Shown piece by piece: positions 1 to 64,000 of a stretch of DNA of 64,000 nt (position 1 is the stretch's first letter; the number at the start of each line of letters is the position of its first letter). This DNA is from Chloroflexota bacterium. GTDB taxonomy: Bacteria; Chloroflexota; Dehalococcoidia; Tepidiformales; Tepidiformaceae. A program made the translations under genes and the position numbers. Where the stretch lies: assembly GCA_026710655.1 (NCBI GenBank), contig JAPOQN010000005.1, positions 1 to 64,000 of the forward strand, written 5' to 3'. A model generated the notes under the pieces. The model saw only the letters and a program-made list of their open reading frames with translations, ran no database searches and was not told the DNA's origin.

Positions 1-1852
<1,852 letters not shown>

Positions 1853-1859
1853 GATGCGC

Positions 1860-1865
1860 AGTCTA
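1860..1865 (-). promoter_or_regulatory. -10 box of recQ (leaderless)
   Basis: TAGACT on the minus strand, then 7 bases, then the GTG start. There is no clear -35 box and no Shine-Dalgarno, so the transcript probably begins at the start codon. Confidence 0.55.
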
Positions 1866-1908
1866 GAACATTTGAGCGCAGGGCGGGCAAGCGCGGGCGC
1901 CCGACGGG

Positions 1909-1914
1909 TAGGCT
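1909..1914 (+). promoter_or_regulatory. -10 box of gatD (leaderless)
   Basis: TAGGCT, then exactly 6 bases (AGGGAC), then ATG at 1921. It mirrors the recQ promoter across the short divergent gap. Confidence 0.55.
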
Positions 1915-1920
1915 AGGGAC

Positions 1921-2721
1921 ATGGTCGACGGGGACGGCGTACGGCTGCGGCTGGCGCACCTGTATGCGGATGTGATGAACGTGTACGGCGACCGCGGGAA
2001 CGCGATCGCGCTGCGGTACCGCTGCGAGGCGCGGGGCATCGCGCTCGACGTGGACGGCGTCGGCATCGGGGAGGCGTTCGACCCCGGGAACTACGACCTG
2101 CTCATCGTGGGCGGGGGCGAGGACCGGGAGCAGCGGCGCATCGCCGACGACCTGGTGGCGCGGGGTCCGGCGATCCGGTCGGCGATCGAGGATGGGCTGC
2201 CGGCGCTGGCTGTGTGCGGGGGGTTCCAGCTGTTCGGCGAGCGTTATATCGATGCAGATGGCGGGGTGCTGCCGGGCATCGGGGTCTTCCGCATGGAGAC
2301 AGTCCAACCGGAAGAGGGGGCGGAGCGCGCGATCGGCAATGTGCTGCTGGGCACGGGCTTCGGAGAGGTGGTGGGATTCGAGAACCACGGTGGGCGGACG
2401 TGGCTGCACGGCAGGGAGGAGCGGTTCGGCACGGTGATCGCAGGCCGCGGGAACAACGGGGAGGACGGGTCGGAGGGGGCGCGGGTGGGGAACGCGATCG
2501 GCACCTACCTGCACGGGAGTCTGCTCCCCAAGAACCCGGCGGTGGCGGACTTCCTGCTGGAGAAGGCGCTGAAGCAGCGCTACGGCGAGTCGGCCGCGCT
2601 GGCGCCGATCGACGACAGCCTGGAGGAATCGGCGCGACGGGCGGCGAGCGCGATCACGCGGCGGGGAGACGGGGAGGGGCTGGGAAGGCGCCTGCGGGGG
2701 CTGTTGCGGCGGTCGGGGTGA
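1921..2721 (+). CDS. gatD: Lipid II isoglutaminyl synthase glutaminase subunit GatD
   Basis: Class I (CobB/CobQ-type) glutamine amidotransferase subunit. In the MurT-GatD complex it frees ammonia from glutamine so that MurT can amidate D-glutamate in the lipid II stem peptide. Visible features are GGGEDREQ near 64-71, the nucleophile in [10 protein letters not shown] (Cys99) and the catalytic His198 in [12 protein letters not shown]. The 266-residue length fits GatD, with a basic C-terminal tail. The family partner murT normally lies beside gatD but is absent here: recQ is on one side and groEL on the other. MurJ, encoded at 16.5 kb, would flip the product. Another CobB/CobQ-like amidotransferase is possible but less likely. 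Confidence 0.85.
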
Positions 2722-2737
2722 GGGGCGGCGGGATTGA

Positions 2738-2764
2738 TTAGCACTCTTGCGGTAAGAGTGCTAA
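2738..2764 (+). promoter_or_regulatory. CIRCE operator (HrcA binding site)
   Basis: A perfect inverted repeat, TTAGCACTC, 9-base spacer TTGCGGTAA, GAGTGCTAA. This is the textbook CIRCE element bound by the heat-shock repressor HrcA. It ends 41 bases before the groEL start and overlaps the likely promoter. Confidence 0.97.
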
Positions 2765-2767
2765 CAT
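2738..2767 (+). promoter_or_regulatory. groEL promoter, overlapped by CIRCE
   Basis: A TTAGCA -35-like hexamer (2738-2743) lies 18 bases from TAACAT (2762-2767). The two CIRCE arms cover both boxes, so HrcA binding would block polymerase directly. The -10 is credible; the -35 is weak. Confidence 0.5.
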
Positions 2768-2805
2768 ACGCGCCATCGACTTTCGGGAGAGGTACAGAGA
2801 GGTAC

Positions 2806-4419
2806 ATGCCCAAACAACTTCTGTTCGATGAAGAAGCCCGCCACGCGATGAAGCGTGGCATCGACGCGCTCGCTGACGCCGTCAAGATCACGCTGGGGCC
2901 GAAGGGCCGCAACGTGGTGCTCGACAAGAAGTTCGGCGCGCCGACCATTACGAATGACGGTGTGACGATCGCCAAGGACATCGAGCTGGAGGAAGCGTTC
3001 GAGAACATCGGCGCCCAGCTCGCCAAGGAGATCGCCTCCAAGACGAATGACATCGCCGGCGACGGCACGACCACGGCGACCGTGGTGGGCCAGGCGATCG
3101 TGCAGGAAGGCCTCAAGAACGTGGCCGCCGGCGCGAACCCGATGTCGCTGAAGCGTGGCCTTGAGAAGGGCGCCGAGGCGGTCGTGGACCGCGTCGGCCG
3201 CAACTCGATCAAGGTGAACGCGCGCGAGCAGATGGCGCAGGTCGCGTCCATTTCGGCGAACAACGACCCCACCATCGGCGAGCTCATCGGCGAGACGATG
3301 GAGAAGGTCGGCAAGGACGGGGTGATCACGGTCGAGGAGTCGAAGGGCATCCAGACCGAGGTCGAGTACGTGGACGGCATGGCGTTCGACCGCGGCTTCA
3401 TCAGCCCCTACTTCGTGACGAACCCGGACCGCATGGAAGCGGAGATCGAGGATCCCCTGATCCTCATCACCGACAAGAAGCTGTCCTCGATCCAGGAGCT
3501 CCTGCCGCTGCTGGAGAAGATCGTCTCGCAGTCGAAGAACCTGCTCATCATCGCCGCTGATGTCGACGGTGAAGCGCTGGCGACGCTGGCGGTGAACAAG
3601 CTGCGCGGCACGATGAACGTGCTCGCGGTGAAGGCTCCGGGCTTCGGCGACCGCCAGAAGGACAACCTGGGCGACGTCGCGACGCTGACGGGCGCGCAGG
3701 TCATCTCCGAGGAGATCGGCCGGACACTCGACAGCGTGACACAGGCCGACCTGGGCAGTGCCCGCCGGGTGCTCTCAACCAAGGAAGACACCACCATCAT
3801 CGAGGGCCGTGGCAAGAAGAAGGACATCGACGCCCGTGTGGGCCAGGTCCGCGCCATCCTCGGCGAGGCGAAGAGCGACTGGGACCGCGAGAAGGCCCAG
3901 GAGCGGCTTGGCAAGCTGGCCGGCAGCGTCGCGGTTATCCGCGTCGGCGCGGCCACCGAGGTCGAGCTGAAGGAGAAGAAGCACCGCGTGGAGGACGCCC
4001 TGAGCGCGACCCGTGCGGCTGTGGAAGAAGGCATCGTGCCGGGCGGCGGTGTCGCCCTGCTGAACGCCATCTCGGCGCTCGACCGCGTGAAGCTGGACGG
4101 CGACGAGGACACGGGCGCCCGCATCCTGCGCCGCGCACTGGAGGAGCCCCTCCGCCGCATCGCCATCAACGCCGGCAAAGACGGCTCGGTGGTGGTCGAA
4201 GAGGTGAAGGAGCTGAAGAAGGGCCTCGGCTACGACGCCCAGCTGGACGAATTCGGCGACATGGTGGAAAAGGGCATCATCGATCCGGCGAAGGTAACCC
4301 GCGCCGCCATCGAGAACGCCGTCTCCATCGCCGCGATGGTCCTGACGACGAACTGCCTGGTCACGGAGAAATCGGATCCGACGCCCGCCGCGGCGGCTCC
4401 GCCCGCGCCGATGTACTAG
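2806..4419 (+). CDS. groEL: Chaperonin GroEL (60 kDa)
   Basis: ATP-driven cytosolic folding chamber subunit. The start at 2806 ([18 protein letters not shown]) is chosen because the open frame upstream runs through the CIRCE operator. Signatures include [17 protein letters not shown], the nucleotide-binding GDGTTTAT (85-92), [14 protein letters not shown] and [11 protein letters not shown]. The length of 537 residues is normal. The C-terminus ends in [12 protein letters not shown] and lacks the Gly-Gly-Met repeat tail of many GroELs. No groES is next to it, so the co-chaperonin must be elsewhere. CIRCE indicates HrcA heat-shock control, and a GC-rich hairpin follows the stop. Confidence 0.98.
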
Positions 4420-4468
4420 GCTCACCCTCCACCCGCCCGCCAACGCGGTGGGCGAACGAGGACCTGTG

Positions 4469-4501
4469 GCGAGGGGGCACGGCGAGAGCCGGCCCCCTCG
4501 C
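4469..4501 (+). terminator. Stem-loop after groEL
   Basis: GCGAGGGGGC (4469-4478) and GCCCCCTCGC (4492-4501) form a perfect 10-bp stem. Its 13-base loop can itself form a GGC-GAGA-GCC mini-hairpin. Only TT follows, so it is either a terminator without a strong U tract or an mRNA-stabilising hairpin. Confidence 0.6.
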
Positions 4502-4523
4502 TTCACATCCGGGGGTAGTGCCC

Positions 4524-4976
4524 ATGGCCCACTCGGAGAACGGCCTGCAGGTCGACCTGGAGGCGCTGCGGGAGCGGCTGGAGAACGCCGACCTGATCGT
4601 GATCGGGTTCCACGCCTTCCCCGAGCGGCTGCTGCTGGATGCGCGCAGCTCGCCCACGGAGGGGCCGCTGGTGGCGGTGGTGGCGCCGGTCACGAGCCTG
4701 CAGGAGCGCTACGCCTGGCTGGGGAAGCACCGGAGCGCGTTCGGTCTGCCGGACGACTTCACGTTTGCGATGTGGCCGCACTCCATCTCCCTGATACGCG
4801 AACACGAGGTGCTCGAACCGATGAGCGCACGCATGACGGCCGTCTCGAACGAGGCGGACCTGGCGATGTCGCGGGCGATCGCTCGGCTGGAAGTGCTTGA
4901 GCGCCGCACGATCCGGGAGGCGGTGCTGGGCGGTCCGGGCTGGGAATCGCTCTGGCCGGAAGAGGACGAGGACTAG
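4524..4976 (+). CDS. Conserved hypothetical protein, 150 aa
   Basis: I do not recognise this family. The ATG at 4524 is preceded by GGGGG at 8 bases spacing; a GTG two codons earlier is the alternative start. It looks like a small soluble alpha/beta protein. A hydrophobic strand (ADLIVIGFHAFPERLLL) is followed by a second (GPLVAVVAPV), an aromatic-rich middle (DDFTFAMWPHSISLI) and an amphipathic helix ending in acidic WPEEDED. There is no membrane segment or metal motif. It lies just past the groEL hairpin and converges on moaA. Confidence 0.7.
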   Translation: MAHSENGLQVDLEALRERLENADLIVIGFHAFPERLLLDARSSPTEGPLVAVVAPVTSLQERYAWLGKHRSAFGLPDDFTFAMWPHSISLIREHEVLEPMSARMTAVSNEADLAMSRAIARLEVLERRTIREAVLGGPGWESLWPEEDED

Positions 4977-4991
4977 CCCGGCGACCGGAAT

Positions 4992-5999
4992 CTAGCCGCC
5001 GATGTGGGACATCTCGACGCGCTTGAGCTCGGTGGTGGCATCGGTGCGGAGGTCGGAGTAACGGTCGTCGCGGACGCGCCAGACGCGAGCGATGGCGTCG
5101 GCCAGCTCCTCGTCGGTGAAGCCGCTCCGCAGGAGGGCGCGGAGGTCGAAACCGCTCGCCCCGAAGAGGCAGGTGAAGAGCTCGCCCTCCGGGGACAGGC
5201 GGGCGCGGGTGCAGTCGCCGCAGAAGGGCTGTGTGATCGAGGTAATGACGCCGATCTCCCCGCCCCCGTCGCGGTAGCGGTACCGCCGCGCGACTTCGCC
5301 GCGATAGTTCGGGTCGAGGGGCTCCAGGGGGAGGGCGTCGTCGATACGCTCGACGATCTCGGCAGCGGGCACGACGTGGTCGAGCACCCAGCCGTTGGTC
5401 GTGCCGACATCCATGTACTCGATGAAGCGCACGATGACGCCGGTGCCGTGAAAGTGGCGGGCGAGGTCGACGATGGTGTGGTCGTTGAGGCCTCGCTTGA
5501 CGACGGCGTTCACCTTGATCGGCCAGAGACCGGCGTCACGGGCGGCATCGATGCCCGCGAGGACCACGTCGACGCCAACTTCGACGTCGTTCATGGCGCG
5601 GAAGGTGGCGTCGTCGAGAGAGTCGAGGCTGACGGTGATGCGGGTCAGGCCCGCTTCGCGGAGGGGGCCGGCCTGGGCCGGAAGGAGCGCGCCGTTGGTC
5701 GTGAGGGTGAGGTCCTGGAGGCCCTCGAGGGCGGCGAGCTGCTCGATGAGGAGGGGCAGGTCGCGGCGGACGAGGGGTTCGCCGCCGGTGACCCGGATCT
5801 TCTCGACCCCCTGCGCGATGAAGATGCGCGAGAGCCGCACGATCTCCTCGTAGGTAAGCAGCTCCTCGCGGTCGAGGAACTGGAAGTCCGGGCCGAAGAC
5901 CTCCCGGGGCATGCAGTAGACGCAGCGGAAATTGCAGCGATCCGTCACGGACACGCGCAGGTCGCGCAGGGGGCGGTCGAAGGTATCGCGCACGGCCAT
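4992..5999 (-). CDS. moaA: GTP 3',8-cyclase MoaA (molybdenum cofactor synthesis)
   Basis: Radical SAM enzyme converting GTP to 3',8-cyclo-dihydro-GTP, the first step of molybdopterin synthesis. The N-terminal [4Fe-4S] site is CNFRCVYC (C22, C26, C29) and GGEP lies at 72-75. The second substrate-binding cluster is C260, C263 and C277 (CGDC, then FTC). The protein ends in the Gly-Gly tail typical of MoaA, needed for activity. At 335 residues it is full length. No other moa gene is near. A TAAGCT box 7 bases before the ATG and no Shine-Dalgarno suggest a leaderless message. Confidence 0.97.
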
Positions 6000-6006
6000 C
6001 AGGGGT

Positions 6007-6012
6007 AGCTTA
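6007..6012 (-). promoter_or_regulatory. -10 box of moaA (leaderless)
   Basis: TAAGCT on the minus strand with 7 bases to the ATG at 5999. It overlaps a CCGTTAA heptamer that recurs twice upstream of the neighbouring MerR gene. Confidence 0.45.
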
Positions 6013-6063
6013 ACGGTCCCATCCGTTTCGTTGTGCTGGAGGGAGCCGATCGAGCCTCCGGCG

Positions 6064-6528
6064 TCAGTCGCGCGCGGCTACTGGCGGGACGGCCTCGGTG
6101 AAGCGCCGCAGCATCTCGTCGTGCTTCTCAAGGCGCTCGGCGAGCTGGACGCGCATCTTTTCCATCTTCTCGACCTTCTGGTCGAGGAGGGCGATCTGGC
6201 GGAGGGTGACCTCGCGGGCAATGCGGACCTTCTTGGCCTTCTCCTCGGCCTCGTCGTCCTTGTTCCACTCGGCGCGGATCTGCATGCGGACGTCCTCGGC
6301 CTCGAGCATCTCCTTGATGTCGGCGAGGGAGAAGCCGAGCAGCTCCTTGAGCGCCTTCACGCGGTCGATACGCTCCATGTCGGGGGGCGAGTAGAGGCGG
6401 AAGCCTCCGACCATGCGCGTGGGCGGGGGCAGGAGACCGCGCTCCTCGTAGTAGCGGAGGGTGCGCTGCGTCAGCCCCGAGCGTTCGGCCGCTTCGCCAA
6501 TCTGGAGGTAGCCGTCGTCGCGTTCCAT
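6064..6528 (-). CDS. MerR-family transcriptional regulator
   Basis: A 154-residue MerR-type activator/repressor. The N-terminal winged helix reads [29 protein letters not shown], split around residues 8-36, then [36 protein letters not shown] long charged dimerisation coiled coil (about 85-140) ends the protein. No cysteines are present, so it is unlikely to be a metal- or redox-sensing member; the ligand is unknown. It diverges from the DnaA-like gene across 246-276 bases (depending on that gene's start) containing repeated ACATCCGTTAA elements. Confidence 0.92.
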
Positions 6529-6570
6529 GGCTGCTCGTTAGTCTAGCGGCGGCGGGACGCGCGTCAATCC

Positions 6571-6648
6571 ACATCCGTTAAGGGCCACCCGACCGGCCTT
6601 GCGGGGCGCGAGACCATAAGCCGAAAACCGCCGTCAAACATCCGTTAA
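6571..6648. promoter_or_regulatory. Repeated ACATCCGTTAA elements between merR and the dnaA-like gene
   Basis: ACATCCGTTAA occurs at 6571-6581 and again at 6638-6648, 67 bases apart in the same orientation. Each is preceded by GTCAA. CAATCCACA (6565-6573), overlapping the first copy, matches 7 of 9 bases of the DnaA-box consensus TTATCCACA. The protein that binds is unknown; MerR autoregulation or DnaA-type binding are candidates. Confidence 0.4.
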
Positions 6649-6774
6649 CGAAAGAGCGCGGACCGGCGAAAGCGGTTGCCGCCGCTGCCGATCGAGCGCT
6701 AGCCTCTCTAGGTCGCGTCGAGGGGCGCGGCATCCTCCGAATCATCACCGAGGACGAGCGAGCCGGGGGCGCAT

Positions 6775-8127
6775 GTGCGCTTCGGGGAGGGGACGCGCAC
6801 GCCCGTGTCAGACGACGGCCGGCAGTCACAACGAGCGCTGGGGCGGACCTGGCAGGCCGTGCTTGGGCGGCTGGAGCTCGAAGTGAGCCGCGCGAACTTC
6901 GAGACGTGGCTGGCGGGCACTACCCCACACTCCGTGCGGGGTAGTGAGCTGCTGGTAGAGGCGCGCTCGGCGTTCCGGGCGGACTGGCTGAACGCGAACA
7001 TGGCGCCGGTGGTGGAGCGCTGCCTGGGCGCGATCGAGGGGGAGCGCCTAGCGGTGCGGTTCGTTACGGCGGGGAGCGAAGCCGAACAGCCCAGGGAAGC
7101 AGCGGCGGAGGCAATCCGCGCTGAGCCCGACCCGCGGACACAGGTATTGGGGCAGGTGAACGGGGCGTTCACCCTGGCGCGGTACTTCCGCTCGGAGGGG
7201 AGCGCGCTTGCCGTGGCAAGCTGCCTGAGCCTCGTGGATGCGGGCGAGCAGGCGATCAGTCCGGTCGTCGTGCACGGACCACCGGGGGTGGGGAAGACGC
7301 ACCTGCTGCATGCGCTGGCGACGCGGGCGAGCGCGCAAGGCCGGCGCGTCGCCTGCCTGAGCGGGGAGGGGTTCACCACGGGTTACCAGCGGGCGCTGCG
7401 GGAGGGAACGGTCGAGGCGTTCCAGGAGTCGGTTCGGGGCGTGCACCTGCTCATCATCGACGACCTGCACGACCTGGCGGGGAAGACGGGCACCCTGCGG
7501 GAGCTGGTGCACACGCTGGACGCGGTCACGCACGCTGGGGGCGGAGCGGTTGTGGGGAGCGAGCTGCGACCGCGGGAGCTGGGGCTGCCCGAGCGGCTGT
7601 GCTCGCGGCTGGAGGCGGGAATCGTGGCGGTGGTCGAGCCGTTCGCGGGGCCGGAGCGGCGCGCGTTCGTCGAGCAGCGGCTGGTCGAACTGCGGGTGGG
7701 GCTGCCGGCCTGGTGCGTCGCGCAGTTGGCGACGGGGACGGGCTCGGTGCGGTCGATTCTGGCGGGGGTGCACGCGGCGGTGGGGCTGCAGCGGCGGGGG
7801 CTGCTGAGCGAGATGCGGCTGGCCGCGGAGCTGGGGGCGCTCGAACTGCACGGGCGGGGGGCGGAGACGGCGAAGGCGGTGATCGAGCGAGTCGCGGCGC
7901 ACTACGCGCTGGCGGCAGGTGAGGTGGAGGGGCGCAGTCGCGCGGGGAAGCCATCGCGGGCGCGGGCGGTGGCGGCGGCGGCGCTGCAGGAGCGGGGGTC
8001 GAGCTACAGCGAGATCGGGGCGCTGCTGGGCGGACGCAGCCGCAGCACGATCAAGGGACTGGCGGAACGGGGACGGTCGCTGGCGAGCGAGGACGCGTTG
8101 GTCGCAGGCCTGCTGCGGGCCGGCTAG
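6775..8127 (+). CDS. Divergent DnaA-like AAA+ protein
   Basis: The layout matches DnaA. A domain I-like start (TWQAVLGRLELEVSRANFETWL) is followed by an AAA+ core with Walker A GPPGVGKTHLLHAL (168-181) and Walker B LLIIDDLH (225-232). A C-terminal helix-turn-helix contains YSEIGALLGGRSRSTIKG. Bona fide DnaA has a GGRDHTTV-type signature there; here the Asp-His-Thr contacts to the DnaA box read Arg-Ser-Arg-Ser-Thr. No dnaN or other replication gene is adjacent. It may be a diverged paralogue or the organism's own unusual DnaA. GTG starts at 6775 and 6805 are both possible. Its stop overlaps the next convergent gene in CTAG. Confidence 0.75.
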   Translation: MRFGEGTRTPVSDDGRQSQRALGRTWQAVLGRLELEVSRANFETWLAGTTPHSVRGSELLVEARSAFRADWLNANMAPVVERCLGAIEGERLAVRFVTAGSEAEQPREAAAEAIRAEPDPRTQVLGQVNGAFTLARYFRSEGSALAVASCLSLVDAGEQAISPVVVHGPPGVGKTHLLHALATRASAQGRRVACLSGEGFTTGYQRALREGTVEAFQESVRGVHLLIIDDLHDLAGKTGTLRELVHTLDAVTHAGGGAVVGSELRPRELGLPERLCSRLEAGIVAVVEPFAGPERRAFVEQRLVELRVGLPAWCVAQLATGTGSVRSILAGVHAAVGLQRRGLLSEMRLAAELGALELHGRGAETAKAVIERVAAHYALAAGEVEGRSRAGKPSRARAVAAAALQERGSSYSEIGALLGGRSRSTIKGLAERGRSLASEDALVAGLLRAG

Positions 8128-8456
8128 GCGCCTTCGCGCAGGAGGGCGACGGCGGCGGCAATCCCGGCCGTCCCGAAGCCCGCAATCACCCCGGAACAGG
8201 CGGCGCTCACGAGCGAGTGTGTCTCCCCATCCCACGACTCCAGATCGACCTGGATAACGGTCCCGGCGACGGCACCGACGGCGTTCGCGATCGCGGCATC
8301 TCCGGCGAGGCCACCGGCGCCGAGGACGATGTCGCCGGTGGCGGCGTCCAGGGCAGCGGTCACCTCGGTGGCGGTGGCGCAGGCGCGCACCTCGACGCCG
8401 TCGGGGAGGGGAGGCGGGGTGACGCCGGGGGGCAGGATGACGAGGACGGCGGCCAT
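8124..8456 (-). CDS. Hypothetical small protein downstream of the CoA-transferase, 110 aa
   Basis: Not recognised. It is Ala/Gly-rich with alternating strand and helix character (MAAVLVILPPGV, then GDIVLGAGGLAGDAAIANAVG) and a hydrophobic C-terminal helix (GVIAGFGTAGIAAAVALL) that could be a buried helix or a weak membrane segment. Its ATG overlaps the CoA-transferase stop in TGATG, so it is translationally coupled as the last gene of that operon. Its stop shares CTAG with the convergent DnaA-like gene. Confidence 0.6.
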   Translation of the reverse strand: MAAVLVILPPGVTPPPLPDGVEVRACATATEVTAALDAATGDIVLGAGGLAGDAAIANAVGAVAGTVIQVDLESWDGETHSLVSAACSGVIAGFGTAGIAAAVALLREGA

Positions 8457-10858
8457 CAGAGGCTCGGGCCGGCAGCGTACTCGGGGGCGTCGTTGGTAGC
8501 GCCGGCGGCGTAGAGGGCCTCAATCTCGGTATCGCTCAGACCGAGCAGGGCCGTGAAGACCTCGCGGTTGTGCTCGGCGAAGAGGGGGGCCGCACGGACG
8601 ATGGCGCCGGGGGTCTCCTCGAAGCGCCAGGGGAAGCCAGGGGAGGAGTGCGTCCCCGCGACGGGATGGCGCACCTTTACGAAGTAGCCACGGTCGTTGA
8701 GATGGTTATCGCTGACGACCATCCAGTTGGGCATCACGGGGGCGGCGGGTACGCCCACTTCCTGGAGGGCGGCGGCAGCGGCGGGCACGGGCTGTTCGCG
8801 CGACCAGGCAGTGATGGCGGCGTCGATCTCGGCGGAGGCGGCGCGACGACCGTCGACGGTCGACAGGTCGGGGTTGGCGGCGAGATCGGGGCGGCCGACG
8901 ACATCGGCGAGGACGGCGAAGTCGCGTTCGTCGCGGACGGTGAGGGCGAGCCAGTTGTCGTCGCCGGCGCAGGGGTAAACGCCCTGGGGGGCGTGGACGG
9001 GGGAGGCGTTACCGATGGGCTCGGGAGCCTCGCCTGTGACGGCGTAGGTAAGCAGCTCCTGGGAGAAGAAGGGAAGGACGGCTTCGAAGAGGGACATGTC
9101 GATCCAGCGGCCGCGCCCGCTCGCGCGGCGGCCGTGGAGGGCGGCGAGGGTGGCGACGGCGCCGTGGTTCCCGGTGACGGGGTCGGCGTAGTAGCTGCCC
9201 GTACCGAAGTACTCGCCGGGCCCGTAGCCGAGGACGCTTGCGAGGCCGCTCATGGCCTCGATGTTGCTGCCGTAGGCGGAGTAGTTGCGCTCGGGGCCGC
9301 TGGCCCCGAAGCCGGCCATCGAGCACATCACGAGGCCGGGGTTGACCTCGCGAAGGACGTCGTAGCCGATGCCGAGCTGGGTCATGACGCGGGCGGCGTT
9401 GTTCTCGATGAGGCCATCGGCCCGCTTGACCAGCTCGAAGAGGATGGCACGGCCCTCGTCGGTTGCGAGGTTGAGGCAGATAGCGCGCTTGTTGCGGTTG
9501 AGCTTGTTGAAGTAGCCGGCGCGGTGGTAGTGGTCCGGCCAGATGTCGGCGGGGACCCAGGCGAGGGTGCGGGTGGCGGGCTTGGTGTGGAGCTCGACCT
9601 TGATGACGTCAGCGCCGAGGTCGGCGAAGTGGCGTCCGGCGATCGGTCCCGCCCAGTTGGCCGTGACCTCGATGAAGCGCAGGCCCGCCAGCGGTCCCCG
9701 GCCCGTGGGGGAGGAAGCGGGGGGAGGCGGGGGCGCGCCGGCGTTCGCCCAGGGGAAGTCGGGGGCGAGGACGGCCTCCGTGTGCTCGCCCGGGGCGGGG
9801 GCGGAAGCGGTGGGGGCGGGGGCGGTTCCCGGCAGGTTGTAGGGGAGGCCGGGAGCGAGGAGGTCGCGGTCGCCGAGGCAGATGGAACCGAACCAGTCGC
9901 GGGCGGCAAGCTGCTCGCTGGCGGCGACATCGGCCATGGTGTTCACCGGGGTAACGGCGATCCGAAGCTCCTGGGCGGCGTGGTAGATATCCTGCTTCGT
10001 GCGGGTCTTCGCCCACTCGCCGAAGGCTCCCAGCACCTCGTCGAAGCGCTCGGTCCAGACGAGGGGCTGCTGGAGGGATTCGTCCTCCAGGAGGTCGAAA
10101 CGCTCGATGAGCACGAAGAGGTTGGGGTAAGGCGCGAGGTTGAAGAGGAAGACGAAACCATCGGCGCAGGGGACGAAGATGCTGCCGGTGCGGCTCTGGA
10201 CGACCCCCTGGTGCGTCCAGATGGTGGTGAGCCAGGCGTGATCGTTGAGGATGGCCTCCTGGTGGGAGACCTCGATGCGCTGGCCCTGGCCGTGTTCGCG
10301 GGCGTGGTGGAGGCCGGCGAGGGCGCCGACGGCGGCGTGCGTGCCGGCGTGGAAGGCGACCTGGTGGCCGGGAAGGGCGAGCGGTTCGCGCTCGGGGTCG
10401 CCGCCGAAGTAGTGGTAGCCGCCGGTGGCGTACTCGGTGAAGGAGGTGGCCTGCCAGTCCGCGCGCTCGCCGCTGCGTCCATAGGGGGAGAGGGAGAGGA
10501 CGACGGCGCGTTCGTTGGCGGCCGCGAGGCGTTCCTCCAGGCGATCGGCGGCCTCGCCGCGCTCGCTGTGGATGACGATGTCGGCGCGGGCGGCGAGCTG
10601 CTCGATGCGGGGGTCGTCGAGGGGGAGGGTGGCGCTCAATTTGCCCGCGGCGAGCCAGGCGAAGAAGGCGCTCTCGCCCTCGACCAGGGGGAGCTCGGCG
10701 CGGGCGGGGTCGCCCTCCACGGGCTCGACCTTTACGACCTGCGCGCCGAGGTCGGCGAGGAGGCGGGCGGCGTAGGGGCCGGCCACGCCGGTCGCGAGCT
10801 CGAGCACGACGACATCGGCGAGGGGCGGGGGGGCGAGGTCGGTGGTGGGGGCGGTCAC
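8456..10858 (-). CDS. Double-domain CaiB/BaiF (class III) CoA-transferase
   Basis: Two class III CoA-transferase modules are fused in one 800-residue chain. The first (about 1-390) has DVVVLELATGVAGPYAARLLADLGAQVVKVE; the second (about 410-800) has RFIEVTANWAGPIAGRHFADLGADVIKVE (motifs abbreviated across the Rossmann start). Family members move CoA between carboxylic acids. Both halves carry Glu in the loop (SHQEAIL, SLFEAVL) where formyl-CoA transferase has its acyl-carrying Asp. The GTG at 10858 is chosen because the longer frame would overlap the preceding gene entirely; it forms a GTGA overlap with that gene's stop. Substrate unknown; nearby crotonases suggest acyl-CoA catabolism. Confidence 0.85.
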   Translation of the reverse strand: MTAPTTDLAPPPLADVVVLELATGVAGPYAARLLADLGAQVVKVEPVEGDPARAELPLVEGESAFFAWLAAGKLSATLPLDDPRIEQLAARADIVIHSERGEAADRLEERLAAANERAVVLSLSPYGRSGERADWQATSFTEYATGGYHYFGGDPEREPLALPGHQVAFHAGTHAAVGALAGLHHAREHGQGQRIEVSHQEAILNDHAWLTTIWTHQGVVQSRTGSIFVPCADGFVFLFNLAPYPNLFVLIERFDLLEDESLQQPLVWTERFDEVLGAFGEWAKTRTKQDIYHAAQELRIAVTPVNTMADVAASEQLAARDWFGSICLGDRDLLAPGLPYNLPGTAPAPTASAPAPGEHTEAVLAPDFPWANAGAPPPPPASSPTGRGPLAGLRFIEVTANWAGPIAGRHFADLGADVIKVELHTKPATRTLAWVPADIWPDHYHRAGYFNKLNRNKRAICLNLATDEGRAILFELVKRADGLIENNAARVMTQLGIGYDVLREVNPGLVMCSMAGFGASGPERNYSAYGSNIEAMSGLASVLGYGPGEYFGTGSYYADPVTGNHGAVATLAALHGRRASGRGRWIDMSLFEAVLPFFSQELLTYAVTGEAPEPIGNASPVHAPQGVYPCAGDDNWLALTVRDERDFAVLADVVGRPDLAANPDLSTVDGRRAASAEIDAAITAWSREQPVPAAAAALQEVGVPAAPVMPNWMVVSDNHLNDRGYFVKVRHPVAGTHSSPGFPWRFEETPGAIVRAAPLFAEHNREVFTALLGLSDTEIEALYAAGATNDAPEYAAGPSL

Positions 10859-11451
10859 GAGGCGGGCTCGGGGGAGAGCAGGGCGAGGAGGCGGGCGGCG
10901 GCCTTCTCGGGGGCGGGCGCGTCGCGACCGACCACGGTGATGCGCGGTCCGCCCGCGCCGAGGTGCGCGGAGAGGGCAGCGTTCAGCGCTTTCTCGTCGG
11001 CGGGATCGCGTTCGGGGGCGACGAAGACAACGGCGCCGCCGCCGTGTTCGCGCATGAGTTGACCGAAGGCCTGGGCGGCGAGGAGGGGGGTGCGGTGACG
11101 CCCGGCGAAGGCGCGTTTCTCCTCCACGGGCGAGTCGGGGCTGGGGGTGGGCAGGGAGGAGACGACGACGATGGCGTCGCAGGGGCCGAGCTGGCTCCAC
11201 GCCTTCTGGGCGAAGGCGCCCATCTGCTCGGGGTCGGAAGCCTCGATGACATCGGCGAAGTGGTCGCGTCCGATGGCCCAGATTTCGTTCGCAACGGAGT
11301 TCACGGAGAACTCCTGCTCGGAGAGGGTGTTGAAGGTCGCGAGGGCGACGGAGGCTCCCGCCTCCGCGGCGGCTACGGCCACGGCGCGGTGGTGTGCATC
11401 GCCACCGCCGATGGCGGCGATGACCTGTCCCGTGAGCGCATCGTTGGTCAT
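10855..11451 (-). CDS. SDR-fold protein without the cofactor motif
   Basis: A Rossmann-like protein of 198 residues resembling short-chain dehydrogenases: a VIAAIGGGDAHHRAVAVAAAEAG start, a DAIVVVSSLP strand at the NNAG position, and the final RITVVGRD. The canonical TGxxxGIG is replaced by GGGDAHH and no YxxxK pair is evident. It is therefore probably not an active dehydrogenase and may be a structural or regulatory partner. It is coupled by GTGA to the CoA-transferase and lies 8 bases after the stop of the small membrane protein gene. Confidence 0.6.
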   Translation of the reverse strand: MTNDALTGQVIAAIGGGDAHHRAVAVAAAEAGASVALATFNTLSEQEFSVNSVANEIWAIGRDHFADVIEASDPEQMGAFAQKAWSQLGPCDAIVVVSSLPTPSPDSPVEEKRAFAGRHRTPLLAAQAFGQLMREHGGGAVVFVAPERDPADEKALNAALSAHLGAGGPRITVVGRDAPAPEKAAARLLALLSPEPAS

Positions 11452-11459
11452 GGTGCGGT

Positions 11460-11696
11460 CTACCGGAGGGCGATGAGGAGGGTGGGGAGGATCAGCCCCA
11501 TGAGGAGGAGGAGGGCGATGCCGACGCCGATCGCGTTCCAGTCGCGGGGCGGGCGGCGCTCGCTGGCGTAGTACTCCTGCTCCCAGGTGCCGTCGAGGAG
11601 GTCACGGTCACGCTCGTCAGGGCCGAGGATGAGGCCGTCGTCCTCATCGTCGTAGTCGTCGTCCTCAAAGTCCTCGTAGCGGTCCGGTTCGACCAT
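11460..11696 (-). CDS. Small acidic membrane protein, 78 aa
   Basis: A very acidic N-terminal half (YEDFEDDDYDDEDDG within residues 7-21) is followed by a basic patch and one strong C-terminal transmembrane helix (IGVGIALLLLMGLILPTLLIAL). Likely a tail-anchored protein with its acidic domain in the cytoplasm. It is the first gene of the SDR-like and CaiB operon. TAGCAT lies exactly 6 bases before its ATG. Function unknown. Confidence 0.65.
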   Translation of the reverse strand: MVEPDRYEDFEDDDYDDEDDGLILGPDERDRDLLDGTWEQEYYASERRPPRDWNAIGVGIALLLLMGLILPTLLIALR

Positions 11697-11702
11697 GGGC
11701 CC

Positions 11703-11708
11703 ATGCTA
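11703..11708 (-). promoter_or_regulatory. -10 box of the CaiB operon (leaderless)
   Basis: TAGCAT on the minus strand, 6 bases (GGGCCC), then the ATG at 11696. No Shine-Dalgarno. Confidence 0.5.
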
Positions 11709-11742
11709 GCGAACGGAACCGCTGTGGTCGTGGGCGATGCGC

Positions 11743-12633
11743 CTACTCCTCGACGAAGAAGCCCTGCTCGTCGCGGATTTCGGGGCGGTCGACGAGGGCA
11801 CGCTGGTCGCCGAACTTGGTATCGCGCCACTGGAGGGCGGCCTTGAGGCCTTGCTCGCGGGAGCGGGCGCCGAACTCGGCGACGCTGGGAGCGAGGTGGG
11901 CGCGAGCGTCGTTCTCGGTGGCGATTCGCTGGAGGGTGCGGGCGCCCATGATCTCGAGGCCGATGTTGATGATGCGCTTGTTCGCGGAGAGCAGCTCCGT
12001 GTCGATCATGGAGAGGCGGTCGGCGAGGCCCTCGACCTCCTGCTCAAGCAGGTCGAGGGGCACAGCCTTCAGCACGAGGCCGATCTTGGCGGCGTCGGTA
12101 CCGGTGACGAAGTCGCCGGAGAGCATGAGTCGCTTGGCCCACTGCGGTCCGACGTTATAGAGCCACATGTTGTTGGGTAGGGCGCCCTGGGCGCGGGCGG
12201 GCGGGAAGCCGATGAGGGTGTCATCGGCGGCGATGATCATGTCGCAGAGGAGGGCGACATCGGTGCCGCCGGCGACGCAGTAGCCGTGGATCTGGGCGAT
12301 GACGGGCTTGTGCATGTCGAAGATGGCCATGCGCAGGCGCTGGCCCTGTTCCATGCGCCAGGCATCGTCGTCGAAGGAGCGGCCGTCGCGCGTGTGGTCG
12401 TCGGCGTCGCGCTCGACGAGTGGGCGGGGGGTGAGGTCGTAGCCGGCGCTGAAGGCGCGACCGGCGCCGCGCAGGATGACCGTGTGGACGCGGTTGTCGT
12501 TATCCGCCTCCCAGAGGGCGTGGTTGAGCTCCTCCTGGAGCTGGATGGAGAGGGCGTTGAGCTTTTCGGGGCGGTTGAGCGTGATGCGGGCTCGTCCGCG
12601 CTCGACTTCGTAGATGATGACCTCGTAGTCCAT
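11743..12633 (-). CDS. Enoyl-CoA hydratase/isomerase family protein
   Basis: Crotonase-fold enzyme of 296 residues. The start at 12633 has GGAGG 5 bases upstream; the open frame continues far upstream but without support. Crotonase marks are ITLNRPEKLNALS, the oxyanion-hole segments GRAFSAGYDL and HGYCVAGGTDVALLCD, and a long C-terminal helical region ending EFGARSREQGLKAALQWRD. The same unusual C-terminal signature occurs in the 26.0 kb paralogue, so the two form one subfamily. The exact acyl-CoA substrate cannot be read from the sequence. Confidence 0.9.
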   Translation of the reverse strand: MDYEVIIYEVERGRARITLNRPEKLNALSIQLQEELNHALWEADNDNRVHTVILRGAGRAFSAGYDLTPRPLVERDADDHTRDGRSFDDDAWRMEQGQRLRMAIFDMHKPVIAQIHGYCVAGGTDVALLCDMIIAADDTLIGFPPARAQGALPNNMWLYNVGPQWAKRLMLSGDFVTGTDAAKIGLVLKAVPLDLLEQEVEGLADRLSMIDTELLSANKRIINIGLEIMGARTLQRIATENDARAHLAPSVAEFGARSREQGLKAALQWRDTKFGDQRALVDRPEIRDEQGFFVEE

Positions 12634-12676
12634 GGGGTCCTCCGGGTGGCGCCTTGGTGGCGGGTGAGTGGCGGCT

Positions 12677-12682
12677 ATTCTA
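12677..12682 (-). promoter_or_regulatory. Likely -10 box upstream of the 11.7 kb crotonase
   Basis: TAGAAT on the minus strand, 43 bases upstream of the ATG, which has its own Shine-Dalgarno. No convincing -35. The rest of the 215-base divergent gap toward the DEAD-box helicase (12634-12848) holds a possible TATCGT -10 at 12717-12722 on the plus strand and nothing else I recognise. Confidence 0.4.
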
Positions 12683-12848
12683 GCCTCCCGTTCCCAGCCA
12701 TTAGCCGATGTTGTGTTATCGTCAGACGACAGCGGGCGCTGCGCCAGGGCTGTGAGGCGGGGAGAGAGCCGTCCGAAGCCAGGCGCACGAAGCAGACGCC
12801 CCACCTTGCGCGGCCAAGCCCGCGACAACGAGAGGACAGATTCCCCCT

Positions 12849-14273
12849 TTGCCACTGCGATTGTTCCGGCGTACCACGAAGACTGACATCGAGACCGAAA
12901 CCGAGACTTCCGACCGACCTTCCGACACCAACACCGGCAGCGCCACCGCCACGGCGGAGCGGCCCGAGGCCACTCCGAGCGAGGACTCGCACGGGGAGCC
13001 ACGCCCCGCGCGCAAGCGGCGCCGCTCGCGCGGCCGCCGGCGACGGCGTCCCGAAGGGGCAGCTCAGCCGGTCCATGAGAACGGCTCGCGCGCAACGCTT
13101 GAGCGAGAACGCTCACCCGAACCCGACGACGACCGTTTGACCGAGCCGGCAGCGTTCCACGCCGTGGGCGTCCGCGGTGCGGGCCTGCGCGCCATCGGGG
13201 CGCTCGGCTTCGATCAGCCCACGCCCATCCAGGAACGTTCGATGCCGCTCCTCTACGAGGGGCGCGACGTCGTCGGGCTCGCACAGACGGGCACGGGCAA
13301 GACGCTCGCCTTCGGGGAGCCGCTGGCGTGCTCCATCGACCCGCGGCGGAACGAGGTCCAGGGCCTCATCCTGCTGCCGACGCGCGAGCTCTGCGACCAG
13401 GTGACCGACGTGATGGCGCACCTGGGCGACTTCTACGGCTTCAGGACCATCCGGCTGGTTGGCGGCAAGCCCATCAACCGCGACCTGGAAGCGCTGGAGC
13501 GCGGCGGCCACGTGATCGTGGGCACGCCCGGGCGGGTAATCGACCACCTGAAACGGCGGACGCTCTCGCTGGCGCGGGCGCGCTTCGTGGTACTCGACGA
13601 AGCGGACGAGATGCTCGACATCGGGTTCGCCAAGGACATCGACCAGATCCTGCGGCAGGCGCCGCTCGACCGGCAGACAGCGCTCTTCAGCGCGACCATG
13701 CCGATGAGCATCAGCCGGCTGGTGTGGCGCTACATGCGCGACTCCGAGCGGGTCGAAGCCTCGCCGGCACAGTTGCAGCCGGTCGACACGGTCCGGCAGT
13801 TCTACTGCGAGGTGGCCTCGCGGGACAAGTTCCACGCGCTGGAGCACCTGCACGACTCGATGGACCTGGGACGCTCACTGATCTTCCGGCGGACGAAGGT
13901 GGGCGTCGATCGGCTAACCGAGGGGTTGCGGCGGGACGGCATCCATGCACGCGCCATCCACGGCGATCTGCGCCAGAGCGAACGCGATCGCGTGATGCGC
14001 GACTTCCGCGGGGGCAAGCTCGAGTGGCTGGTCGCGACGAACGTGGCCGCGCGCGGGCTCGACATTCCCGACATCGCCCACGTCGTCAACTACGACGTCC
14101 CCCAGAACGCCGAGGAGTACATCCACCGCGTGGGCCGCACGGCGCGCGCGGGCAAGGAAGGCTCGGCGATCACGTTCGTTGGCGAGTGGGAGATGGGCGA
14201 GTGGGAAGCGATCGTGGACCGCGTGGGCGACGACGCCCTGGAGCACCTCGACATCCCCACACGCTTCGACTAG
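12849..14273 (+). CDS. DEAD-box ATP-dependent RNA helicase
   Basis: RNA-remodelling helicase of the RhlE/CsdA type. All core motifs are present: Q-motif FDQPTPIQ (121-128), AQTGTGKT (145-152), PTREL, TPGR, DEAD (250-253), SAT, RGLDIP and HRVGRTARAG. An N-terminal 100-residue extension is polar, with an arginine-rich RNA-binding patch (RKRRRSRGRRRRR, 55-67); the usual C-terminal extension is absent. The proposed start is TTG with AGAGGA 12 bases upstream, so the first residues are uncertain. Likely roles are ribosome assembly or mRNA turnover. Confidence 0.92.
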   Translation: MPLRLFRRTTKTDIETETETSDRPSDTNTGSATATAERPEATPSEDSHGEPRPARKRRRSRGRRRRRPEGAAQPVHENGSRATLERERSPEPDDDRLTEPAAFHAVGVRGAGLRAIGALGFDQPTPIQERSMPLLYEGRDVVGLAQTGTGKTLAFGEPLACSIDPRRNEVQGLILLPTRELCDQVTDVMAHLGDFYGFRTIRLVGGKPINRDLEALERGGHVIVGTPGRVIDHLKRRTLSLARARFVVLDEADEMLDIGFAKDIDQILRQAPLDRQTALFSATMPMSISRLVWRYMRDSERVEASPAQLQPVDTVRQFYCEVASRDKFHALEHLHDSMDLGRSLIFRRTKVGVDRLTEGLRRDGIHARAIHGDLRQSERDRVMRDFRGGKLEWLVATNVAARGLDIPDIAHVVNYDVPQNAEEYIHRVGRTARAGKEGSAITFVGEWEMGEWEAIVDRVGDDALEHLDIPTRFD

Positions 14274-14294
14274 CGGGCTGAAACAGCTACCGGG

Positions 14295-14495
14295 CTAGAC
14301 GTCCTCAATGGTGATGGCGCCGCTGGGGCAGATCTCGGCGGCGTCTTCGGCCGCTTCGATGTCGTCGTCCGACTCGGGGTGCTCGACGAGGATGTCGGGC
14401 CAGCCCAGGGAATCAGCCTTGAAGATGCTGGGCTGCAGGTAGTAGCACTGCCCGGCCTTCAGACAAATGACGCGGTCGACCACGACTTTCTTCAT
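14295..14495 (-). CDS. Small [3Fe-4S]-type ferredoxin
   Basis: A 66-residue electron carrier with Cys11, Cys17 (CLKAGQC) and Cys56 (ICPSGAI). The middle cysteine of the usual CxxCxxC motif is missing, the pattern of single-cluster 3Fe-4S ferredoxins that often serve cytochrome P450s. The acidic surface (ESDDDIEAAEDAAE) suits partner docking. The start has AGAGGTG 8 bases upstream, and a TATGCT -10 candidate lies further up. No P450 gene is in the window. It converges on the DEAD-box helicase gene. Confidence 0.88.
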   Translation of the reverse strand: MKKVVVDRVICLKAGQCYYLQPSIFKADSLGWPDILVEHPESDDDIEAAEDAAEICPSGAITIEDV

Positions 14496-14541
14496 TGCGG
14501 TGCACCTCTGAGGAGTTGGCGAAGCATAGCCGATACCGCGC

Positions 14542-15303
14542 TCAGCGACCGGCGACGACAGGATTGCTGAGGACGCCCGCGCCGGTAACCTCGACCTCCA
14601 CGGTGTCGCCGGGGTTGAGGGACTGGGGCTGGCCAGGCGTGCCGCTGTAGATGATGTCGCCGGGAACGAGCGTGATGACGGCGGCCACGTAGCGCACGAT
14701 CTCGGGGATATCGAGGATGAGCTCGTCGGAGCGGCCGTGCTGCGTCTCGACCCCGTTGACGCGCGTGCGGACCTCGATGGCGTCGTGGTCGAGACCGGTG
14801 GCGATGGTCGGGCCGTAGACACCGAAGGTGTCCGTGCCCTTGGCGCGCCACCACTGGCCGTCGCTCCCCTGCCAGTCGCGGGCGCTGACGTCGTTGCCGG
14901 CGGTGTAGCCGAAGATGCCGGCGAGGGCCTCCTCCCGCGTGGGGGAGGCGAGCTCGCGACCGATGACGATGACGATCTCGCCCTCGGGGTCGACGCGGTC
15001 GGAGGCGGCGGGGAGGCGGATGGGGTCGCCGGGGCCGGCGATGGAGGAGAGGGGCTTGAGGAAGAGGGTGGGGGGATCGGGTGCGGGCCGTCCGCCGAGG
15101 TGGCTGGCGTAGTTGAGTCCGACGCAGACGATGGAGCGGGGCTCGCAGGGCGGGAGGAGGCGCACGTCCGCGAGGGCCAGCACCTCGCCGGTGCGCTCCG
15201 TGCGCTCCCAGAAGGGCTCGGCGACAACGGCGATGCTGTCGCCTTCGAGCAGGCCGGCGCCGGTCGAGCCGTCGGGGCGGGCGAAGCGTACGTAGCGGTC
15301 CAT
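14542..15303 (-). CDS. Fumarylacetoacetate hydrolase (FAH) family protein
   Basis: A 253-residue FAH-fold metal-dependent hydrolase or decarboxylase. Family marks are IVCVGLNYASH, PTLFLKPLSSI, the metal-ligand region DPEGEIVIVIG, YTAGNDVSARDWQ and the C-terminal GDIIYSGTP. The N-terminal 45 residues match the short beta domain found in bacterial FAHD members. Acylpyruvate or homoprotocatechuate-type substrates are typical for the family; the real one is unknown. A GGAGG lies 6 bases before the ATG. It is followed by the ferredoxin gene on the same strand after 46 bases. Confidence 0.88.
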   Translation of the reverse strand: MDRYVRFARPDGSTGAGLLEGDSIAVVAEPFWERTERTGEVLALADVRLLPPCEPRSIVCVGLNYASHLGGRPAPDPPTLFLKPLSSIAGPGDPIRLPAASDRVDPEGEIVIVIGRELASPTREEALAGIFGYTAGNDVSARDWQGSDGQWWRAKGTDTFGVYGPTIATGLDHDAIEVRTRVNGVETQHGRSDELILDIPEIVRYVAAVITLVPGDIIYSGTPGQPQSLNPGDTVEVEVTGAGVLSNPVVAGR

Positions 15304-15323
15304 GGAAGCCTCCGGGGCGGGTG

Positions 15324-16427
15324 CTAGAGGAGCACGAGGTTGTCGCGGTGGATGACCTCGTCGCCGTAGGCGTAGCCGAGGGTTTCGGAGATGAGGTCGC
15401 TGCGAAGGCCGCGGATGCGTAGCACCTCGCTGCTGGCGTAGTTGGTGATGCCGGCGGCGACGCGTTTGCCGTCGAGGTCGCGCACCTCGATCGTCTCACC
15501 GCGTTCGAAGGCGCCCTCGACATCCTTGACACCGGCGGGGAGCAGGCTGCGGCCGCGATCGCGCAGGGCGGCGGCGGCGCCGCCATCGACGACGAGGTGG
15601 CCGTTCACGCCCGCGTTCCCGAGGATCCAGCGCTTGCGGCTCTCGAGCTGGTTGGCGGCAGGAGCGAAACGCGTGCCGATGGCGACGCCTTCGGCAGCGG
15701 TTACGAGGGCATCGGGCGCGTGGCCGTTAGCGATGACGACGGCGGCGCCGCCGTGCGTGGCCACGCGGGCGGCGGAAATCTTGGAGGTCATGCCACCGCG
15801 GCCGGGGCCGTCGCCAGCGGCGTCCTCGTGGCTGTCGTCGATGGCGTCGACCTCGGGGATGAGGTGGGCGGAGGGGTCGAGGGAGGGGTCGGCGGTATAG
15901 AGGCCATCGACATCGGTGAGGATGACGAGCAGGTCCGCATCGATGAGATTGGCGACAAAGGCGGAGAGGCTGTCGTTTTCGCCGATGCGGGAGGCGAGCA
16001 CCTCGTCGAGGGCGACGGCGTCGTTCTCGTTCACGATGGGGACGGCGCCACAGCCGAGCAGGTCGCGCAGGGTGTTGCGGGCGTTCAGGTAGCCGAGGCG
16101 ATCGCTAAGGTCGCGCCGGGTGAGGAGCACCTGGGCGACGACGACATCGTGCCACTCGAAGAGCTCGTCCCAGCTCTGCATGAGGTGGCTCTGGCCGACG
16201 CTGGCAAGGGCCTGGCGGCTGAGATCGGGGGACTCGGGGGGGCGGTGGGCGAGGACGTGGCGTCCCGCGGCCTGCGCACCGCTGGAAACGACGGCCACCT
16301 CACAGCCGGCCTCGCGCAGGCGCACGACCTGGCCGACCAGGCGCGACATCGCCTCGAGGTCGAGGCGGTCGGAGCCGGCGGTCAGGAGGCTCGTGCCGAA
16401 CTTGGCGACGATGCGGCGGTAGCGCAT
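15324..16427 (-). CDS. proB: Glutamate 5-kinase ProB
   Basis: First enzyme of proline synthesis, phosphorylating L-glutamate to gamma-glutamyl phosphate. The amino-acid kinase domain (about 1-255) shows VAKFGTSLL, VVSSGAQAAGR, NENDAVA, FGxNDxLSA-like IGENDSLSA and DVDGLYTADP. A PUA domain follows (about 270-365). Start 16427 is set by similarity and by a TACCAT box exactly 6 bases upstream. The proA partner is not in the window. It is divergent from murJ, 85 bases start to start. Confidence 0.95.
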   Translation of the reverse strand: MRYRRIVAKFGTSLLTAGSDRLDLEAMSRLVGQVVRLREAGCEVAVVSSGAQAAGRHVLAHRPPESPDLSRQALASVGQSHLMQSWDELFEWHDVVVAQVLLTRRDLSDRLGYLNARNTLRDLLGCGAVPIVNENDAVALDEVLASRIGENDSLSAFVANLIDADLLVILTDVDGLYTADPSLDPSAHLIPEVDAIDDSHEDAAGDGPGRGGMTSKISAARVATHGGAAVVIANGHAPDALVTAAEGVAIGTRFAPAANQLESRKRWILGNAGVNGHLVVDGGAAAALRDRGRSLLPAGVKDVEGAFERGETIEVRDLDGKRVAAGITNYASSEVLRIRGLRSDLISETLGYAYGDEVIHRDNLVLL

Positions 16428-16433
16428 GGCTCC

Positions 16434-16439
16434 ATGGTA
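16434..16439 (-). promoter_or_regulatory. -10 box of proB (leaderless)
   Basis: TACCAT on the minus strand, 6 bases (GGAGCC), then ATG. The GGAG here lies only 2 bases before the start codon, too close to act as a Shine-Dalgarno. Confidence 0.55.
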
Positions 16440-16499
16440 GCGGCGCGGGGCGATGGCGCTACGTCGCCGGACGGCTGCGACCGCAGATCGGCGAGGCCG

Positions 16500-16505
16500 T
16501 ACCAT
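16500..16505 (+). promoter_or_regulatory. -10 box of murJ (leaderless)
   Basis: TACCAT, then 7 bases, then the ATG at 16513. It supports 16513 rather than 16504 as the murJ start, because the ATG at 16504 overlaps the box. Confidence 0.5.
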
Positions 16506-16512
16506 GCCCGGC

Positions 16513-18117
16513 ATGTCCGTTGGAGGTCCCGCGGAGGGAAGGCTGGGGGCGGCCCGCCAGGGGCTCGTGGTCGCGGCGGCGATCGTCGCCTTCGGGTTCC
16601 TGGGGTCGCGGCTGCTGGGCGTGGCGCGCACGGCGATCATCGCGAACGAATTCGGGGCGAGCCCGGAGCTGGACGCCTACTGGGTGGCGTTCCGGGTTCC
16701 CGACCTGATCTTCCAGGTGCTGGCGGGGGCGACCCTGGGAAGCGCGTTCATCCCGGTGTTCGCGCGGCTCTACCGGCGCGAAAGCACCGATTCGGCCTGG
16801 AGGCTGGCGAGCAACGTCCTGACGATCGTGTTCCTGGCAACGGCGGTGCTCTGCCTGGTCGCGCTGGCGCTGGCGCCGTGGCTGGTGCCGCTGTTCGCGC
16901 CGGGTCTTGGCGAAGACATCGGGCGCGGGGACGAGCTGACCTCGGAGGCGGTGAAGCTCACGCGGATCATGCTGCTCTCGCCACTGTTGCTCTCGGTGAG
17001 CGGGATGATCACCGGCATCCTGAACGCGCGGCAGCAGTTCTTCCTGCCGGCGCTGGCGCCGAACCTCTACAACCTCGGCATCATCTTCGGGGCGCTGGCG
17101 CTGGCGGGGCGGTACGGGGTGGAGGGGCTGGCGATCGGCGTCATCGTCGGGTCGGCGGGACACCTGCTCGTGCAGCTGCCCGGGCTCGTTCGGGAACGGA
17201 TGCGGTTCCGGTTGCGGGCGAACCTGCGGGACGCGCCCACGCTGGAGGTGGCGCGCTTGATGGGTCCACGGGTGCTGGGACTGGCGGCGGCGCAGGCGAA
17301 CTTCGTGGTGACGACGACGTTCTTCGCCTCGAAGGTGGGCACCTCGGCGATCTCGGGCCTGACGTTCGCGTGGTTGATCGCGAGCCTGCCGGTGGCGCTC
17401 TTCGGGATCGCGCTCTCGACGGCGGCGTTCCCGACCCTCGCGGAGCAGGCGGCGGAGTCCGACGAACGCAGCCTGGTCGAGACAGTCTCTCGGGTGCTGC
17501 GGACGATCCTGTTCTTCAGCGTGCCCGCGGCGCTGGGGCTGGCGCTGCTCCGGGAGCCAGCGACGACGATGCTGCTGGAACGCGGAGCGTTCGGGGCGAG
17601 CGACACGGCCATCACCTCGGCGGCGCTGGGGTTCCTCTGCCTCGCGATCGTGCCCCAGGCGGCCATCGAGATTCACAGCCGCGGCTTCTACGCGCTGGGC
17701 GACACGCGCACGCCGGTCATCCTCACGATCGGCGCGATGATCGTGAACATCGTCCTGAGCATGCTGCTCTGGGAGCGGTACGGGGTGGAGGGGCTGGCAA
17801 TCTCGCTCTCGGTGGCGTCGTGGCTGGAGTGGGTGATCCTGTACTGGCTCTACTCCGTGCGGACAGGGTCGGCGGCGGACGCGTTCCGGGATCTGCACGC
17901 GATCTCGCGGATCGCGGCGGCGGCGGCGGCGATGGCGCTCTTCCTCGGGCTGGTGCTGCCCACGTTCGACGAGCCGGGATCGGCGGCGGCGTGGGTGACG
18001 GTGTTCGCGGCGTCAATCGCGGGGCTGGCGGTCTACCTGGGGGTCTGCATCCTGCTGCGGGTGGGAGAGGTGGAGGAGGCGCGGAAACGCTTGCTGGGGT
18101 TGCTGAGACCGCGCTGA
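16513..18117 (+). CDS. murJ: Lipid II flippase MurJ
   Basis: Integral membrane flippase of the MOP superfamily that moves lipid II across the cytoplasmic membrane for peptidoglycan assembly. It is 534 residues with about 14 hydrophobic segments beginning at VVAAAIVAFGFLGSRLLGVAR. Family landmarks include NEFGASPELDAYWVAFRVPDLI (split), PVFARLY, TGILNARQQFFLPA, GHLLVQLP and ALGDTRTPV. The C-terminal tail is short and charged. Together with gatD it implies a classical peptidoglycan route. Start chosen by the upstream -10 spacing; 16504 is the alternative. Confidence 0.93.
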   Translation: MSVGGPAEGRLGAARQGLVVAAAIVAFGFLGSRLLGVARTAIIANEFGASPELDAYWVAFRVPDLIFQVLAGATLGSAFIPVFARLYRRESTDSAWRLASNVLTIVFLATAVLCLVALALAPWLVPLFAPGLGEDIGRGDELTSEAVKLTRIMLLSPLLLSVSGMITGILNARQQFFLPALAPNLYNLGIIFGALALAGRYGVEGLAIGVIVGSAGHLLVQLPGLVRERMRFRLRANLRDAPTLEVARLMGPRVLGLAAAQANFVVTTTFFASKVGTSAISGLTFAWLIASLPVALFGIALSTAAFPTLAEQAAESDERSLVETVSRVLRTILFFSVPAALGLALLREPATTMLLERGAFGASDTAITSAALGFLCLAIVPQAAIEIHSRGFYALGDTRTPVILTIGAMIVNIVLSMLLWERYGVEGLAISLSVASWLEWVILYWLYSVRTGSAADAFRDLHAISRIAAAAAAMALFLGLVLPTFDEPGSAAAWVTVFAASIAGLAVYLGVCILLRVGEVEEARKRLLGLLRPR

Positions 18118-18127
18118 CGCCCGCCGG

Positions 18128-18415
18128 CTAGACGCTGATGAGCTCGGTCTCGACATCGACCACCTCGGCGTCGAGGCGCCACCCCTCGATCGCTCCCGCG
18201 ATGTTCTGGAGCTGGGAGTCGGCGTGGGCGGCATCGTTCGCGAGGCAGGCGACGGCGATGGTCGCGAGGTCAAGCGCGTCGAGGTCTCCTGCTTCGCTAA
18301 CGGCGGCGTTGTAGCGATGGCGCAAGCGCTCGACCACCGACTTCACGAGGGCGCGCTTCTCCTTGCGGGAATGGGCGACGAAGCGGAGGCGGATGCGAAG
18401 AAGGCCGAGAACCAT
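18128..18415 (-). CDS. DUF503 family protein
   Basis: A small protein of the widespread DUF503/YlxP family, function not firmly known; family members sit in ribosome-biogenesis neighbourhoods. Typical sequence: MVLGLLRIRLRF then HSRKEKRALVKSVVERLRHRYNAAVSE. The ATG at 18415 fits the family start and lies 13 bases after the scpB stop; a longer frame into scpB is not supported. Last gene of the mtaB-scpB-DUF503 operon and convergent with murJ. Confidence 0.85.
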   Translation of the reverse strand: MVLGLLRIRLRFVAHSRKEKRALVKSVVERLRHRYNAAVSEAGDLDALDLATIAVACLANDAAHADSQLQNIAGAIEGWRLDAEVVDVETELISV

Positions 18416-18428
18416 CAGCGGGCGGCGA

Positions 18429-18986
18429 TCAGATGTCGACGGTTTCGGAGGGGTCGTCATCGGGGAGTGGTGGGAGGTCGGAGGGGCCGAGGAGGCCGAA
18501 GTGCTCGTAAAAGCCGGGGGCCGGACGGTAGAGCCTGGGGCGTCCGGGGGAACGAGCAGTGCCGACGTTCTCGATGAGGCCGCGCTGCTCGAGGGAGAGG
18601 ACGATGCGGTCGGAGTTGACGCCGCGGATGGCCTCGACCTCGCCCCGGGTGCAGGGCTGGCGGTAGGCGACGATGGTGAGGGTTTCGAGGGCGGCGCGGG
18701 AGAGGCGCACGGTCGTTTCGTCGCCGAGGAGGCGGGCGACGAAGGGGGCGTATTCCGGGGCGGTCACGAGCTGGTAGCGGCCGGCCTCCTCCTGGAGGCG
18801 GAGGCCGCGGGCCTCGTAGTCGGCGGCGAGGCGGTCGAGGCCGGTGCGGACGGAGCGCTCGCCGACGCCGGTGGCGCGGGCGAGGGCGGCCGGGCCCAGG
18901 GGTTCCTCGGAAGCGAGGAGGAGGGCTTCGAGCACCCAGGGCAGCTCGTCGCGGGAGGGGCGCTCGATGGGGGCGGACTCGGTCAT
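18429..18986 (-). CDS. scpB: Chromosome segregation/condensation protein ScpB
   Basis: Kleisin-associated winged-helix subunit that with ScpA and SMC forms the condensin complex. It is 185 residues with two winged-helix units: VLEALLLASEEPLG and SVRTGLDRLAADYEARGLRL first, then LSRAALETLTIVAYRQPCTRGEVEAIRGVNSD, a strong ScpB signature. A proline/acidic tail ends it. The ATG overlaps the mtaB stop in an ATGA-type overlap. scpA is not adjacent, which is unusual. Confidence 0.93.
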   Translation of the reverse strand: MTESAPIERPSRDELPWVLEALLLASEEPLGPAALARATGVGERSVRTGLDRLAADYEARGLRLQEEAGRYQLVTAPEYAPFVARLLGDETTVRLSRAALETLTIVAYRQPCTRGEVEAIRGVNSDRIVLSLEQRGLIENVGTARSPGRPRLYRPAPGFYEHFGLLGPSDLPPLPDDDPSETVDI

Positions 18987-20269
18987 GCGGCGCTCCCCAG
19001 GCGGGCGTCGAGGCCATCTGCGACAGGCTCGCCGAGGACGGCAGGGGTGATGCGTCCCGCCAGGTCATCGTCGCTCTCGGCGTAGGCGGAAAGGTAGTTA
19101 TCCGTCAGACCGTGCCAGCGGCGGCCTTCGGGAGTCGTCTGTTGCCTCTCCCAGAGCACGGGGCGAACGTCGCCGGCGAAGCGGGCGCGGAAGGCAGCGG
19201 CGAGGTCGTTCGCGAGGTCGAGGAGGCGGGTCATGCGCTCCTTACGCACCTCGATGGGCACCTGGTCGGGCATCGTTGCGGCGGCGGTGCGGGCGCGGGG
19301 GGAGTAGGGAAAGGCGTGGATGCGAGCGAAGGCGGCCTCCTCGCAGAGGGCGAGCGTGGCGGCGAAGTCCTCCCCGGTCTCGCCGGGGAAACCCGCGATC
19401 ACGTCGGTGGTGACGGCGGCATCGGGGACGGCGGCGCGGATGCGAGCGAGCGCATCGCGGTAGGCGGCGGTGTCGTAGCGGCGGCGCATGCGTGCAAGGA
19501 CGGGATCAGCGCCCGACTGGAGGGCGAGGTGGAAGTGGGGCATGAGGCGGGGGTCGTCCCAGAGGGCCACGAGCTCGGGGGTGATGTCCTGGGGCTGGAG
19601 GGAGCTGAAGCGGAGGCGGGGGATCTCGGTGCGGGCGAGGACGCCGGCGATGAGGTCGCGGGGGGTGAGGGGATCGGGGAGGTCGCGGCCCCAGGCCCCC
19701 AGCTGCGTGCCCGTGAGGACGACCTCGCGGGCGCCGCGGGTGTGGGCGGCGGTCACGTCGCGGGCGACGTCGTCAATCGAGCGTGAAACCTCGCGGCCGC
19801 GGGTGCGGGGCACGATGCAGAAGGCGCAGACATCGTTGCAGCCCTCCTGCGCTTTCACAAAGGCTCGGGTGCGGAGGCGGGGCGCGGGCGCCGGCTCGAG
19901 GGCGGGGGACGCGGGGGCGACGGCGGTCAGGCGGGCGATGAGGCGGGCGTGCTCGTCCTCGGTCGTGCCGGCGACGAAGTCGGCGCCCAACGCCTCGACG
20001 GCCTCCTCGCCGGCGGAGCGCGGATAGCAGCCGGTCACGGCGACCGGGGCGGCGGGGGAGAGCCTGCGGGCGGCGCGGATGAGGCGGCGGGACTTACGGT
20101 CGGCGGCGTGGGTGACGGAGCAGGTGTTGACGACGACGGCGTCGGCCTCGCAGATGGCGTCGACGACGTCGTAGCCGGCGGCGCCGAGGCGAGCGGCGAT
20201 CGACTCGCTGTCGGCGAGGTTGAGCTTGCATCCGAGGGTGAGCACTGAGGCGACGGGGCGGCGGAGCAT
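18983..20269 (-). CDS. mtaB: tRNA t6A37 methylthiotransferase MtaB
   Basis: Converts N6-threonylcarbamoyladenosine-37 of tRNA to its 2-methylthio form. The N-terminal UPF0004 domain supplies C14 (TLGCKLN), C50 (NTCSVT) and C81 (TGCYPR) for one cluster. The radical SAM site is CNDVCAFC (C144, C148, C151). TLGCKLNxxDS is the MtaB-type signature rather than MiaB or RimO. A TRAM-like C-terminal region is present (about 370-420). Its stop overlaps the scpB start. TACCAT lies exactly 6 bases before the ATG. Confidence 0.94.
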   Translation of the reverse strand: MLRRPVASVLTLGCKLNLADSESIAARLGAAGYDVVDAICEADAVVVNTCSVTHAADRKSRRLIRAARRLSPAAPVAVTGCYPRSAGEEAVEALGADFVAGTTEDEHARLIARLTAVAPASPALEPAPAPRLRTRAFVKAQEGCNDVCAFCIVPRTRGREVSRSIDDVARDVTAAHTRGAREVVLTGTQLGAWGRDLPDPLTPRDLIAGVLARTEIPRLRFSSLQPQDITPELVALWDDPRLMPHFHLALQSGADPVLARMRRRYDTAAYRDALARIRAAVPDAAVTTDVIAGFPGETGEDFAATLALCEEAAFARIHAFPYSPRARTAAATMPDQVPIEVRKERMTRLLDLANDLAAAFRARFAGDVRPVLWERQQTTPEGRRWHGLTDNYLSAYAESDDDLAGRITPAVLGEPVADGLDARLGSAA

Positions 20270-20275
20270 GGCGGT

Positions 20276-20281
20276 ATGGTA
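20276..20281 (-). promoter_or_regulatory. -10 box of mtaB-scpB-DUF503 (leaderless)
   Basis: TACCAT on the minus strand, 6 bases (ACCGCC), then ATG at 20269. No Shine-Dalgarno. Confidence 0.55.
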
Positions 20282-20331
20282 TCGCCACGGGGAGACAGGG
20301 GCAGGGCGGGGACGTTTCGCCAGGAGGCATC

Positions 20332-20709
20332 GTGACGGAGGAGCCGGGTGGGTCGCGGGTAACGGTGCTGGCGCTCGACCGCTGGGGGAGCGTGCTGGTG
20401 GGGGCGGGGGGGCCGCCCTCGACGCGGCTGCGGGAGGGGGAGAGCCCGGACGCAGGGGCGTTGCGGGCGTTCGAGGAGAGGACGGGGGCGCTGCTGGAGG
20501 AGCTGCACCTGTTCCGGGACGGGCAGCCGAACCACCACGTCTACTACTGCGATCCCGACCTGGAGATGACCGAACTGGATCCGCCTCCGGGAACGTCGCT
20601 GCGTTACGTCGCGCCGGTCGAGATCGACGTGGCCGAGCTGCCGGAGGAGGCGCGGGCGCTGCTGACGCGATTCGTGGTGAGCAGCGCCTACCGGACGATG
20701 TTCCACTAG
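20332..20709 (+). CDS. Nudix-fold protein with a degenerate Nudix box
   Basis: A 125-residue protein that reads like a Nudix domain: VTVLALDRWGSVLVG then LREGESPDAGALRAFEERTGALLEEL (in parts) and a later VEIDVAEL helix. The box GX5EX7REUXEEXGU is broken: the RExxEE glutamates that bind magnesium read RAFEER. Hydrolase activity is doubtful; a ligand-binding or regulatory role is possible. The GTG start has AGGAGG upstream at good spacing. It is followed after 57 bases by the CNNM-family gene. Confidence 0.65.
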   Translation: MTEEPGGSRVTVLALDRWGSVLVGAGGPPSTRLREGESPDAGALRAFEERTGALLEELHLFRDGQPNHHVYYCDPDLEMTELDPPPGTSLRYVAPVEIDVAELPEEARALLTRFVVSSAYRTMFH

Positions 20710-20766
20710 GAACCTTGCTGCGCCCAACAGCGCTGGACGTACCATGAAAGACCGAAGGAGTCCTCC

Positions 20767-22095
20767 GTGTCGGATGTCACGATCATCATCGGCCTGTTGG
20801 CTGTTGTCGCGCTCATAGCCGCGAACGGCCTCTTTGTCGCGACCGAGTTCGCGTACGTCGCCGTGCGGCGCACGCACATCGAGCAGCTCGCCAACCGCGG
20901 GCACGCACGCGCTCGGCTCTTGCTGGGCTCGCTGAAGCGGCTCGATATGTGCATCGCGACGACCCAGTTGGGGGTCACCATGTCCAGCCTCGGGCTCGGC
21001 TGGGTGGGCGAGCCGGCGCTGGCCAGAGTGATCGAGCCGGGGCTAGAGGATCTGCTCGGGGATGCGATGGGGACGGCGGCTGCACACACGATCGCGGTGA
21101 CAATCGCCTTCATCTTCATCACCGCTGTGCTGATCGTCTTCGGGGAGCTGGCGCCCAAGCACCTGGCCCTGGCGAGGGCCGAGCGCACGGCCCTCCTCGT
21201 GGTGGCGCCCATCGAACTCTTCACGCGCATCCTGCGGCCCTTCATCTGGCTACTCAACGGGATGGGCGTGGGGGTGGCCCGGCTGGCGGGGGTGCGGCCG
21301 GTGCGCGAACGGCAATCGACGCTCGCGCCGGAGGAGCTGGAGCTGGTGATGGAGGCGAGCGCACGGGCGGGGCTGCTCTCAAGGGCGGAGCTCGTGCTGG
21401 CGCAGCGCGGACTCGAGTTCGGCGAAGTGCAGGCGGACCAGGTCATGGCGCCGCGCAGGGACGTCGTGGCGATTGAAGCGGAATCCACGCTGGACGAGGT
21501 GCTCGCAATCACCGGGGAGCACCCGCACCGGCGTTATCCGGTCTACGAGGGCGACCTCGATTATGTCACCGGGTTGCTCGACACGAAGGACCTGATGCGA
21601 GCGGTGCGCGAAGGGAACGAGGAGTGGCGCTCGCTGGTGGGGCCGGTTGTCGCCATCCCCGAGTCCGTGAGCCTGGAGGTGGCGGTCACGGAGATGCGGG
21701 CGCAGGGGGCCAGCCTGGTCGTGCTCGTCGACGAGCACGGGGGCACGAGCGGCATCCTCAGCGGCGACGACGTGCTGGGGCGGCTGCTGGGGCAGTGGCA
21801 CGGCGGCGTGCGCCAGCAGGCGGGCGAGCGCGTGCGCTCGCTGCCGAACGGGAACCTGCTGCTCGACGGGCTGGCGCTGGTGGCCGACCTCGAAGACGTG
21901 GCGGCAATCGAGCTCGAGGGCGCGGGCGAGGACTTCGACACTGTCAGCGGCTTCGTGATGGAGCGGCTGGGACGGATTCCCGCCGTGGGCGAGCGTTTCG
22001 AGGAGGCGGGCTACGAGTTCCAGGTGACGGCCATGGACGGACGGCGCGTGGCGCGCGTGGTCGCGCGGCGGGGCGTGCCCGCGGGCAGGCCCTAG
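20767..22095 (+). CDS. CNNM/CorC-type transporter (hemolysin-related)
   Basis: Membrane protein of the CNNM family, linked to magnesium or cobalt transport. DUF21 (1-190) has a hydrophobic first helix, then ATEFAYVAVRRTHIEQLA and VFGELAPKHLALARAE. A CBS pair follows (about 205-330), with QVMAPRRDVVAIEAE and YPVYEGDLDYVTGLLDTKDLM. A CorC/HlyC domain (about 345-435) ends it. AAGGAG precedes the GTG start. A TACCAT -10 candidate lies at 20739-20744. Its stop shares CTAG with the convergent PAP2 gene. Confidence 0.9.
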   Translation: MSDVTIIIGLLAVVALIAANGLFVATEFAYVAVRRTHIEQLANRGHARARLLLGSLKRLDMCIATTQLGVTMSSLGLGWVGEPALARVIEPGLEDLLGDAMGTAAAHTIAVTIAFIFITAVLIVFGELAPKHLALARAERTALLVVAPIELFTRILRPFIWLLNGMGVGVARLAGVRPVRERQSTLAPEELELVMEASARAGLLSRAELVLAQRGLEFGEVQADQVMAPRRDVVAIEAESTLDEVLAITGEHPHRRYPVYEGDLDYVTGLLDTKDLMRAVREGNEEWRSLVGPVVAIPESVSLEVAVTEMRAQGASLVVLVDEHGGTSGILSGDDVLGRLLGQWHGGVRQQAGERVRSLPNGNLLLDGLALVADLEDVAAIELEGAGEDFDTVSGFVMERLGRIPAVGERFEEAGYEFQVTAMDGRRVARVVARRGVPAGRP

Positions 22096-22883
22096 CCGGG
22101 GGAGCTGGCGAGAGCGGCGCGCAGGAGTCGCAGGGCCTCGGGCTGAGCGCGGCGCATGGCCTCGGCGATGGCGAGTCCGGCGAGGGACACGATGGCGCCG
22201 AATACGGCGTCGATGATGAAGTGGTTCGCGGTCATGACGATGGAGAAGAGCATCAGCACGGGCCACATCACGCCCCCAAAGACGACCCAGGCGTGGCGGC
22301 GCCCCACCCAGGCGAAGGCGCCCCCGAGGAGCATCGACCAGCCAAAGTGGAGGCTGGGCACGGCGGCGTAGGGATTCACGAAAGCCTGGGCCTCCTGCGC
22401 CTGGTAACCGACGCGGTCGAGCACCGCCATCGTGTCGATGTAGCCGGCGAAGGGGACGAGGCGGGGCGGAGCCACGGGGTAGAGGGCGTAGATCACGACG
22501 CCGATCGCGCCGGAGGCGAGGAAGGCGGTGCGCATGAGTCCGTAGGTGGAGCGATGCCAGACAAAGAGGAAGACGGCGAGCACGATGACGAGGGGCATGT
22601 GGCCCCAGAAGTAGATCCAGTTCATCGCGCGGACGGCCCAGTACTCGTCGATGACCCAGGACTGCCACTCGATTTCCCAGTAGATACCCATGGCGCGTTC
22701 GAGGGCGATGAGGTCGAGGCCGTTGGAGAGCGCCTCGCCGGCGCGGTCGACAACGGCGCCGCGGATGAAGAAGTAGACAAGGAAGGCGATCACCACGACG
22801 ACCGCTTCCTGGATGCCCGTGCGCCGGGAGAATCGCCAGAAGCGGAGCGCCTGGGCTCGTGCGGAATCCACGTCGATGGCCAT
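22092..22883 (-). CDS. PAP2-superfamily membrane phosphatase/phosphotransferase
   Basis: Integral membrane protein of 263 residues with about six transmembrane helices. The lipid-phosphatase motifs are VPSLHFGWS (175-183, His179) and TANHFIID (218-225, His221, Asp225). The first KxxxxxxRP motif is not conserved, as in the inositolphosphotransferase (Aur1-like) branch of PAP2 proteins. Likely acts on a phospholipid or polyprenyl phosphate at the outer face. It is divergent from pepA and converges on the CNNM gene with a CTAG overlap. Confidence 0.83.
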   Translation of the reverse strand: MAIDVDSARAQALRFWRFSRRTGIQEAVVVVIAFLVYFFIRGAVVDRAGEALSNGLDLIALERAMGIYWEIEWQSWVIDEYWAVRAMNWIYFWGHMPLVIVLAVFLFVWHRSTYGLMRTAFLASGAIGVVIYALYPVAPPRLVPFAGYIDTMAVLDRVGYQAQEAQAFVNPYAAVPSLHFGWSMLLGGAFAWVGRRHAWVVFGGVMWPVLMLFSIVMTANHFIIDAVFGAIVSLAGLAIAEAMRRAQPEALRLLRAALASSPG

Positions 22884-22907
22884 GGCAGATGGGGCTCGCG
22901 CCTTGCC

Positions 22908-22929
22908 GCCTCAAGGGGGACGGCTACAC
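22908..22929 (+). promoter_or_regulatory. pepA promoter
   Basis: TTGCCG (about 22902-22907) is followed after 16 bases by TACACT (22924-22929). It gives a leader of about 38 bases to the ATG at 22974. Confidence 0.5.
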
Positions 22930-22973
22930 TCTCTCGGAACGCACGCTATCAAACTTCCGGAAGAGGGCCAACG

Positions 22974-24482
22974 ATGGACATCACAGTCGTCCAGGGTGAT
23001 ATCAGCACGACGGAGGCGGACGTCGTCGTCGTCAATCTGTTCGAGGGCGTGAAGAGCCCGGGCGGGGCCACGGGCGCCGTCGACCGCGCGCTCGATGGGG
23101 CGATCAGCAAGCTGATCGAACTGGGCGACATTCGTGGGAAGGCGGGCGAGCGCACGACCGTGCACACGTTCGGGAAGATGGCGGCGCCGCGCGTCCTCGT
23201 CGCCGGGTTAGGCAAGGCGGACGACTTCGACGTACACGCCGTGCGCAATCTCTCGGCGGAGGTCACGCGCGCCTGCCGCAAGCCGGGGGTGAATACCGTC
23301 GCCACAATCGTGCACGGCGCGGGCATCGGCGGACTCGACCCGGAGGCGTGCGCGCAGGCAATGGCCGAGGGCGCGGCGCTCGGGGGGTACCAGTTCCTTC
23401 GCTACAAAACCGAGTCGGACGAAGACGACAAGGCGGAGGTCGGGCAGCTTACGATTGTCGAGCACGACGGGACGAAGGTCGCGGGGATGGCGGCAGCGGC
23501 GGAGCGGGGGCGCATCCTCGCGGAAGCGACGAACCTGGCCCGCGACCTCGCCAACGAGCCGGCGAACAACCTCAACCCAACCGACCTGGCAGCGAGAGCT
23601 GCACAGGTTGCGAGCGCGCCCAACCTGGAGCTGGAGGTGATGGAGGAGGAGGAGATGGCGGAGAAGGGCATGGGCTCGCTGCTCTCCGTGGCGCGCGGGA
23701 GCGTGCAGCCGGCCAAGCTGGTGCGCATCAGCTACAAGGGGCGGGGCGGTGAGGGCTACGACCTCGCGCTCGTGGGGAAGGGCATCACCTTCGACACGGG
23801 CGGCATCAGCATCAAGCCGGCGGCGGGCATGGAGGCGATGAAGGCGGACATGACCGGCGCGGCCTCGGTGATCGCGGCCATGCAGGCCATCGCGGCGCTG
23901 GCGCCGAAGGCCGACATCCTCGCGATCGCGCCCTGCACGGAGAACATGCCCGGCGGGAACGCGACCCGTCCCGGCGACGTGGTCTCGGCCATGAACGGCA
24001 AGACGATCGAGATCCTGAACACGGACGCCGAGGGCCGGCTCGTGCTGGCGGACGGGCTCTGCTACGCGCGCGAACTGGGGGCGCGTCACCTCGTCGACGT
24101 GGCCACGCTCACGGGCGCGATCAGCATCGCTCTCGGCGACCAGTGCTATGGCCTGATGACAAACGACGACGCGCTTGCGAAGCGGGTCGAGGCGGCTGCC
24201 GAAGCTGCGGGCGAGCGCAGCTGGCGGTTGCCGATGTTCAAGGAGTACGGGGAGCAGCTGAAGAGCAACGTGAGCGTGGTCAAGAATATAGGGGGACGCC
24301 CCGCGGGGAGCATCACGGCAGCGAAGTTCCTCGAGCATTTCGTCGATGAGAAGCCCTGGGTGCACCTCGACATCGCGGGTGTGGACATGGCCTCGAAAAA
24401 CAAGGGCTGGATCACCAAGGGCGCAAGCGGCCAGGTCGTACGCGCCCTCGTGAACCTCGCGGTCGGCTTCGCGGACGAGTAG
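22974..24482 (+). CDS. pepA: Leucyl aminopeptidase (M17, PepA)
   Basis: Cytosolic dizinc aminopeptidase of 502 residues. The C-terminal catalytic domain shows GKGITFDTGGISIK (268-281), ADMTGAA and the family signature NTDAEGRLVLAD (349-360). The N-terminal macro-like domain begins MDITVVQGDI. The start at 22974 fits the family and lies downstream of a recognisable promoter; a much longer open frame upstream overlaps two other genes and is spurious. The methyltransferase gene begins 9 bases after the stop, so they may be cotranscribed. Confidence 0.95.
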   Translation: MDITVVQGDISTTEADVVVVNLFEGVKSPGGATGAVDRALDGAISKLIELGDIRGKAGERTTVHTFGKMAAPRVLVAGLGKADDFDVHAVRNLSAEVTRACRKPGVNTVATIVHGAGIGGLDPEACAQAMAEGAALGGYQFLRYKTESDEDDKAEVGQLTIVEHDGTKVAGMAAAAERGRILAEATNLARDLANEPANNLNPTDLAARAAQVASAPNLELEVMEEEEMAEKGMGSLLSVARGSVQPAKLVRISYKGRGGEGYDLALVGKGITFDTGGISIKPAAGMEAMKADMTGAASVIAAMQAIAALAPKADILAIAPCTENMPGGNATRPGDVVSAMNGKTIEILNTDAEGRLVLADGLCYARELGARHLVDVATLTGAISIALGDQCYGLMTNDDALAKRVEAAAEAAGERSWRLPMFKEYGEQLKSNVSVVKNIGGRPAGSITAAKFLEHFVDEKPWVHLDIAGVDMASKNKGWITKGASGQVVRALVNLAVGFADE

Positions 24483-24491
24483 GGACCGACG

Positions 24492-25205
24492 GTGCCCGAC
24501 CTCTTCCCCCGCAGCGCCACCTACGACGACGCATGGGTCAACGCGAACCGCATGGGGCCGAACGTGCTCTGGCTGGCGGAGTCACTGACAGAGCGGATGA
24601 CGCTGGAGGCGGGCATGCGGGTGATGGACCTCGGCTGCGGCAAGGGGTCGAGCTCGGTGTTCCTGGCGCGCGAGTTCGGCGTGGAGGTGTGGGCGACCGA
24701 CCTCTGGATCAAGCCGACGGAGAACTGGGAGCGCATCCGGGAGGCGGGGCTGGAGGGGCAGGTGCACCCGATTTACGCGGAGGCGCACCAGCTGCCGTAT
24801 GCCGAGGGCTTCTTCGACGCGATCGTGAGCCTGGACGCGTACCACTACTTCGGCACGGCCGACCTCTACCTGGAAGACCTCGCCCGGTTCCTGCGGCCGG
24901 GCGGGGAGATCGGCATCATCTGTCCGGGGCTCCGGCGGGAGATCGGTCCCGACGACGTGCCCGACTACCTCGCCGACTATTACGGGGTGGGGGCCTACTC
25001 GTTCCACACGCCGGGATGGTGGCGCGACCACTGGCGCAAGACCGGCCTCGTGGAGGTGTCGTGCGCGGATGAGCCGCCTGAGTCGGACGCCATCTGGAAC
25101 GAGTTCATTCCGCACACGGAGCCGGATGAGCAGGCCGCCATCAGGGACGACGCGGCCGGGGAGCGGCTGCTGACTTTCGCACGGGTGGTGGCGCGCAAGC
25201 GGTAG
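24492..25205 (+). CDS. SAM-dependent methyltransferase, first of a tandem pair
   Basis: Class I methyltransferase of 237 residues. The SAM-binding motif I is MRVMDLGCGKGSSSVFLAR; motif II/III is around GFFDAIVSLDAYHYFG; a post-core motif reads RFLRPGGEIGIICPG. The acceptor is unknown; the sequence resembles small-molecule methyltransferases. It is about 80 percent identical to the gene just downstream. The GTG start directly follows pepA. The N-terminus MPDLFPRSATYDD lacks the short insert present in the second copy. Confidence 0.88.
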   Translation: MPDLFPRSATYDDAWVNANRMGPNVLWLAESLTERMTLEAGMRVMDLGCGKGSSSVFLAREFGVEVWATDLWIKPTENWERIREAGLEGQVHPIYAEAHQLPYAEGFFDAIVSLDAYHYFGTADLYLEDLARFLRPGGEIGIICPGLRREIGPDDVPDYLADYYGVGAYSFHTPGWWRDHWRKTGLVEVSCADEPPESDAIWNEFIPHTEPDEQAAIRDDAAGERLLTFARVVARKR

Positions 25206-25212
25206 GCGGGCC

Positions 25213-25240
25213 TTGACCGGACGGACACGGGCTTCAGGAT
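25213..25240 (+). promoter_or_regulatory. Promoter of the second methyltransferase
   Basis: TTGACC (25213-25218), 16 bases, CAGGAT (25235-25240), then 6 bases to ATG at 25247. The -35 box is good; the transcript would be leaderless. Confidence 0.5.
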
Positions 25241-25246
25241 TCGGCG

Positions 25247-25984
25247 ATGCCTGACAACCAGGACTCCCCCTCCGACCTGTTTCCTCGCAGCGCTACCTAC
25301 GACGAGGAGTGGGTAACGGCGAACCGCATGGGGCCGAACGTGCTCTGGCTGGCGGAATTGCTGACCAAGCGGATGACGCTGGAGCCGGGCATGCGGGTCA
25401 TGGACCTCGGCTGTGGGAAGGGGTTGAGCTCGGTATTCCTTGCGCGCGAGTTCGGCGTGGAGGTTTGGGCGACCGACCTCTGGATCAAGCCGACGGATAA
25501 CTGGGCGCGCATCCGGGAAGCCGGGCTGGAGGGGCAGGTCCACCCCATCTACGCGGAGGCGCACCGGCTTCCGTACGCGGAGGGCTTCTTCGACGCGATC
25601 ATCAGCCTGGACGCGTACCAGTACTTCGGCACGGCCGACCTGTATCTCGAGTACCTCGCGCCGTTCCTGCGCCCGGGCGGGGAGATCGGCATCGTGTGCC
25701 CTGCCTTCCGCCGGGAGCTGGGACCAGACACAGTCCCGGACTACCTGGCGAAGCTGTACGCACCGGGGGGCTTCCATGCATTCCACACGGCGGAGTGGTG
25801 GCGGAACCACTGGCGCAAGACCGGCCTCTTGGAGGTAACGCTCGCGGACGAGCCTCCTGAGTCGGATGCGATCTGGGAAGAGTTCATTCCCCACACAGGA
25901 CCGGAGGAGCAGGTGCAACTCTCGGCCGATGCCGACGGCGAGCGCGTCCTGACGTTCGCACGGGTGGTGGCGCGCAGGAAGTAG
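25247..25984 (+). CDS. SAM-dependent methyltransferase, second of a tandem pair
   Basis: Paralogue of the preceding gene, 245 residues, with the same motif I (MRVMDLGCGKGLSSVFLAR) and DAIISLDAYQYFG. It starts MPDNQDSPSDLFPRSATYD: the NQDSPS insert resembles the MPDYQD start of the crotonase that follows, as if the duplication breakpoint lay at the shared ATGCCTGA. Differences cluster in the C-terminal third (LYAPGGFHAFHT against YYGVGAYSFHT), suggesting different acceptors. Substrate unknown. Confidence 0.88.
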   Translation: MPDNQDSPSDLFPRSATYDEEWVTANRMGPNVLWLAELLTKRMTLEPGMRVMDLGCGKGLSSVFLAREFGVEVWATDLWIKPTDNWARIREAGLEGQVHPIYAEAHRLPYAEGFFDAIISLDAYQYFGTADLYLEYLAPFLRPGGEIGIVCPAFRRELGPDTVPDYLAKLYAPGGFHAFHTAEWWRNHWRKTGLLEVTLADEPPESDAIWEEFIPHTGPEEQVQLSADADGERVLTFARVVARRK

Positions 25985-26034
25985 GCGGCGCACACCGGAG
26001 CGGGGCGCGGTCTCCAGGATGCGGTCCTGCCTGC

Positions 26035-26040
26035 TAGGAT
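26035..26040 (+). promoter_or_regulatory. -10 box of the 26.0 kb crotonase (leaderless)
   Basis: TAGGAT, 6 bases (TCGGCC), then ATG at 26047. It is the homologous position to CAGGAT before the second methyltransferase. Confidence 0.5.
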
Positions 26041-26046
26041 TCGGCC

Positions 26047-26940
26047 ATGCCTGATTACCAAGACATCCTCACCGAAAAGCGGGACCGCCACGCGATCATC
26101 ACCCTCAACCGGCCGGAGAAGATGAACGCGCTGAGCCACAACCTTCGCGCCGAGGTCTTCGACGCGATGAAGCAGTTCGAGCTCGACGAGAGCGTGAAGG
26201 TGATCGTCCTGCGGGGCTCGGGCCGGGCCTTCAGCGCCGGGTACGACCTCTCGGGCACGCCGCCGGACGAGCACAGCTACGTCGATACGCGCAGCGGGCT
26301 TCCGGGCGTGGGTCCGATCCACCCTGGCCAGGGCCAGTGGCCCCAGCACCTGCTAAGCGGCTACTGGCAGATCTGGGACCTGACGAAGCCGGTGATCGCG
26401 CAGGTACACGGCTACTGCCTGGCGGGCGGCACGGAACTGGCGACGATGTGCGACCTGATGTTCATCGCCGAGGACGCGATCATCGGGTCCCCGCCGGTGC
26501 GAGCGATGACGAGCGTGGACATCATCTACCACCCCTGGCACATGCATCAGAAGAAGGTGCGGGAGCTCCTCTACACGGGCGACAGCCTGACTGGCCTGGA
26601 GGCGGTGGAGGCGGGCTGGGCGAATCGCGCCTTCCCGGTCGAGGAGCTGTGCGAGGCGACGGAGGCGTTCGCCGAGCGCATCGCCAACATCGACTCGCCC
26701 ATGCTGCAGATGACGAAGCGGCAGGTGAACCGCGTCTACGAGATCATGGGGATTCGCACCTCGATGGCGGTGGGAGCCGACATCCAGGCGCTGAGCTCCG
26801 TGCGCCCCGGGGGCGGGGAGTTCGGGCGCATCTCGCGCGAGAAGGGGCTGAAGGCCGCGCTCGACTGGCGCGACGGCCCGTTCGAGGACTACGGGAAGGC
26901 GCCTCCCGGCACGGCCCGTCCCAGCGCCGCGACCTGGTGA
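26047..26940 (+). CDS. Enoyl-CoA hydratase/isomerase family protein
   Basis: Crotonase-fold protein of 297 residues, with ITLNRPEKMNALS, GRAFSAGYDLSG and HGYCLAGGTELATMCD. It shares the long C-terminal segment EFGRISREKGLKAALDWRD with the 11.7 kb paralogue. Neither usual catalytic glutamate of hydratases is obvious, so another crotonase reaction is possible. Its stop TGA overlaps the GTG of the thioesterase gene, which would release CoA from a related product; this coupling argues for one acyl-CoA pathway. Confidence 0.88.
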   Translation: MPDYQDILTEKRDRHAIITLNRPEKMNALSHNLRAEVFDAMKQFELDESVKVIVLRGSGRAFSAGYDLSGTPPDEHSYVDTRSGLPGVGPIHPGQGQWPQHLLSGYWQIWDLTKPVIAQVHGYCLAGGTELATMCDLMFIAEDAIIGSPPVRAMTSVDIIYHPWHMHQKKVRELLYTGDSLTGLEAVEAGWANRAFPVEELCEATEAFAERIANIDSPMLQMTKRQVNRVYEIMGIRTSMAVGADIQALSSVRPGGGEFGRISREKGLKAALDWRDGPFEDYGKAPPGTARPSAATW

Positions 26941-27365
26941 GCGAGGGCCCCGGCGGGACGGACTTCGAGGCGTTCGCGAAGCACTTCGCCGAACACCCGC
27001 TGCACCGGGCGCTGGGCGTGCGTCTGGAGGAGCGGCGCGAGGACTTCGCGCGCATCTCGATTGCGCCGAGCGCGGTCACGCAGGGCGGCGTGGGGGGCAG
27101 CCTGCACGGAGGCATCCTCGCGGCGCTGGTCGACATCGTGATGCTGGCGGCTCTCTCGACGGTGCAGCGTCCAGACCGGGAGCCGGCGGGGACGGCGGAC
27201 CTGAACATCACCTACCTGCGGCCGGCGCTGGGGGCGCGCATCTACGCGGAGGGGACGGTGGTGAAGCGGGGACGGCAGCTGGCGATGATCGAGGTCAGCA
27301 TCCTCGACGAGCAGGACCGGCTATGCGCCAAAGGGCGGACGCTGTACGCGTTCCGGAGCGCCTAG
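26937..27365 (+). CDS. PaaI-type hotdog thioesterase
   Basis: A 142-residue hotdog-fold acyl-CoA thioesterase. The central helix motif GGSLHGGILAALVDIVM and the strand TADLNITYLRPA are typical of PaaI/YdiI proteins. The GTG at 26937 forms a GTGA overlap with the crotonase stop; a longer frame overlapping the crotonase is not real. Its stop shares CTAG with the convergent lipoprotein gene. Confidence 0.85.
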   Translation: MSEGPGGTDFEAFAKHFAEHPLHRALGVRLEERREDFARISIAPSAVTQGGVGGSLHGGILAALVDIVMLAALSTVQRPDREPAGTADLNITYLRPALGARIYAEGTVVKRGRQLAMIEVSILDEQDRLCAKGRTLYAFRSA

Positions 27366-28048
27366 GATTCGGAGGGCGGTTCGATGTCCGCGAAGACGGC
27401 GCGGACGTTCTCGTACATGCGTTTCGCGATGCGGACCCCGAGGGCGATGTCCTCGGTGCCATCGAGGCCGTTCTGGACGACGGCGTGCACGATGCGCCCG
27501 GTGCGGAAGCAGACCACCGTCTCCACGAGCCGGCCGATCTCGGCGGTCTGTTCTCCGAGGAGGAAGCCCTGGACGCCATCGCCAATGTCATCCAGCCAGA
27601 ACTCGGTCACGTCGGTGGCGGTGCGCTCGTTGACGAGGGTGCCGCAGAACAGGCTCATCGAGTCCTGGGCGGCCTCCACGTCGGCATAAAGCGTGGACTG
27701 CACGGTGATGAGGGCGGGGCCTCCGAGGTGGGTGAAGGGCTCGTTCCAGGAGAATTCGCGCACGGCGGCGTTGATGCGGCCGCGCGCCTCGAGCTGGTTG
27801 AGCTTGGCGCGCAGGTTCTCGACGTTGAACACCTGCGCCCAATCCCCGTTGTCGAAGGTGTTCGTGGTCTCGTTCTCCATGGCGAGGGGAAGGTCATCGA
27901 GGCTGATGAGCATGTCCTCGAGGGGGTAGGCGTCATCCGGAAGGTCGGTGGCGAACTCCTCCGGGGTATCGGCGCAGCCTGCGAGCAGCGCGAGGCCGAA
28001 GGCCGCGAGGACGGGGAGGAGGGTCAGTCGCAGTGAGGGGCGTCGCAC
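27362..28048 (-). CDS. Secreted lipoprotein of unknown function
   Basis: An export signal RRPSLRLTLLPVLAAFGLALLAGC carries a lipobox (LLAGC) followed by ADTPEE, so the mature protein is lipid-anchored at the cysteine. The 200-residue outer domain is unrecognised. It has FDNGDWAQVFNVENLRAKL and three later short strands. It resembles proteins that carry only a DUF-type extracytoplasmic domain. The GTG start at 28048 is set by the signal peptide. A TACGAT box lies 9 bases upstream. Confidence 0.7.
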   Translation of the reverse strand: MRRPSLRLTLLPVLAAFGLALLAGCADTPEEFATDLPDDAYPLEDMLISLDDLPLAMENETTNTFDNGDWAQVFNVENLRAKLNQLEARGRINAAVREFSWNEPFTHLGGPALITVQSTLYADVEAAQDSMSLFCGTLVNERTATDVTEFWLDDIGDGVQGFLLGEQTAEIGRLVETVVCFRTGRIVHAVVQNGLDGTEDIALGVRIAKRMYENVRAVFADIEPPSES

Positions 28049-28133
28049 GGAGCATCCATCGTACCGGACGGCGGGGGTGGCGGCTGCGGCGCGGGAGGGC
28101 CACGATCGGGGCTCAGTATCACGGGAGGACGCG

Positions 28134-28316
28134 TTGACGGGATTCCTGGCGGGAGCGCTGGTGTTGATCGCGGTTGGGGTCGTGGTGGGGGCGGTCGTGT
28201 TCCGCTGGCAGCGCGCCATCGCAGCGCTGCGGATGCTGCGCAAGGTCGGCTGGGCTTACGTGATCGCGATCGTCCTGCTGGCGGTGATCTACCTCTGGCG
28301 GGACGGCGGGTTCTGA
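28134..28316 (+). CDS. Small two-helix membrane protein, 60 aa
   Basis: A TTG start with GGGAGGA 5-6 bases upstream gives MTGFLAGALVLIAVGVVVGAVVF, a polar linker (RWQRAIAALRMLRKV) and AYVIAIVLLAVIYLW, so two transmembrane helices with a short basic loop. No family recognised. It ends 3 bases before the glycerate kinase start, so they are cotranscribed. Confidence 0.6.
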   Translation: MTGFLAGALVLIAVGVVVGAVVFRWQRAIAALRMLRKVGWAYVIAIVLLAVIYLWRDGGF

Positions 28317-28319
28317 GCC

Positions 28320-29420
28320 ATGCACATCCTGGTGGCTCCCCAGGAGTTCAAGGAGAGCCTGACGGCGGAGGAGGCAGCGGGGGCCATCGCCCGGGGCATT
28401 GCCACCGTGCGACCCGAGTGGACAGTCGAGGAGCTGCCGCTCGCGGATGGGGGACCGGGGTTTCTGGGGGCGCTGGCGCGGGCCACCGACGGACAGCTGC
28501 GCGTCGCGGAAACCCATGACGCGCTCGGGCGGGGGCGGACCGCGCACGTGCTCGACATCGCGGAGACGGGCACCTGCGCCGTCGAGGCGGCGATGGCGAA
28601 CGGCCTGGCGCTGATCGTGCCGACGGAGCGGGATACGCTGCGGGCGAGCACGGAAGGATTGGGGGAGCTGATTGCCGCAGCCCTTGAGGGCGGGCCGCGG
28701 CGGATCGTGGTGGGGGTGGGAGGAAGCGCGACGAGCGACGGTGGGTCGGGGATGGCACGAGCGCTGGGCGCGCACTTCCGCGACGAAGCGGGGCGCGACC
28801 TGCTACCGGGGGCGGCGGCGCTGGCGGAGCTGGCGCGCATCGACTGGTCGCCGCCGGAGTCCCTGGCGGGGGTGGACGTTGTGGTCGCGACGGACGTGAC
28901 GAACCCGCTGGTGGGGCCGCAGGGAGCGGCGGCGGTCTTCGGACCCCAAAAGGGCGCTTCACCGCGCGACGTCGAGACGATCGAGGCAGCGCTCCAGCGC
29001 TACGCGGCGGTGGTGGAGCGTTCGCTGGGGGTGGCGGTGGCGGGGATGCCCGGGGCGGGGGCGGCGGGCGGGCTGGCGGCCGGCCTGGTTGTGTTCCTGG
29101 GAGGACGCATCATGAGCGGGTTTGACGTGGTGGCGGAGGCGGTGGGGCTGGAGGGGCGGCTGCGCGGCGCGGACATCGTGGTGACCGGGGAGGGGAGCTT
29201 CGACGGGCAGTCGGGGCAGGGGAAAACGGTGGGGCGGGTTCGCCAACTGGCCGAGGAGGCGGGCGTTCCTTGCGTGGTGATGGCCGGGCGGGCGGAAGGG
29301 GCGGCGGGGGAGGTGCGCACGCTGGCCGACATCGAGCCCGAGCGGGAGGCCTCGATGCGGAACGCGGCGAGATTGCTGGAGGAGCTGGCGGGGCGGTGGG
29401 CTGGTTCAGTCGCCGTCTGA
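28320..29420 (+). CDS. Glycerate kinase (GarK/GlxK family)
   Basis: Phosphorylates D-glycerate, normally to 2-phosphoglycerate in the GarK/GlxK family. The 366-residue protein begins MHILVAPQEFKESLTAEEAA and contains PLADGGPGF, GVGGSATSDGGSGMARALG, ATDVTNPLVGPQGAAAVFGPQKGA and VTGEGSFDGQSGQGK (listed separately), the family landmarks. The start lies 3 bases after the small membrane protein. It runs 15 bases into the convergent CitE-like gene. The symbol is left blank because garK and glxK cannot be told apart. Confidence 0.92.
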   Translation: MHILVAPQEFKESLTAEEAAGAIARGIATVRPEWTVEELPLADGGPGFLGALARATDGQLRVAETHDALGRGRTAHVLDIAETGTCAVEAAMANGLALIVPTERDTLRASTEGLGELIAAALEGGPRRIVVGVGGSATSDGGSGMARALGAHFRDEAGRDLLPGAAALAELARIDWSPPESLAGVDVVVATDVTNPLVGPQGAAAVFGPQKGASPRDVETIEAALQRYAAVVERSLGVAVAGMPGAGAAGGLAAGLVVFLGGRIMSGFDVVAEAVGLEGRLRGADIVVTGEGSFDGQSGQGKTVGRVRQLAEEAGVPCVVMAGRAEGAAGEVRTLADIEPEREASMRNAARLLEELAGRWAGSVAV

Positions 29421-30227
29421 GGCGCGATCGAGCGTGCGCCGGGCCTGTCGCGCGCGGGGCGCATCGACGACGGCGCCGGCGCGGCGCGCGACCCATGCGC
29501 CTTCGGGGCGCGACTCGTAGGCCTCAATATCGGCGCGGGCGCGCTTGAGCACGGTCTCGGTGGGCGCGAAGACATCGTTGGCGCCGGCGACAAGCCGGGC
29601 GTCGCCGAGCACGGCCCCGGCGAAGCCGTAGTTGGCCATGTCGCGCAGCTCGAGCGAGCTGCCGTCGATGAGGGCCACCCCCTCGTGGGCGGCGGCGACA
29701 GCGATGACGTTTCCGCGGGCGTAGGCGAGGCGGGGGCCGCTCTCCTCGAGGCGGGCGCCAACGTCGCGGGCGAACGCTTCGGAGTCGAGGAGGAGACCGG
29801 CGGTTCGGGGAGCGGCGGCGAGGCTCTCGGCAGCGCGGAGGAGGCCGCGGGCCGTATCGACGACGGGGAAGAGGGCGACCTGGCCCGGTTCGATGTCGCG
29901 CGTGTGCTCGAATTCGCGGAGGAGGACGGCGGTATCGCGCACGTCCTGGGGCTCGGTGCAGTGGGGGAGGAGGATAGCTGCCAGCCGGGGGCCGGTGATG
30001 GCGTCGAGGTCGTCGCGGGTGAGCTGGGTGCGGGGGTGGTTCACCGCGACGAGGGCGGTCTTGCCTGCCTCGGCGATGCGTTCCACGGCCTCGGCGACGG
30101 CAGCGCGCAGCTCCTCGACGGGCTCGGTTTCGTCGGTGAGGGCGAGGAGGACGGCGTCGGCGCCGGACTCGAGGGCGGCATCGAGGGACTCACCGGGGCG
30201 GGCGCGGAGGATGCTGCGAAGGCGCAT
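29406..30227 (-). CDS. HpcH/HpaI aldolase / CitE-like protein, possibly inactive
   Basis: A TIM-barrel protein of 273 residues matching the CitE-like family in layout (SLDAALESGADAVLLALTD, then AAILLPHCTEPQDV, GQVALFPVVDTARGLL, GFAGAVLGDARLVAGANDVF). The usual substrate arginine (PRxN) reads AVNHPR, and the metal glutamate in IET is VDT. Catalysis in the standard way is doubtful. It lies directly after the DinB-like gene on the same strand, whose stop abuts its ATG. Confidence 0.72.
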   Translation of the reverse strand: MRLRSILRARPGESLDAALESGADAVLLALTDETEPVEELRAAVAEAVERIAEAGKTALVAVNHPRTQLTRDDLDAITGPRLAAILLPHCTEPQDVRDTAVLLREFEHTRDIEPGQVALFPVVDTARGLLRAAESLAAAPRTAGLLLDSEAFARDVGARLEESGPRLAYARGNVIAVAAAHEGVALIDGSSLELRDMANYGFAGAVLGDARLVAGANDVFAPTETVLKRARADIEAYESRPEGAWVARRAGAVVDAPRARQARRTLDRASDGD

Positions 30228-30746
30228 CTAGACGCCACCCGCCACGCTGCGATCGAGGGCGGCGAGGTTAAGGTCACCGCGCAGGCCCATCACACCCTGC
30301 AGGTGGTCGAGGGCATGGCGGTAGACGACCTCGGCGATCCACTGGCACGTGACCGGTCCCCAGTGACCGTCATCGCGCAGGTGGAGCCAGGCGGCATCGT
30401 CGAGCTCGCGGAAGACATCAAACTCCTCGTCGCGAACGCGGCCGAGCTGTTCCACCAGGCCCCCGAGGGGGGCGCCGACGTCATAGCGTTCGTCGCGCCA
30501 GACGCGGCGGCTGTAGTCGGCGGGTTCGAGCATGTCGGGGATGGCGGCCCAGCGAAGGAGGGGCAGGTAGACGTACTCCTCCATGTCGACGAGGTGGGCG
30601 AAGTGTTCGTGGATGGACCACTCGTCGGGGTCGGGGCTCCAGCGGTGCTGGTCGCCCGGGAGGTCGCGCACGGCCCAGGCCAGGTCGGCGGTGGTGGCGC
30701 GGAGCCTGGCAACTAGCTGGGTGCGGTATTCCGCGGTGAGGCTCAC
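30228..30746 (-). CDS. DinB-family (DUF664-like) putative metalloenzyme
   Basis: A four-helix-bundle protein of 172 residues, with candidate metal histidines in SIHEHFAHLVDMEE and in YRHALDHLQG. DinB-fold proteins include thiol-dependent S-transferases and many of unknown role. The GTG start at 30746 is preceded by TATACT 8 bases upstream and no Shine-Dalgarno. Its stop touches the start of the CitE-like gene. Confidence 0.78.
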   Translation of the reverse strand: MSLTAEYRTQLVARLRATTADLAWAVRDLPGDQHRWSPDPDEWSIHEHFAHLVDMEEYVYLPLLRWAAIPDMLEPADYSRRVWRDERYDVGAPLGGLVEQLGRVRDEEFDVFRELDDAAWLHLRDDGHWGPVTCQWIAEVVYRHALDHLQGVMGLRGDLNLAALDRSVAGGV

Positions 30747-30754
30747 GCCTGTCG

Positions 30755-30760
30755 AGTATA
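30755..30760 (-). promoter_or_regulatory. -10 box of the DinB-like gene
   Basis: TATACT on the minus strand, 8 bases before the GTG. Near-consensus -10 with an essentially absent leader. Confidence 0.5.
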
Positions 30761-30785
30761 GAGGGAGTTGGAGATAGTGGCTGGC

Positions 30786-30806
30786 GGTCGGTGGTCGGTG
30801 GTCGGT
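30786..30806 (+). repeat. Triple GGTCGGT tandem repeat
   Basis: GGTCGGT repeated three times without interruption in the short gap between the DinB-like and radical SAM genes. No function apparent; a replication-slippage site. Confidence 0.7.
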
Positions 30807-30811
30807 GAGGG

Positions 30812-32698
<1,887 letters not shown>

Positions 32699-32752
32699 TG
32701 TGTCCTTTGGGCGGCGTGAGCCGCGCTACTCACATGGTAGCGGGCGCCGGTG

Positions 32753-32758
32753 TAGTGT
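32753..32758 (+). promoter_or_regulatory. -10 box of ispDF (leaderless)
   Basis: TAGTGT, 6 bases (GCGGCC), ATG at 32765. On the other strand TACCAT (32736-32741) is a candidate -10 for the radical SAM gene, with a leader of about 30 bases. Confidence 0.5.
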
Positions 32759-32764
32759 GCGGCC

Positions 32765-33436
32765 ATGCAGGTCGACGCCGTGGTGGTCGCAGCAGGGCGG
32801 TCGACGCGCTTCGGGGAGGGGGACAAGCTGCTCGCCGACCTGAACGGGCGGCCGCTGATCGCCTGGACGCTGGCAGCGCTGGCGGAGGCGGGGTCGATCG
32901 GGCGGGTTGCGATCGTGGGGCGGGAGGAGCTGCTGGGGGCGCTGCGGGCGATCGGGCGCGAAGTTCTTGGGGAGGCGCTGGCGGCGGTGGTGCCGGGGGG
33001 CGCGCGGCGACGGGACAGCGTGGAGGCGGGGCTGCGGGCGGTGGCGAGCGAGTACGTGGCGATCCATGACGGGGCGCGACCGCTAGTGACGCCCGCGCTC
33101 ATCGATGCCTGCGTAGCAGAGGCGGCGAAGGCCGACGGGGCGATCCTCGTGGGGCCCGTAACGGACACGATCAAGGAAGTGGAGGGGGATACGATCGTGG
33201 GGAGCCCTCAACGGGGGCGGCTGCGGGCGGCGCAGACGCCGCAGGTGGTACGTCGCGAGGCGTGGCTCGAAGCGGCGGCGCTCTCCGAGGGGGACGAGAC
33301 GGACGACGCGGCCATGCTCGCGCGGGCGGGGCTGGAGGTGCGAACGGTCGAAGGCGACCCGTCAAACCTCAAGGTGACACGGCCGATCGACCTGATGCTG
33401 GCGCAAGCGCTGCTGGCGGAGCGGGAGGGAAGCTGA
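32765..33436 (+). CDS. ispD: 2-C-methyl-D-erythritol 4-phosphate cytidylyltransferase IspD
   Basis: Third step of the MEP isoprenoid pathway, joining CTP and MEP. The 223-residue nucleotidyltransferase shows AAGRSTRFGEGDKLLADLNGRP (nucleotide loop, split), VPGGARRRDSVEAGL, IHDGARPLVTP and QTPQVVRREAW. The stop TGA overlaps the ispF ATG in TGATG, giving translational coupling. These two adjacent steps are commonly paired, sometimes fused, in bacteria. Confidence 0.95.
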   Translation: MQVDAVVVAAGRSTRFGEGDKLLADLNGRPLIAWTLAALAEAGSIGRVAIVGREELLGALRAIGREVLGEALAAVVPGGARRRDSVEAGLRAVASEYVAIHDGARPLVTPALIDACVAEAAKADGAILVGPVTDTIKEVEGDTIVGSPQRGRLRAAQTPQVVRREAWLEAAALSEGDETDDAAMLARAGLEVRTVEGDPSNLKVTRPIDLMLAQALLAEREGS

Positions 33437-33918
33437 TGCGGGTGGGAATCGGAGAGGACCTGCACCGGGTCGAGGAAGGGCGGACGTTGGTGTTGGGCGG
33501 GATCACGATCGAGGGGGCGGCGGGGCTGGCGGGGCACAGCGACGCGGATGTGCTGCTGCACGCGGTCACGGACGCGGTGCTGGGGGCGGCGGGGAAGGGT
33601 GACCTGGGGACGCATTTCCCCAGTTCGGACGACCGCTGGAAAGACGCCGACAGCCGCGTGTTCCTGGGGGAGGCACTGCGGATGGCGCGGGAGGATGGCT
33701 GGTCGCTCGCGAACGTCGATGCGACGGTGCGGGCGGAGCGGCCGCGTCTGGCTTCCCACCTGGGAGCCATCCGCGAGAGCATCGCGGAGATCGCGGGTGT
33801 CGAGCCGGCGCGGGTGAACGTGAAGGCGAAGAGCGGGGAAGGGGTGGACGCGGTGGGGCGCGGCGAGGCGATCGGGGCGACGGCGGCGGTGTTGCTGGAG
33901 GCAGCGCCGCGAGGCTAG
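33436..33918 (+). CDS. ispF: 2-C-methyl-D-erythritol 2,4-cyclodiphosphate synthase IspF
   Basis: Cyclises CDP-ME-2-phosphate in the MEP pathway; a zinc-containing homotrimer. The 160-residue protein has GIGEDLHRV (metal Asp8 and His10), HSDADVLLHAVTDA (catalytic and metal His), GDLGTHFPSSD, a core VNVKAKSGEGVDAVGRGE, and the family end. Start at 33436 by the overlap with ispD. Convergent with rpoC. Confidence 0.96.
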   Translation: MRVGIGEDLHRVEEGRTLVLGGITIEGAAGLAGHSDADVLLHAVTDAVLGAAGKGDLGTHFPSSDDRWKDADSRVFLGEALRMAREDGWSLANVDATVRAERPRLASHLGAIRESIAEIAGVEPARVNVKAKSGEGVDAVGRGEAIGATAAVLLEAAPRG

Positions 33919-33943
33919 TCGCGACGCCGCCTCCGGGCGGTAC

Positions 33944-42221
<8,278 letters not shown>

Positions 42222-42317
42222 GTACTGGCGACTCCTTCAGTCCATGGGTTCTGAATGGCACAGTTCGGCAAGGTCACGGTTCGGGGGTTCTGCGCGATGG
42301 CACAGCACGCCAGATTG

Positions 42318-42346
42318 AGAGTACGCAAAGCACCCCCCGCTGTCAA
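42318..42346 (-). promoter_or_regulatory. rpoBC promoter
   Basis: On the minus strand a perfect TTGACA (42341-42346), 17-base spacer, TACTCT (42318-42323). Transcription would start near 42311, giving a leader of about 90 bases before rpoB. It is the best housekeeping promoter in the window. Confidence 0.8.
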
Positions 42347-42353
42347 CAGCTGG

Positions 42354-42382
42354 GGCCACGAAAACCTGGGGTTTTCGTGGCC
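42354..42382 (-). terminator. Terminator-like hairpin between clpC and rpoB
   Basis: A perfect 13-bp inverted repeat, GGCCACGAAAACC with GGTTTTCGTGGCC, around a 3-base loop. It lies 17 bases beyond the clpC stop and just upstream of the rpoB -35, so it should insulate the two units. It lacks a clear U tract after the stem. Confidence 0.7.
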
Positions 42383-42398
42383 TGGCTGAGAGGCCGGG

Positions 42399-44879
<2,481 letters not shown>

Positions 44880-44894
44880 TGCGTTCCCTCCTGG

Positions 44895-46817
44895 CTAGTC
44901 CCCGGCCCTGGTGGCAGCGCCACCTTCGCCGGATGCCGTGACTGCTTCCCCGGGGGCTTGCGCCTCCGAGGAACTCTCGCTTACCGCTTCCTCGGTCTGA
45001 TCCTCGCTGGCGGCGGGGGCCTCCTCGGCGCTGGCCTCCTCGCTGGCGGCGGGGGCTTCCTCGACAGCGGCCTCGGGGGAGGCGTCCTCGCTGGCGGCGG
45101 GGGCTTCCTCGGCACTGGCCTCGGGGGCAGCGTCCTCGCTCGCAGCGGGAGCTTCCTCGACAGCGGCCGGGGCTTCTGCCTCGGCAGCGGCCTCGGGGGC
45201 GGCATCCTCGCTGGCGGCGGGAGCTTCCTCGACAGCGGCCTCGGGGGAGGCATCCTCGCTGGCGGCGGGGGCTTCCTCCGCAGCAACGGCGGCAGTCTCT
45301 TCGCCGTCGGCGGGAGTGGCCTCCGCCTCTCCATCAAGGGTCAGGGCGCGGCCGGACTCGGCGTTCTCGAGCGCCTGGGCGAAGGCGTGCGCGAAGGCCG
45401 AGACGGGCTCGGGGTCGTTGGCGACGGCCTGCTCGACGGTCTCCTGCGCGGTGCGCGGGCGGGAGGGCGACTGGGAGGAGTCGCGCTTGTCCAACCCGAA
45501 CTCCTCGCGAACATCGTCGGGCCAATCGATGACGGAGCCGTTGCGGTCGAAGCCGAAGCCCATCGCTTCGGCGTCGTTGCGCGCCTGGCGGAGGCTGAGG
45601 CCGAGGCGGTGGCGGTCCTTCTCGATACGTACGAGCTTGACCGGCACGACGTTGCCTTCTTCCAGGACCTCGCGGGGGTGCTGGATGCGGCGATTCGTGA
45701 TCTCGGAGATGTGGATGAGGCCCTCGATCGGTCCGTCGAGGCGGACGAAGGCGCCGAAGGGCATGAGCTTCGTCACCCTGCCGATGAGCACCTGGCCGAT
45801 GACGAAACGGTCGACGGCGCTGTCCCACTCCTCGGGGTGGGCGCGCTTGAGCGAGAGCGAAATCTTGCGGGCCTCGCGGTCGACGCGGAGGACGTAGGCC
45901 TTGACCTCATCGCCAATGGTGAAGAGGTCCTTCGCCTTCTTGCCGCGTTCCCAGGTGAGCTCGGTGAGGTGGGCGAGGCCGTCGGCGCCGCCGAGGTCGA
46001 CGAAGACGCCGAAATCGGTGATGGAGGAGATGCGGCCCTCGCGAATCTCGCCTTCCTGGAGCTCCTGGATGATCCGCTCCTTCTGCTCGCGGCGCCATTC
46101 CGTCATGGCGGCGCGCTCGGAGAGGATGGCGCGGTTCTTGCGGCGGTTGAGCTCGATGACCTTGAGGCGCACTTCCTTGCCAACGAGTGTGGCGAGGGCG
46201 CTGGCGGCATCGGGGTTGTCGCGCCGGATGCTGTCGATCTGGGAGAGGGGGATGAAGGCGTTGACGCCCTCGACGTTGGCGAGCACGCCGCCGCGGTTAT
46301 GGCCGACGATCTCGGCGGAGAATATCTCGCCGGACTCGAGGCGGCCGGCCAGGATCTCCCAGCCTTCCTCGCCGCGGGCGCGGTCGAGGGAGACGATGCC
46401 GTGACCCTCGGAGCTCATCGGCTGAAGGACCATCACGCGGACGGTGTCGCCGGCCTTCAGGCGGCTCTGGCCCTCGACGCCCATAGAGAGCATCTCGCTC
46501 TGGGGGATGACGGCCTCCGTCTTGGTGCCGACATCGACGATGACGCCGTCGGGCGAGGCGCCCATGACGACGCCGCTGATGATCTCGCCGCGGCGGAGGC
46601 TGCCCGGCTGGGCAGCTTCGGTTTCGAGAAGGGCGGCCATGTCCATCTCGGCGCTCGGCTCGGGCCGGGCGGTTTCGGCGGGCGCCGGCGGGGCCGGTTG
46701 GGCAGTTGCTGCGGGGGGCTCGGGAGTGGTTTCAGGGGTGGCTGGCGGGTCGGCGACAACCGCGGGGGCGGGAGAGTCGCCGGTGGTGGCCTCGGGGGCC
46801 TGTTCGTCGGTGGACAC
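44895..46817 (-). CDS. rpsA: S1 RNA-binding domain protein (ribosomal S1-like) with acidic repeat tail
   Basis: Four S1 OB-fold domains lie at about 77-146, 160-235, 253-325 and 338-410 (for example SSITDFGVFVDLGGADGLAHLTEL). They are flanked by a Pro/Ala-rich N-terminus of 70 residues and a C-terminal tail of over 200. The tail is a repeat of Glu-Ala-Pro-Ala-Ala-Ser-Glu units (about residues 505-615), strongly acidic and probably disordered. Four-domain S1 proteins are typical outside Proteobacteria, where they bind mRNA or 30S; translation initiation on leaderless mRNAs is a reason to look at it. GTG start with GGAG 8 bases upstream. Symbol by analogy. Confidence 0.85.
   Translation of the reverse strand: MSTDEQAPEATTGDSPAPAVVADPPATPETTPEPPAATAQPAPPAPAETARPEPSAEMDMAALLETEAAQPGSLRRGEIISGVVMGASPDGVIVDVGTKTEAVIPQSEMLSMGVEGQSRLKAGDTVRVMVLQPMSSEGHGIVSLDRARGEEGWEILAGRLESGEIFSAEIVGHNRGGVLANVEGVNAFIPLSQIDSIRRDNPDAASALATLVGKEVRLKVIELNRRKNRAILSERAAMTEWRREQKERIIQELQEGEIREGRISSITDFGVFVDLGGADGLAHLTELTWERGKKAKDLFTIGDEVKAYVLRVDREARKISLSLKRAHPEEWDSAVDRFVIGQVLIGRVTKLMPFGAFVRLDGPIEGLIHISEITNRRIQHPREVLEEGNVVPVKLVRIEKDRHRLGLSLRQARNDAEAMGFGFDRNGSVIDWPDDVREEFGLDKRDSSQSPSRPRTAQETVEQAVANDPEPVSAFAHAFAQALENAESGRALTLDGEAEATPADGEETAAVAAEEAPAASEDASPEAAVEEAPAASEDAAPEAAAEAEAPAAVEEAPAASEDAAPEASAEEAPAASEDASPEAAVEEAPAASEEASAEEAPAASEDQTEEAVSESSSEAQAPGEAVTASGEGGAATRAGD
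45001..45290 (-). repeat. In-frame tandem repeats in the S1 protein tail
   Basis: Imperfect repeats of about 48 bases encode EAPAASEDASPEAAVE-type units. The core EAPAASE occurs six times. Copy-number changes by slippage are expected. Confidence 0.85.
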
Positions 46818-46887
46818 GTGTGGGCTCCGTTTGACCGCGTTGCCCGTCTGATGATGAGGCGAGAGGACGGCCGCTGATGTGGTCTCG

Positions 46888-46917
46888 ATTGTAGCAGCGC
46901 CTCGATCTTGGTGCGAA
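46888..46917 (-). promoter_or_regulatory. Promoter of the S1-clpC operon
   Basis: Minus-strand TACAAT (46888-46893) with TTCGCA (46912-46917) at 18 bases spacing. The leader would be about 65 bases to the GTG at 46817. The -10 is excellent; the -35 is moderate. Confidence 0.6.
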
Positions 46918-46972
46918 ACGCAGATGCTTAACGAAGCCGCAGAGGGGCAAGCGGGTCAGGGGGATTGAGAGA

Positions 46973-47088
46973 CCCGGCGGCGGCCTATTTTCCCACCCAG
47001 TTACCCGGGCAGTATCGTCGGCGCTGAGGCGTTTCACTTCCGTGTTCGGGATGGGAACGGGTGGGGCCACCTCGCTCTAGCCACCAGA
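46973..47088 (-). rRNA. rrf: 5S ribosomal RNA
   Basis: The minus strand reads as a complete 5S rRNA of about 116 nt. Conserved blocks include CCCATCCCGAACACGGAAGTGAAAC (in part) and the GCGCCGACGATACTG region. The 5' CTGGTGGC pairs with 3' GCCGCCGG as helix I. It stands alone: no 16S, 23S or tRNA gene lies within the window on either side. Confidence 0.95.
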
Positions 47089-47094
47089 GCATTC

Positions 47095-47123
47095 AGTATC
47101 GAGGGGGAGGCGGGGAGGCGCAA
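47095..47123 (-). promoter_or_regulatory. 5S rRNA promoter
   Basis: Minus-strand TTGCGC (47118-47123), 17-base spacer, GATACT (47095-47100), then 6-7 bases to the mature 5' end. This spacing means the mature 5S start is essentially the transcription start. Confidence 0.6.
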
Positions 47124-47177
47124 GGGCCGGGGGGAAAGGGCCGGTTCTATCCAACCCTGCCACCACAAGAGGCGCGG

Positions 47178-47537
47178 TTACCTGGCTGCTACCTCGGCCT
47201 GGTGTTTCTCCTGGAAGGCAGGGATCTCGTCAAGCGTTCGGCTGACGGTGCTCCACGTGCAGGCGATGCAGAGGCCTGCCACCTGCCCTTCAGCGGGTTG
47301 AAAGCCCAAAACCAGATGCTGCCTGGGATCATCGGGACCGAGAACCGCTGCCGCCACCTTGCTCAGCTTCTCGTCGACTCGGTGAACCGCACCTTTGACG
47401 GCTTCATACCCTTCCCGAATCTCGGAAGCGAGGTCGCCGAGGCCGCCGGCGATCATCTCCGCCTGCAGGGGGTCCATACCGCCTTTGCGGCTGAGCCCGG
47501 TTCGGAAGTCGCGTTCGTCGAAGCGCCGGATTGCCAT
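47178..47537 (-). CDS. Hypothetical protein, 119 aa, with operator-like promoter
   Basis: Not recognised. It begins MAIRRFDERDFRTGL, then a helical segment (IAGGLGDLASEIREGYEAVKGAVHRVDEKLSKV) suggests a coiled coil at about 30-62. The C-terminal half has two cysteines (GLCIACTW). Base composition is less GC-extreme than its neighbours. A good TTGACA promoter sits so close that its message has almost no leader, and a 9-bp inverted repeat flanks the -35. It could be a small regulatory or antitoxin-like protein, but no partner gene is next to it. Confidence 0.55.
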   Translation of the reverse strand: MAIRRFDERDFRTGLSRKGGMDPLQAEMIAGGLGDLASEIREGYEAVKGAVHRVDEKLSKVAAAVLGPDDPRQHLVLGFQPAEGQVAGLCIACTWSTVSRTLDEIPAFQEKHQAEVAAR

Positions 47538-47544
47538 GCCCGCC

Positions 47545-47572
47545 AGTATGCGCTTGTTAACGGCAATGTCAA
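47545..47572 (-). promoter_or_regulatory. Promoter of the 119-aa gene
   Basis: Minus-strand TTGACA (47567-47572), 16 bases, CATACT (47545-47550), then only 7 bases to the ATG at 47537. The message is leaderless or nearly so. Confidence 0.65.
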
Positions 47573-47600
47573 TAGGCCGGAACGTTTGTCGTTGCCGTTA
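47558..47600. promoter_or_regulatory. Inverted repeat around the 119-aa gene promoter
   Basis: TAACGGCAA (47558-47566) and TTGCCGTTA (47592-47600) are perfect 9-bp arms 25 bases apart. One arm fills the spacer between -35 and -10, the other lies upstream of the -35. The position suits a repressor operator. Confidence 0.5.
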
Positions 47601-47635
47601 TGGAGCGTTGGGCGGCAAACCAGAGCCCCGCTGGT

Positions 47636-48775
47636 CTAGATGTCGATGGCGACGCCGAGGGCAGCCCCGATGCCGTAGGTAACGCCGGCCGCCGCGAGTC
47701 CCAGGGCGAGCTGGCGTCCGCCTGAGTAGAGGGCGGAGCGGCCCGTCCAGAGCGTGACGGCGGCCCCGAGGACGAACAGACCAACGGCGCCCAGCCCAAG
47801 GCTGAGGCCGATGGCGAGCCCGCCATCGGCGAAGAACCAGGGGAAGGCGGGGAGAAGCGCTCCCACGGCGAAGAGCAGAAACGAGGTAACAGCAGCGACC
47901 GAAGCGCTGGCGGCGCTGTCTTCGGACATGCCGAGCTCCTCGCGCACGAGGGTATCGAGGGCGGTCTCGCTGTTCTGGAAGACGCGGTCGGCAGTGATGC
48001 GGGCGGCCTCTTCGGAGAGCCCCTTCGCCTGGTAGATGAGGACGAGCTCGGCACGCTCCTCCTCGGGGTTCATTTCCAACTCCTCGCGCTCGATCTCGAC
48101 CTGACGGTCGAAGGCCTCGCGGCTGCTGCGAACGCTGATCCACTCACCGAAGGCCATGCTGAAGGCGCCCGCAAGGAGCCCGGCGATGCCGGCCAGGGCA
48201 ACCACCTCGCGGCCGGGATCGGCGCCGGCGAAACCCATGACAAGGCTGAGGTTGGAGACGAGACCATCGTTGGCGCCGAGGACGGCGGCGCGGAGGGCGT
48301 TGCCGGAGGCGCTGCGGTGACGGCCCTCGAGGCGGGCGACGTCGACGCTCTCGCCGGGCTGGCGGCCAAGCTCCTGGAAGAGGCGCGCGTGCGAGCGCTC
48401 GGAGCCGGGGAGCCCCTCGGCAATGGCCTCGGGCTGGTCGTCGTACATGGTGACGGCGTTCAGCTCCATGCGCTCGACGATGGGAGTGACGAAGCCGGTC
48501 CCGAAGCGGCGGGCGAGCCAGCCGAGGACCCGCACCTGCATGCTGGGCCGGAAGCTGGGGATGTCCGCGCCGGCCTCGCGCAGCTTCTCCTGCCAGAGCT
48601 CGATGTGGCGCTTCTCGCTCTCGGCGAGGCGTTCGAACACCTTCTTCAGGTTGGGGTCATCCTCGGCATCCGCGAGGAGCAAGTAGAGACCCTGGCCGTC
48701 AACCTCCTCCTGGAGGTTGTTGCGGTAGCGGCGGACGTCGGCGGGGGTGAGGGGTGAAGAGGGGTCGGGTGTCAC
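47636..48775 (-). CDS. Erythrin-VIT1 type ferritin-like/iron transporter fusion
   Basis: The N-terminal 150 residues are a rubrerythrin-like helical domain (YLLLADAEDDPNLKKVFERLAESEKRHIELW, with Glu and ExxH ligands). The rest is a VIT1/CCC1 membrane domain (AAVLGANDGLVSNLSLVMGFAGA, MAFGEWISVRSSREA, then three hydrophobic helices). Such proteins export or store Fe or Mn to protect from metal stress. The GTG at 48775 overlaps the upstream GGCT stop in GTGA. Last gene of the tldD operon. Confidence 0.9.
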   Translation of the reverse strand: MTPDPSSPLTPADVRRYRNNLQEEVDGQGLYLLLADAEDDPNLKKVFERLAESEKRHIELWQEKLREAGADIPSFRPSMQVRVLGWLARRFGTGFVTPIVERMELNAVTMYDDQPEAIAEGLPGSERSHARLFQELGRQPGESVDVARLEGRHRSASGNALRAAVLGANDGLVSNLSLVMGFAGADPGREVVALAGIAGLLAGAFSMAFGEWISVRSSREAFDRQVEIEREELEMNPEEERAELVLIYQAKGLSEEAARITADRVFQNSETALDTLVREELGMSEDSAASASVAAVTSFLLFAVGALLPAFPWFFADGGLAIGLSLGLGAVGLFVLGAAVTLWTGRSALYSGGRQLALGLAAAGVTYGIGAALGVAIDI

Positions 48776-49266
48776 TGGTTCAGTGTAGGGGGAGGGGGAG
48801 GGGCGGGGCGAGGCGGAAGGGTGGGCACCGCTTCGATGGCGTTTACCCACTCGAGGGGGAGGCCGTGCTCGCGCGCGCCTTCGAGCAGGATCGCCTGGTA
48901 GCCGTCGGTTGTCGGGCCTTCCTCGCCGGGATTGCAGATGACGTAGGCGAAGACCTCGACGGTCTGGCCCTGCTCGGATTCGACCCGCACGGTCTCGCGG
49001 CGGTACTGGCCGCGGGCGACGCCCTCGTAGCGGTCGAGGGCGTCGGCGTGGTCCCCTGTGACCTGCCAGAGGACGCCCCAGACATCGGAGCCGGGGGTCG
49101 GGAGGACGTCGGCAACGAGGCCGCCGCGGCGGTTGCTCCAGGCGTCGAAGGCGAGGCGGTAGCCGGGGAGGCGGGCGATGCCGAGACAGACGGCTCCGGG
49201 GCAGCGGTCGGCCATCTGGGAGGAGGCCATGTTGGAGCCGTAGGCGAAGTAGGGCGGGAGGGGCAC
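48772..49266 (-). CDS. Gamma-glutamylcyclotransferase-like protein
   Basis: A GGCT-fold protein of 164 residues. The substrate loop is YFAYGSNM (6-13) and the likely catalytic glutamate is in DRYEGV (about 80). Family members cleave gamma-glutamyl amides to 5-oxoproline. A Pro-rich C-terminal tail is present. It starts 2 bases after the tldE stop and overlaps the VIT1 start, so it is coupled to both. Confidence 0.83.
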   Translation of the reverse strand: MPLPPYFAYGSNMASSQMADRCPGAVCLGIARLPGYRLAFDAWSNRRGGLVADVLPTPGSDVWGVLWQVTGDHADALDRYEGVARGQYRRETVRVESEQGQTVEVFAYVICNPGEEGPTTDGYQAILLEGAREHGLPLEWVNAIEAVPTLPPRPAPPPPPTLNQ

Positions 49267-49268
49267 GC

Positions 49269-50627
49269 TCAGACGCCGGAAACGGTCATCTCGGCGATAC
49301 GGACCGTGGGAGCGGCGGTTGAGCCGAACCAGGTGAGGTCGCTGCCGACGGCGTCGACGGCGGCGAGCATCGAGGCGGCGTCGCCGGAGATGTTGGCCTC
49401 GGCGACGGGGTAGGCAATAGCGCCGTTCTCGATCCAGAAGCCGTTGGCGCCGCGGGAGTAGTCGCCAGTGGTGGGGTTGAAGCCGAAGCCCATGAGGGCG
49501 GTCACGAGCAGGCCCTCCTGCGTATCCGCAACGATGTCCTCGGCGGCGGTTTCGCCGGGCTCGAAGATGAGGTTGGCGGGGCCGGGCTCGGGGAGGGAGG
49601 CGACACCACGCTGGGCGCTGCCGGTGGTGCGGGCATCCATGCGACGGGCGGTGTAGCAGTCGAAGAGGAAACCCTCGAAGCGCCCTTCTTCGAAGAGGAC
49701 GTTACGGCGGGCGGACACGCCTTCGCCGTCGAAGGGGCGGGAGCCGGCGCGGGTGGGCTGGGTGGGGTCGTCGACGATGGTGACGAGGGGGGAGCCGACG
49801 GCCTCGCCGGTCCGCCCCGCGAGGAAGGTTGCGCCGCGGTAGAGGGCGCCTCCGGTGGCGCAGCCGGCAACGTCGCCGGCGAGGCGGGCCGCCATCATCG
49901 GTTCGAGGATGACGGGAACGCGCTTCGTCTCGGTCTTGCGGGCGCCCAGCTGGTCGACCGCGCGCTGGGCGGCGATGCGGCCGAGGGTCTCGGGGTCCAG
50001 GAGGCTGCGAAGGTTGCGCTCGGCGCTGAACCACCAGGCGTTGCGTTTCTTGCCGTCCTCGTCGTCGGCGAGGGCCTCGGTGGAGAGCGAAATGGAGGTG
50101 GCGGGGTAGCCGGCGGCGAACCCGCGCGAGTTGGCGAGGGCGACCTCGCCGGTGCGGGTGGAGAGGCTGGCCCCCTCGGAGTTGGTGATGCGCGGGTCGA
50201 AACCGAGGGCGGCGGCTTCGCAGGAGCGGGCCATGTCGATGCGGTCGTCGAGGGGCAGGCTCTCGATGCGCTCGTCGTAGAGCTGGAGCGAGTCGGCTGT
50301 GCCCGGAGCGAGCATCTCGGGCTCGGGGAGGCCGGCGTACTCGTCGGGGGCGGAGATGCGGGCGAGCTCGACGGTCTCGGCGATGAACTGCTCGAAGGCG
50401 GCGGGCGTGAAGTCGGAGGTCGAGCAGACGGCGGTGCGGCCGCCGGTGATGACGCGCAGACCGAGGGAGTGGGAGCTGGCCTCAATCAGCTTCTCGATTT
50501 CCCCCAGGCGGATGGAAACCGTGGACTCGGTGTGAGCGGTGGCGAAGGAATCGCACTGCTCGGCGCCGCGAGCGGAGGCGAGCTCGACGGCGCGGGTCGC
50601 GAGTTCGAGTGGGGTCGCCTCAGCCAA
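49269..50627 (-). CDS. TldE/PmbA family protein
   Basis: Non-catalytic partner of the TldD/TldE metalloprotease pair, 452 residues, lacking HExxxH. Landmarks are LGLRVITGGRTAVCSTSDF, PVILEPMMAARLAG, FDGEGVSARRNVLFEEG and GGDxSRGANGFWIENG-like TGDYSRGANGFWIENGAI. The TldD/E pair processes peptides such as microcin B17 precursor and CcdA in E. coli; the native role here is unknown. The ATG lies within the end of tldD (8-base overlap). Confidence 0.92.
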   Translation of the reverse strand: MAEATPLELATRAVELASARGAEQCDSFATAHTESTVSIRLGEIEKLIEASSHSLGLRVITGGRTAVCSTSDFTPAAFEQFIAETVELARISAPDEYAGLPEPEMLAPGTADSLQLYDERIESLPLDDRIDMARSCEAAALGFDPRITNSEGASLSTRTGEVALANSRGFAAGYPATSISLSTEALADDEDGKKRNAWWFSAERNLRSLLDPETLGRIAAQRAVDQLGARKTETKRVPVILEPMMAARLAGDVAGCATGGALYRGATFLAGRTGEAVGSPLVTIVDDPTQPTRAGSRPFDGEGVSARRNVLFEEGRFEGFLFDCYTARRMDARTTGSAQRGVASLPEPGPANLIFEPGETAAEDIVADTQEGLLVTALMGFGFNPTTGDYSRGANGFWIENGAIAYPVAEANISGDAASMLAAVDAVGSDLTWFGSTAAPTVRIAEMTVSGV

Positions 50628-52065
50628 GCTGGGTGCCTCCCACGGTCATGGCGGAGACGAGGACGGTAGGGAGGCCGACGCCGACGGGTACGGACTGGCC
50701 CTCCTTGCCGCAGGTCCAGCGGCCATCGGAGAGGGCGTAGTCGTTGGCGACCATGCTCACGCGGGAGAGGGCCTCGGGGCCGTTTCCGATGAGGTTCGTC
50801 GTGCGCAGGGGCCTGGTGATCTGGCCCTTCTCGATGAGGTAGGCCTCGGTGGTGGAGAAGACGAAGTCGCCATTGGAGATGTTGACCTGGCCGCCGGAGA
50901 AGGCGACGCAGAAGATGCCCCGCTCGACGCTGCCGATGACCTCGTCGGGGGTGGAGGGGCCGGGGAGCATGTAGGTGTTCGTCATGCGCGGCATGATCGG
51001 GTGCTTGAAGGACTGGCGGCGGCCCGAGCCGGTGGGTTCGGTCCCGAAGTGGCGGGCGCTGATCTCGTCGTGCAGGTAGCCACGGAGGATGCCGCCCTCG
51101 ATGAGGGTGTTCCGCTTCGTGGGGTTGCCCTCGTCGTCGACGTTAATGGAGCCGCGGGACTGCTCGATGGTGGCGTCGTCGATGACGGTGACGAGGTCGC
51201 TGGCAACGGAGTGGCCGATGCGGTCGGTGTAGTTGCTGGTGCCCTTGCGGTTGAAGTCGGCCTCGAGACCGTGACCGATGGCCTCGTGCAGGAGGATGCC
51301 GCTGTCGCCGGCGGCGAGGACGACGGGTACCTCGCCCGCGGGAGCGTCGACAGCATCCTGCAGGAGGACGGCCTGGCGGGCGGCCTCGCGGGCGGTGTCC
51401 TCGGGGGTGACGTTGTCGAAGTACTCCACGCCGAGGCGGCCTCCGCCACCGGTACGGGCGGTCTGGCGGTTCTCGTCGCGCTGGGAGAGGGCCATCACGT
51501 TGAAGCGCATGAGGGGCTGGACATCGCCGACGATCTGGCCATCGCTGCGGGCGACGAGGACGACCTTGCGCTCGTCGGCGATGCTGGCGTCGACGCGTGC
51601 GATGCTGGGGTCGTAGTCGCGGGCGGCCCGGTCGGCGCGCTCAAGGAGGGCGACCTTGGCGGCGGCGGGCTCATCGCTGAGGAGAGCGTCCTCGCCGTAG
51701 TAGCTCTCGGCGGCGCCGACGGGGGTGGTGTCGATGGCGGTGGGGCGGTCCCCGCCCTCGCCAATGCGGGCGGCGGTGCCGGCAGCGAGGCGCATCGCTT
51801 CGGGGTCGAGGGACTCAGTGTAGGCGTAGCCGATGCTGTCGCCCTTCACCACGCGGATGCCGACGCCCTGCTCGACGCTGCGGGCGGCGGACTTGATCTG
51901 CTGGTCCTCGAGACTGATGGCGCCGTTGGTGCGGTGCTCGAAGAAGAGCTCGGCGAAGTCGCCGCCCTGGGCGAGGGCATCGGAGAGGATGGAGGCGATA
52001 CGGGCGGAGTCGATGCCGTACCGCTCGGCGAAGAATTCCCGGGCTTCCAGGGAGGTGTCGGACAT
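50620..52065 (-). CDS. tldD: TldD zinc metalloprotease
   Basis: Catalytic subunit with the HEAIGH zinc motif (His260, Glu261, His265) in LLHEAIGHGLEADF and downstream SFKHPIMPRMTNTYML and RTTNLIGNGPEALSRV. At 481 residues it is full length. First gene of a four-gene operon (tldD, tldE, GGCT, VIT1). TACCAT lies 7 bases before the ATG, with no Shine-Dalgarno. It is divergent from the exonuclease gene with mirrored leaderless promoters. Confidence 0.93.
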   Translation of the reverse strand: MSDTSLEAREFFAERYGIDSARIASILSDALAQGGDFAELFFEHRTNGAISLEDQQIKSAARSVEQGVGIRVVKGDSIGYAYTESLDPEAMRLAAGTAARIGEGGDRPTAIDTTPVGAAESYYGEDALLSDEPAAAKVALLERADRAARDYDPSIARVDASIADERKVVLVARSDGQIVGDVQPLMRFNVMALSQRDENRQTARTGGGGRLGVEYFDNVTPEDTAREAARQAVLLQDAVDAPAGEVPVVLAAGDSGILLHEAIGHGLEADFNRKGTSNYTDRIGHSVASDLVTVIDDATIEQSRGSINVDDEGNPTKRNTLIEGGILRGYLHDEISARHFGTEPTGSGRRQSFKHPIMPRMTNTYMLPGPSTPDEVIGSVERGIFCVAFSGGQVNISNGDFVFSTTEAYLIEKGQITRPLRTTNLIGNGPEALSRVSMVANDYALSDGRWTCGKEGQSVPVGVGLPTVLVSAMTVGGTQLG

Positions 52066-52072
52066 GGCGGCA

Positions 52073-52078
52073 ATGGTA
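52073..52078 (-). promoter_or_regulatory. -10 box of the tldD operon (leaderless)
   Basis: TACCAT on the minus strand, 7 bases, ATG at 52065. Confidence 0.55.
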
Positions 52079-52136
52079 GCGCACGCCCCGCGGCAGGCGC
52101 GAAGCACGATCACGAAAGGGTCGCGGTGATTTCCGG

Positions 52137-52142
52137 TACCCT
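52137..52142 (+). promoter_or_regulatory. -10 box of the exonuclease gene (leaderless)
   Basis: TACCCT, 7 bases (CCCCGGC), ATG at 52150. Confidence 0.5.
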
Positions 52143-52149
52143 CCCCGGC

Positions 52150-52800
52150 ATGGAAGCGCTGGAAGCCTTCCTGCAGCCCGGGCGGCGGGCGCTGGCCGCG
52201 GACGGAACGCTCCTTCCGCGGGGCGAGCAGCACGCCGGGCTGCTGGGTGGGGCGCTGCTGGTGGTGGACCTGGAGATGAGCGGTCCCCACCCGCGTGAAC
52301 ACGAGGTGATCGACATCGGCGGCGTGCTCGCCGATGTGGGCGCGGGGTTCCCGGAGCAGGGATCGTGGGGGGCACGGGTGCGGCCGCTGCACATCGGCAC
52401 GGCGCAGACGGGAGCGTTGAAGGTCGCCGGGTACTCGGCGCGGAAGTGGCGGGACGCGGCCCCGCTGGAGGAAGCATTCGCGCGAGTGGTTGAACTGGGG
52501 CAGGGGGCGGCGCTCGCGGGCTGGGGCATCACCAGCGACATGGCGTTCCTGGCGGAGACCGCGCGGCGCACGGAGACGCCGTGGCCGTTCGCGGACGTGG
52601 CCCTCGACGTGCAGCTCATCGCGAGGAAGCTGCTGGGAAGGAACGAGGTGGACCGCTTCAACCTGGGGCACGTGGCGGACCGGCTCGGAATCGGACGGCT
52701 GGGGGAGCACACGGCGCTGGCGGATGCCTACGCCACCTACGACGTGCTGGTGAAGCTGGCGGAGCGCGCCGGACTGGGCGGCAACGGCGGCGGTCCTTGA
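52150..52800 (+). CDS. DEDDh-type 3'-5' exonuclease domain protein
   Basis: RNase T/DnaQ-fold exonuclease of 216 residues. Motif I is VVDLEMSGPHPREHEVIDIGG (Asp, Glu), motif II is ALAGWGITSDMAFL (Asp), and motif III is GEHTALADAYATYDVL (His and Asp). The N-terminal 40 residues are unique. It may be a proofreading or RNA-trimming enzyme. Start 52150 by the -10 spacing; the longer open frame across tldD is spurious. The FMN riboswitch of the rib operon follows it. Confidence 0.85.
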   Translation: MEALEAFLQPGRRALAADGTLLPRGEQHAGLLGGALLVVDLEMSGPHPREHEVIDIGGVLADVGAGFPEQGSWGARVRPLHIGTAQTGALKVAGYSARKWRDAAPLEEAFARVVELGQGAALAGWGITSDMAFLAETARRTETPWPFADVALDVQLIARKLLGRNEVDRFNLGHVADRLGIGRLGEHTALADAYATYDVLVKLAERAGLGGNGGGP

Positions 52801-52834
52801 CATTGCCCACTCTGACGCTAACGATCGGGGCCAC

Positions 52835-52948
52835 GTTCTCGGGGCGAGGTGAAAATCCTCACCGGCGGTGAAAGCCCGCGACTCCGCTTCGGCGGATTGA
52901 CCCGGTGGAATTCCGGGGCCGACGGTCAAAGTCCGGATGGGAGAGAAC
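52835..52948 (+). promoter_or_regulatory. FMN riboswitch (RFN element)
   Basis: A full match to the RFN consensus. GTTCTC (52835-52840) pairs with GAGAAC (52943-52948) as P1, and the conserved cores ACCGGCGGT, AAAGCCCGCGA, CGGTGGAATTCCGG, GCCGACGGT and AAAGTCCGGATG appear in order. It senses FMN and controls ribE-ribBA-ribH downstream. Confidence 0.97.
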
Positions 52949-52958
52949 GACCGAGCGG

Positions 52959-53035
52959 GCCGCCTCTGGGCGGCGAACCGCTGGTATCGCCTTTCCCGTC
53001 GTCCCTGGCGCGTTAGCAGCATGTGCGCGAGGCGG
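52959..53035 (+). promoter_or_regulatory. Expression platform of the FMN riboswitch
   Basis: GCCGCC (52959-52964) pairs with GGCGGC (52969-52974) in a local hairpin. The overlapping CCGCCTC (52960-52966) is the exact complement of GAGGCGG (53029-53035), which contains the ribE Shine-Dalgarno. The two pairings are mutually exclusive, so FMN probably switches translation. There is no U tract for termination. Confidence 0.6.
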
Positions 53036-53039
53036 GAAA

Positions 53040-53639
53040 ATGTTCACCGGCATCATCGAAGAGCTCGGCACGGTCCTCGAAAGCGGCGAAGGGCGGCTGC
53101 TCATCCGCGCACCCCTGGTCGTGGGCGATTCCGCCCTCGGGGATTCCATCGCCATCAACGGCGTCGATCTAACCGTGGCGGAGATGGAGGACGACACCTT
53201 CTTCGCGAATGTGATGCCCGAGACCTACCGGCGCTCGGCGCTCCGCGACCTCCGTCCTGGCGACCGCGTCAACCTCGAACGGAGCGTGCGTCCGGACGAC
53301 CGGCTGAGCGGGCACATCGTGCGGGGCGTGACCGAGGGGGTGGGAGAGATCACCGGAATCGCCCCAGAAGGGGAGGCGCTCATCGTGCGCGTCGCTGCAC
53401 CCGCGGAGTTGCTGCGCTACACGGTGGTGAAGGGGCCGGTCTGCATCGACGGCGTGAGCCTCACGATCACCGGGAAGGACGAGTCGGCTCTGTTCGTCTC
53501 GCTGGTGCAGTACACGCAGGAGCACACGAACCTCGTGAACCGCGGGGTCGGGGCGAAGGTGAACCTGGAGACGGACATCCTCGCGCGCTACGTGGAGCAG
53601 TTCGTGGCGGAGCGGGAGGCCGCAGGAGAGCCGGCATGA
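53040..53639 (+). CDS. ribE: Riboflavin synthase alpha subunit
   Basis: Dismutates two 6,7-dimethyl-8-ribityllumazine molecules to riboflavin. The 199-residue protein shows the internal duplication of the family: MFTGIIEELGTV with SIAINGVDLTV, then GHIVRGVTEGVGEI with VCIDGVSLTI. Start 53040 is set by MFTGII and by GAGG upstream; the open frame that begins inside the riboswitch is not translated. The stop overlaps the ribBA ATG. Some nomenclatures call it ribC. Confidence 0.96.
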   Translation: MFTGIIEELGTVLESGEGRLLIRAPLVVGDSALGDSIAINGVDLTVAEMEDDTFFANVMPETYRRSALRDLRPGDRVNLERSVRPDDRLSGHIVRGVTEGVGEITGIAPEGEALIVRVAAPAELLRYTVVKGPVCIDGVSLTITGKDESALFVSLVQYTQEHTNLVNRGVGAKVNLETDILARYVEQFVAEREAAGEPA

Positions 53640-54883
53640 CGGAAGTACGGGATCCGGTTTCGATCAGCGTCGAAGAGGCGATCGAGGAGTACCGGCAAGG
53701 CAAGTTCGTCATCATCGCCGACGACGAGGACCGCGAGAACGAGGGCGACCTGACGATCGCGGCGGAGTGCGTGACGCCGGAGACGATCAACTTCATGGCG
53801 CGGTACGCGCGGGGGCTGATCTGCATCGCACTGGCGGCGGATCGGGTGGACGAGTTGCGGCTGCCGATGATGGTGGAGGAGCACACAAACGACTCGCCTT
53901 TCGGCACGCCCTTCACAGTCTCAGTGGAGGCGCGGACGGGGGTCTCGACCGGGATCAGCGCGGCCGACCGGGCACGGACGGTGCAGGTGCTGCTCGACCC
54001 GGAGACGCGTCCCGAGGACCTGGTGCGACCCGGCCACATGTTCCCGCTGCGCGCACACGAGGGGGGCGTGCTCGTGCGGGCCGGGCAGACGGAGGCGAGC
54101 GTCGACCTCTGCCGGCTGGCGGGGATGCGTCCGGCGGCGGGGATCTGCGAGATCATGAAGGGTGACGGGGAGATGGCGCGGATGCCGGAGCTGAAGCGCT
54201 TCGCCCGGCGCCACGGCCTCAAGATCCTGACGACGAACGACATCATCAAGTACCGGCTGAAAACGGAGCGACTGGTGCGGCGCGTGGCGGAGACGCATCT
54301 GCCGACGCCCATGGGCGAGATGTCGATCGTGGCCTACCAGGCGAAGTACGCGAGCGAGGAGGAAGTGGCGGTCGTCAAGGGCGAGGTCAACCCGGACGAG
54401 CCGGTGCTGGTGCGGGTCCACGACCAGTGTTTCACGGGCGATGTGCTGCATTCGATGCGCTGCGACTGCGGCGAACAGAAGGACCTGGCGCTGAAGCTGA
54501 TCGGCGAGCAGGGGGGCGTGTTCCTCTACCTGCGGCAGGAGGGGCGGGGCATCGGGCTGCACAACAAGCTGCGCGCCTACCGCCTGCAAGACGACGGGCT
54601 CGACACGGTCGATGCGAACCTGGCGCTGGGGTTCCCGGCGGACGGGCGCGACTACGGGATCGCGATGCAGATCCTGCTCGACCTTGGAGTGCGCAAGCTG
54701 CGACTCCTGACGAACAACCCGGACAAGCTGGCGGGGCTCGAGGGGTACGGCCTCGAGATCGTGGAGCGCGTGCCGCTTGAGATCGCCCCAAACAAGTTCA
54801 ACATCGACTACCTGGAGACGAAGCGGCGGCGGATGGGGCACCTGCTCGAGCAACTCGATGGCGAGCCGGAGGAGCGGGGGTGA
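53636..54883 (+). CDS. ribBA: Bifunctional DHBP synthase / GTP cyclohydrolase II RibBA
   Basis: 415 residues. The N-terminal RibB half (1-205) has DDEDRENEGD (29-38) and RPGHMFPLRAHEGGV, forming dihydroxybutanone phosphate. The C-terminal RibA half (206-415) opens GTP, with zinc cysteines C265, C276 and C278 (CFTGD, RCDCGEQ) and RQEGRGIGLHNKLRAY. The ATG overlaps the ribE stop and its stop overlaps the ribH GTG. Confidence 0.97.
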   Translation: MTEVRDPVSISVEEAIEEYRQGKFVIIADDEDRENEGDLTIAAECVTPETINFMARYARGLICIALAADRVDELRLPMMVEEHTNDSPFGTPFTVSVEARTGVSTGISAADRARTVQVLLDPETRPEDLVRPGHMFPLRAHEGGVLVRAGQTEASVDLCRLAGMRPAAGICEIMKGDGEMARMPELKRFARRHGLKILTTNDIIKYRLKTERLVRRVAETHLPTPMGEMSIVAYQAKYASEEEVAVVKGEVNPDEPVLVRVHDQCFTGDVLHSMRCDCGEQKDLALKLIGEQGGVFLYLRQEGRGIGLHNKLRAYRLQDDGLDTVDANLALGFPADGRDYGIAMQILLDLGVRKLRLLTNNPDKLAGLEGYGLEIVERVPLEIAPNKFNIDYLETKRRRMGHLLEQLDGEPEERG

Positions 54884-55344
54884 AGGAGATCGGAGCCGAC
54901 AGCGACGGCGAGGGACTGCGCGTCTGCATCGTGGTGGCGCAGTGGAACGCGTTCGTGACGCACAAGCTGCTGGACGGCGCGAAGTCGGGCCTGGGGGAGC
55001 GCGGGGTGGGGGCGGACGACATCACGGTGGCGTGGGTGCCGGGCTCGTTCGAGGTGCCGGCGGCGACGCGCTGGGCGGCCGAGTCGGGGCGGTTCGATGC
55101 GGTCATCGCCATCGGGGCGGTGATCAAGGGCGAGACCGATCACTACGAACACATCGCCGGGCAGGCGGCGGCGGGGATCATGGAGACATCGCAGGAGACG
55201 GGCGTGCCGGTCGCATTCGGGGTGTTGACCTGCGACACCCCGGAACAGGCGCTCGATCGCGCGGGCGGCGGGCAGGGGAACAAGGGCGATGAGGCGGCGG
55301 AGGCGGCCATCCAGATGGCGCGGCTGCGAGCGCAGCTGGCCTAG
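54880..55344 (+). CDS. ribH: 6,7-Dimethyl-8-ribityllumazine synthase
   Basis: Penultimate riboflavin enzyme. The 154-residue protein has VPGSFEVPAATRWA, GAVIKGETDHYEHI and GNKGDEAAEAAIQM, all family signatures. GTG start at 54880 in a GTGA overlap with ribBA. ribD (deaminase/reductase) is missing from this operon and must lie elsewhere. Its stop shares CTAG with the convergent membrane protein gene. Confidence 0.96.
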   Translation: MKEIGADSDGEGLRVCIVVAQWNAFVTHKLLDGAKSGLGERGVGADDITVAWVPGSFEVPAATRWAAESGRFDAVIAIGAVIKGETDHYEHIAGQAAAGIMETSQETGVPVAFGVLTCDTPEQALDRAGGGQGNKGDEAAEAAIQMARLRAQLA

Positions 55345-56162
55345 CGCTGGGCGAGGTAAATCTCAGCGGCCCAGCCATTGACCTCGGGAGCGGCTATCAG
55401 CCACCAGCTGAGGTTGCCCTGCTCCACGGGACCCTCCAGCACGGTCACGTTCGTGCCGTCCGCGAGGCAATCGAGGATCTGGGCCTCGATGTCGGCCTCG
55501 GCGCGGATGTTGAGGCAGCTATCGGTTCCGGCCACAACAGCGGAGTCGCCGGGACTGAAGCGGGCCGCGGGCTGGGCGACCGTAGGCGCAGGCGTGGGGG
55601 TCGGTTGCGGGGTGGCGGGAGCTGTCGTGGCGGTGGGGGCGGGCGTGGTGGGGGCGGCAGTGGCGGTGGCCGGGACCGCGGTCGCGGGGGCGGCTGGCTG
55701 GTCGCCGCCGCCGTTGTCGCGGAAGTAGTCGATGCCCCAGACGATGCCGAACGCGATCGCGGCCGCGATGGCGAAACCGAAGGGCACGTACCAGAAACGG
55801 GTCAGGCCAGAGGGCGAGCGCGAAGCCCGAGCATCGAGGTCCAGGGAACCGATGTTGCGGGGACGGCCTACTGCCCGGCGCTCGGGCAGGGGCTCGGAGA
55901 CCGGGGGTGGCGGGGCAGCCGGAGGCGGAGCGGGCGGCGTCCTCGGGGCGGGCGGGGGGCCGGCGGACGCGGGCGGGGGCACGCCCCCGAAGGTGCGGGG
56001 AAGGGGCTGGCCCTCGTGCTCATCGGGGGTCGCGCAGCCATTGGCCTCTATCCAGCAGGCAGGGTGGTGAACCGCCTGGCAGCCGGAGCACTGCAGGACG
56101 GGTTCGCCCGCGAAGAAGGCGACTCCGCAGACGGGGCAGAGGCGGTGCGAGGGCTGGGTCAA
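55341..56162 (-). CDS. RING-like zinc domain / transmembrane / SH3 protein
   Basis: A 273-residue protein in four parts. First comes a zinc-binding N-terminus (CPVCGVAFF, LQCSGCQAVHHPACW, NGCATP; six or more Cys/His ligands), like prokaryotic RING-type domains. A Pro-rich linker follows (about 65-115), then one transmembrane helix (PFGFAIAAAIAFGIVWGI). An outer Ala/Thr/Pro linker and a bacterial SH3-like domain (CLNIRAEADIEAQILDCLADGTNVTVLEG) end it. The TTG at 56162, with GGAGG 6 bases upstream, is preferred over a TTG at 56210. A sensor of the cell wall from inside is one possibility. Confidence 0.75.
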   Translation of the reverse strand: MTQPSHRLCPVCGVAFFAGEPVLQCSGCQAVHHPACWIEANGCATPDEHEGQPLPRTFGGVPPPASAGPPPAPRTPPAPPPAAPPPPVSEPLPERRAVGRPRNIGSLDLDARASRSPSGLTRFWYVPFGFAIAAAIAFGIVWGIDYFRDNGGGDQPAAPATAVPATATAAPTTPAPTATTAPATPQPTPTPAPTVAQPAARFSPGDSAVVAGTDSCLNIRAEADIEAQILDCLADGTNVTVLEGPVEQGNLSWWLIAAPEVNGWAAEIYLAQR

Positions 56163-56307
56163 GAACGGCCTCCTGCCTCGCAGTATCGAGCGGGCGGTGA
56201 CGTCCGGCAAGGCGTGCGCTGGGCGGCGCCGTCAACGTCCGGGTAGGCTCGTGCCGCCGGGGCAGTGACATGGAGCACCGGCCGGTCGTGGTTCACCGGG
56301 AGGGGCG

Positions 56308-56721
56308 ATGAGTGCGAGGCGAAGGCCAACAGTAGGGGTCGCGATCGTGTTGCGGGACGACGCGGGGCGGGTGCTGCTGGGGAAGCGGGCGGTGGGCTGG
56401 GGAGCCGGGGAGTGGTGCATCCCCTGCGGTTCGCTGGAGTGGGGGGAGGACGTGCGCGCGGCGGCGGAGCGGGAACTGCTCGAAGAGACCGGGATCAGGG
56501 CGCGGGCGGGGAAGGTGGTGGCGGTGCACTCCAACTTCCACGACCCGGAGCGGCTGACCGTCGGGATCTGGTTCGCGGGCGAGGATGCCCAGGGAGAGCC
56601 GGTTCCCGCCGACGGGGAACTGAGCGAGATTGGCTATTTCGACCCGGCGGAACCGCCACCGCTCGCCTTCCCCACGGACGCGCTCGTGCTGGCGCAGCTC
56701 GCGGAGGAAGGGGCCGGTTAG
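56308..56721 (+). CDS. Nudix hydrolase
   Basis: A 137-residue Nudix enzyme with the intact box GSLEWGEDVRAAAERELLEETGI (residues 41-63): the metal glutamates in REL.EE are present, unlike the degenerate copy at 20.3 kb. Hydrolyses a nucleoside diphosphate linked to another group. GGGAGGGG precedes the ATG, and TAGGCT (56245-56250) is a possible -10 with a leader of about 50 bases. Its stop overlaps the convergent sodX stop in TTAG. Confidence 0.9.
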   Translation: MSARRRPTVGVAIVLRDDAGRVLLGKRAVGWGAGEWCIPCGSLEWGEDVRAAAERELLEETGIRARAGKVVAVHSNFHDPERLTVGIWFAGEDAQGEPVPADGELSEIGYFDPAEPPPLAFPTDALVLAQLAEEGAG

Positions 56722-57113
56722 CGGACGGGGCCGAAGCGGGCCGGGGGCCAGTAGCGCCAGAACACGCGCCCGGTGATGTCGCCGGGATGGACCGGGCCGA
56801 AGGTGCGGCTGTCGGTGCTCTGCTGGGAATTGTCGCCAAGGAGCACGACGCCATCCGCTCCGTCCGGGCCAGCGACGCGCTTGGCGATCATGCGGGAGGG
56901 TTCGCGCGGGTCGCTGGCGAGCACGACCTGGCCGGGGGCGGGGTCACGCCGCGTGTAGGCGCGGGTGTCGACGACGACGTAGTCGCCGGGGTTGAGGGCG
57001 GGGGTCATGCTCTCGCCGGAGATGGCGTAACGGGACAGGCGCCAGCGGGCGAGCGCGACAAGCGCCGCGCCCGCGGCGGCAATGGCGAGGGCGACCCGGG
57101 CCGGCGTTCGAGG
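56718..57113 (-). CDS. sodX: Ni-SOD maturation protease SodX (S26 family), start codon unclear
   Basis: Signal-peptidase-like protease expected to remove the Ni-SOD propeptide. Reading back in frame from the ATG at 57008 gives RYAISGESMTPALNPGDYVVV, with the catalytic Ser just before that Met. A membrane anchor (ARVALAIAAAGAALVALARW) precedes it. The lysine is in SRMIAKRVAG, and GDNSQQSTDSRTFGPV is typical. The ATG at 57008 would therefore give a dead enzyme. Upstream to the sodN stop (57114-57116), in the same frame, there is no ATG, GTG or TTG, only ATT and CTG. The start shown is the first codon after the sodN stop. Confidence 0.75.
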   Translation of the reverse strand, partial: PRTPARVALAIAAAGAALVALARWRLSRYAISGESMTPALNPGDYVVVDTRAYTRRDPAPGQVVLASDPREPSRMIAKRVAGPDGADGVVLLGDNSQQSTDSRTFGPVHPGDITGRVFWRYWPPARFGPVR

Positions 57114-57560
57114 CTAGCCGGCGGTGTAGAAGGGAACGTCGTCGCGGCTCTTGGAGGCCCAGAAGATGTTGTGAATCTCGCCGATGGTATCGACGAGGGC
57201 CTGGGCAGCGTCGACGTTCACCTCGACCTTGTTCTGGGAGCAGAGCTTGGCCGCGTTCCAGAAGGTGTCGTGGAGGCCGGGGTTGGCCTCGAGGTGGGGA
57301 GGCTTGAAGTAGTCGGTCCAGAGGATGAGCAGCTCCTGCTTGGCCACCTGGGCCTGCTCTTCCTTGATGGCGATGAAGCGGCTGCGGGTGTTCTCGGTGG
57401 CGACGTCGTGACTCTCGGGGAGGTCGACGAGCTTCTTGGCCATGGAGAGGACAGCCTCTGCGGCGATGCGCGCGGATGCGGGGTCGTAGACGCCGCAGGG
57501 GCCGTCGCAGTGGGCGGAGGCGGTATGGGAGGGGCGGAGGATGCGATCGAGCAGGCTCAT
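57114..57560 (-). CDS. sodN: Nickel superoxide dismutase SodN
   Basis: Removes superoxide with an N-terminal nickel hook. The 148-residue precursor has a 16-residue propeptide (ending TASA), then HCDGPCGVYDP: mature His1, Cys2 and Cys6 are the nickel ligands, matching the family HCDLPCG motif. The four-helix domain follows. AAAAGGAG lies before the ATG, and TATACT about 35 bases upstream is a strong -10. The sodX frame follows directly after the single TAG stop. Confidence 0.96.
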   Translation of the reverse strand: MSLLDRILRPSHTASAHCDGPCGVYDPASARIAAEAVLSMAKKLVDLPESHDVATENTRSRFIAIKEEQAQVAKQELLILWTDYFKPPHLEANPGLHDTFWNAAKLCSQNKVEVNVDAAQALVDTIGEIHNIFWASKSRDDVPFYTAG

Positions 57561-57594
57561 GGGAGCTCCTTTTGGGCAGTTGGTTCGGCGAGCG

Positions 57595-57600
57595 AGTATA
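57595..57600 (-). promoter_or_regulatory. -10 box of sodN
   Basis: TATACT on the minus strand; the leader is about 28 bases with a good Shine-Dalgarno. No clear -35, so an activator or another sigma factor could be involved. Confidence 0.6.
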
Positions 57601-57622
57601 GCGGGGCGGCGGGTTATCCGCG

Positions 57623-58552
57623 TTATGACAGCCCCTCGCTGAGGGTGGAGAGGCGGGCGGCCTCGGCGTCGCTGATGGCGAAGTCGATGGCGGCAGCGTT
57701 CTCGCGCGCCTGGCGGGCGTGGCGCGCGCCGGGGATGGGGAGGACGTTGTCCTGGCGGGCGAGCCAGTTGATGGCGACCTGGGCGGACGAGCGCCCATGC
57801 GTCTGGCCGATTTCGTCGAGCGCCTGCAGAAGCGGCTCGACACGCTCGGGGTGGCGGAAGGCGCCGCTGAAGCGGCGGAAGCCCCTCGGCTGCTGGCCAC
57901 CGGCGCGGTACTTCCCCGTGAGCACGCCGCTGGCAAGGGGGAAGTAGGCGATGAGGGTCACGTCGAGCTCGCGGCAGGCGTCAAGGACGCCGTTCTGTTC
58001 CGGCTTACGGTTGAGCAGGCTGTAGTTGACCTGGTTGGAGACGAGGGGTACGCCGCGCCGGGCAAGGGCGGCATGGGCGGCGCGCATCTGGCCGGCGCTG
58101 TAGTTGCTGACCCCGGCGTGCCGGATACGGCCCTGCTCGACGGCCTCGGCAAGGCGGTTCATGAGGCTGGGGATGCGGAGGAGGGTGAAGGGGAAGTGGA
58201 TCTGGTAGAGGTCGACGGACTCGCGCTGGAGGCGATGGAGGCTGGCCTCAAGGGCGCGGTGAAGCGAGCCGCTGGTGAGCCGCCAGGGGAGTGGCGCGAA
58301 CTTGGTCGCGACGAAAGCGGGGCCTTCGTCGTCGGCGAGGGCGCGGCCGAGGGCGCGCTCGGATGCGCCGGAGTTGTATATCTCGGCGGTGTCGAAGAGG
58401 TTCACGCCGGCAGAGAGGGCGCCCTCGACGGCATCGGCGGGGTTGGTGGCGTCGGGGGTGGTCCCGGCCTCGTCCTTCCAGGTGTTGGTGCCCACGCCGA
58501 GGGGGCGGAGGAGGAGGTCGGTTGGGCCGAGGGGCATGTCGGGGAGGGACAT
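57623..58552 (-). CDS. Aldo/keto reductase, second of a tandem pair
   Basis: A (beta/alpha)8 NADPH-dependent oxidoreductase of 309 residues. FDTAEIY supplies the catalytic Asp and Tyr, FVATKFAP the Lys, and YQIHFPF the His. IPGARHARQARENA is the cofactor-binding C-terminal motif. It is about 70 percent identical to the gene just upstream. Substrate unknown. TACACT lies 6 bases before its ATG, so it has its own leaderless promoter. Confidence 0.92.
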   Translation of the reverse strand: MSLPDMPLGPTDLLLRPLGVGTNTWKDEAGTTPDATNPADAVEGALSAGVNLFDTAEIYNSGASERALGRALADDEGPAFVATKFAPLPWRLTSGSLHRALEASLHRLQRESVDLYQIHFPFTLLRIPSLMNRLAEAVEQGRIRHAGVSNYSAGQMRAAHAALARRGVPLVSNQVNYSLLNRKPEQNGVLDACRELDVTLIAYFPLASGVLTGKYRAGGQQPRGFRRFSGAFRHPERVEPLLQALDEIGQTHGRSSAQVAINWLARQDNVLPIPGARHARQARENAAAIDFAISDAEAARLSTLSEGLS

Positions 58553-58558
58553 GGGGTG

Positions 58559-58564
58559 AGTGTA
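58559..58564 (-). promoter_or_regulatory. -10 box of the downstream aldo/keto reductase (leaderless)
   Basis: TACACT on the minus strand, 6 bases, ATG at 58552, within the conserved block CCCTACACTC. Confidence 0.55.
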
Positions 58565-58587
58565 GGGGGCGGCCAGGATTTTCGCGC

Positions 58588-59514
58588 CTAGGACAGCCCG
58601 TCGCTGAGCTCGGTGATGCGGGCGGCCTCGGCGTCGCTCATGGCGAAGTCGATGGCGGCGGCGTTCTCGCTGGCCTGACGGGCATGTCGGGCTCCCGGTA
58701 TGGGGAGGACGTTGTCCTGGCGGGCGAGCCAGTTGATGGCGACCTGGGCCTGTGTTCGGCCGTGAGCCTGACCGATCTCGGCGAGGGCCTGGAGCAGGGG
58801 TTCCATGTCCCCAGGGGCGGGGAAGGGAGCGGTACGCCGCCGGATCCAGTGGCGGGGGGGCGTGGCGCCGCCACGGTACTTGCCGGTGAGCATCCCACTG
58901 GCAAGGGGAAGGTAGGCGATGAGGGTCACGTTCAACTCGCGGCAGGCGTCGAGCACGCCGTTTCGTTCGGGGTCGCGGTGGAGGATGTTGTAGTGCACCT
59001 GGTTCGACACGAGGGGCACTCCGCGCTCGGCGAGGGCGGCATGCGCGGTGCGCATCTGCGCAGCGCTGTAGTTGCAGACACCGACGTTGCGCACCTTTCC
59101 GGCCTCAACAGCGTCGGCAAGGCGGTTCATGAGCGAGCGGATGCGGAGGATTCCGAAGGGGAAGTGGATCTGGTAGAGGTCGACCGTTTCGAGTTGAAGG
59201 CGACGCAGACTGGCGTCCAGGGCACGCGGAAGGGCGGCGCTTGTAATGCGAAGGGGGGCGAACTTGGTAGCCAGGATGGCCGGCGCCTCGCTGGCGGCAG
59301 AAACGCGGCCAAGCTCGCGCTCGGAGGCTCCGCGGAGGTACCCCTCGGCGGTATCGAACACGCTGATTCCGCCAGCGGTGGCAGCTTCGAAGGTGGCCGC
59401 GGGGTCAGTGGGAGTTGTGCCCTCGTCCGGGGGCTCGCCCCAGCGCATGGTGCCCACGCCGAGGGGGCGGAGGAGGAGGTCGGTGGGGCCGAGGGGCATA
59501 TCGGGCAGGGACAT
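58588..59514 (-). CDS. Aldo/keto reductase, first of a tandem pair
   Basis: A 308-residue aldo/keto reductase with Asp/Tyr in FDTAEGY, Lys in ILATKFAP, His in YQIHFPFG and the C-terminal IPGARHARQASENA. Paralogue of the neighbouring gene; differences concentrate in the loops that shape the substrate pocket. The reaction is unknown. TACACT at 59521-59526, 6 bases upstream, indicates a leaderless message. Confidence 0.92.
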   Translation of the reverse strand: MSLPDMPLGPTDLLLRPLGVGTMRWGEPPDEGTTPTDPAATFEAATAGGISVFDTAEGYLRGASERELGRVSAASEAPAILATKFAPLRITSAALPRALDASLRRLQLETVDLYQIHFPFGILRIRSLMNRLADAVEAGKVRNVGVCNYSAAQMRTAHAALAERGVPLVSNQVHYNILHRDPERNGVLDACRELNVTLIAYLPLASGMLTGKYRGGATPPRHWIRRRTAPFPAPGDMEPLLQALAEIGQAHGRTQAQVAINWLARQDNVLPIPGARHARQASENAAAIDFAMSDAEAARITELSDGLS

Positions 59515-59520
59515 GGCGGG

Positions 59521-59526
59521 AGTGTA
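59521..59526 (-). promoter_or_regulatory. -10 box of the upstream aldo/keto reductase (leaderless)
   Basis: TACACT on the minus strand, 6 bases, ATG at 59514. Same CCCTACACTC block as at 58.56 and 60.19 kb. Confidence 0.55.
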
Positions 59527-59556
59527 GGGGACGGCGAGGTTCAGGCCACCGGGCTG

Positions 59557-60117
59557 CTACCGCTTCGTCCGCGTCTTCCAAAGGCCCGCGTTGCGGCTCG
59601 GAACGAGAGTCCGTGCCGAATTCCAGGCGAGCCTGCGTCCGGAAGTCCGCAGGGGGTGGGCCAGAAACTGCGTCAGCGGCGCCTCGTACAGGAGGATGCC
59701 GCCCCGGTCGAGAACCCGCTCAATCTCGCTGATAGCCAATTGGGGGGTTGGGACGTGGTAGGCAGTACCGAAGTCGACCACGACGTCGAATGACCGGTCC
59801 GGGAAGGGCATGTCCTGCACATCGCCGAGGACGAGCTCGGCGCCGTTGCCCGTGCGCCCTTCCTGTTCCGCAGCCTGGGAGAGGAAGTCCGGGTCGTGGT
59901 CGATGCCGGTAAGCGTCGAGGGGTTGCAGAGGCCGGACAGTGCGGGGAAGGCAACCCCACCACCACAACCGACCACGAGCATCCGCTTGTCCGATGGCAG
60001 GCGGAGGAGCTTCACGGCCAGGGGAACTTCCAGCGAGCCGTGCACGGAGTTTCGCCATTGCACGTCGGGGAAAGCGCCGAGGGCTCTCTGCCTGGCCGAC
60101 CACGTAAAGCGAGGCAA
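59557..60117 (-). CDS. Class I SAM-dependent methyltransferase
   Basis: A UbiE-like methyltransferase core: MLVVGCGGGVAFPAL (motif I), TLTGIDHDPDFL, LVLGDVQDMPFPDRSFDVVVDFG and RVLDRGGILLYEAP (motifs in parts). The C-terminus is short. The nominal start is a TTG without a Shine-Dalgarno. A properly promoted ATG lies at 60179 in another frame, separated by a single-base shift at a run of five G, so the native N-terminus may begin there. Acceptor unknown. Confidence 0.78.
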   Translation of the reverse strand: MPRFTWSARQRALGAFPDVQWRNSVHGSLEVPLAVKLLRLPSDKRMLVVGCGGGVAFPALSGLCNPSTLTGIDHDPDFLSQAAEQEGRTGNGAELVLGDVQDMPFPDRSFDVVVDFGTAYHVPTPQLAISEIERVLDRGGILLYEAPLTQFLAHPLRTSGRRLAWNSARTLVPSRNAGLWKTRTKR

Positions 60118-60122
60118 ACTTG

Positions 60123-60179
60123 CTACCCCCGCCAGTCCAGGCGGGGGTCGGCGGAGAGACGCGTGAGCGACAGGGGCAT
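60123..60179 (-). CDS. Short ORF, likely frameshifted N-terminus of the methyltransferase
   Basis: Eighteen codons, MPLSLTRLSADPRLDWRG, then TAG. A TACACT box lies exactly 6 bases before the ATG. One extra G in the GGGGG run (60126-60130) would fuse it in frame to VASLPRFTWSARQ of the methyltransferase. Either a base-call or real indel, a programmed -1 shift, or a leader peptide. Confidence 0.45.
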   Translation of the reverse strand: MPLSLTRLSADPRLDWRG

Positions 60180-60185
60180 GAAGAG

Positions 60186-60191
60186 AGTGTA
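60186..60191 (-). promoter_or_regulatory. -10 box of the methyltransferase unit (leaderless)
   Basis: TACACT on the minus strand, 6 bases, ATG at 60179. Third copy of the CCCTACACTC element in 1.6 kb. Confidence 0.5.
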
Positions 60192-60233
60192 GGGCAGAAG
60201 GCGCGGCGCACCATTACCGAGTCTTGCCGCTGC

Positions 60234-60262
60234 TTGCGGGCGGTGGGAGTCAAACCTAAGAT
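60234..60262 (+). promoter_or_regulatory. Promoter of the 60.3 kb ferredoxin
   Basis: TTGCGG (60234-60239), 17 bases, TAAGAT (60257-60262). Leader of about 27 bases with GGAGAGG before the ATG at 60297. Confidence 0.65.
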
Positions 60263-60296
60263 CATCCTCGCGCGGGCCACCTGCGGCGGAGAGGCG

Positions 60297-60812
60297 ATGT
60301 CCTACAGCATCATCGAGACGTGTATCGGCTGTACCGCCTGCACGAAGCGTTGCCCCACGAACGCGATCACCGGCTCGCGGAACGAATTGCACGTCATCGA
60401 CCCCACGCTCTGCATCGACTGCGGGGCGTGCGGTGTGGTCTGCCCGCCGGAGGCGATCCTCGACGCGGTGGGCGACGTGACGAAGTCGATCAAGAAGAAC
60501 GAGTGGCCGAAGGCGGTCGTGATCGAGGAAAAGTGCATCGGCTCGGGCTGCGAGTTGTGCATCAACATCTGCCCCTTCGATGCGCTGAGCCTGGAGCACA
60601 CGGCCCGCATCGACGACTTCTTCGGCGTGAGCACCGTCGATGAGAAGAAGTGCACGGGCTGCCGCCTGTGCGAGGACGTGTGCGGCTGGGACGCGGTCCA
60701 CATCTTCCCGCTGAAGGACGAGATCCTGAAGCCCCTGGAGGAGCTGACGGACCAGGAGATCGCCCTGATGAAGCAGGCGAAGACGGCCCAGGACGCGGTC
60801 AGCGTTACGTAG
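60297..60812 (+). CDS. Four-cluster 2x(2[4Fe-4S]) ferredoxin-type protein
   Basis: A 171-residue iron-sulfur protein with four cysteine motifs: CIGCTACTKRCP, CIDCGACGVVCPP, CIGSGCELCINICPF and CTGCRLCEDVCGW. Each can hold a [4Fe-4S] cluster, pairwise in two bacterial-ferredoxin domains. The third motif has one extra residue between its first cysteines. Probably an electron-transfer hub subunit for an oxidoreductase, but no partner gene is adjacent. ATG start with GGAGAGG at normal spacing. Confidence 0.93.
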   Translation: MSYSIIETCIGCTACTKRCPTNAITGSRNELHVIDPTLCIDCGACGVVCPPEAILDAVGDVTKSIKKNEWPKAVVIEEKCIGSGCELCINICPFDALSLEHTARIDDFFGVSTVDEKKCTGCRLCEDVCGWDAVHIFPLKDEILKPLEELTDQEIALMKQAKTAQDAVSVT

Positions 60813-60829
60813 GGCGCCCTCTGTCGAGC

Positions 60830-61114
60830 CTAGGCGTAGTGCTCGATCTTCCCCGCCAGATCGATATCGAGTTGCGTGACCCCACCGGCGTCGTGCGTGC
60901 TCAGGCGGATGTCAACGGTGCTGTAGACGATGGAGAGCTCGGGGTGGTGGTTCATCACCTCGGCGGCCATGGCGACGCGGTTGACGAAGCCCATGGCGGT
61001 GATGTGATCGTCGAGCTTGAAAGTCTTGCGGATGGCGTCGTCGCCGTCGGCGGACCAGCCGGAGAGACCGGCGAGAGCCTCGGCCACCTGGTCGGAGCTG
61101 AGTCGTTCTGGCAT
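60830..61114 (-). CDS. 4a-hydroxytetrahydrobiopterin dehydratase
   Basis: Pterin-4a-carbinolamine dehydratase (PCD/DCoH), 94 residues. The active-site block is FVNRVAMAAEVMNHHPELSIVYSTV: the motif [EDKH]-x3-H-[HN]-P-E is intact as EVMNHHPEL. Recycles oxidised pterin cofactor; also found with molybdopterin-linked roles. GGAGG precedes the ATG. A TACTAT -10 candidate is at 61171-61176 on the minus strand. Confidence 0.94.
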   Translation of the reverse strand: MPERLSSDQVAEALAGLSGWSADGDDAIRKTFKLDDHITAMGFVNRVAMAAEVMNHHPELSIVYSTVDIRLSTHDAGGVTQLDIDLAGKIEHYA

Positions 61115-61145
61115 CGCGGACCTCCTCGGGGTTGGGCAAGCGGTT

Positions 61146-61163
61146 CCGGCGCGTACGCGCCGG
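61146..61163. promoter_or_regulatory. Perfect 18-bp palindrome in a divergent promoter region
   Basis: CCGGCGCGTACGCGCCGG is fully self-complementary. It lies between the dehydratase and solute-binding protein starts, downstream of the dehydratase -10. A good candidate for a dimeric repressor site, or a hairpin in the leader RNA. Confidence 0.5.
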
Positions 61164-61182
61164 GCAGGCAAGGATAGTACGG

Positions 61183-62964
61183 ATGAAGCGGTCGAGGGGC
61201 AGGCGACGGTACAGCCGGCGGTGGTTCCTGGGAGCGCTGGGCGCTTCGGCGGGGGCGGCGGGGCTGGCCGCGATCGGGTGCGAGGAGCCGGACGACCCCC
61301 TGCCCGAGGACCCGACCTCCACACCCACCGAGGAGCCGGCGTACCCGACCTACGCGAGTACCCCCGCGCCGGATCCGACACGACCCGAGCAGTCGAGCCG
61401 TCACGGGGGCACGCTGCGCTTTGCGGCGGCGTTCGCGAGCGACGACTCGTTCGACCCGCACCGGACGACCTCTGCAGCGTTGCTGGGCCAGCAGGCGCTC
61501 GTCTACAGCCGCCTGCTGACCTACGACAGCCAGGCCGAGGGGAGGCTGGCGCCGGACCTCGCGATGGGCATGCCGGAGCAGCCGGATGAGCTGACGTACG
61601 TCTTCCAGGTAGACCCGGAAGCGCGCTGGCACGACGTGGCGCCGCTCAACGGGAGGTCGGTGACGGCGGAGGACATCCGGGGCAGCATCGAGCGACAACG
61701 GACAGGACGCGCGCAGGATTTCCCGCGCAAGGGGCGCTGGGACCCGATCGTGAGCGTGGAGGCGAGCGACGACCACACCGTGATCGCGCAGACGGACACG
61801 CCGTTCGCGGGCACGCTGGCGCGGTTCGCCTCGCCCGAGGGATTCGTAATCCCGCTGGAGCTCGAGGGCGAGCTGAGCCCCACCCTGCAGGTCGGGAGCG
61901 GACCGTTCCGCTGGATCGAGTGGTCGGAGGGCCTGTACGCGAGCGTGGCGCGGAACGACGACTGGTACGGGCCGGACGAGGGGCCGTTCCTGGACGGCAT
62001 CTCGACGGTGCCGCCACGCTCGATCGAGGAGCTGGAGGCGGACTTCCGCACGCGAGGGCTCGACGCCGTGGAGGCGGGCTTCCTGCAGGCGCAGGAGCTG
62101 AAGTCGCGGCTTCCCGACCTGCGCGAGGCGCGGACGGCGGTGGCGCGGTTCTACGGCATGCGGTTCCTCTCGGCGTTCCCTCCATACGACGACCCCCGGT
62201 TGCGGCGGGCGCTGACGGTCGCGCTCGACCGGCGGGAGATGCTGGAGCGCTTCTTCCACGGCAGCGGCACGCTGAACCCGTGGATCAGCGCGGCGGTGCG
62301 GCAGTGGTCGCTCCCGCAGGAGGAGCTCCAGCGCCAGCCGGGCTACCGGCCGGGATCGGGGGGCCGCCAGGTGGACGTACAGGAAGCCCGGAGCAGCCTG
62401 GAGTCGTACCTGGCCGATCAGGCGCCGGAGGGCGAGGAAGGGGCGGAGGGGGAAGTGGAGCTGCCGGAGCTCGAGCTGCTGGTCACGACAAACCTGGAGG
62501 AGAGCCTCGGCATGGGCGGACTCATCTCGGGGCAGCTGCGAGACACGCTGGGGCTGAACGTGAGGGTTCAACCGCTCAGCATCGATGAGCTGGCGCGACG
62601 GCTCAGTGCGGGCGAAGCGCCGTGGGCGGTGGGGGTCGACAACGGCTGGATCGAACTAGACGACTGGCTCCATCCCTACTTCCACAGCGCGGGGAGCGGG
62701 AACACGTTCGTGCTGCGGGACGAGGAGATGGATGCGCTCATCGACGAACAGCGCGCCGAGATGTCATCCGGACGACGGCAGGAGATCGCGTACGACGTCC
62801 AGCGCCGCCTGCTGGACCTGAACGTTGGGGCGAACTTCGTGAGCGAGGACGTGGTCACGTTGTTCTGGCCGTACGTCCAGCTCTTCCCGGTCGATGCGGG
62901 CGAGGCCTACCAGGATCGCTTCGCCGGGACGTGGATCGACCGGACGCACCCGACCTACCTGTAG
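61183..62964 (+). CDS. ABC transporter solute-binding lipoprotein (SBP family 5)
   Basis: Peptide/nickel-type binding protein of 593 residues. A twin-arginine-like signal (SRRWFLGALGASAG) runs into a lipobox LAAIGC (Cys33), then a Pro/Thr/Glu-rich linker. The SBP_5 domain starts GGTLRFAAAFASDDSFDPH and includes GSGPFRWIEW and DDPRLRRALTVALDRREML. Ligand unknown: peptides, opines or nickel are typical. No permease or ATPase gene is adjacent. AAGGA lies 8 bases before the ATG; an upstream in-frame start is less likely. Confidence 0.88.
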   Translation: MKRSRGRRRYSRRWFLGALGASAGAAGLAAIGCEEPDDPLPEDPTSTPTEEPAYPTYASTPAPDPTRPEQSSRHGGTLRFAAAFASDDSFDPHRTTSAALLGQQALVYSRLLTYDSQAEGRLAPDLAMGMPEQPDELTYVFQVDPEARWHDVAPLNGRSVTAEDIRGSIERQRTGRAQDFPRKGRWDPIVSVEASDDHTVIAQTDTPFAGTLARFASPEGFVIPLELEGELSPTLQVGSGPFRWIEWSEGLYASVARNDDWYGPDEGPFLDGISTVPPRSIEELEADFRTRGLDAVEAGFLQAQELKSRLPDLREARTAVARFYGMRFLSAFPPYDDPRLRRALTVALDRREMLERFFHGSGTLNPWISAAVRQWSLPQEELQRQPGYRPGSGGRQVDVQEARSSLESYLADQAPEGEEGAEGEVELPELELLVTTNLEESLGMGGLISGQLRDTLGLNVRVQPLSIDELARRLSAGEAPWAVGVDNGWIELDDWLHPYFHSAGSGNTFVLRDEEMDALIDEQRAEMSSGRRQEIAYDVQRRLLDLNVGANFVSEDVVTLFWPYVQLFPVDAGEAYQDRFAGTWIDRTHPTYL

Positions 62965-62990
62965 CGCTCCGCGGCGGCCTCGCGGGGAGG

Positions 62991-63782
62991 CTAGTCGTTG
63001 TAGTTGGGCTCGCGTTTCTCGCGGAAGGCGGCGACCGCCTCCTTGAACTCCGGGCCCTGGAGGAGGTCGCGCTGGAGGGGCCACTCGAACTCGAGCTGCT
63101 GCTCGATCGTGGCCGACTGGGAGTGCTGCAACATGCGCCGCGTGAAGGCGAGGGCCGTGGGGGGCTGGTTGGCGACCTGGGTGGCGAACTCGAGGGACTC
63201 CTCGACGAGCTGGTCGTGGGGGACGACGCGGGAGACGATGCCGAGCTGCAGGGCCTCTTCGGCATCGACGATGCGTCCGGTATAGAAGAGCTCGGTAGCG
63301 CGCTCGTGACCGACCATCCGCGGGAGGAAGTAGGAGAGGCCGAAGTCGGAGGCGAGGGCGCGCTTGATGAAGATGGTGCCGAAACGGGCGCGGTCGCTGG
63401 CGATGCGGATGTCGAAGGCGCTGCAGAGGCCGAAGCCGCCACCGACGGCGACACCGTTGACGGCGGCGATCATGGGCTTGCCGCTCTTGTAGATAGCGAG
63501 GATGGAGCGGCCCGGGCCCATCGTGTCCAGGCTCTGGGAGCGGCGCTGGGGGACGTCGCTGCTCTCCTGGCGCTGACCGGCAGCCTCGAGGTCGGCGCCG
63601 GCGCACCAGGCGCGACCTTCCCCGGTGACAACGATGGCGCCCACGCGGTCGTCCTTCGTGCCCTCCTCAAGGGCGGCCGCAAACTCGGGCATGAGCGTTC
63701 CGCCCATGGCGTTCATGCGCTCGGGGCGGTTGAAACGCATCAGCATCACGCGGTCGTGGCGCTCGACGATGACATCCGGCAT
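62991..63782 (-). CDS. Enoyl-CoA hydratase/isomerase family protein
   Basis: Crotonase-family protein of 263 residues. MRFNRPERMNAMG, GRAWCAGADL (oxyanion hole), NGVAVGGGFGLCSAFDIRIAS and a typical short C-terminal helix ending AAFREKREPNYND are the usual marks. It belongs to the ordinary short-crotonase group, unlike the two longer paralogues in this window. GGAGG precedes the ATG; TATCAT (63808-63813) is its -10 candidate. Divergent from the quinone reductase. Confidence 0.93.
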   Translation of the reverse strand: MPDVIVERHDRVMLMRFNRPERMNAMGGTLMPEFAAALEEGTKDDRVGAIVVTGEGRAWCAGADLEAAGQRQESSDVPQRRSQSLDTMGPGRSILAIYKSGKPMIAAVNGVAVGGGFGLCSAFDIRIASDRARFGTIFIKRALASDFGLSYFLPRMVGHERATELFYTGRIVDAEEALQLGIVSRVVPHDQLVEESLEFATQVANQPPTALAFTRRMLQHSQSATIEQQLEFEWPLQRDLLQGPEFKEAVAAFREKREPNYND

Positions 63783-63847
63783 GGGAATCCTCCGCAGGCC
63801 CCGAATGATACGCGGCCTCCGGTTACCGGCCCGATTCTCGGGTGGGG

Positions 63848-63853
63848 TAGGGT
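63848..63853 (+). promoter_or_regulatory. -10 box of the quinone reductase
   Basis: TAGGGT, 6 bases, then an in-frame TTG at 63860; the SD-preceded ATG is at 63872. The transcript would start within about 12 bases of that ATG. Confidence 0.4.
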
Positions 63854-63871
63854 TCGGTGTTGGGAGGCGTG

Positions 63872-64000
63872 ATGCGCGCGGTCGTTTGCAGTGAACTGGG
63901 GGACTTCGAGGCCCTTCGAGTCGACGAGCTGCCGGAGCCGCCGGTGGGGCCGGGAGAGGTGGGGATCGCGGTGGAGGCGGCGGGGGTCTCGTTTGCGGAT
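63872..64000 (+). CDS. Zinc-free MDR / NADPH:quinone reductase-like protein, 5' part only
   Basis: The first 43 codons read MRAVVCSELGDFEALRVDELPEPPVGPGEV then VGIAVEAAGVSFAD (listed in parts; overlapping words omitted). This is the start of medium-chain reductases of the quinone oxidoreductase group. GGGAGG lies before the ATG. The gene runs off the window edge. Confidence 0.8.
   Translation, partial: MRAVVCSELGDFEALRVDELPEPPVGPGEVGIAVEAAGVSFAD

What the first reader, a model, noticed from the sequence alone, without database searches (positions are those of the whole stretch)
1860..60191. Leaderless-mRNA promoter architecture is common
At least 16 genes or operons have TANNNT 6-8 bases before the start codon and no usable Shine-Dalgarno: recQ 1860, gatD 1909, moaA 6007, CaiB operon 11703, proB 16434, murJ 16500, mtaB 20276, crotonase 26035, DinB-like 30755, ispDF 32753, tldD 52073, exonuclease 52137, two aldo/keto reductases 58559 and 59521, methyltransferase 60186, with near misses at 25235 and 47545. 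TACCAT and TAGNNT are favoured. The spacing puts the transcription start on the start codon. Leaderless messages are documented in Actinobacteria and Deinococcus; for the lineage suggested here I know of no systematic description. It also coexists with SD-led genes in the same window.
Basis: partly seen in the sequence, partly recalled or inferred. Interest (0 to 1): 0.75.

Follow-up and report, generated by a model that had tools for sequence, protein, structure and literature searches.

The report
Start-codon promoters for leaderless messages
In this bacterium of the phylum Chloroflexota about one gene in eight seems to be read from a promoter sitting right against its start codon, so that its message would begin with the gene itself and carry no ribosome-binding leader; the arrangement is known from other bacteria, and here it is measured in a lineage where it was barely described.

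Summary
At 14 of the 15 genes named, TANNNT lies 6-8 bases before a start codon that opens the gene, exactly where stated; the methyltransferase at 60186 fails. The window is Chloroflexota, same family as Tepidiforma flava. In 1.06 Mb of the genome (966 genes, starts called without any upstream motif) TANNNT peaks at spacers 6-9 (63, 31, 13, 11 genes; 0-2 per spacer at 0-5): 117 of 966 genes. The peak recurs in T. flava, a single-contig relative and another family. A weak TTG sits at the -35 distance; 18 of 20 orthologues in one relative keep the arrangement, 2 of 9 in T. flava. Best explanation: sigma-70-type promoters starting transcription on the start codon, giving leaderless mRNA beside SD-led genes. 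No 5' ends are mapped. Known in kind: surveyed in 2011 (Chloroflexi included, 4-6%) and proven in Deinococcus in 2025 with the same spacing and commonest hexamer, TACACT. New here: the lineage, a higher share, and a patchy spread over low-background (GC-rich) Chloroflexota families. The lack of SD is mostly geometry, not independent evidence.

The parts
1860..1865 (-). -10 hexamer TAGACT, spacer 7, recQ start GTG at 1852 (frame runs off the window)
   Evidence: kept in 2 of 3 relatives compared; RecQ domains
1909..1914 (+). -10 hexamer TAGGCT, spacer 6, gatD-like (GATase_3) start ATG 1921; back to back with recQ
   Evidence: 4 of 4 relatives, in two of them at a start 6 or 18 bases off the aligned place
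6007..6012 (-). -10 hexamer TAAGCT, spacer 7, moaA start ATG 5999
   Evidence: 2 of 3 relatives
11703..11708 (-). -10 hexamer TAGCAT, spacer 6, start ATG 11696 of a 78-aa frame at the head of a run of genes
   Evidence: no orthologue in the stretches held; no Pfam hit
16434..16439 (-). -10 hexamer TACCAT, spacer 6, proB-like gene start ATG 16427
   Evidence: TANNNT at spacer 6-7 in 22 of 30 family loci, own included; AA_kinase + PUA
16500..16505 (+). -10 hexamer TACCAT, spacer 7, murJ start ATG 16513; back to back with proB
   Evidence: 3 of 3 relatives
20276..20281 (-). -10 hexamer TACCAT, spacer 6, mtaB-like gene start ATG 20269
   Evidence: 2 of 2 relatives
26035..26040 (+). -10 hexamer TAGGAT, spacer 6, crotonase (enoyl-CoA hydratase family) start ATG 26047
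   Evidence: 3 of 3 relatives, TAAGAT at spacer 7 in G033
30755..30760 (-). -10 hexamer TATACT, spacer 8, DinB_2 gene start GTG 30746
   Evidence: 3 of 3 relatives
32753..32758 (+). -10 hexamer TAGTGT, spacer 6, ispD start ATG 32765 (followed by an ispF frame, 33436-33918)
   Evidence: 3 of 3 relatives, TACCGT in G033
   Evidence: 1 of 1 relative, at a start 27 bases off the aligned place
52073..52078 (-). -10 hexamer TACCAT, spacer 7, tldD start ATG 52065
   Evidence: 3 of 3 relatives
52137..52142 (+). -10 hexamer TACCCT, spacer 7, exonuclease (RNase_T) start ATG 52150; back to back with tldD
   Evidence: 2 of 3 relatives: TAGTCT spacer 8, TAGGCT spacer 7, absent in G037
58559..58564 (-). -10 hexamer TACACT, spacer 6, aldo/keto reductase start ATG 58552
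   Evidence: no orthologue passed in the stretches held
59521..59526 (-). -10 hexamer TACACT, spacer 6, second aldo/keto reductase start ATG 59514 (tandem copy)
   Evidence: no orthologue passed in the stretches held
60186..60191 (-). TACACT, spacer 6 before ATG 60179, but this frame stops after 18 codons; the methyltransferase frame is 59557-60117
25235..25240 (+). near miss CAGGAT, spacer 6, methyltransferase-frame ATG 25247; no TANNNT in 3 of 3 relatives
47545..47550 (-). near miss CATACT, spacer 7, ATG 47537 (119-aa frame); relatives not examined
28058..28063 (-). TACGAT, spacer 9, GTG 28048; a possible further case, not at spacers 6-8 in 2 of 2 relatives

Best explanation
These are ordinary sigma-70-type promoters whose -10 element (TANNNT; commonest TACACT, TAGGCT, TAGACT, TAGAAT) ends 6-7 bases before the start codon. 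With the usual 6-7 base discriminator (recalled), RNA polymerase begins transcription on, or within a base or two of, the first base of ATG/GTG, so the mRNA has no leader and no SD and is translated by recognition of its 5'-terminal start codon. About 12-14% of genes use it, above all divergent genes and genes after a short gap of 21-60 bp. Other genes use leadered promoters with SD. Shown by computation: motif, spacing peak, a weak -35-like element at the right distance, conservation within the genus, intact anti-SD. Inferred: the transcription start itself, absence of a leader, and translation without SD.
For: Spacing peak: 966 genes, spacers 6/7/8/9 = 63/31/13/11, spacers 0-5 = 6 in all. 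In the 806-gene run internal in-frame ATGs give 1 and 4 of 3918 at spacers 6 and 7, and 92 genes have spacer 6-8 against a mean of 7.9, maximum 17, in 200 shuffles. Whole genome, no gene calls: TANNNT-N6-ATG 220, reversed pattern 101, N3 control 51. Promoter identity: pooled over four genomes, leadered promoters (273) show TTG 23-24 bases upstream of the -10 (20 against 4.4 expected) and start-adjacent ones (225) at 22-25 (19 against 6.0), i.e. 16-19 bp spacing (the distances were picked after looking). Position: 38 of 140 genes with a 21-60 bp co-directional gap and 54 of 294 divergent genes, but 10 of 277 with a gap of 20 bp or less. Conservation: 18 of 20 such genes keep it in G033, against 3 of 63 genes with neither signal and 1 of 48 SD genes, while upstream identity at -40..-21 is 0.36. 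Starts are ATG (80) and GTG (37), no TTG, against 32 TTG of 849 in the others. 16S ends GGATCACCTCCTTTCT in G000, G033 and T. flava, so both modes can coexist. Same spacing and same commonest hexamer as proven in D. radiodurans (PMC12340547).
Against: No 5' end is mapped; spacers 7-9 could mean 1-3 base leaders. The -35 signal is weak. Absence of SD is mostly geometric. Aligned without gaps from the start codon, the hexamer columns are not more conserved than the same columns in other genes (0.57 against 0.55 and 0.53 over -12..-7; T1, A2, T6 0.55, 0.60, 0.70), because the spacer drifts; the conservation claim rests on the pattern being present. Across genera the status is unstable: 2 of 9 orthologues in T. 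flava keep it at the aligned start, and Tepidiforma proB has TCTACT instead. Start calls are my own and imperfect. The small Deinococcus plasmid control gave only 6 of 80 genes, so the method is not well calibrated on a proven case.
Confidence: 0.9

Rival explanations
1. The hexamer is a translational signal (an atypical ribosome-binding or S1-type site), not a promoter.
For: It occupies the SD position and has a fixed distance to the start codon.
Against: It is rare in genes that follow another gene by 20 bp or less (10 of 277), has a TTG element at the -35 distance, matches the -10 consensus, and in Deinococcus replacing the same motif by an RBS led to loss of reporter fluorescence and lower RNA.
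Confidence: 0.04
2. They are real promoters, but many transcripts have very short leaders (1-5 bases), so 'leaderless' is approximate. This overlaps with the best explanation and is a refinement of it rather than an exclusive rival.
For: Spacers 7-9 make up 55 of 118 hits; the spacer differs by a base between orthologues in 7 of 18 pairs.
Against: Spacer 6 is the mode, and C at -1 with a purine at +1 suits initiation on the start codon, although C at -1 is common in all genes here.
Confidence: 0.35
3. Chance: AT-rich hexamers in intergenic gaps of a GC-rich genome.
For: TANNNT is a loose pattern.
Against: Sharp positional peak, shuffles, N3 and reversed controls, and recurrence in orthologues.
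Confidence: 0.01

Closest known systems
TA-led (leaderless) genes, Zheng et al. 2011 (PMC3160421; passages read)
   Same: TANNNT about 12 bp upstream of the start (counted from its first T), read as -10 box of leaderless genes; coexists with SD-led genes; high-GC groups show the loose TANNNT form
   Different: There Chloroflexi had leaderless genes in 4 of 12 genomes at 4.0-5.7%, with a TATAAT-like signal; here 12-14% and the loose form, by another method, so the shares are not strictly comparable
'-10-motif adjacent to ORF' of Deinococcus-Thermus, Zhong et al. 2025 (PMC12340547; outline, passages and sections 7, 8, 14 read)
   Same: TANNNT mainly 6-7 bp before the start, TACACT the commonest form, works as the -10 element, a -35 only enhances, T1, A2, T6 nearly invariant there
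   Different: Nearly one third of D. radiodurans genes there, about one eighth here; experimentally proven there, only computed here. Their scan of complete bacterial reference genomes (tables not opened) may include Chloroflexota
Leaderless transcriptome of Mycobacterium tuberculosis, Cortes et al. 2013 (PMC3898074; search listing only)
   Same: TANNNT-type promoters and many leaderless mRNAs beside SD-led ones (recalled, beyond title and abstract start)
   Different: Other phylum; 5' ends mapped there

Membership tests
Leaderless-mRNA promoter architecture (TA-led genes / start-adjacent -10 motif) | -10-like TANNNT with a positional peak 6-7 bases before the start codon | tested here: met
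   63 and 31 of 966 genes at spacers 6 and 7 against 0-2 per spacer at 0-5; whole genome 220 against 51
Leaderless-mRNA promoter architecture (TA-led genes / start-adjacent -10 motif) | no Shine-Dalgarno before the start codon | tested here: inconclusive
   1 of 117 against 295 of 849, but 21 of 849 once the hexamer's place is masked: mostly geometry
Leaderless-mRNA promoter architecture (TA-led genes / start-adjacent -10 motif) | motif behaves as a promoter element (gene context, -35 at the right distance) | tested here: met
   the -35 signal is weak and its distance was picked after looking
Leaderless-mRNA promoter architecture (TA-led genes / start-adjacent -10 motif) | motif present before orthologous genes of related species | tested here: met
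   18 of 20 in G033, 33 of 43 window comparisons, 22 of 30 proB loci in the family; but 2 of 9 in T. flava, and no raised per-column identity without gaps
Leaderless-mRNA promoter architecture (TA-led genes / start-adjacent -10 motif) | mapped transcription start on the start codon | not testable with these tools
   needs 5'-end RNA data
Leaderless-mRNA promoter architecture (TA-led genes / start-adjacent -10 motif) | loss of transcription when the motif is changed | not testable with these tools
   bench test

The most novel reading that the evidence does not exclude
Leaderless initiation was gained or kept as a major gene-expression mode separately in several branches of Chloroflexota (inside Dehalococcoidia and outside it), while other families of similarly low background show little of it; and it lets a full promoter fit into a 21-60 bp gap, or two back-to-back promoters into under 100 bp: a compaction device that evolves family by family rather than a relic.
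Probability: 0.4. Interest if true: 0.55.

Novelty: new member of a known kind. Interest (0 to 1): 0.4.

Why it matters
Gene finders that lean on SD signals may misplace starts in such genomes (not tested here; recalled as a known problem). The phylum offers families with and without a strong signal, including a named strain with a complete genome (T. flava YIM 72310), so the question whether leaderless initiation is an ancestral relic or a repeatedly gained trait becomes testable. It also bears on how leaderless initiation works beside an intact anti-SD outside Actinobacteria and Deinococcus.

Tried and rejected
My gene caller, started from scratch on T. flava and G033 (GC 0.71-0.73), locked onto wrong frames (GTG-dominated calls; 3 of 279 and 0 of 201 genes at spacers 6-9); starting it from the G000 codon model changed this (third-position GC 0.93-0.96; 40 of 347 and 45 of 349). 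The first profiles are told here and not used.

Shine-Dalgarno exclusion looked strong (1 of 100 against 241 of 700) but proved mostly geometric and was dropped as independent evidence. An excess of back-to-back pairs was tested: both sides in 8 of 120 divergent pairs of G000 (5.9 expected), T. flava 1 of 61 (2.8), G033 7 of 49 (5.2), G083 6 of 57 (3.4): no clear excess. Orthologues in T. flava: 2 of 9 kept. In the G033 test 255 unique hits gave 131 usable pairs; dropped were 60 under 60% identity, 43 with the N-terminus not aligned, 19 without a start codon at the aligned place and 2 short. In the window comparison hits under 45% identity or aligned only from residue 13 on were left out, and a start within 30 bases of the aligned place was accepted.

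Controls: E. coli 150 kb, 101 called genes, spacers 6/7/8/9 = 0/4/0/0; D. radiodurans plasmids 150 kb, 80 genes, 3/1/0/2: too small, and rich in mobile genes, to calibrate. The reversed-pattern control is unreliable in AT-rich genomes, so N3 was used for the spread. By the reversed control 2 of the 36 family members (G036, G044, the two with the highest control counts) show no clear excess. The N6/N3 ratio is blind where the background is high, so low values there do not show absence.
Full report
Where the window lies. The ProB-like protein of the window is 71% identical to that of Tepidiforma flava YIM 72310; the next hits are Chloroflexota MAGs, among them Dehalococcoidia and SAR202. T. flava is G236 of the genome search: its proB lies at 1542081-1543187 in both, and its counts equal those of G001, the genome of the T. 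flava locus. G236 is labelled same family, other genus, as the window genome G000 (3.14 Mb, 71 contigs, 93% complete). Window GC is 0.695.

Fourteen of 15 named genes have TANNNT at the stated base with spacer 6 (gatD, the 78-aa frame at 11696, proB, mtaB, crotonase, ispD, both AKRs), 7 (recQ, moaA, murJ, tldD, exonuclease) or 8 (DinB_2). The methyltransferase at 60186 does not hold. Pfam supports the names RecQ, GATase_3 (GatD-like), MoaA, MurJ, UPF0004 with radical SAM (MtaB-like), DinB_2, IspD, TldD, RNase_T, amino-acid kinase with PUA (ProB-like), enoyl-CoA hydratase, two aldo/keto reductases and YgbB (IspF). 'CaiB' was not confirmed in the two frames scanned. A further case is the VIT-family gene at 48775.

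Genome-wide test. I wrote a codon-pair gene caller that places starts without looking upstream. On 860 kb it called 806 genes; on 1.06 Mb, 966 genes. TANNNT by distance between hexamer and start: spacers 0-5 give 1, 2, 1, 1, 0, 1; spacers 6-9 give 63, 31, 13, 11; then 4, 7, 2, 3, 1, 3. That is 117 of 966 genes. Allowing any start within 90 bases of the called one, 137 of 966 genes have spacer 6-8, against 14 (0-2), 10 (3-5), 21 (10-12) and 16 (13-15): roughly 12-14%. Internal in-frame ATGs have 1 and 4 of 3918 at spacers 6 and 7. Without gene calls, TANNNT-N6-ATG occurs 220 times in the whole genome, reversed 101, N3 51.

Promoter anatomy. The hexamer is TA, little preference at position 3, A or G at 4, C or A at 5, then T (100 genes); commonest TACACT 15, TAGGCT 9, TAGACT 8, TAGAAT 8 of 117. 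Pooled over four genomes, leadered promoters (TANNNT 17-39 bases upstream, 273) show TTG at 23-24 bases above the first T (12 and 8, expected 2.2 each), and start-adjacent ones (225) at 22-25 (8, 3, 4, 4, expected 1.5 each). Poisson P is 4e-8 and 2e-5, for distances picked after looking. Among G000's 242 SD genes TANNNT is commonest 22-39 bases upstream (66 hits in three 6-base bins, 12 in 16-21, 10 in 40-45), as for leadered promoters; in the other three genomes the numbers are too small to show it. Start-adjacent cases: divergent genes 54 of 294, co-directional gaps of 21-60 bp 38 of 140, 20 bp or less 10 of 277, 61-150 bp 7 of 146, above 150 bp 6 of 103. Three window pairs stand back to back: recQ/gatD, proB/murJ, tldD/exonuclease; genome-wide such pairs are not clearly in excess.

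Conservation. Between G000 and G033 (same genus, one contig), 18 of 20 orthologues with the motif keep it, against 3 of 63 with neither signal and 1 of 48 with SD. The listed pairs differ in the inner bases and, in 7 of 18, in the spacer; upstream identity is 0.36 at -40..-21. Aligned without gaps the hexamer columns are not more conserved than in other genes (0.57 against 0.55 and 0.53), so the evidence is the presence of the pattern. For 14 window genes (near miss and spacer-9 case included), 33 of 43 orthologue comparisons have it; the ten failures are the near miss at 25235 (3), the spacer-9 case (2), proB (2), recQ, moaA and the exonuclease (1 each). For proB, 22 of 30 family loci (own included) have TANNNT at spacer 6-7; Tepidiforma loci have TCTACT. 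Against T. flava overall 2 of 9 keep it, 5 have neither signal and 2 have SD, so the status turns over between genera, or starts differ.

Other genomes. T. flava 40 of 347 genes at spacers 6-9 (12, 17, 8, 3), G033 45 of 349, G083 of another family 38 of 333 (42 of 336); G033 on 640 kb 31, 26, 9, 8 of 566. Counting N6 against N3 in 245 class genomes, 64 have ratio 2 or more and z 4 or more: 19 of 19 in the window's family f1, 17 of 18 in f21, 15 of 17 in f2, 8 of 8 in f17 and 5 elsewhere. Outside the class, 31 of 133 genomes in 10 families pass (f86 6 of 6, f98 6 of 6, f116 4 of 4 and others), while f88 (0 of 11, ratios 1.33-1.73), f123 (0 of 2, 1.27-1.40) and f104 (0 of 2, 1.48-1.62) do not at a background of 26-32 N3 hits per Mb. 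Families of high background (AT-rich) cannot be judged by this measure. Family numbers are the tool's own; I do not know their names or how they branch.

Translation side. The 16S 3' end reads GGATCACCTCCTTTCT in G000, G033 and T. flava. Of the 849 genes without the motif 295 have an SD match of 5 or more and 554 do not; weak SDs, operon-internal genes and wrong starts may explain part of these (inference).

Literature. Searches: leaderless with Chloroflexi (16 papers, all listed), Dehalococcoid, Chloroflexota, GeneMarkS-2 and promoter, two or more of Tepidiforma, leaderless, Shine-Dalgarno, transcription start site (15 of 496 listed), Dehalococcoid with transcription start sites and promoter, TANNNT with leaderless (20 of 35 listed). 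In these listings I saw no paper on leaderless genes of Tepidiforma or Dehalococcoidia; the library holds only open-licence papers. Zheng 2011 (passages) already counts Chloroflexi. A 2017 survey (PMC5397173, passages) has two Chloroflexi species with a negative mean on the component it reads as leaderless/S1 signal. Zhong 2025 (sections 7, 8, 14 and passages) proves the arrangement in Deinococcus and scanned complete bacterial genomes. StartLink+ (PMC9581028, passages) gives 21.6% of bacterial species as predicted to use leaderless transcription. PMC10783764 (passages) lists Dehalococcoidia with the AAGGAGG-type SD.

Verdict. A sound observation and a sound reading of it; ordinary in kind, with a new lineage, a quantified share and a patchy spread over families. 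The transcription start itself remains inferred.

Noticed in passing
59557-60191, - strand: The TACACT-N6-ATG at 60179 opens a frame that ends after 18 codons, while a clear methyltransferase frame (59557-60117) lies in another frame; either the gene is broken or the true start is elsewhere.
   Followed up: partly
25235-25264 and 26035-26064, + strand: From the hexamer to the sixth codon the methyltransferase frame at 25247 and the crotonase gene at 26047 read almost alike, though the wider upstream 60 bases are only 43% identical: as if a start-adjacent promoter with its first codons had been copied onto another gene, one copy now CAGGAT instead of TAGGAT.
   Followed up: partly
57623-59526, - strand: Two aldo/keto reductase genes in tandem, 93% identical over the first 40 coding bases, with the same TACACT hexamer and spacer: a duplication, so not independent evidence.
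   Followed up: yes
   Followed up: yes
G000 sample, 966 genes: C is preferred at -1 and -2 of start codons in all genes (0.53 and 0.46 without the motif, 0.66 and 0.52 with it), not only in the leaderless ones; reason unknown.
   Followed up: no
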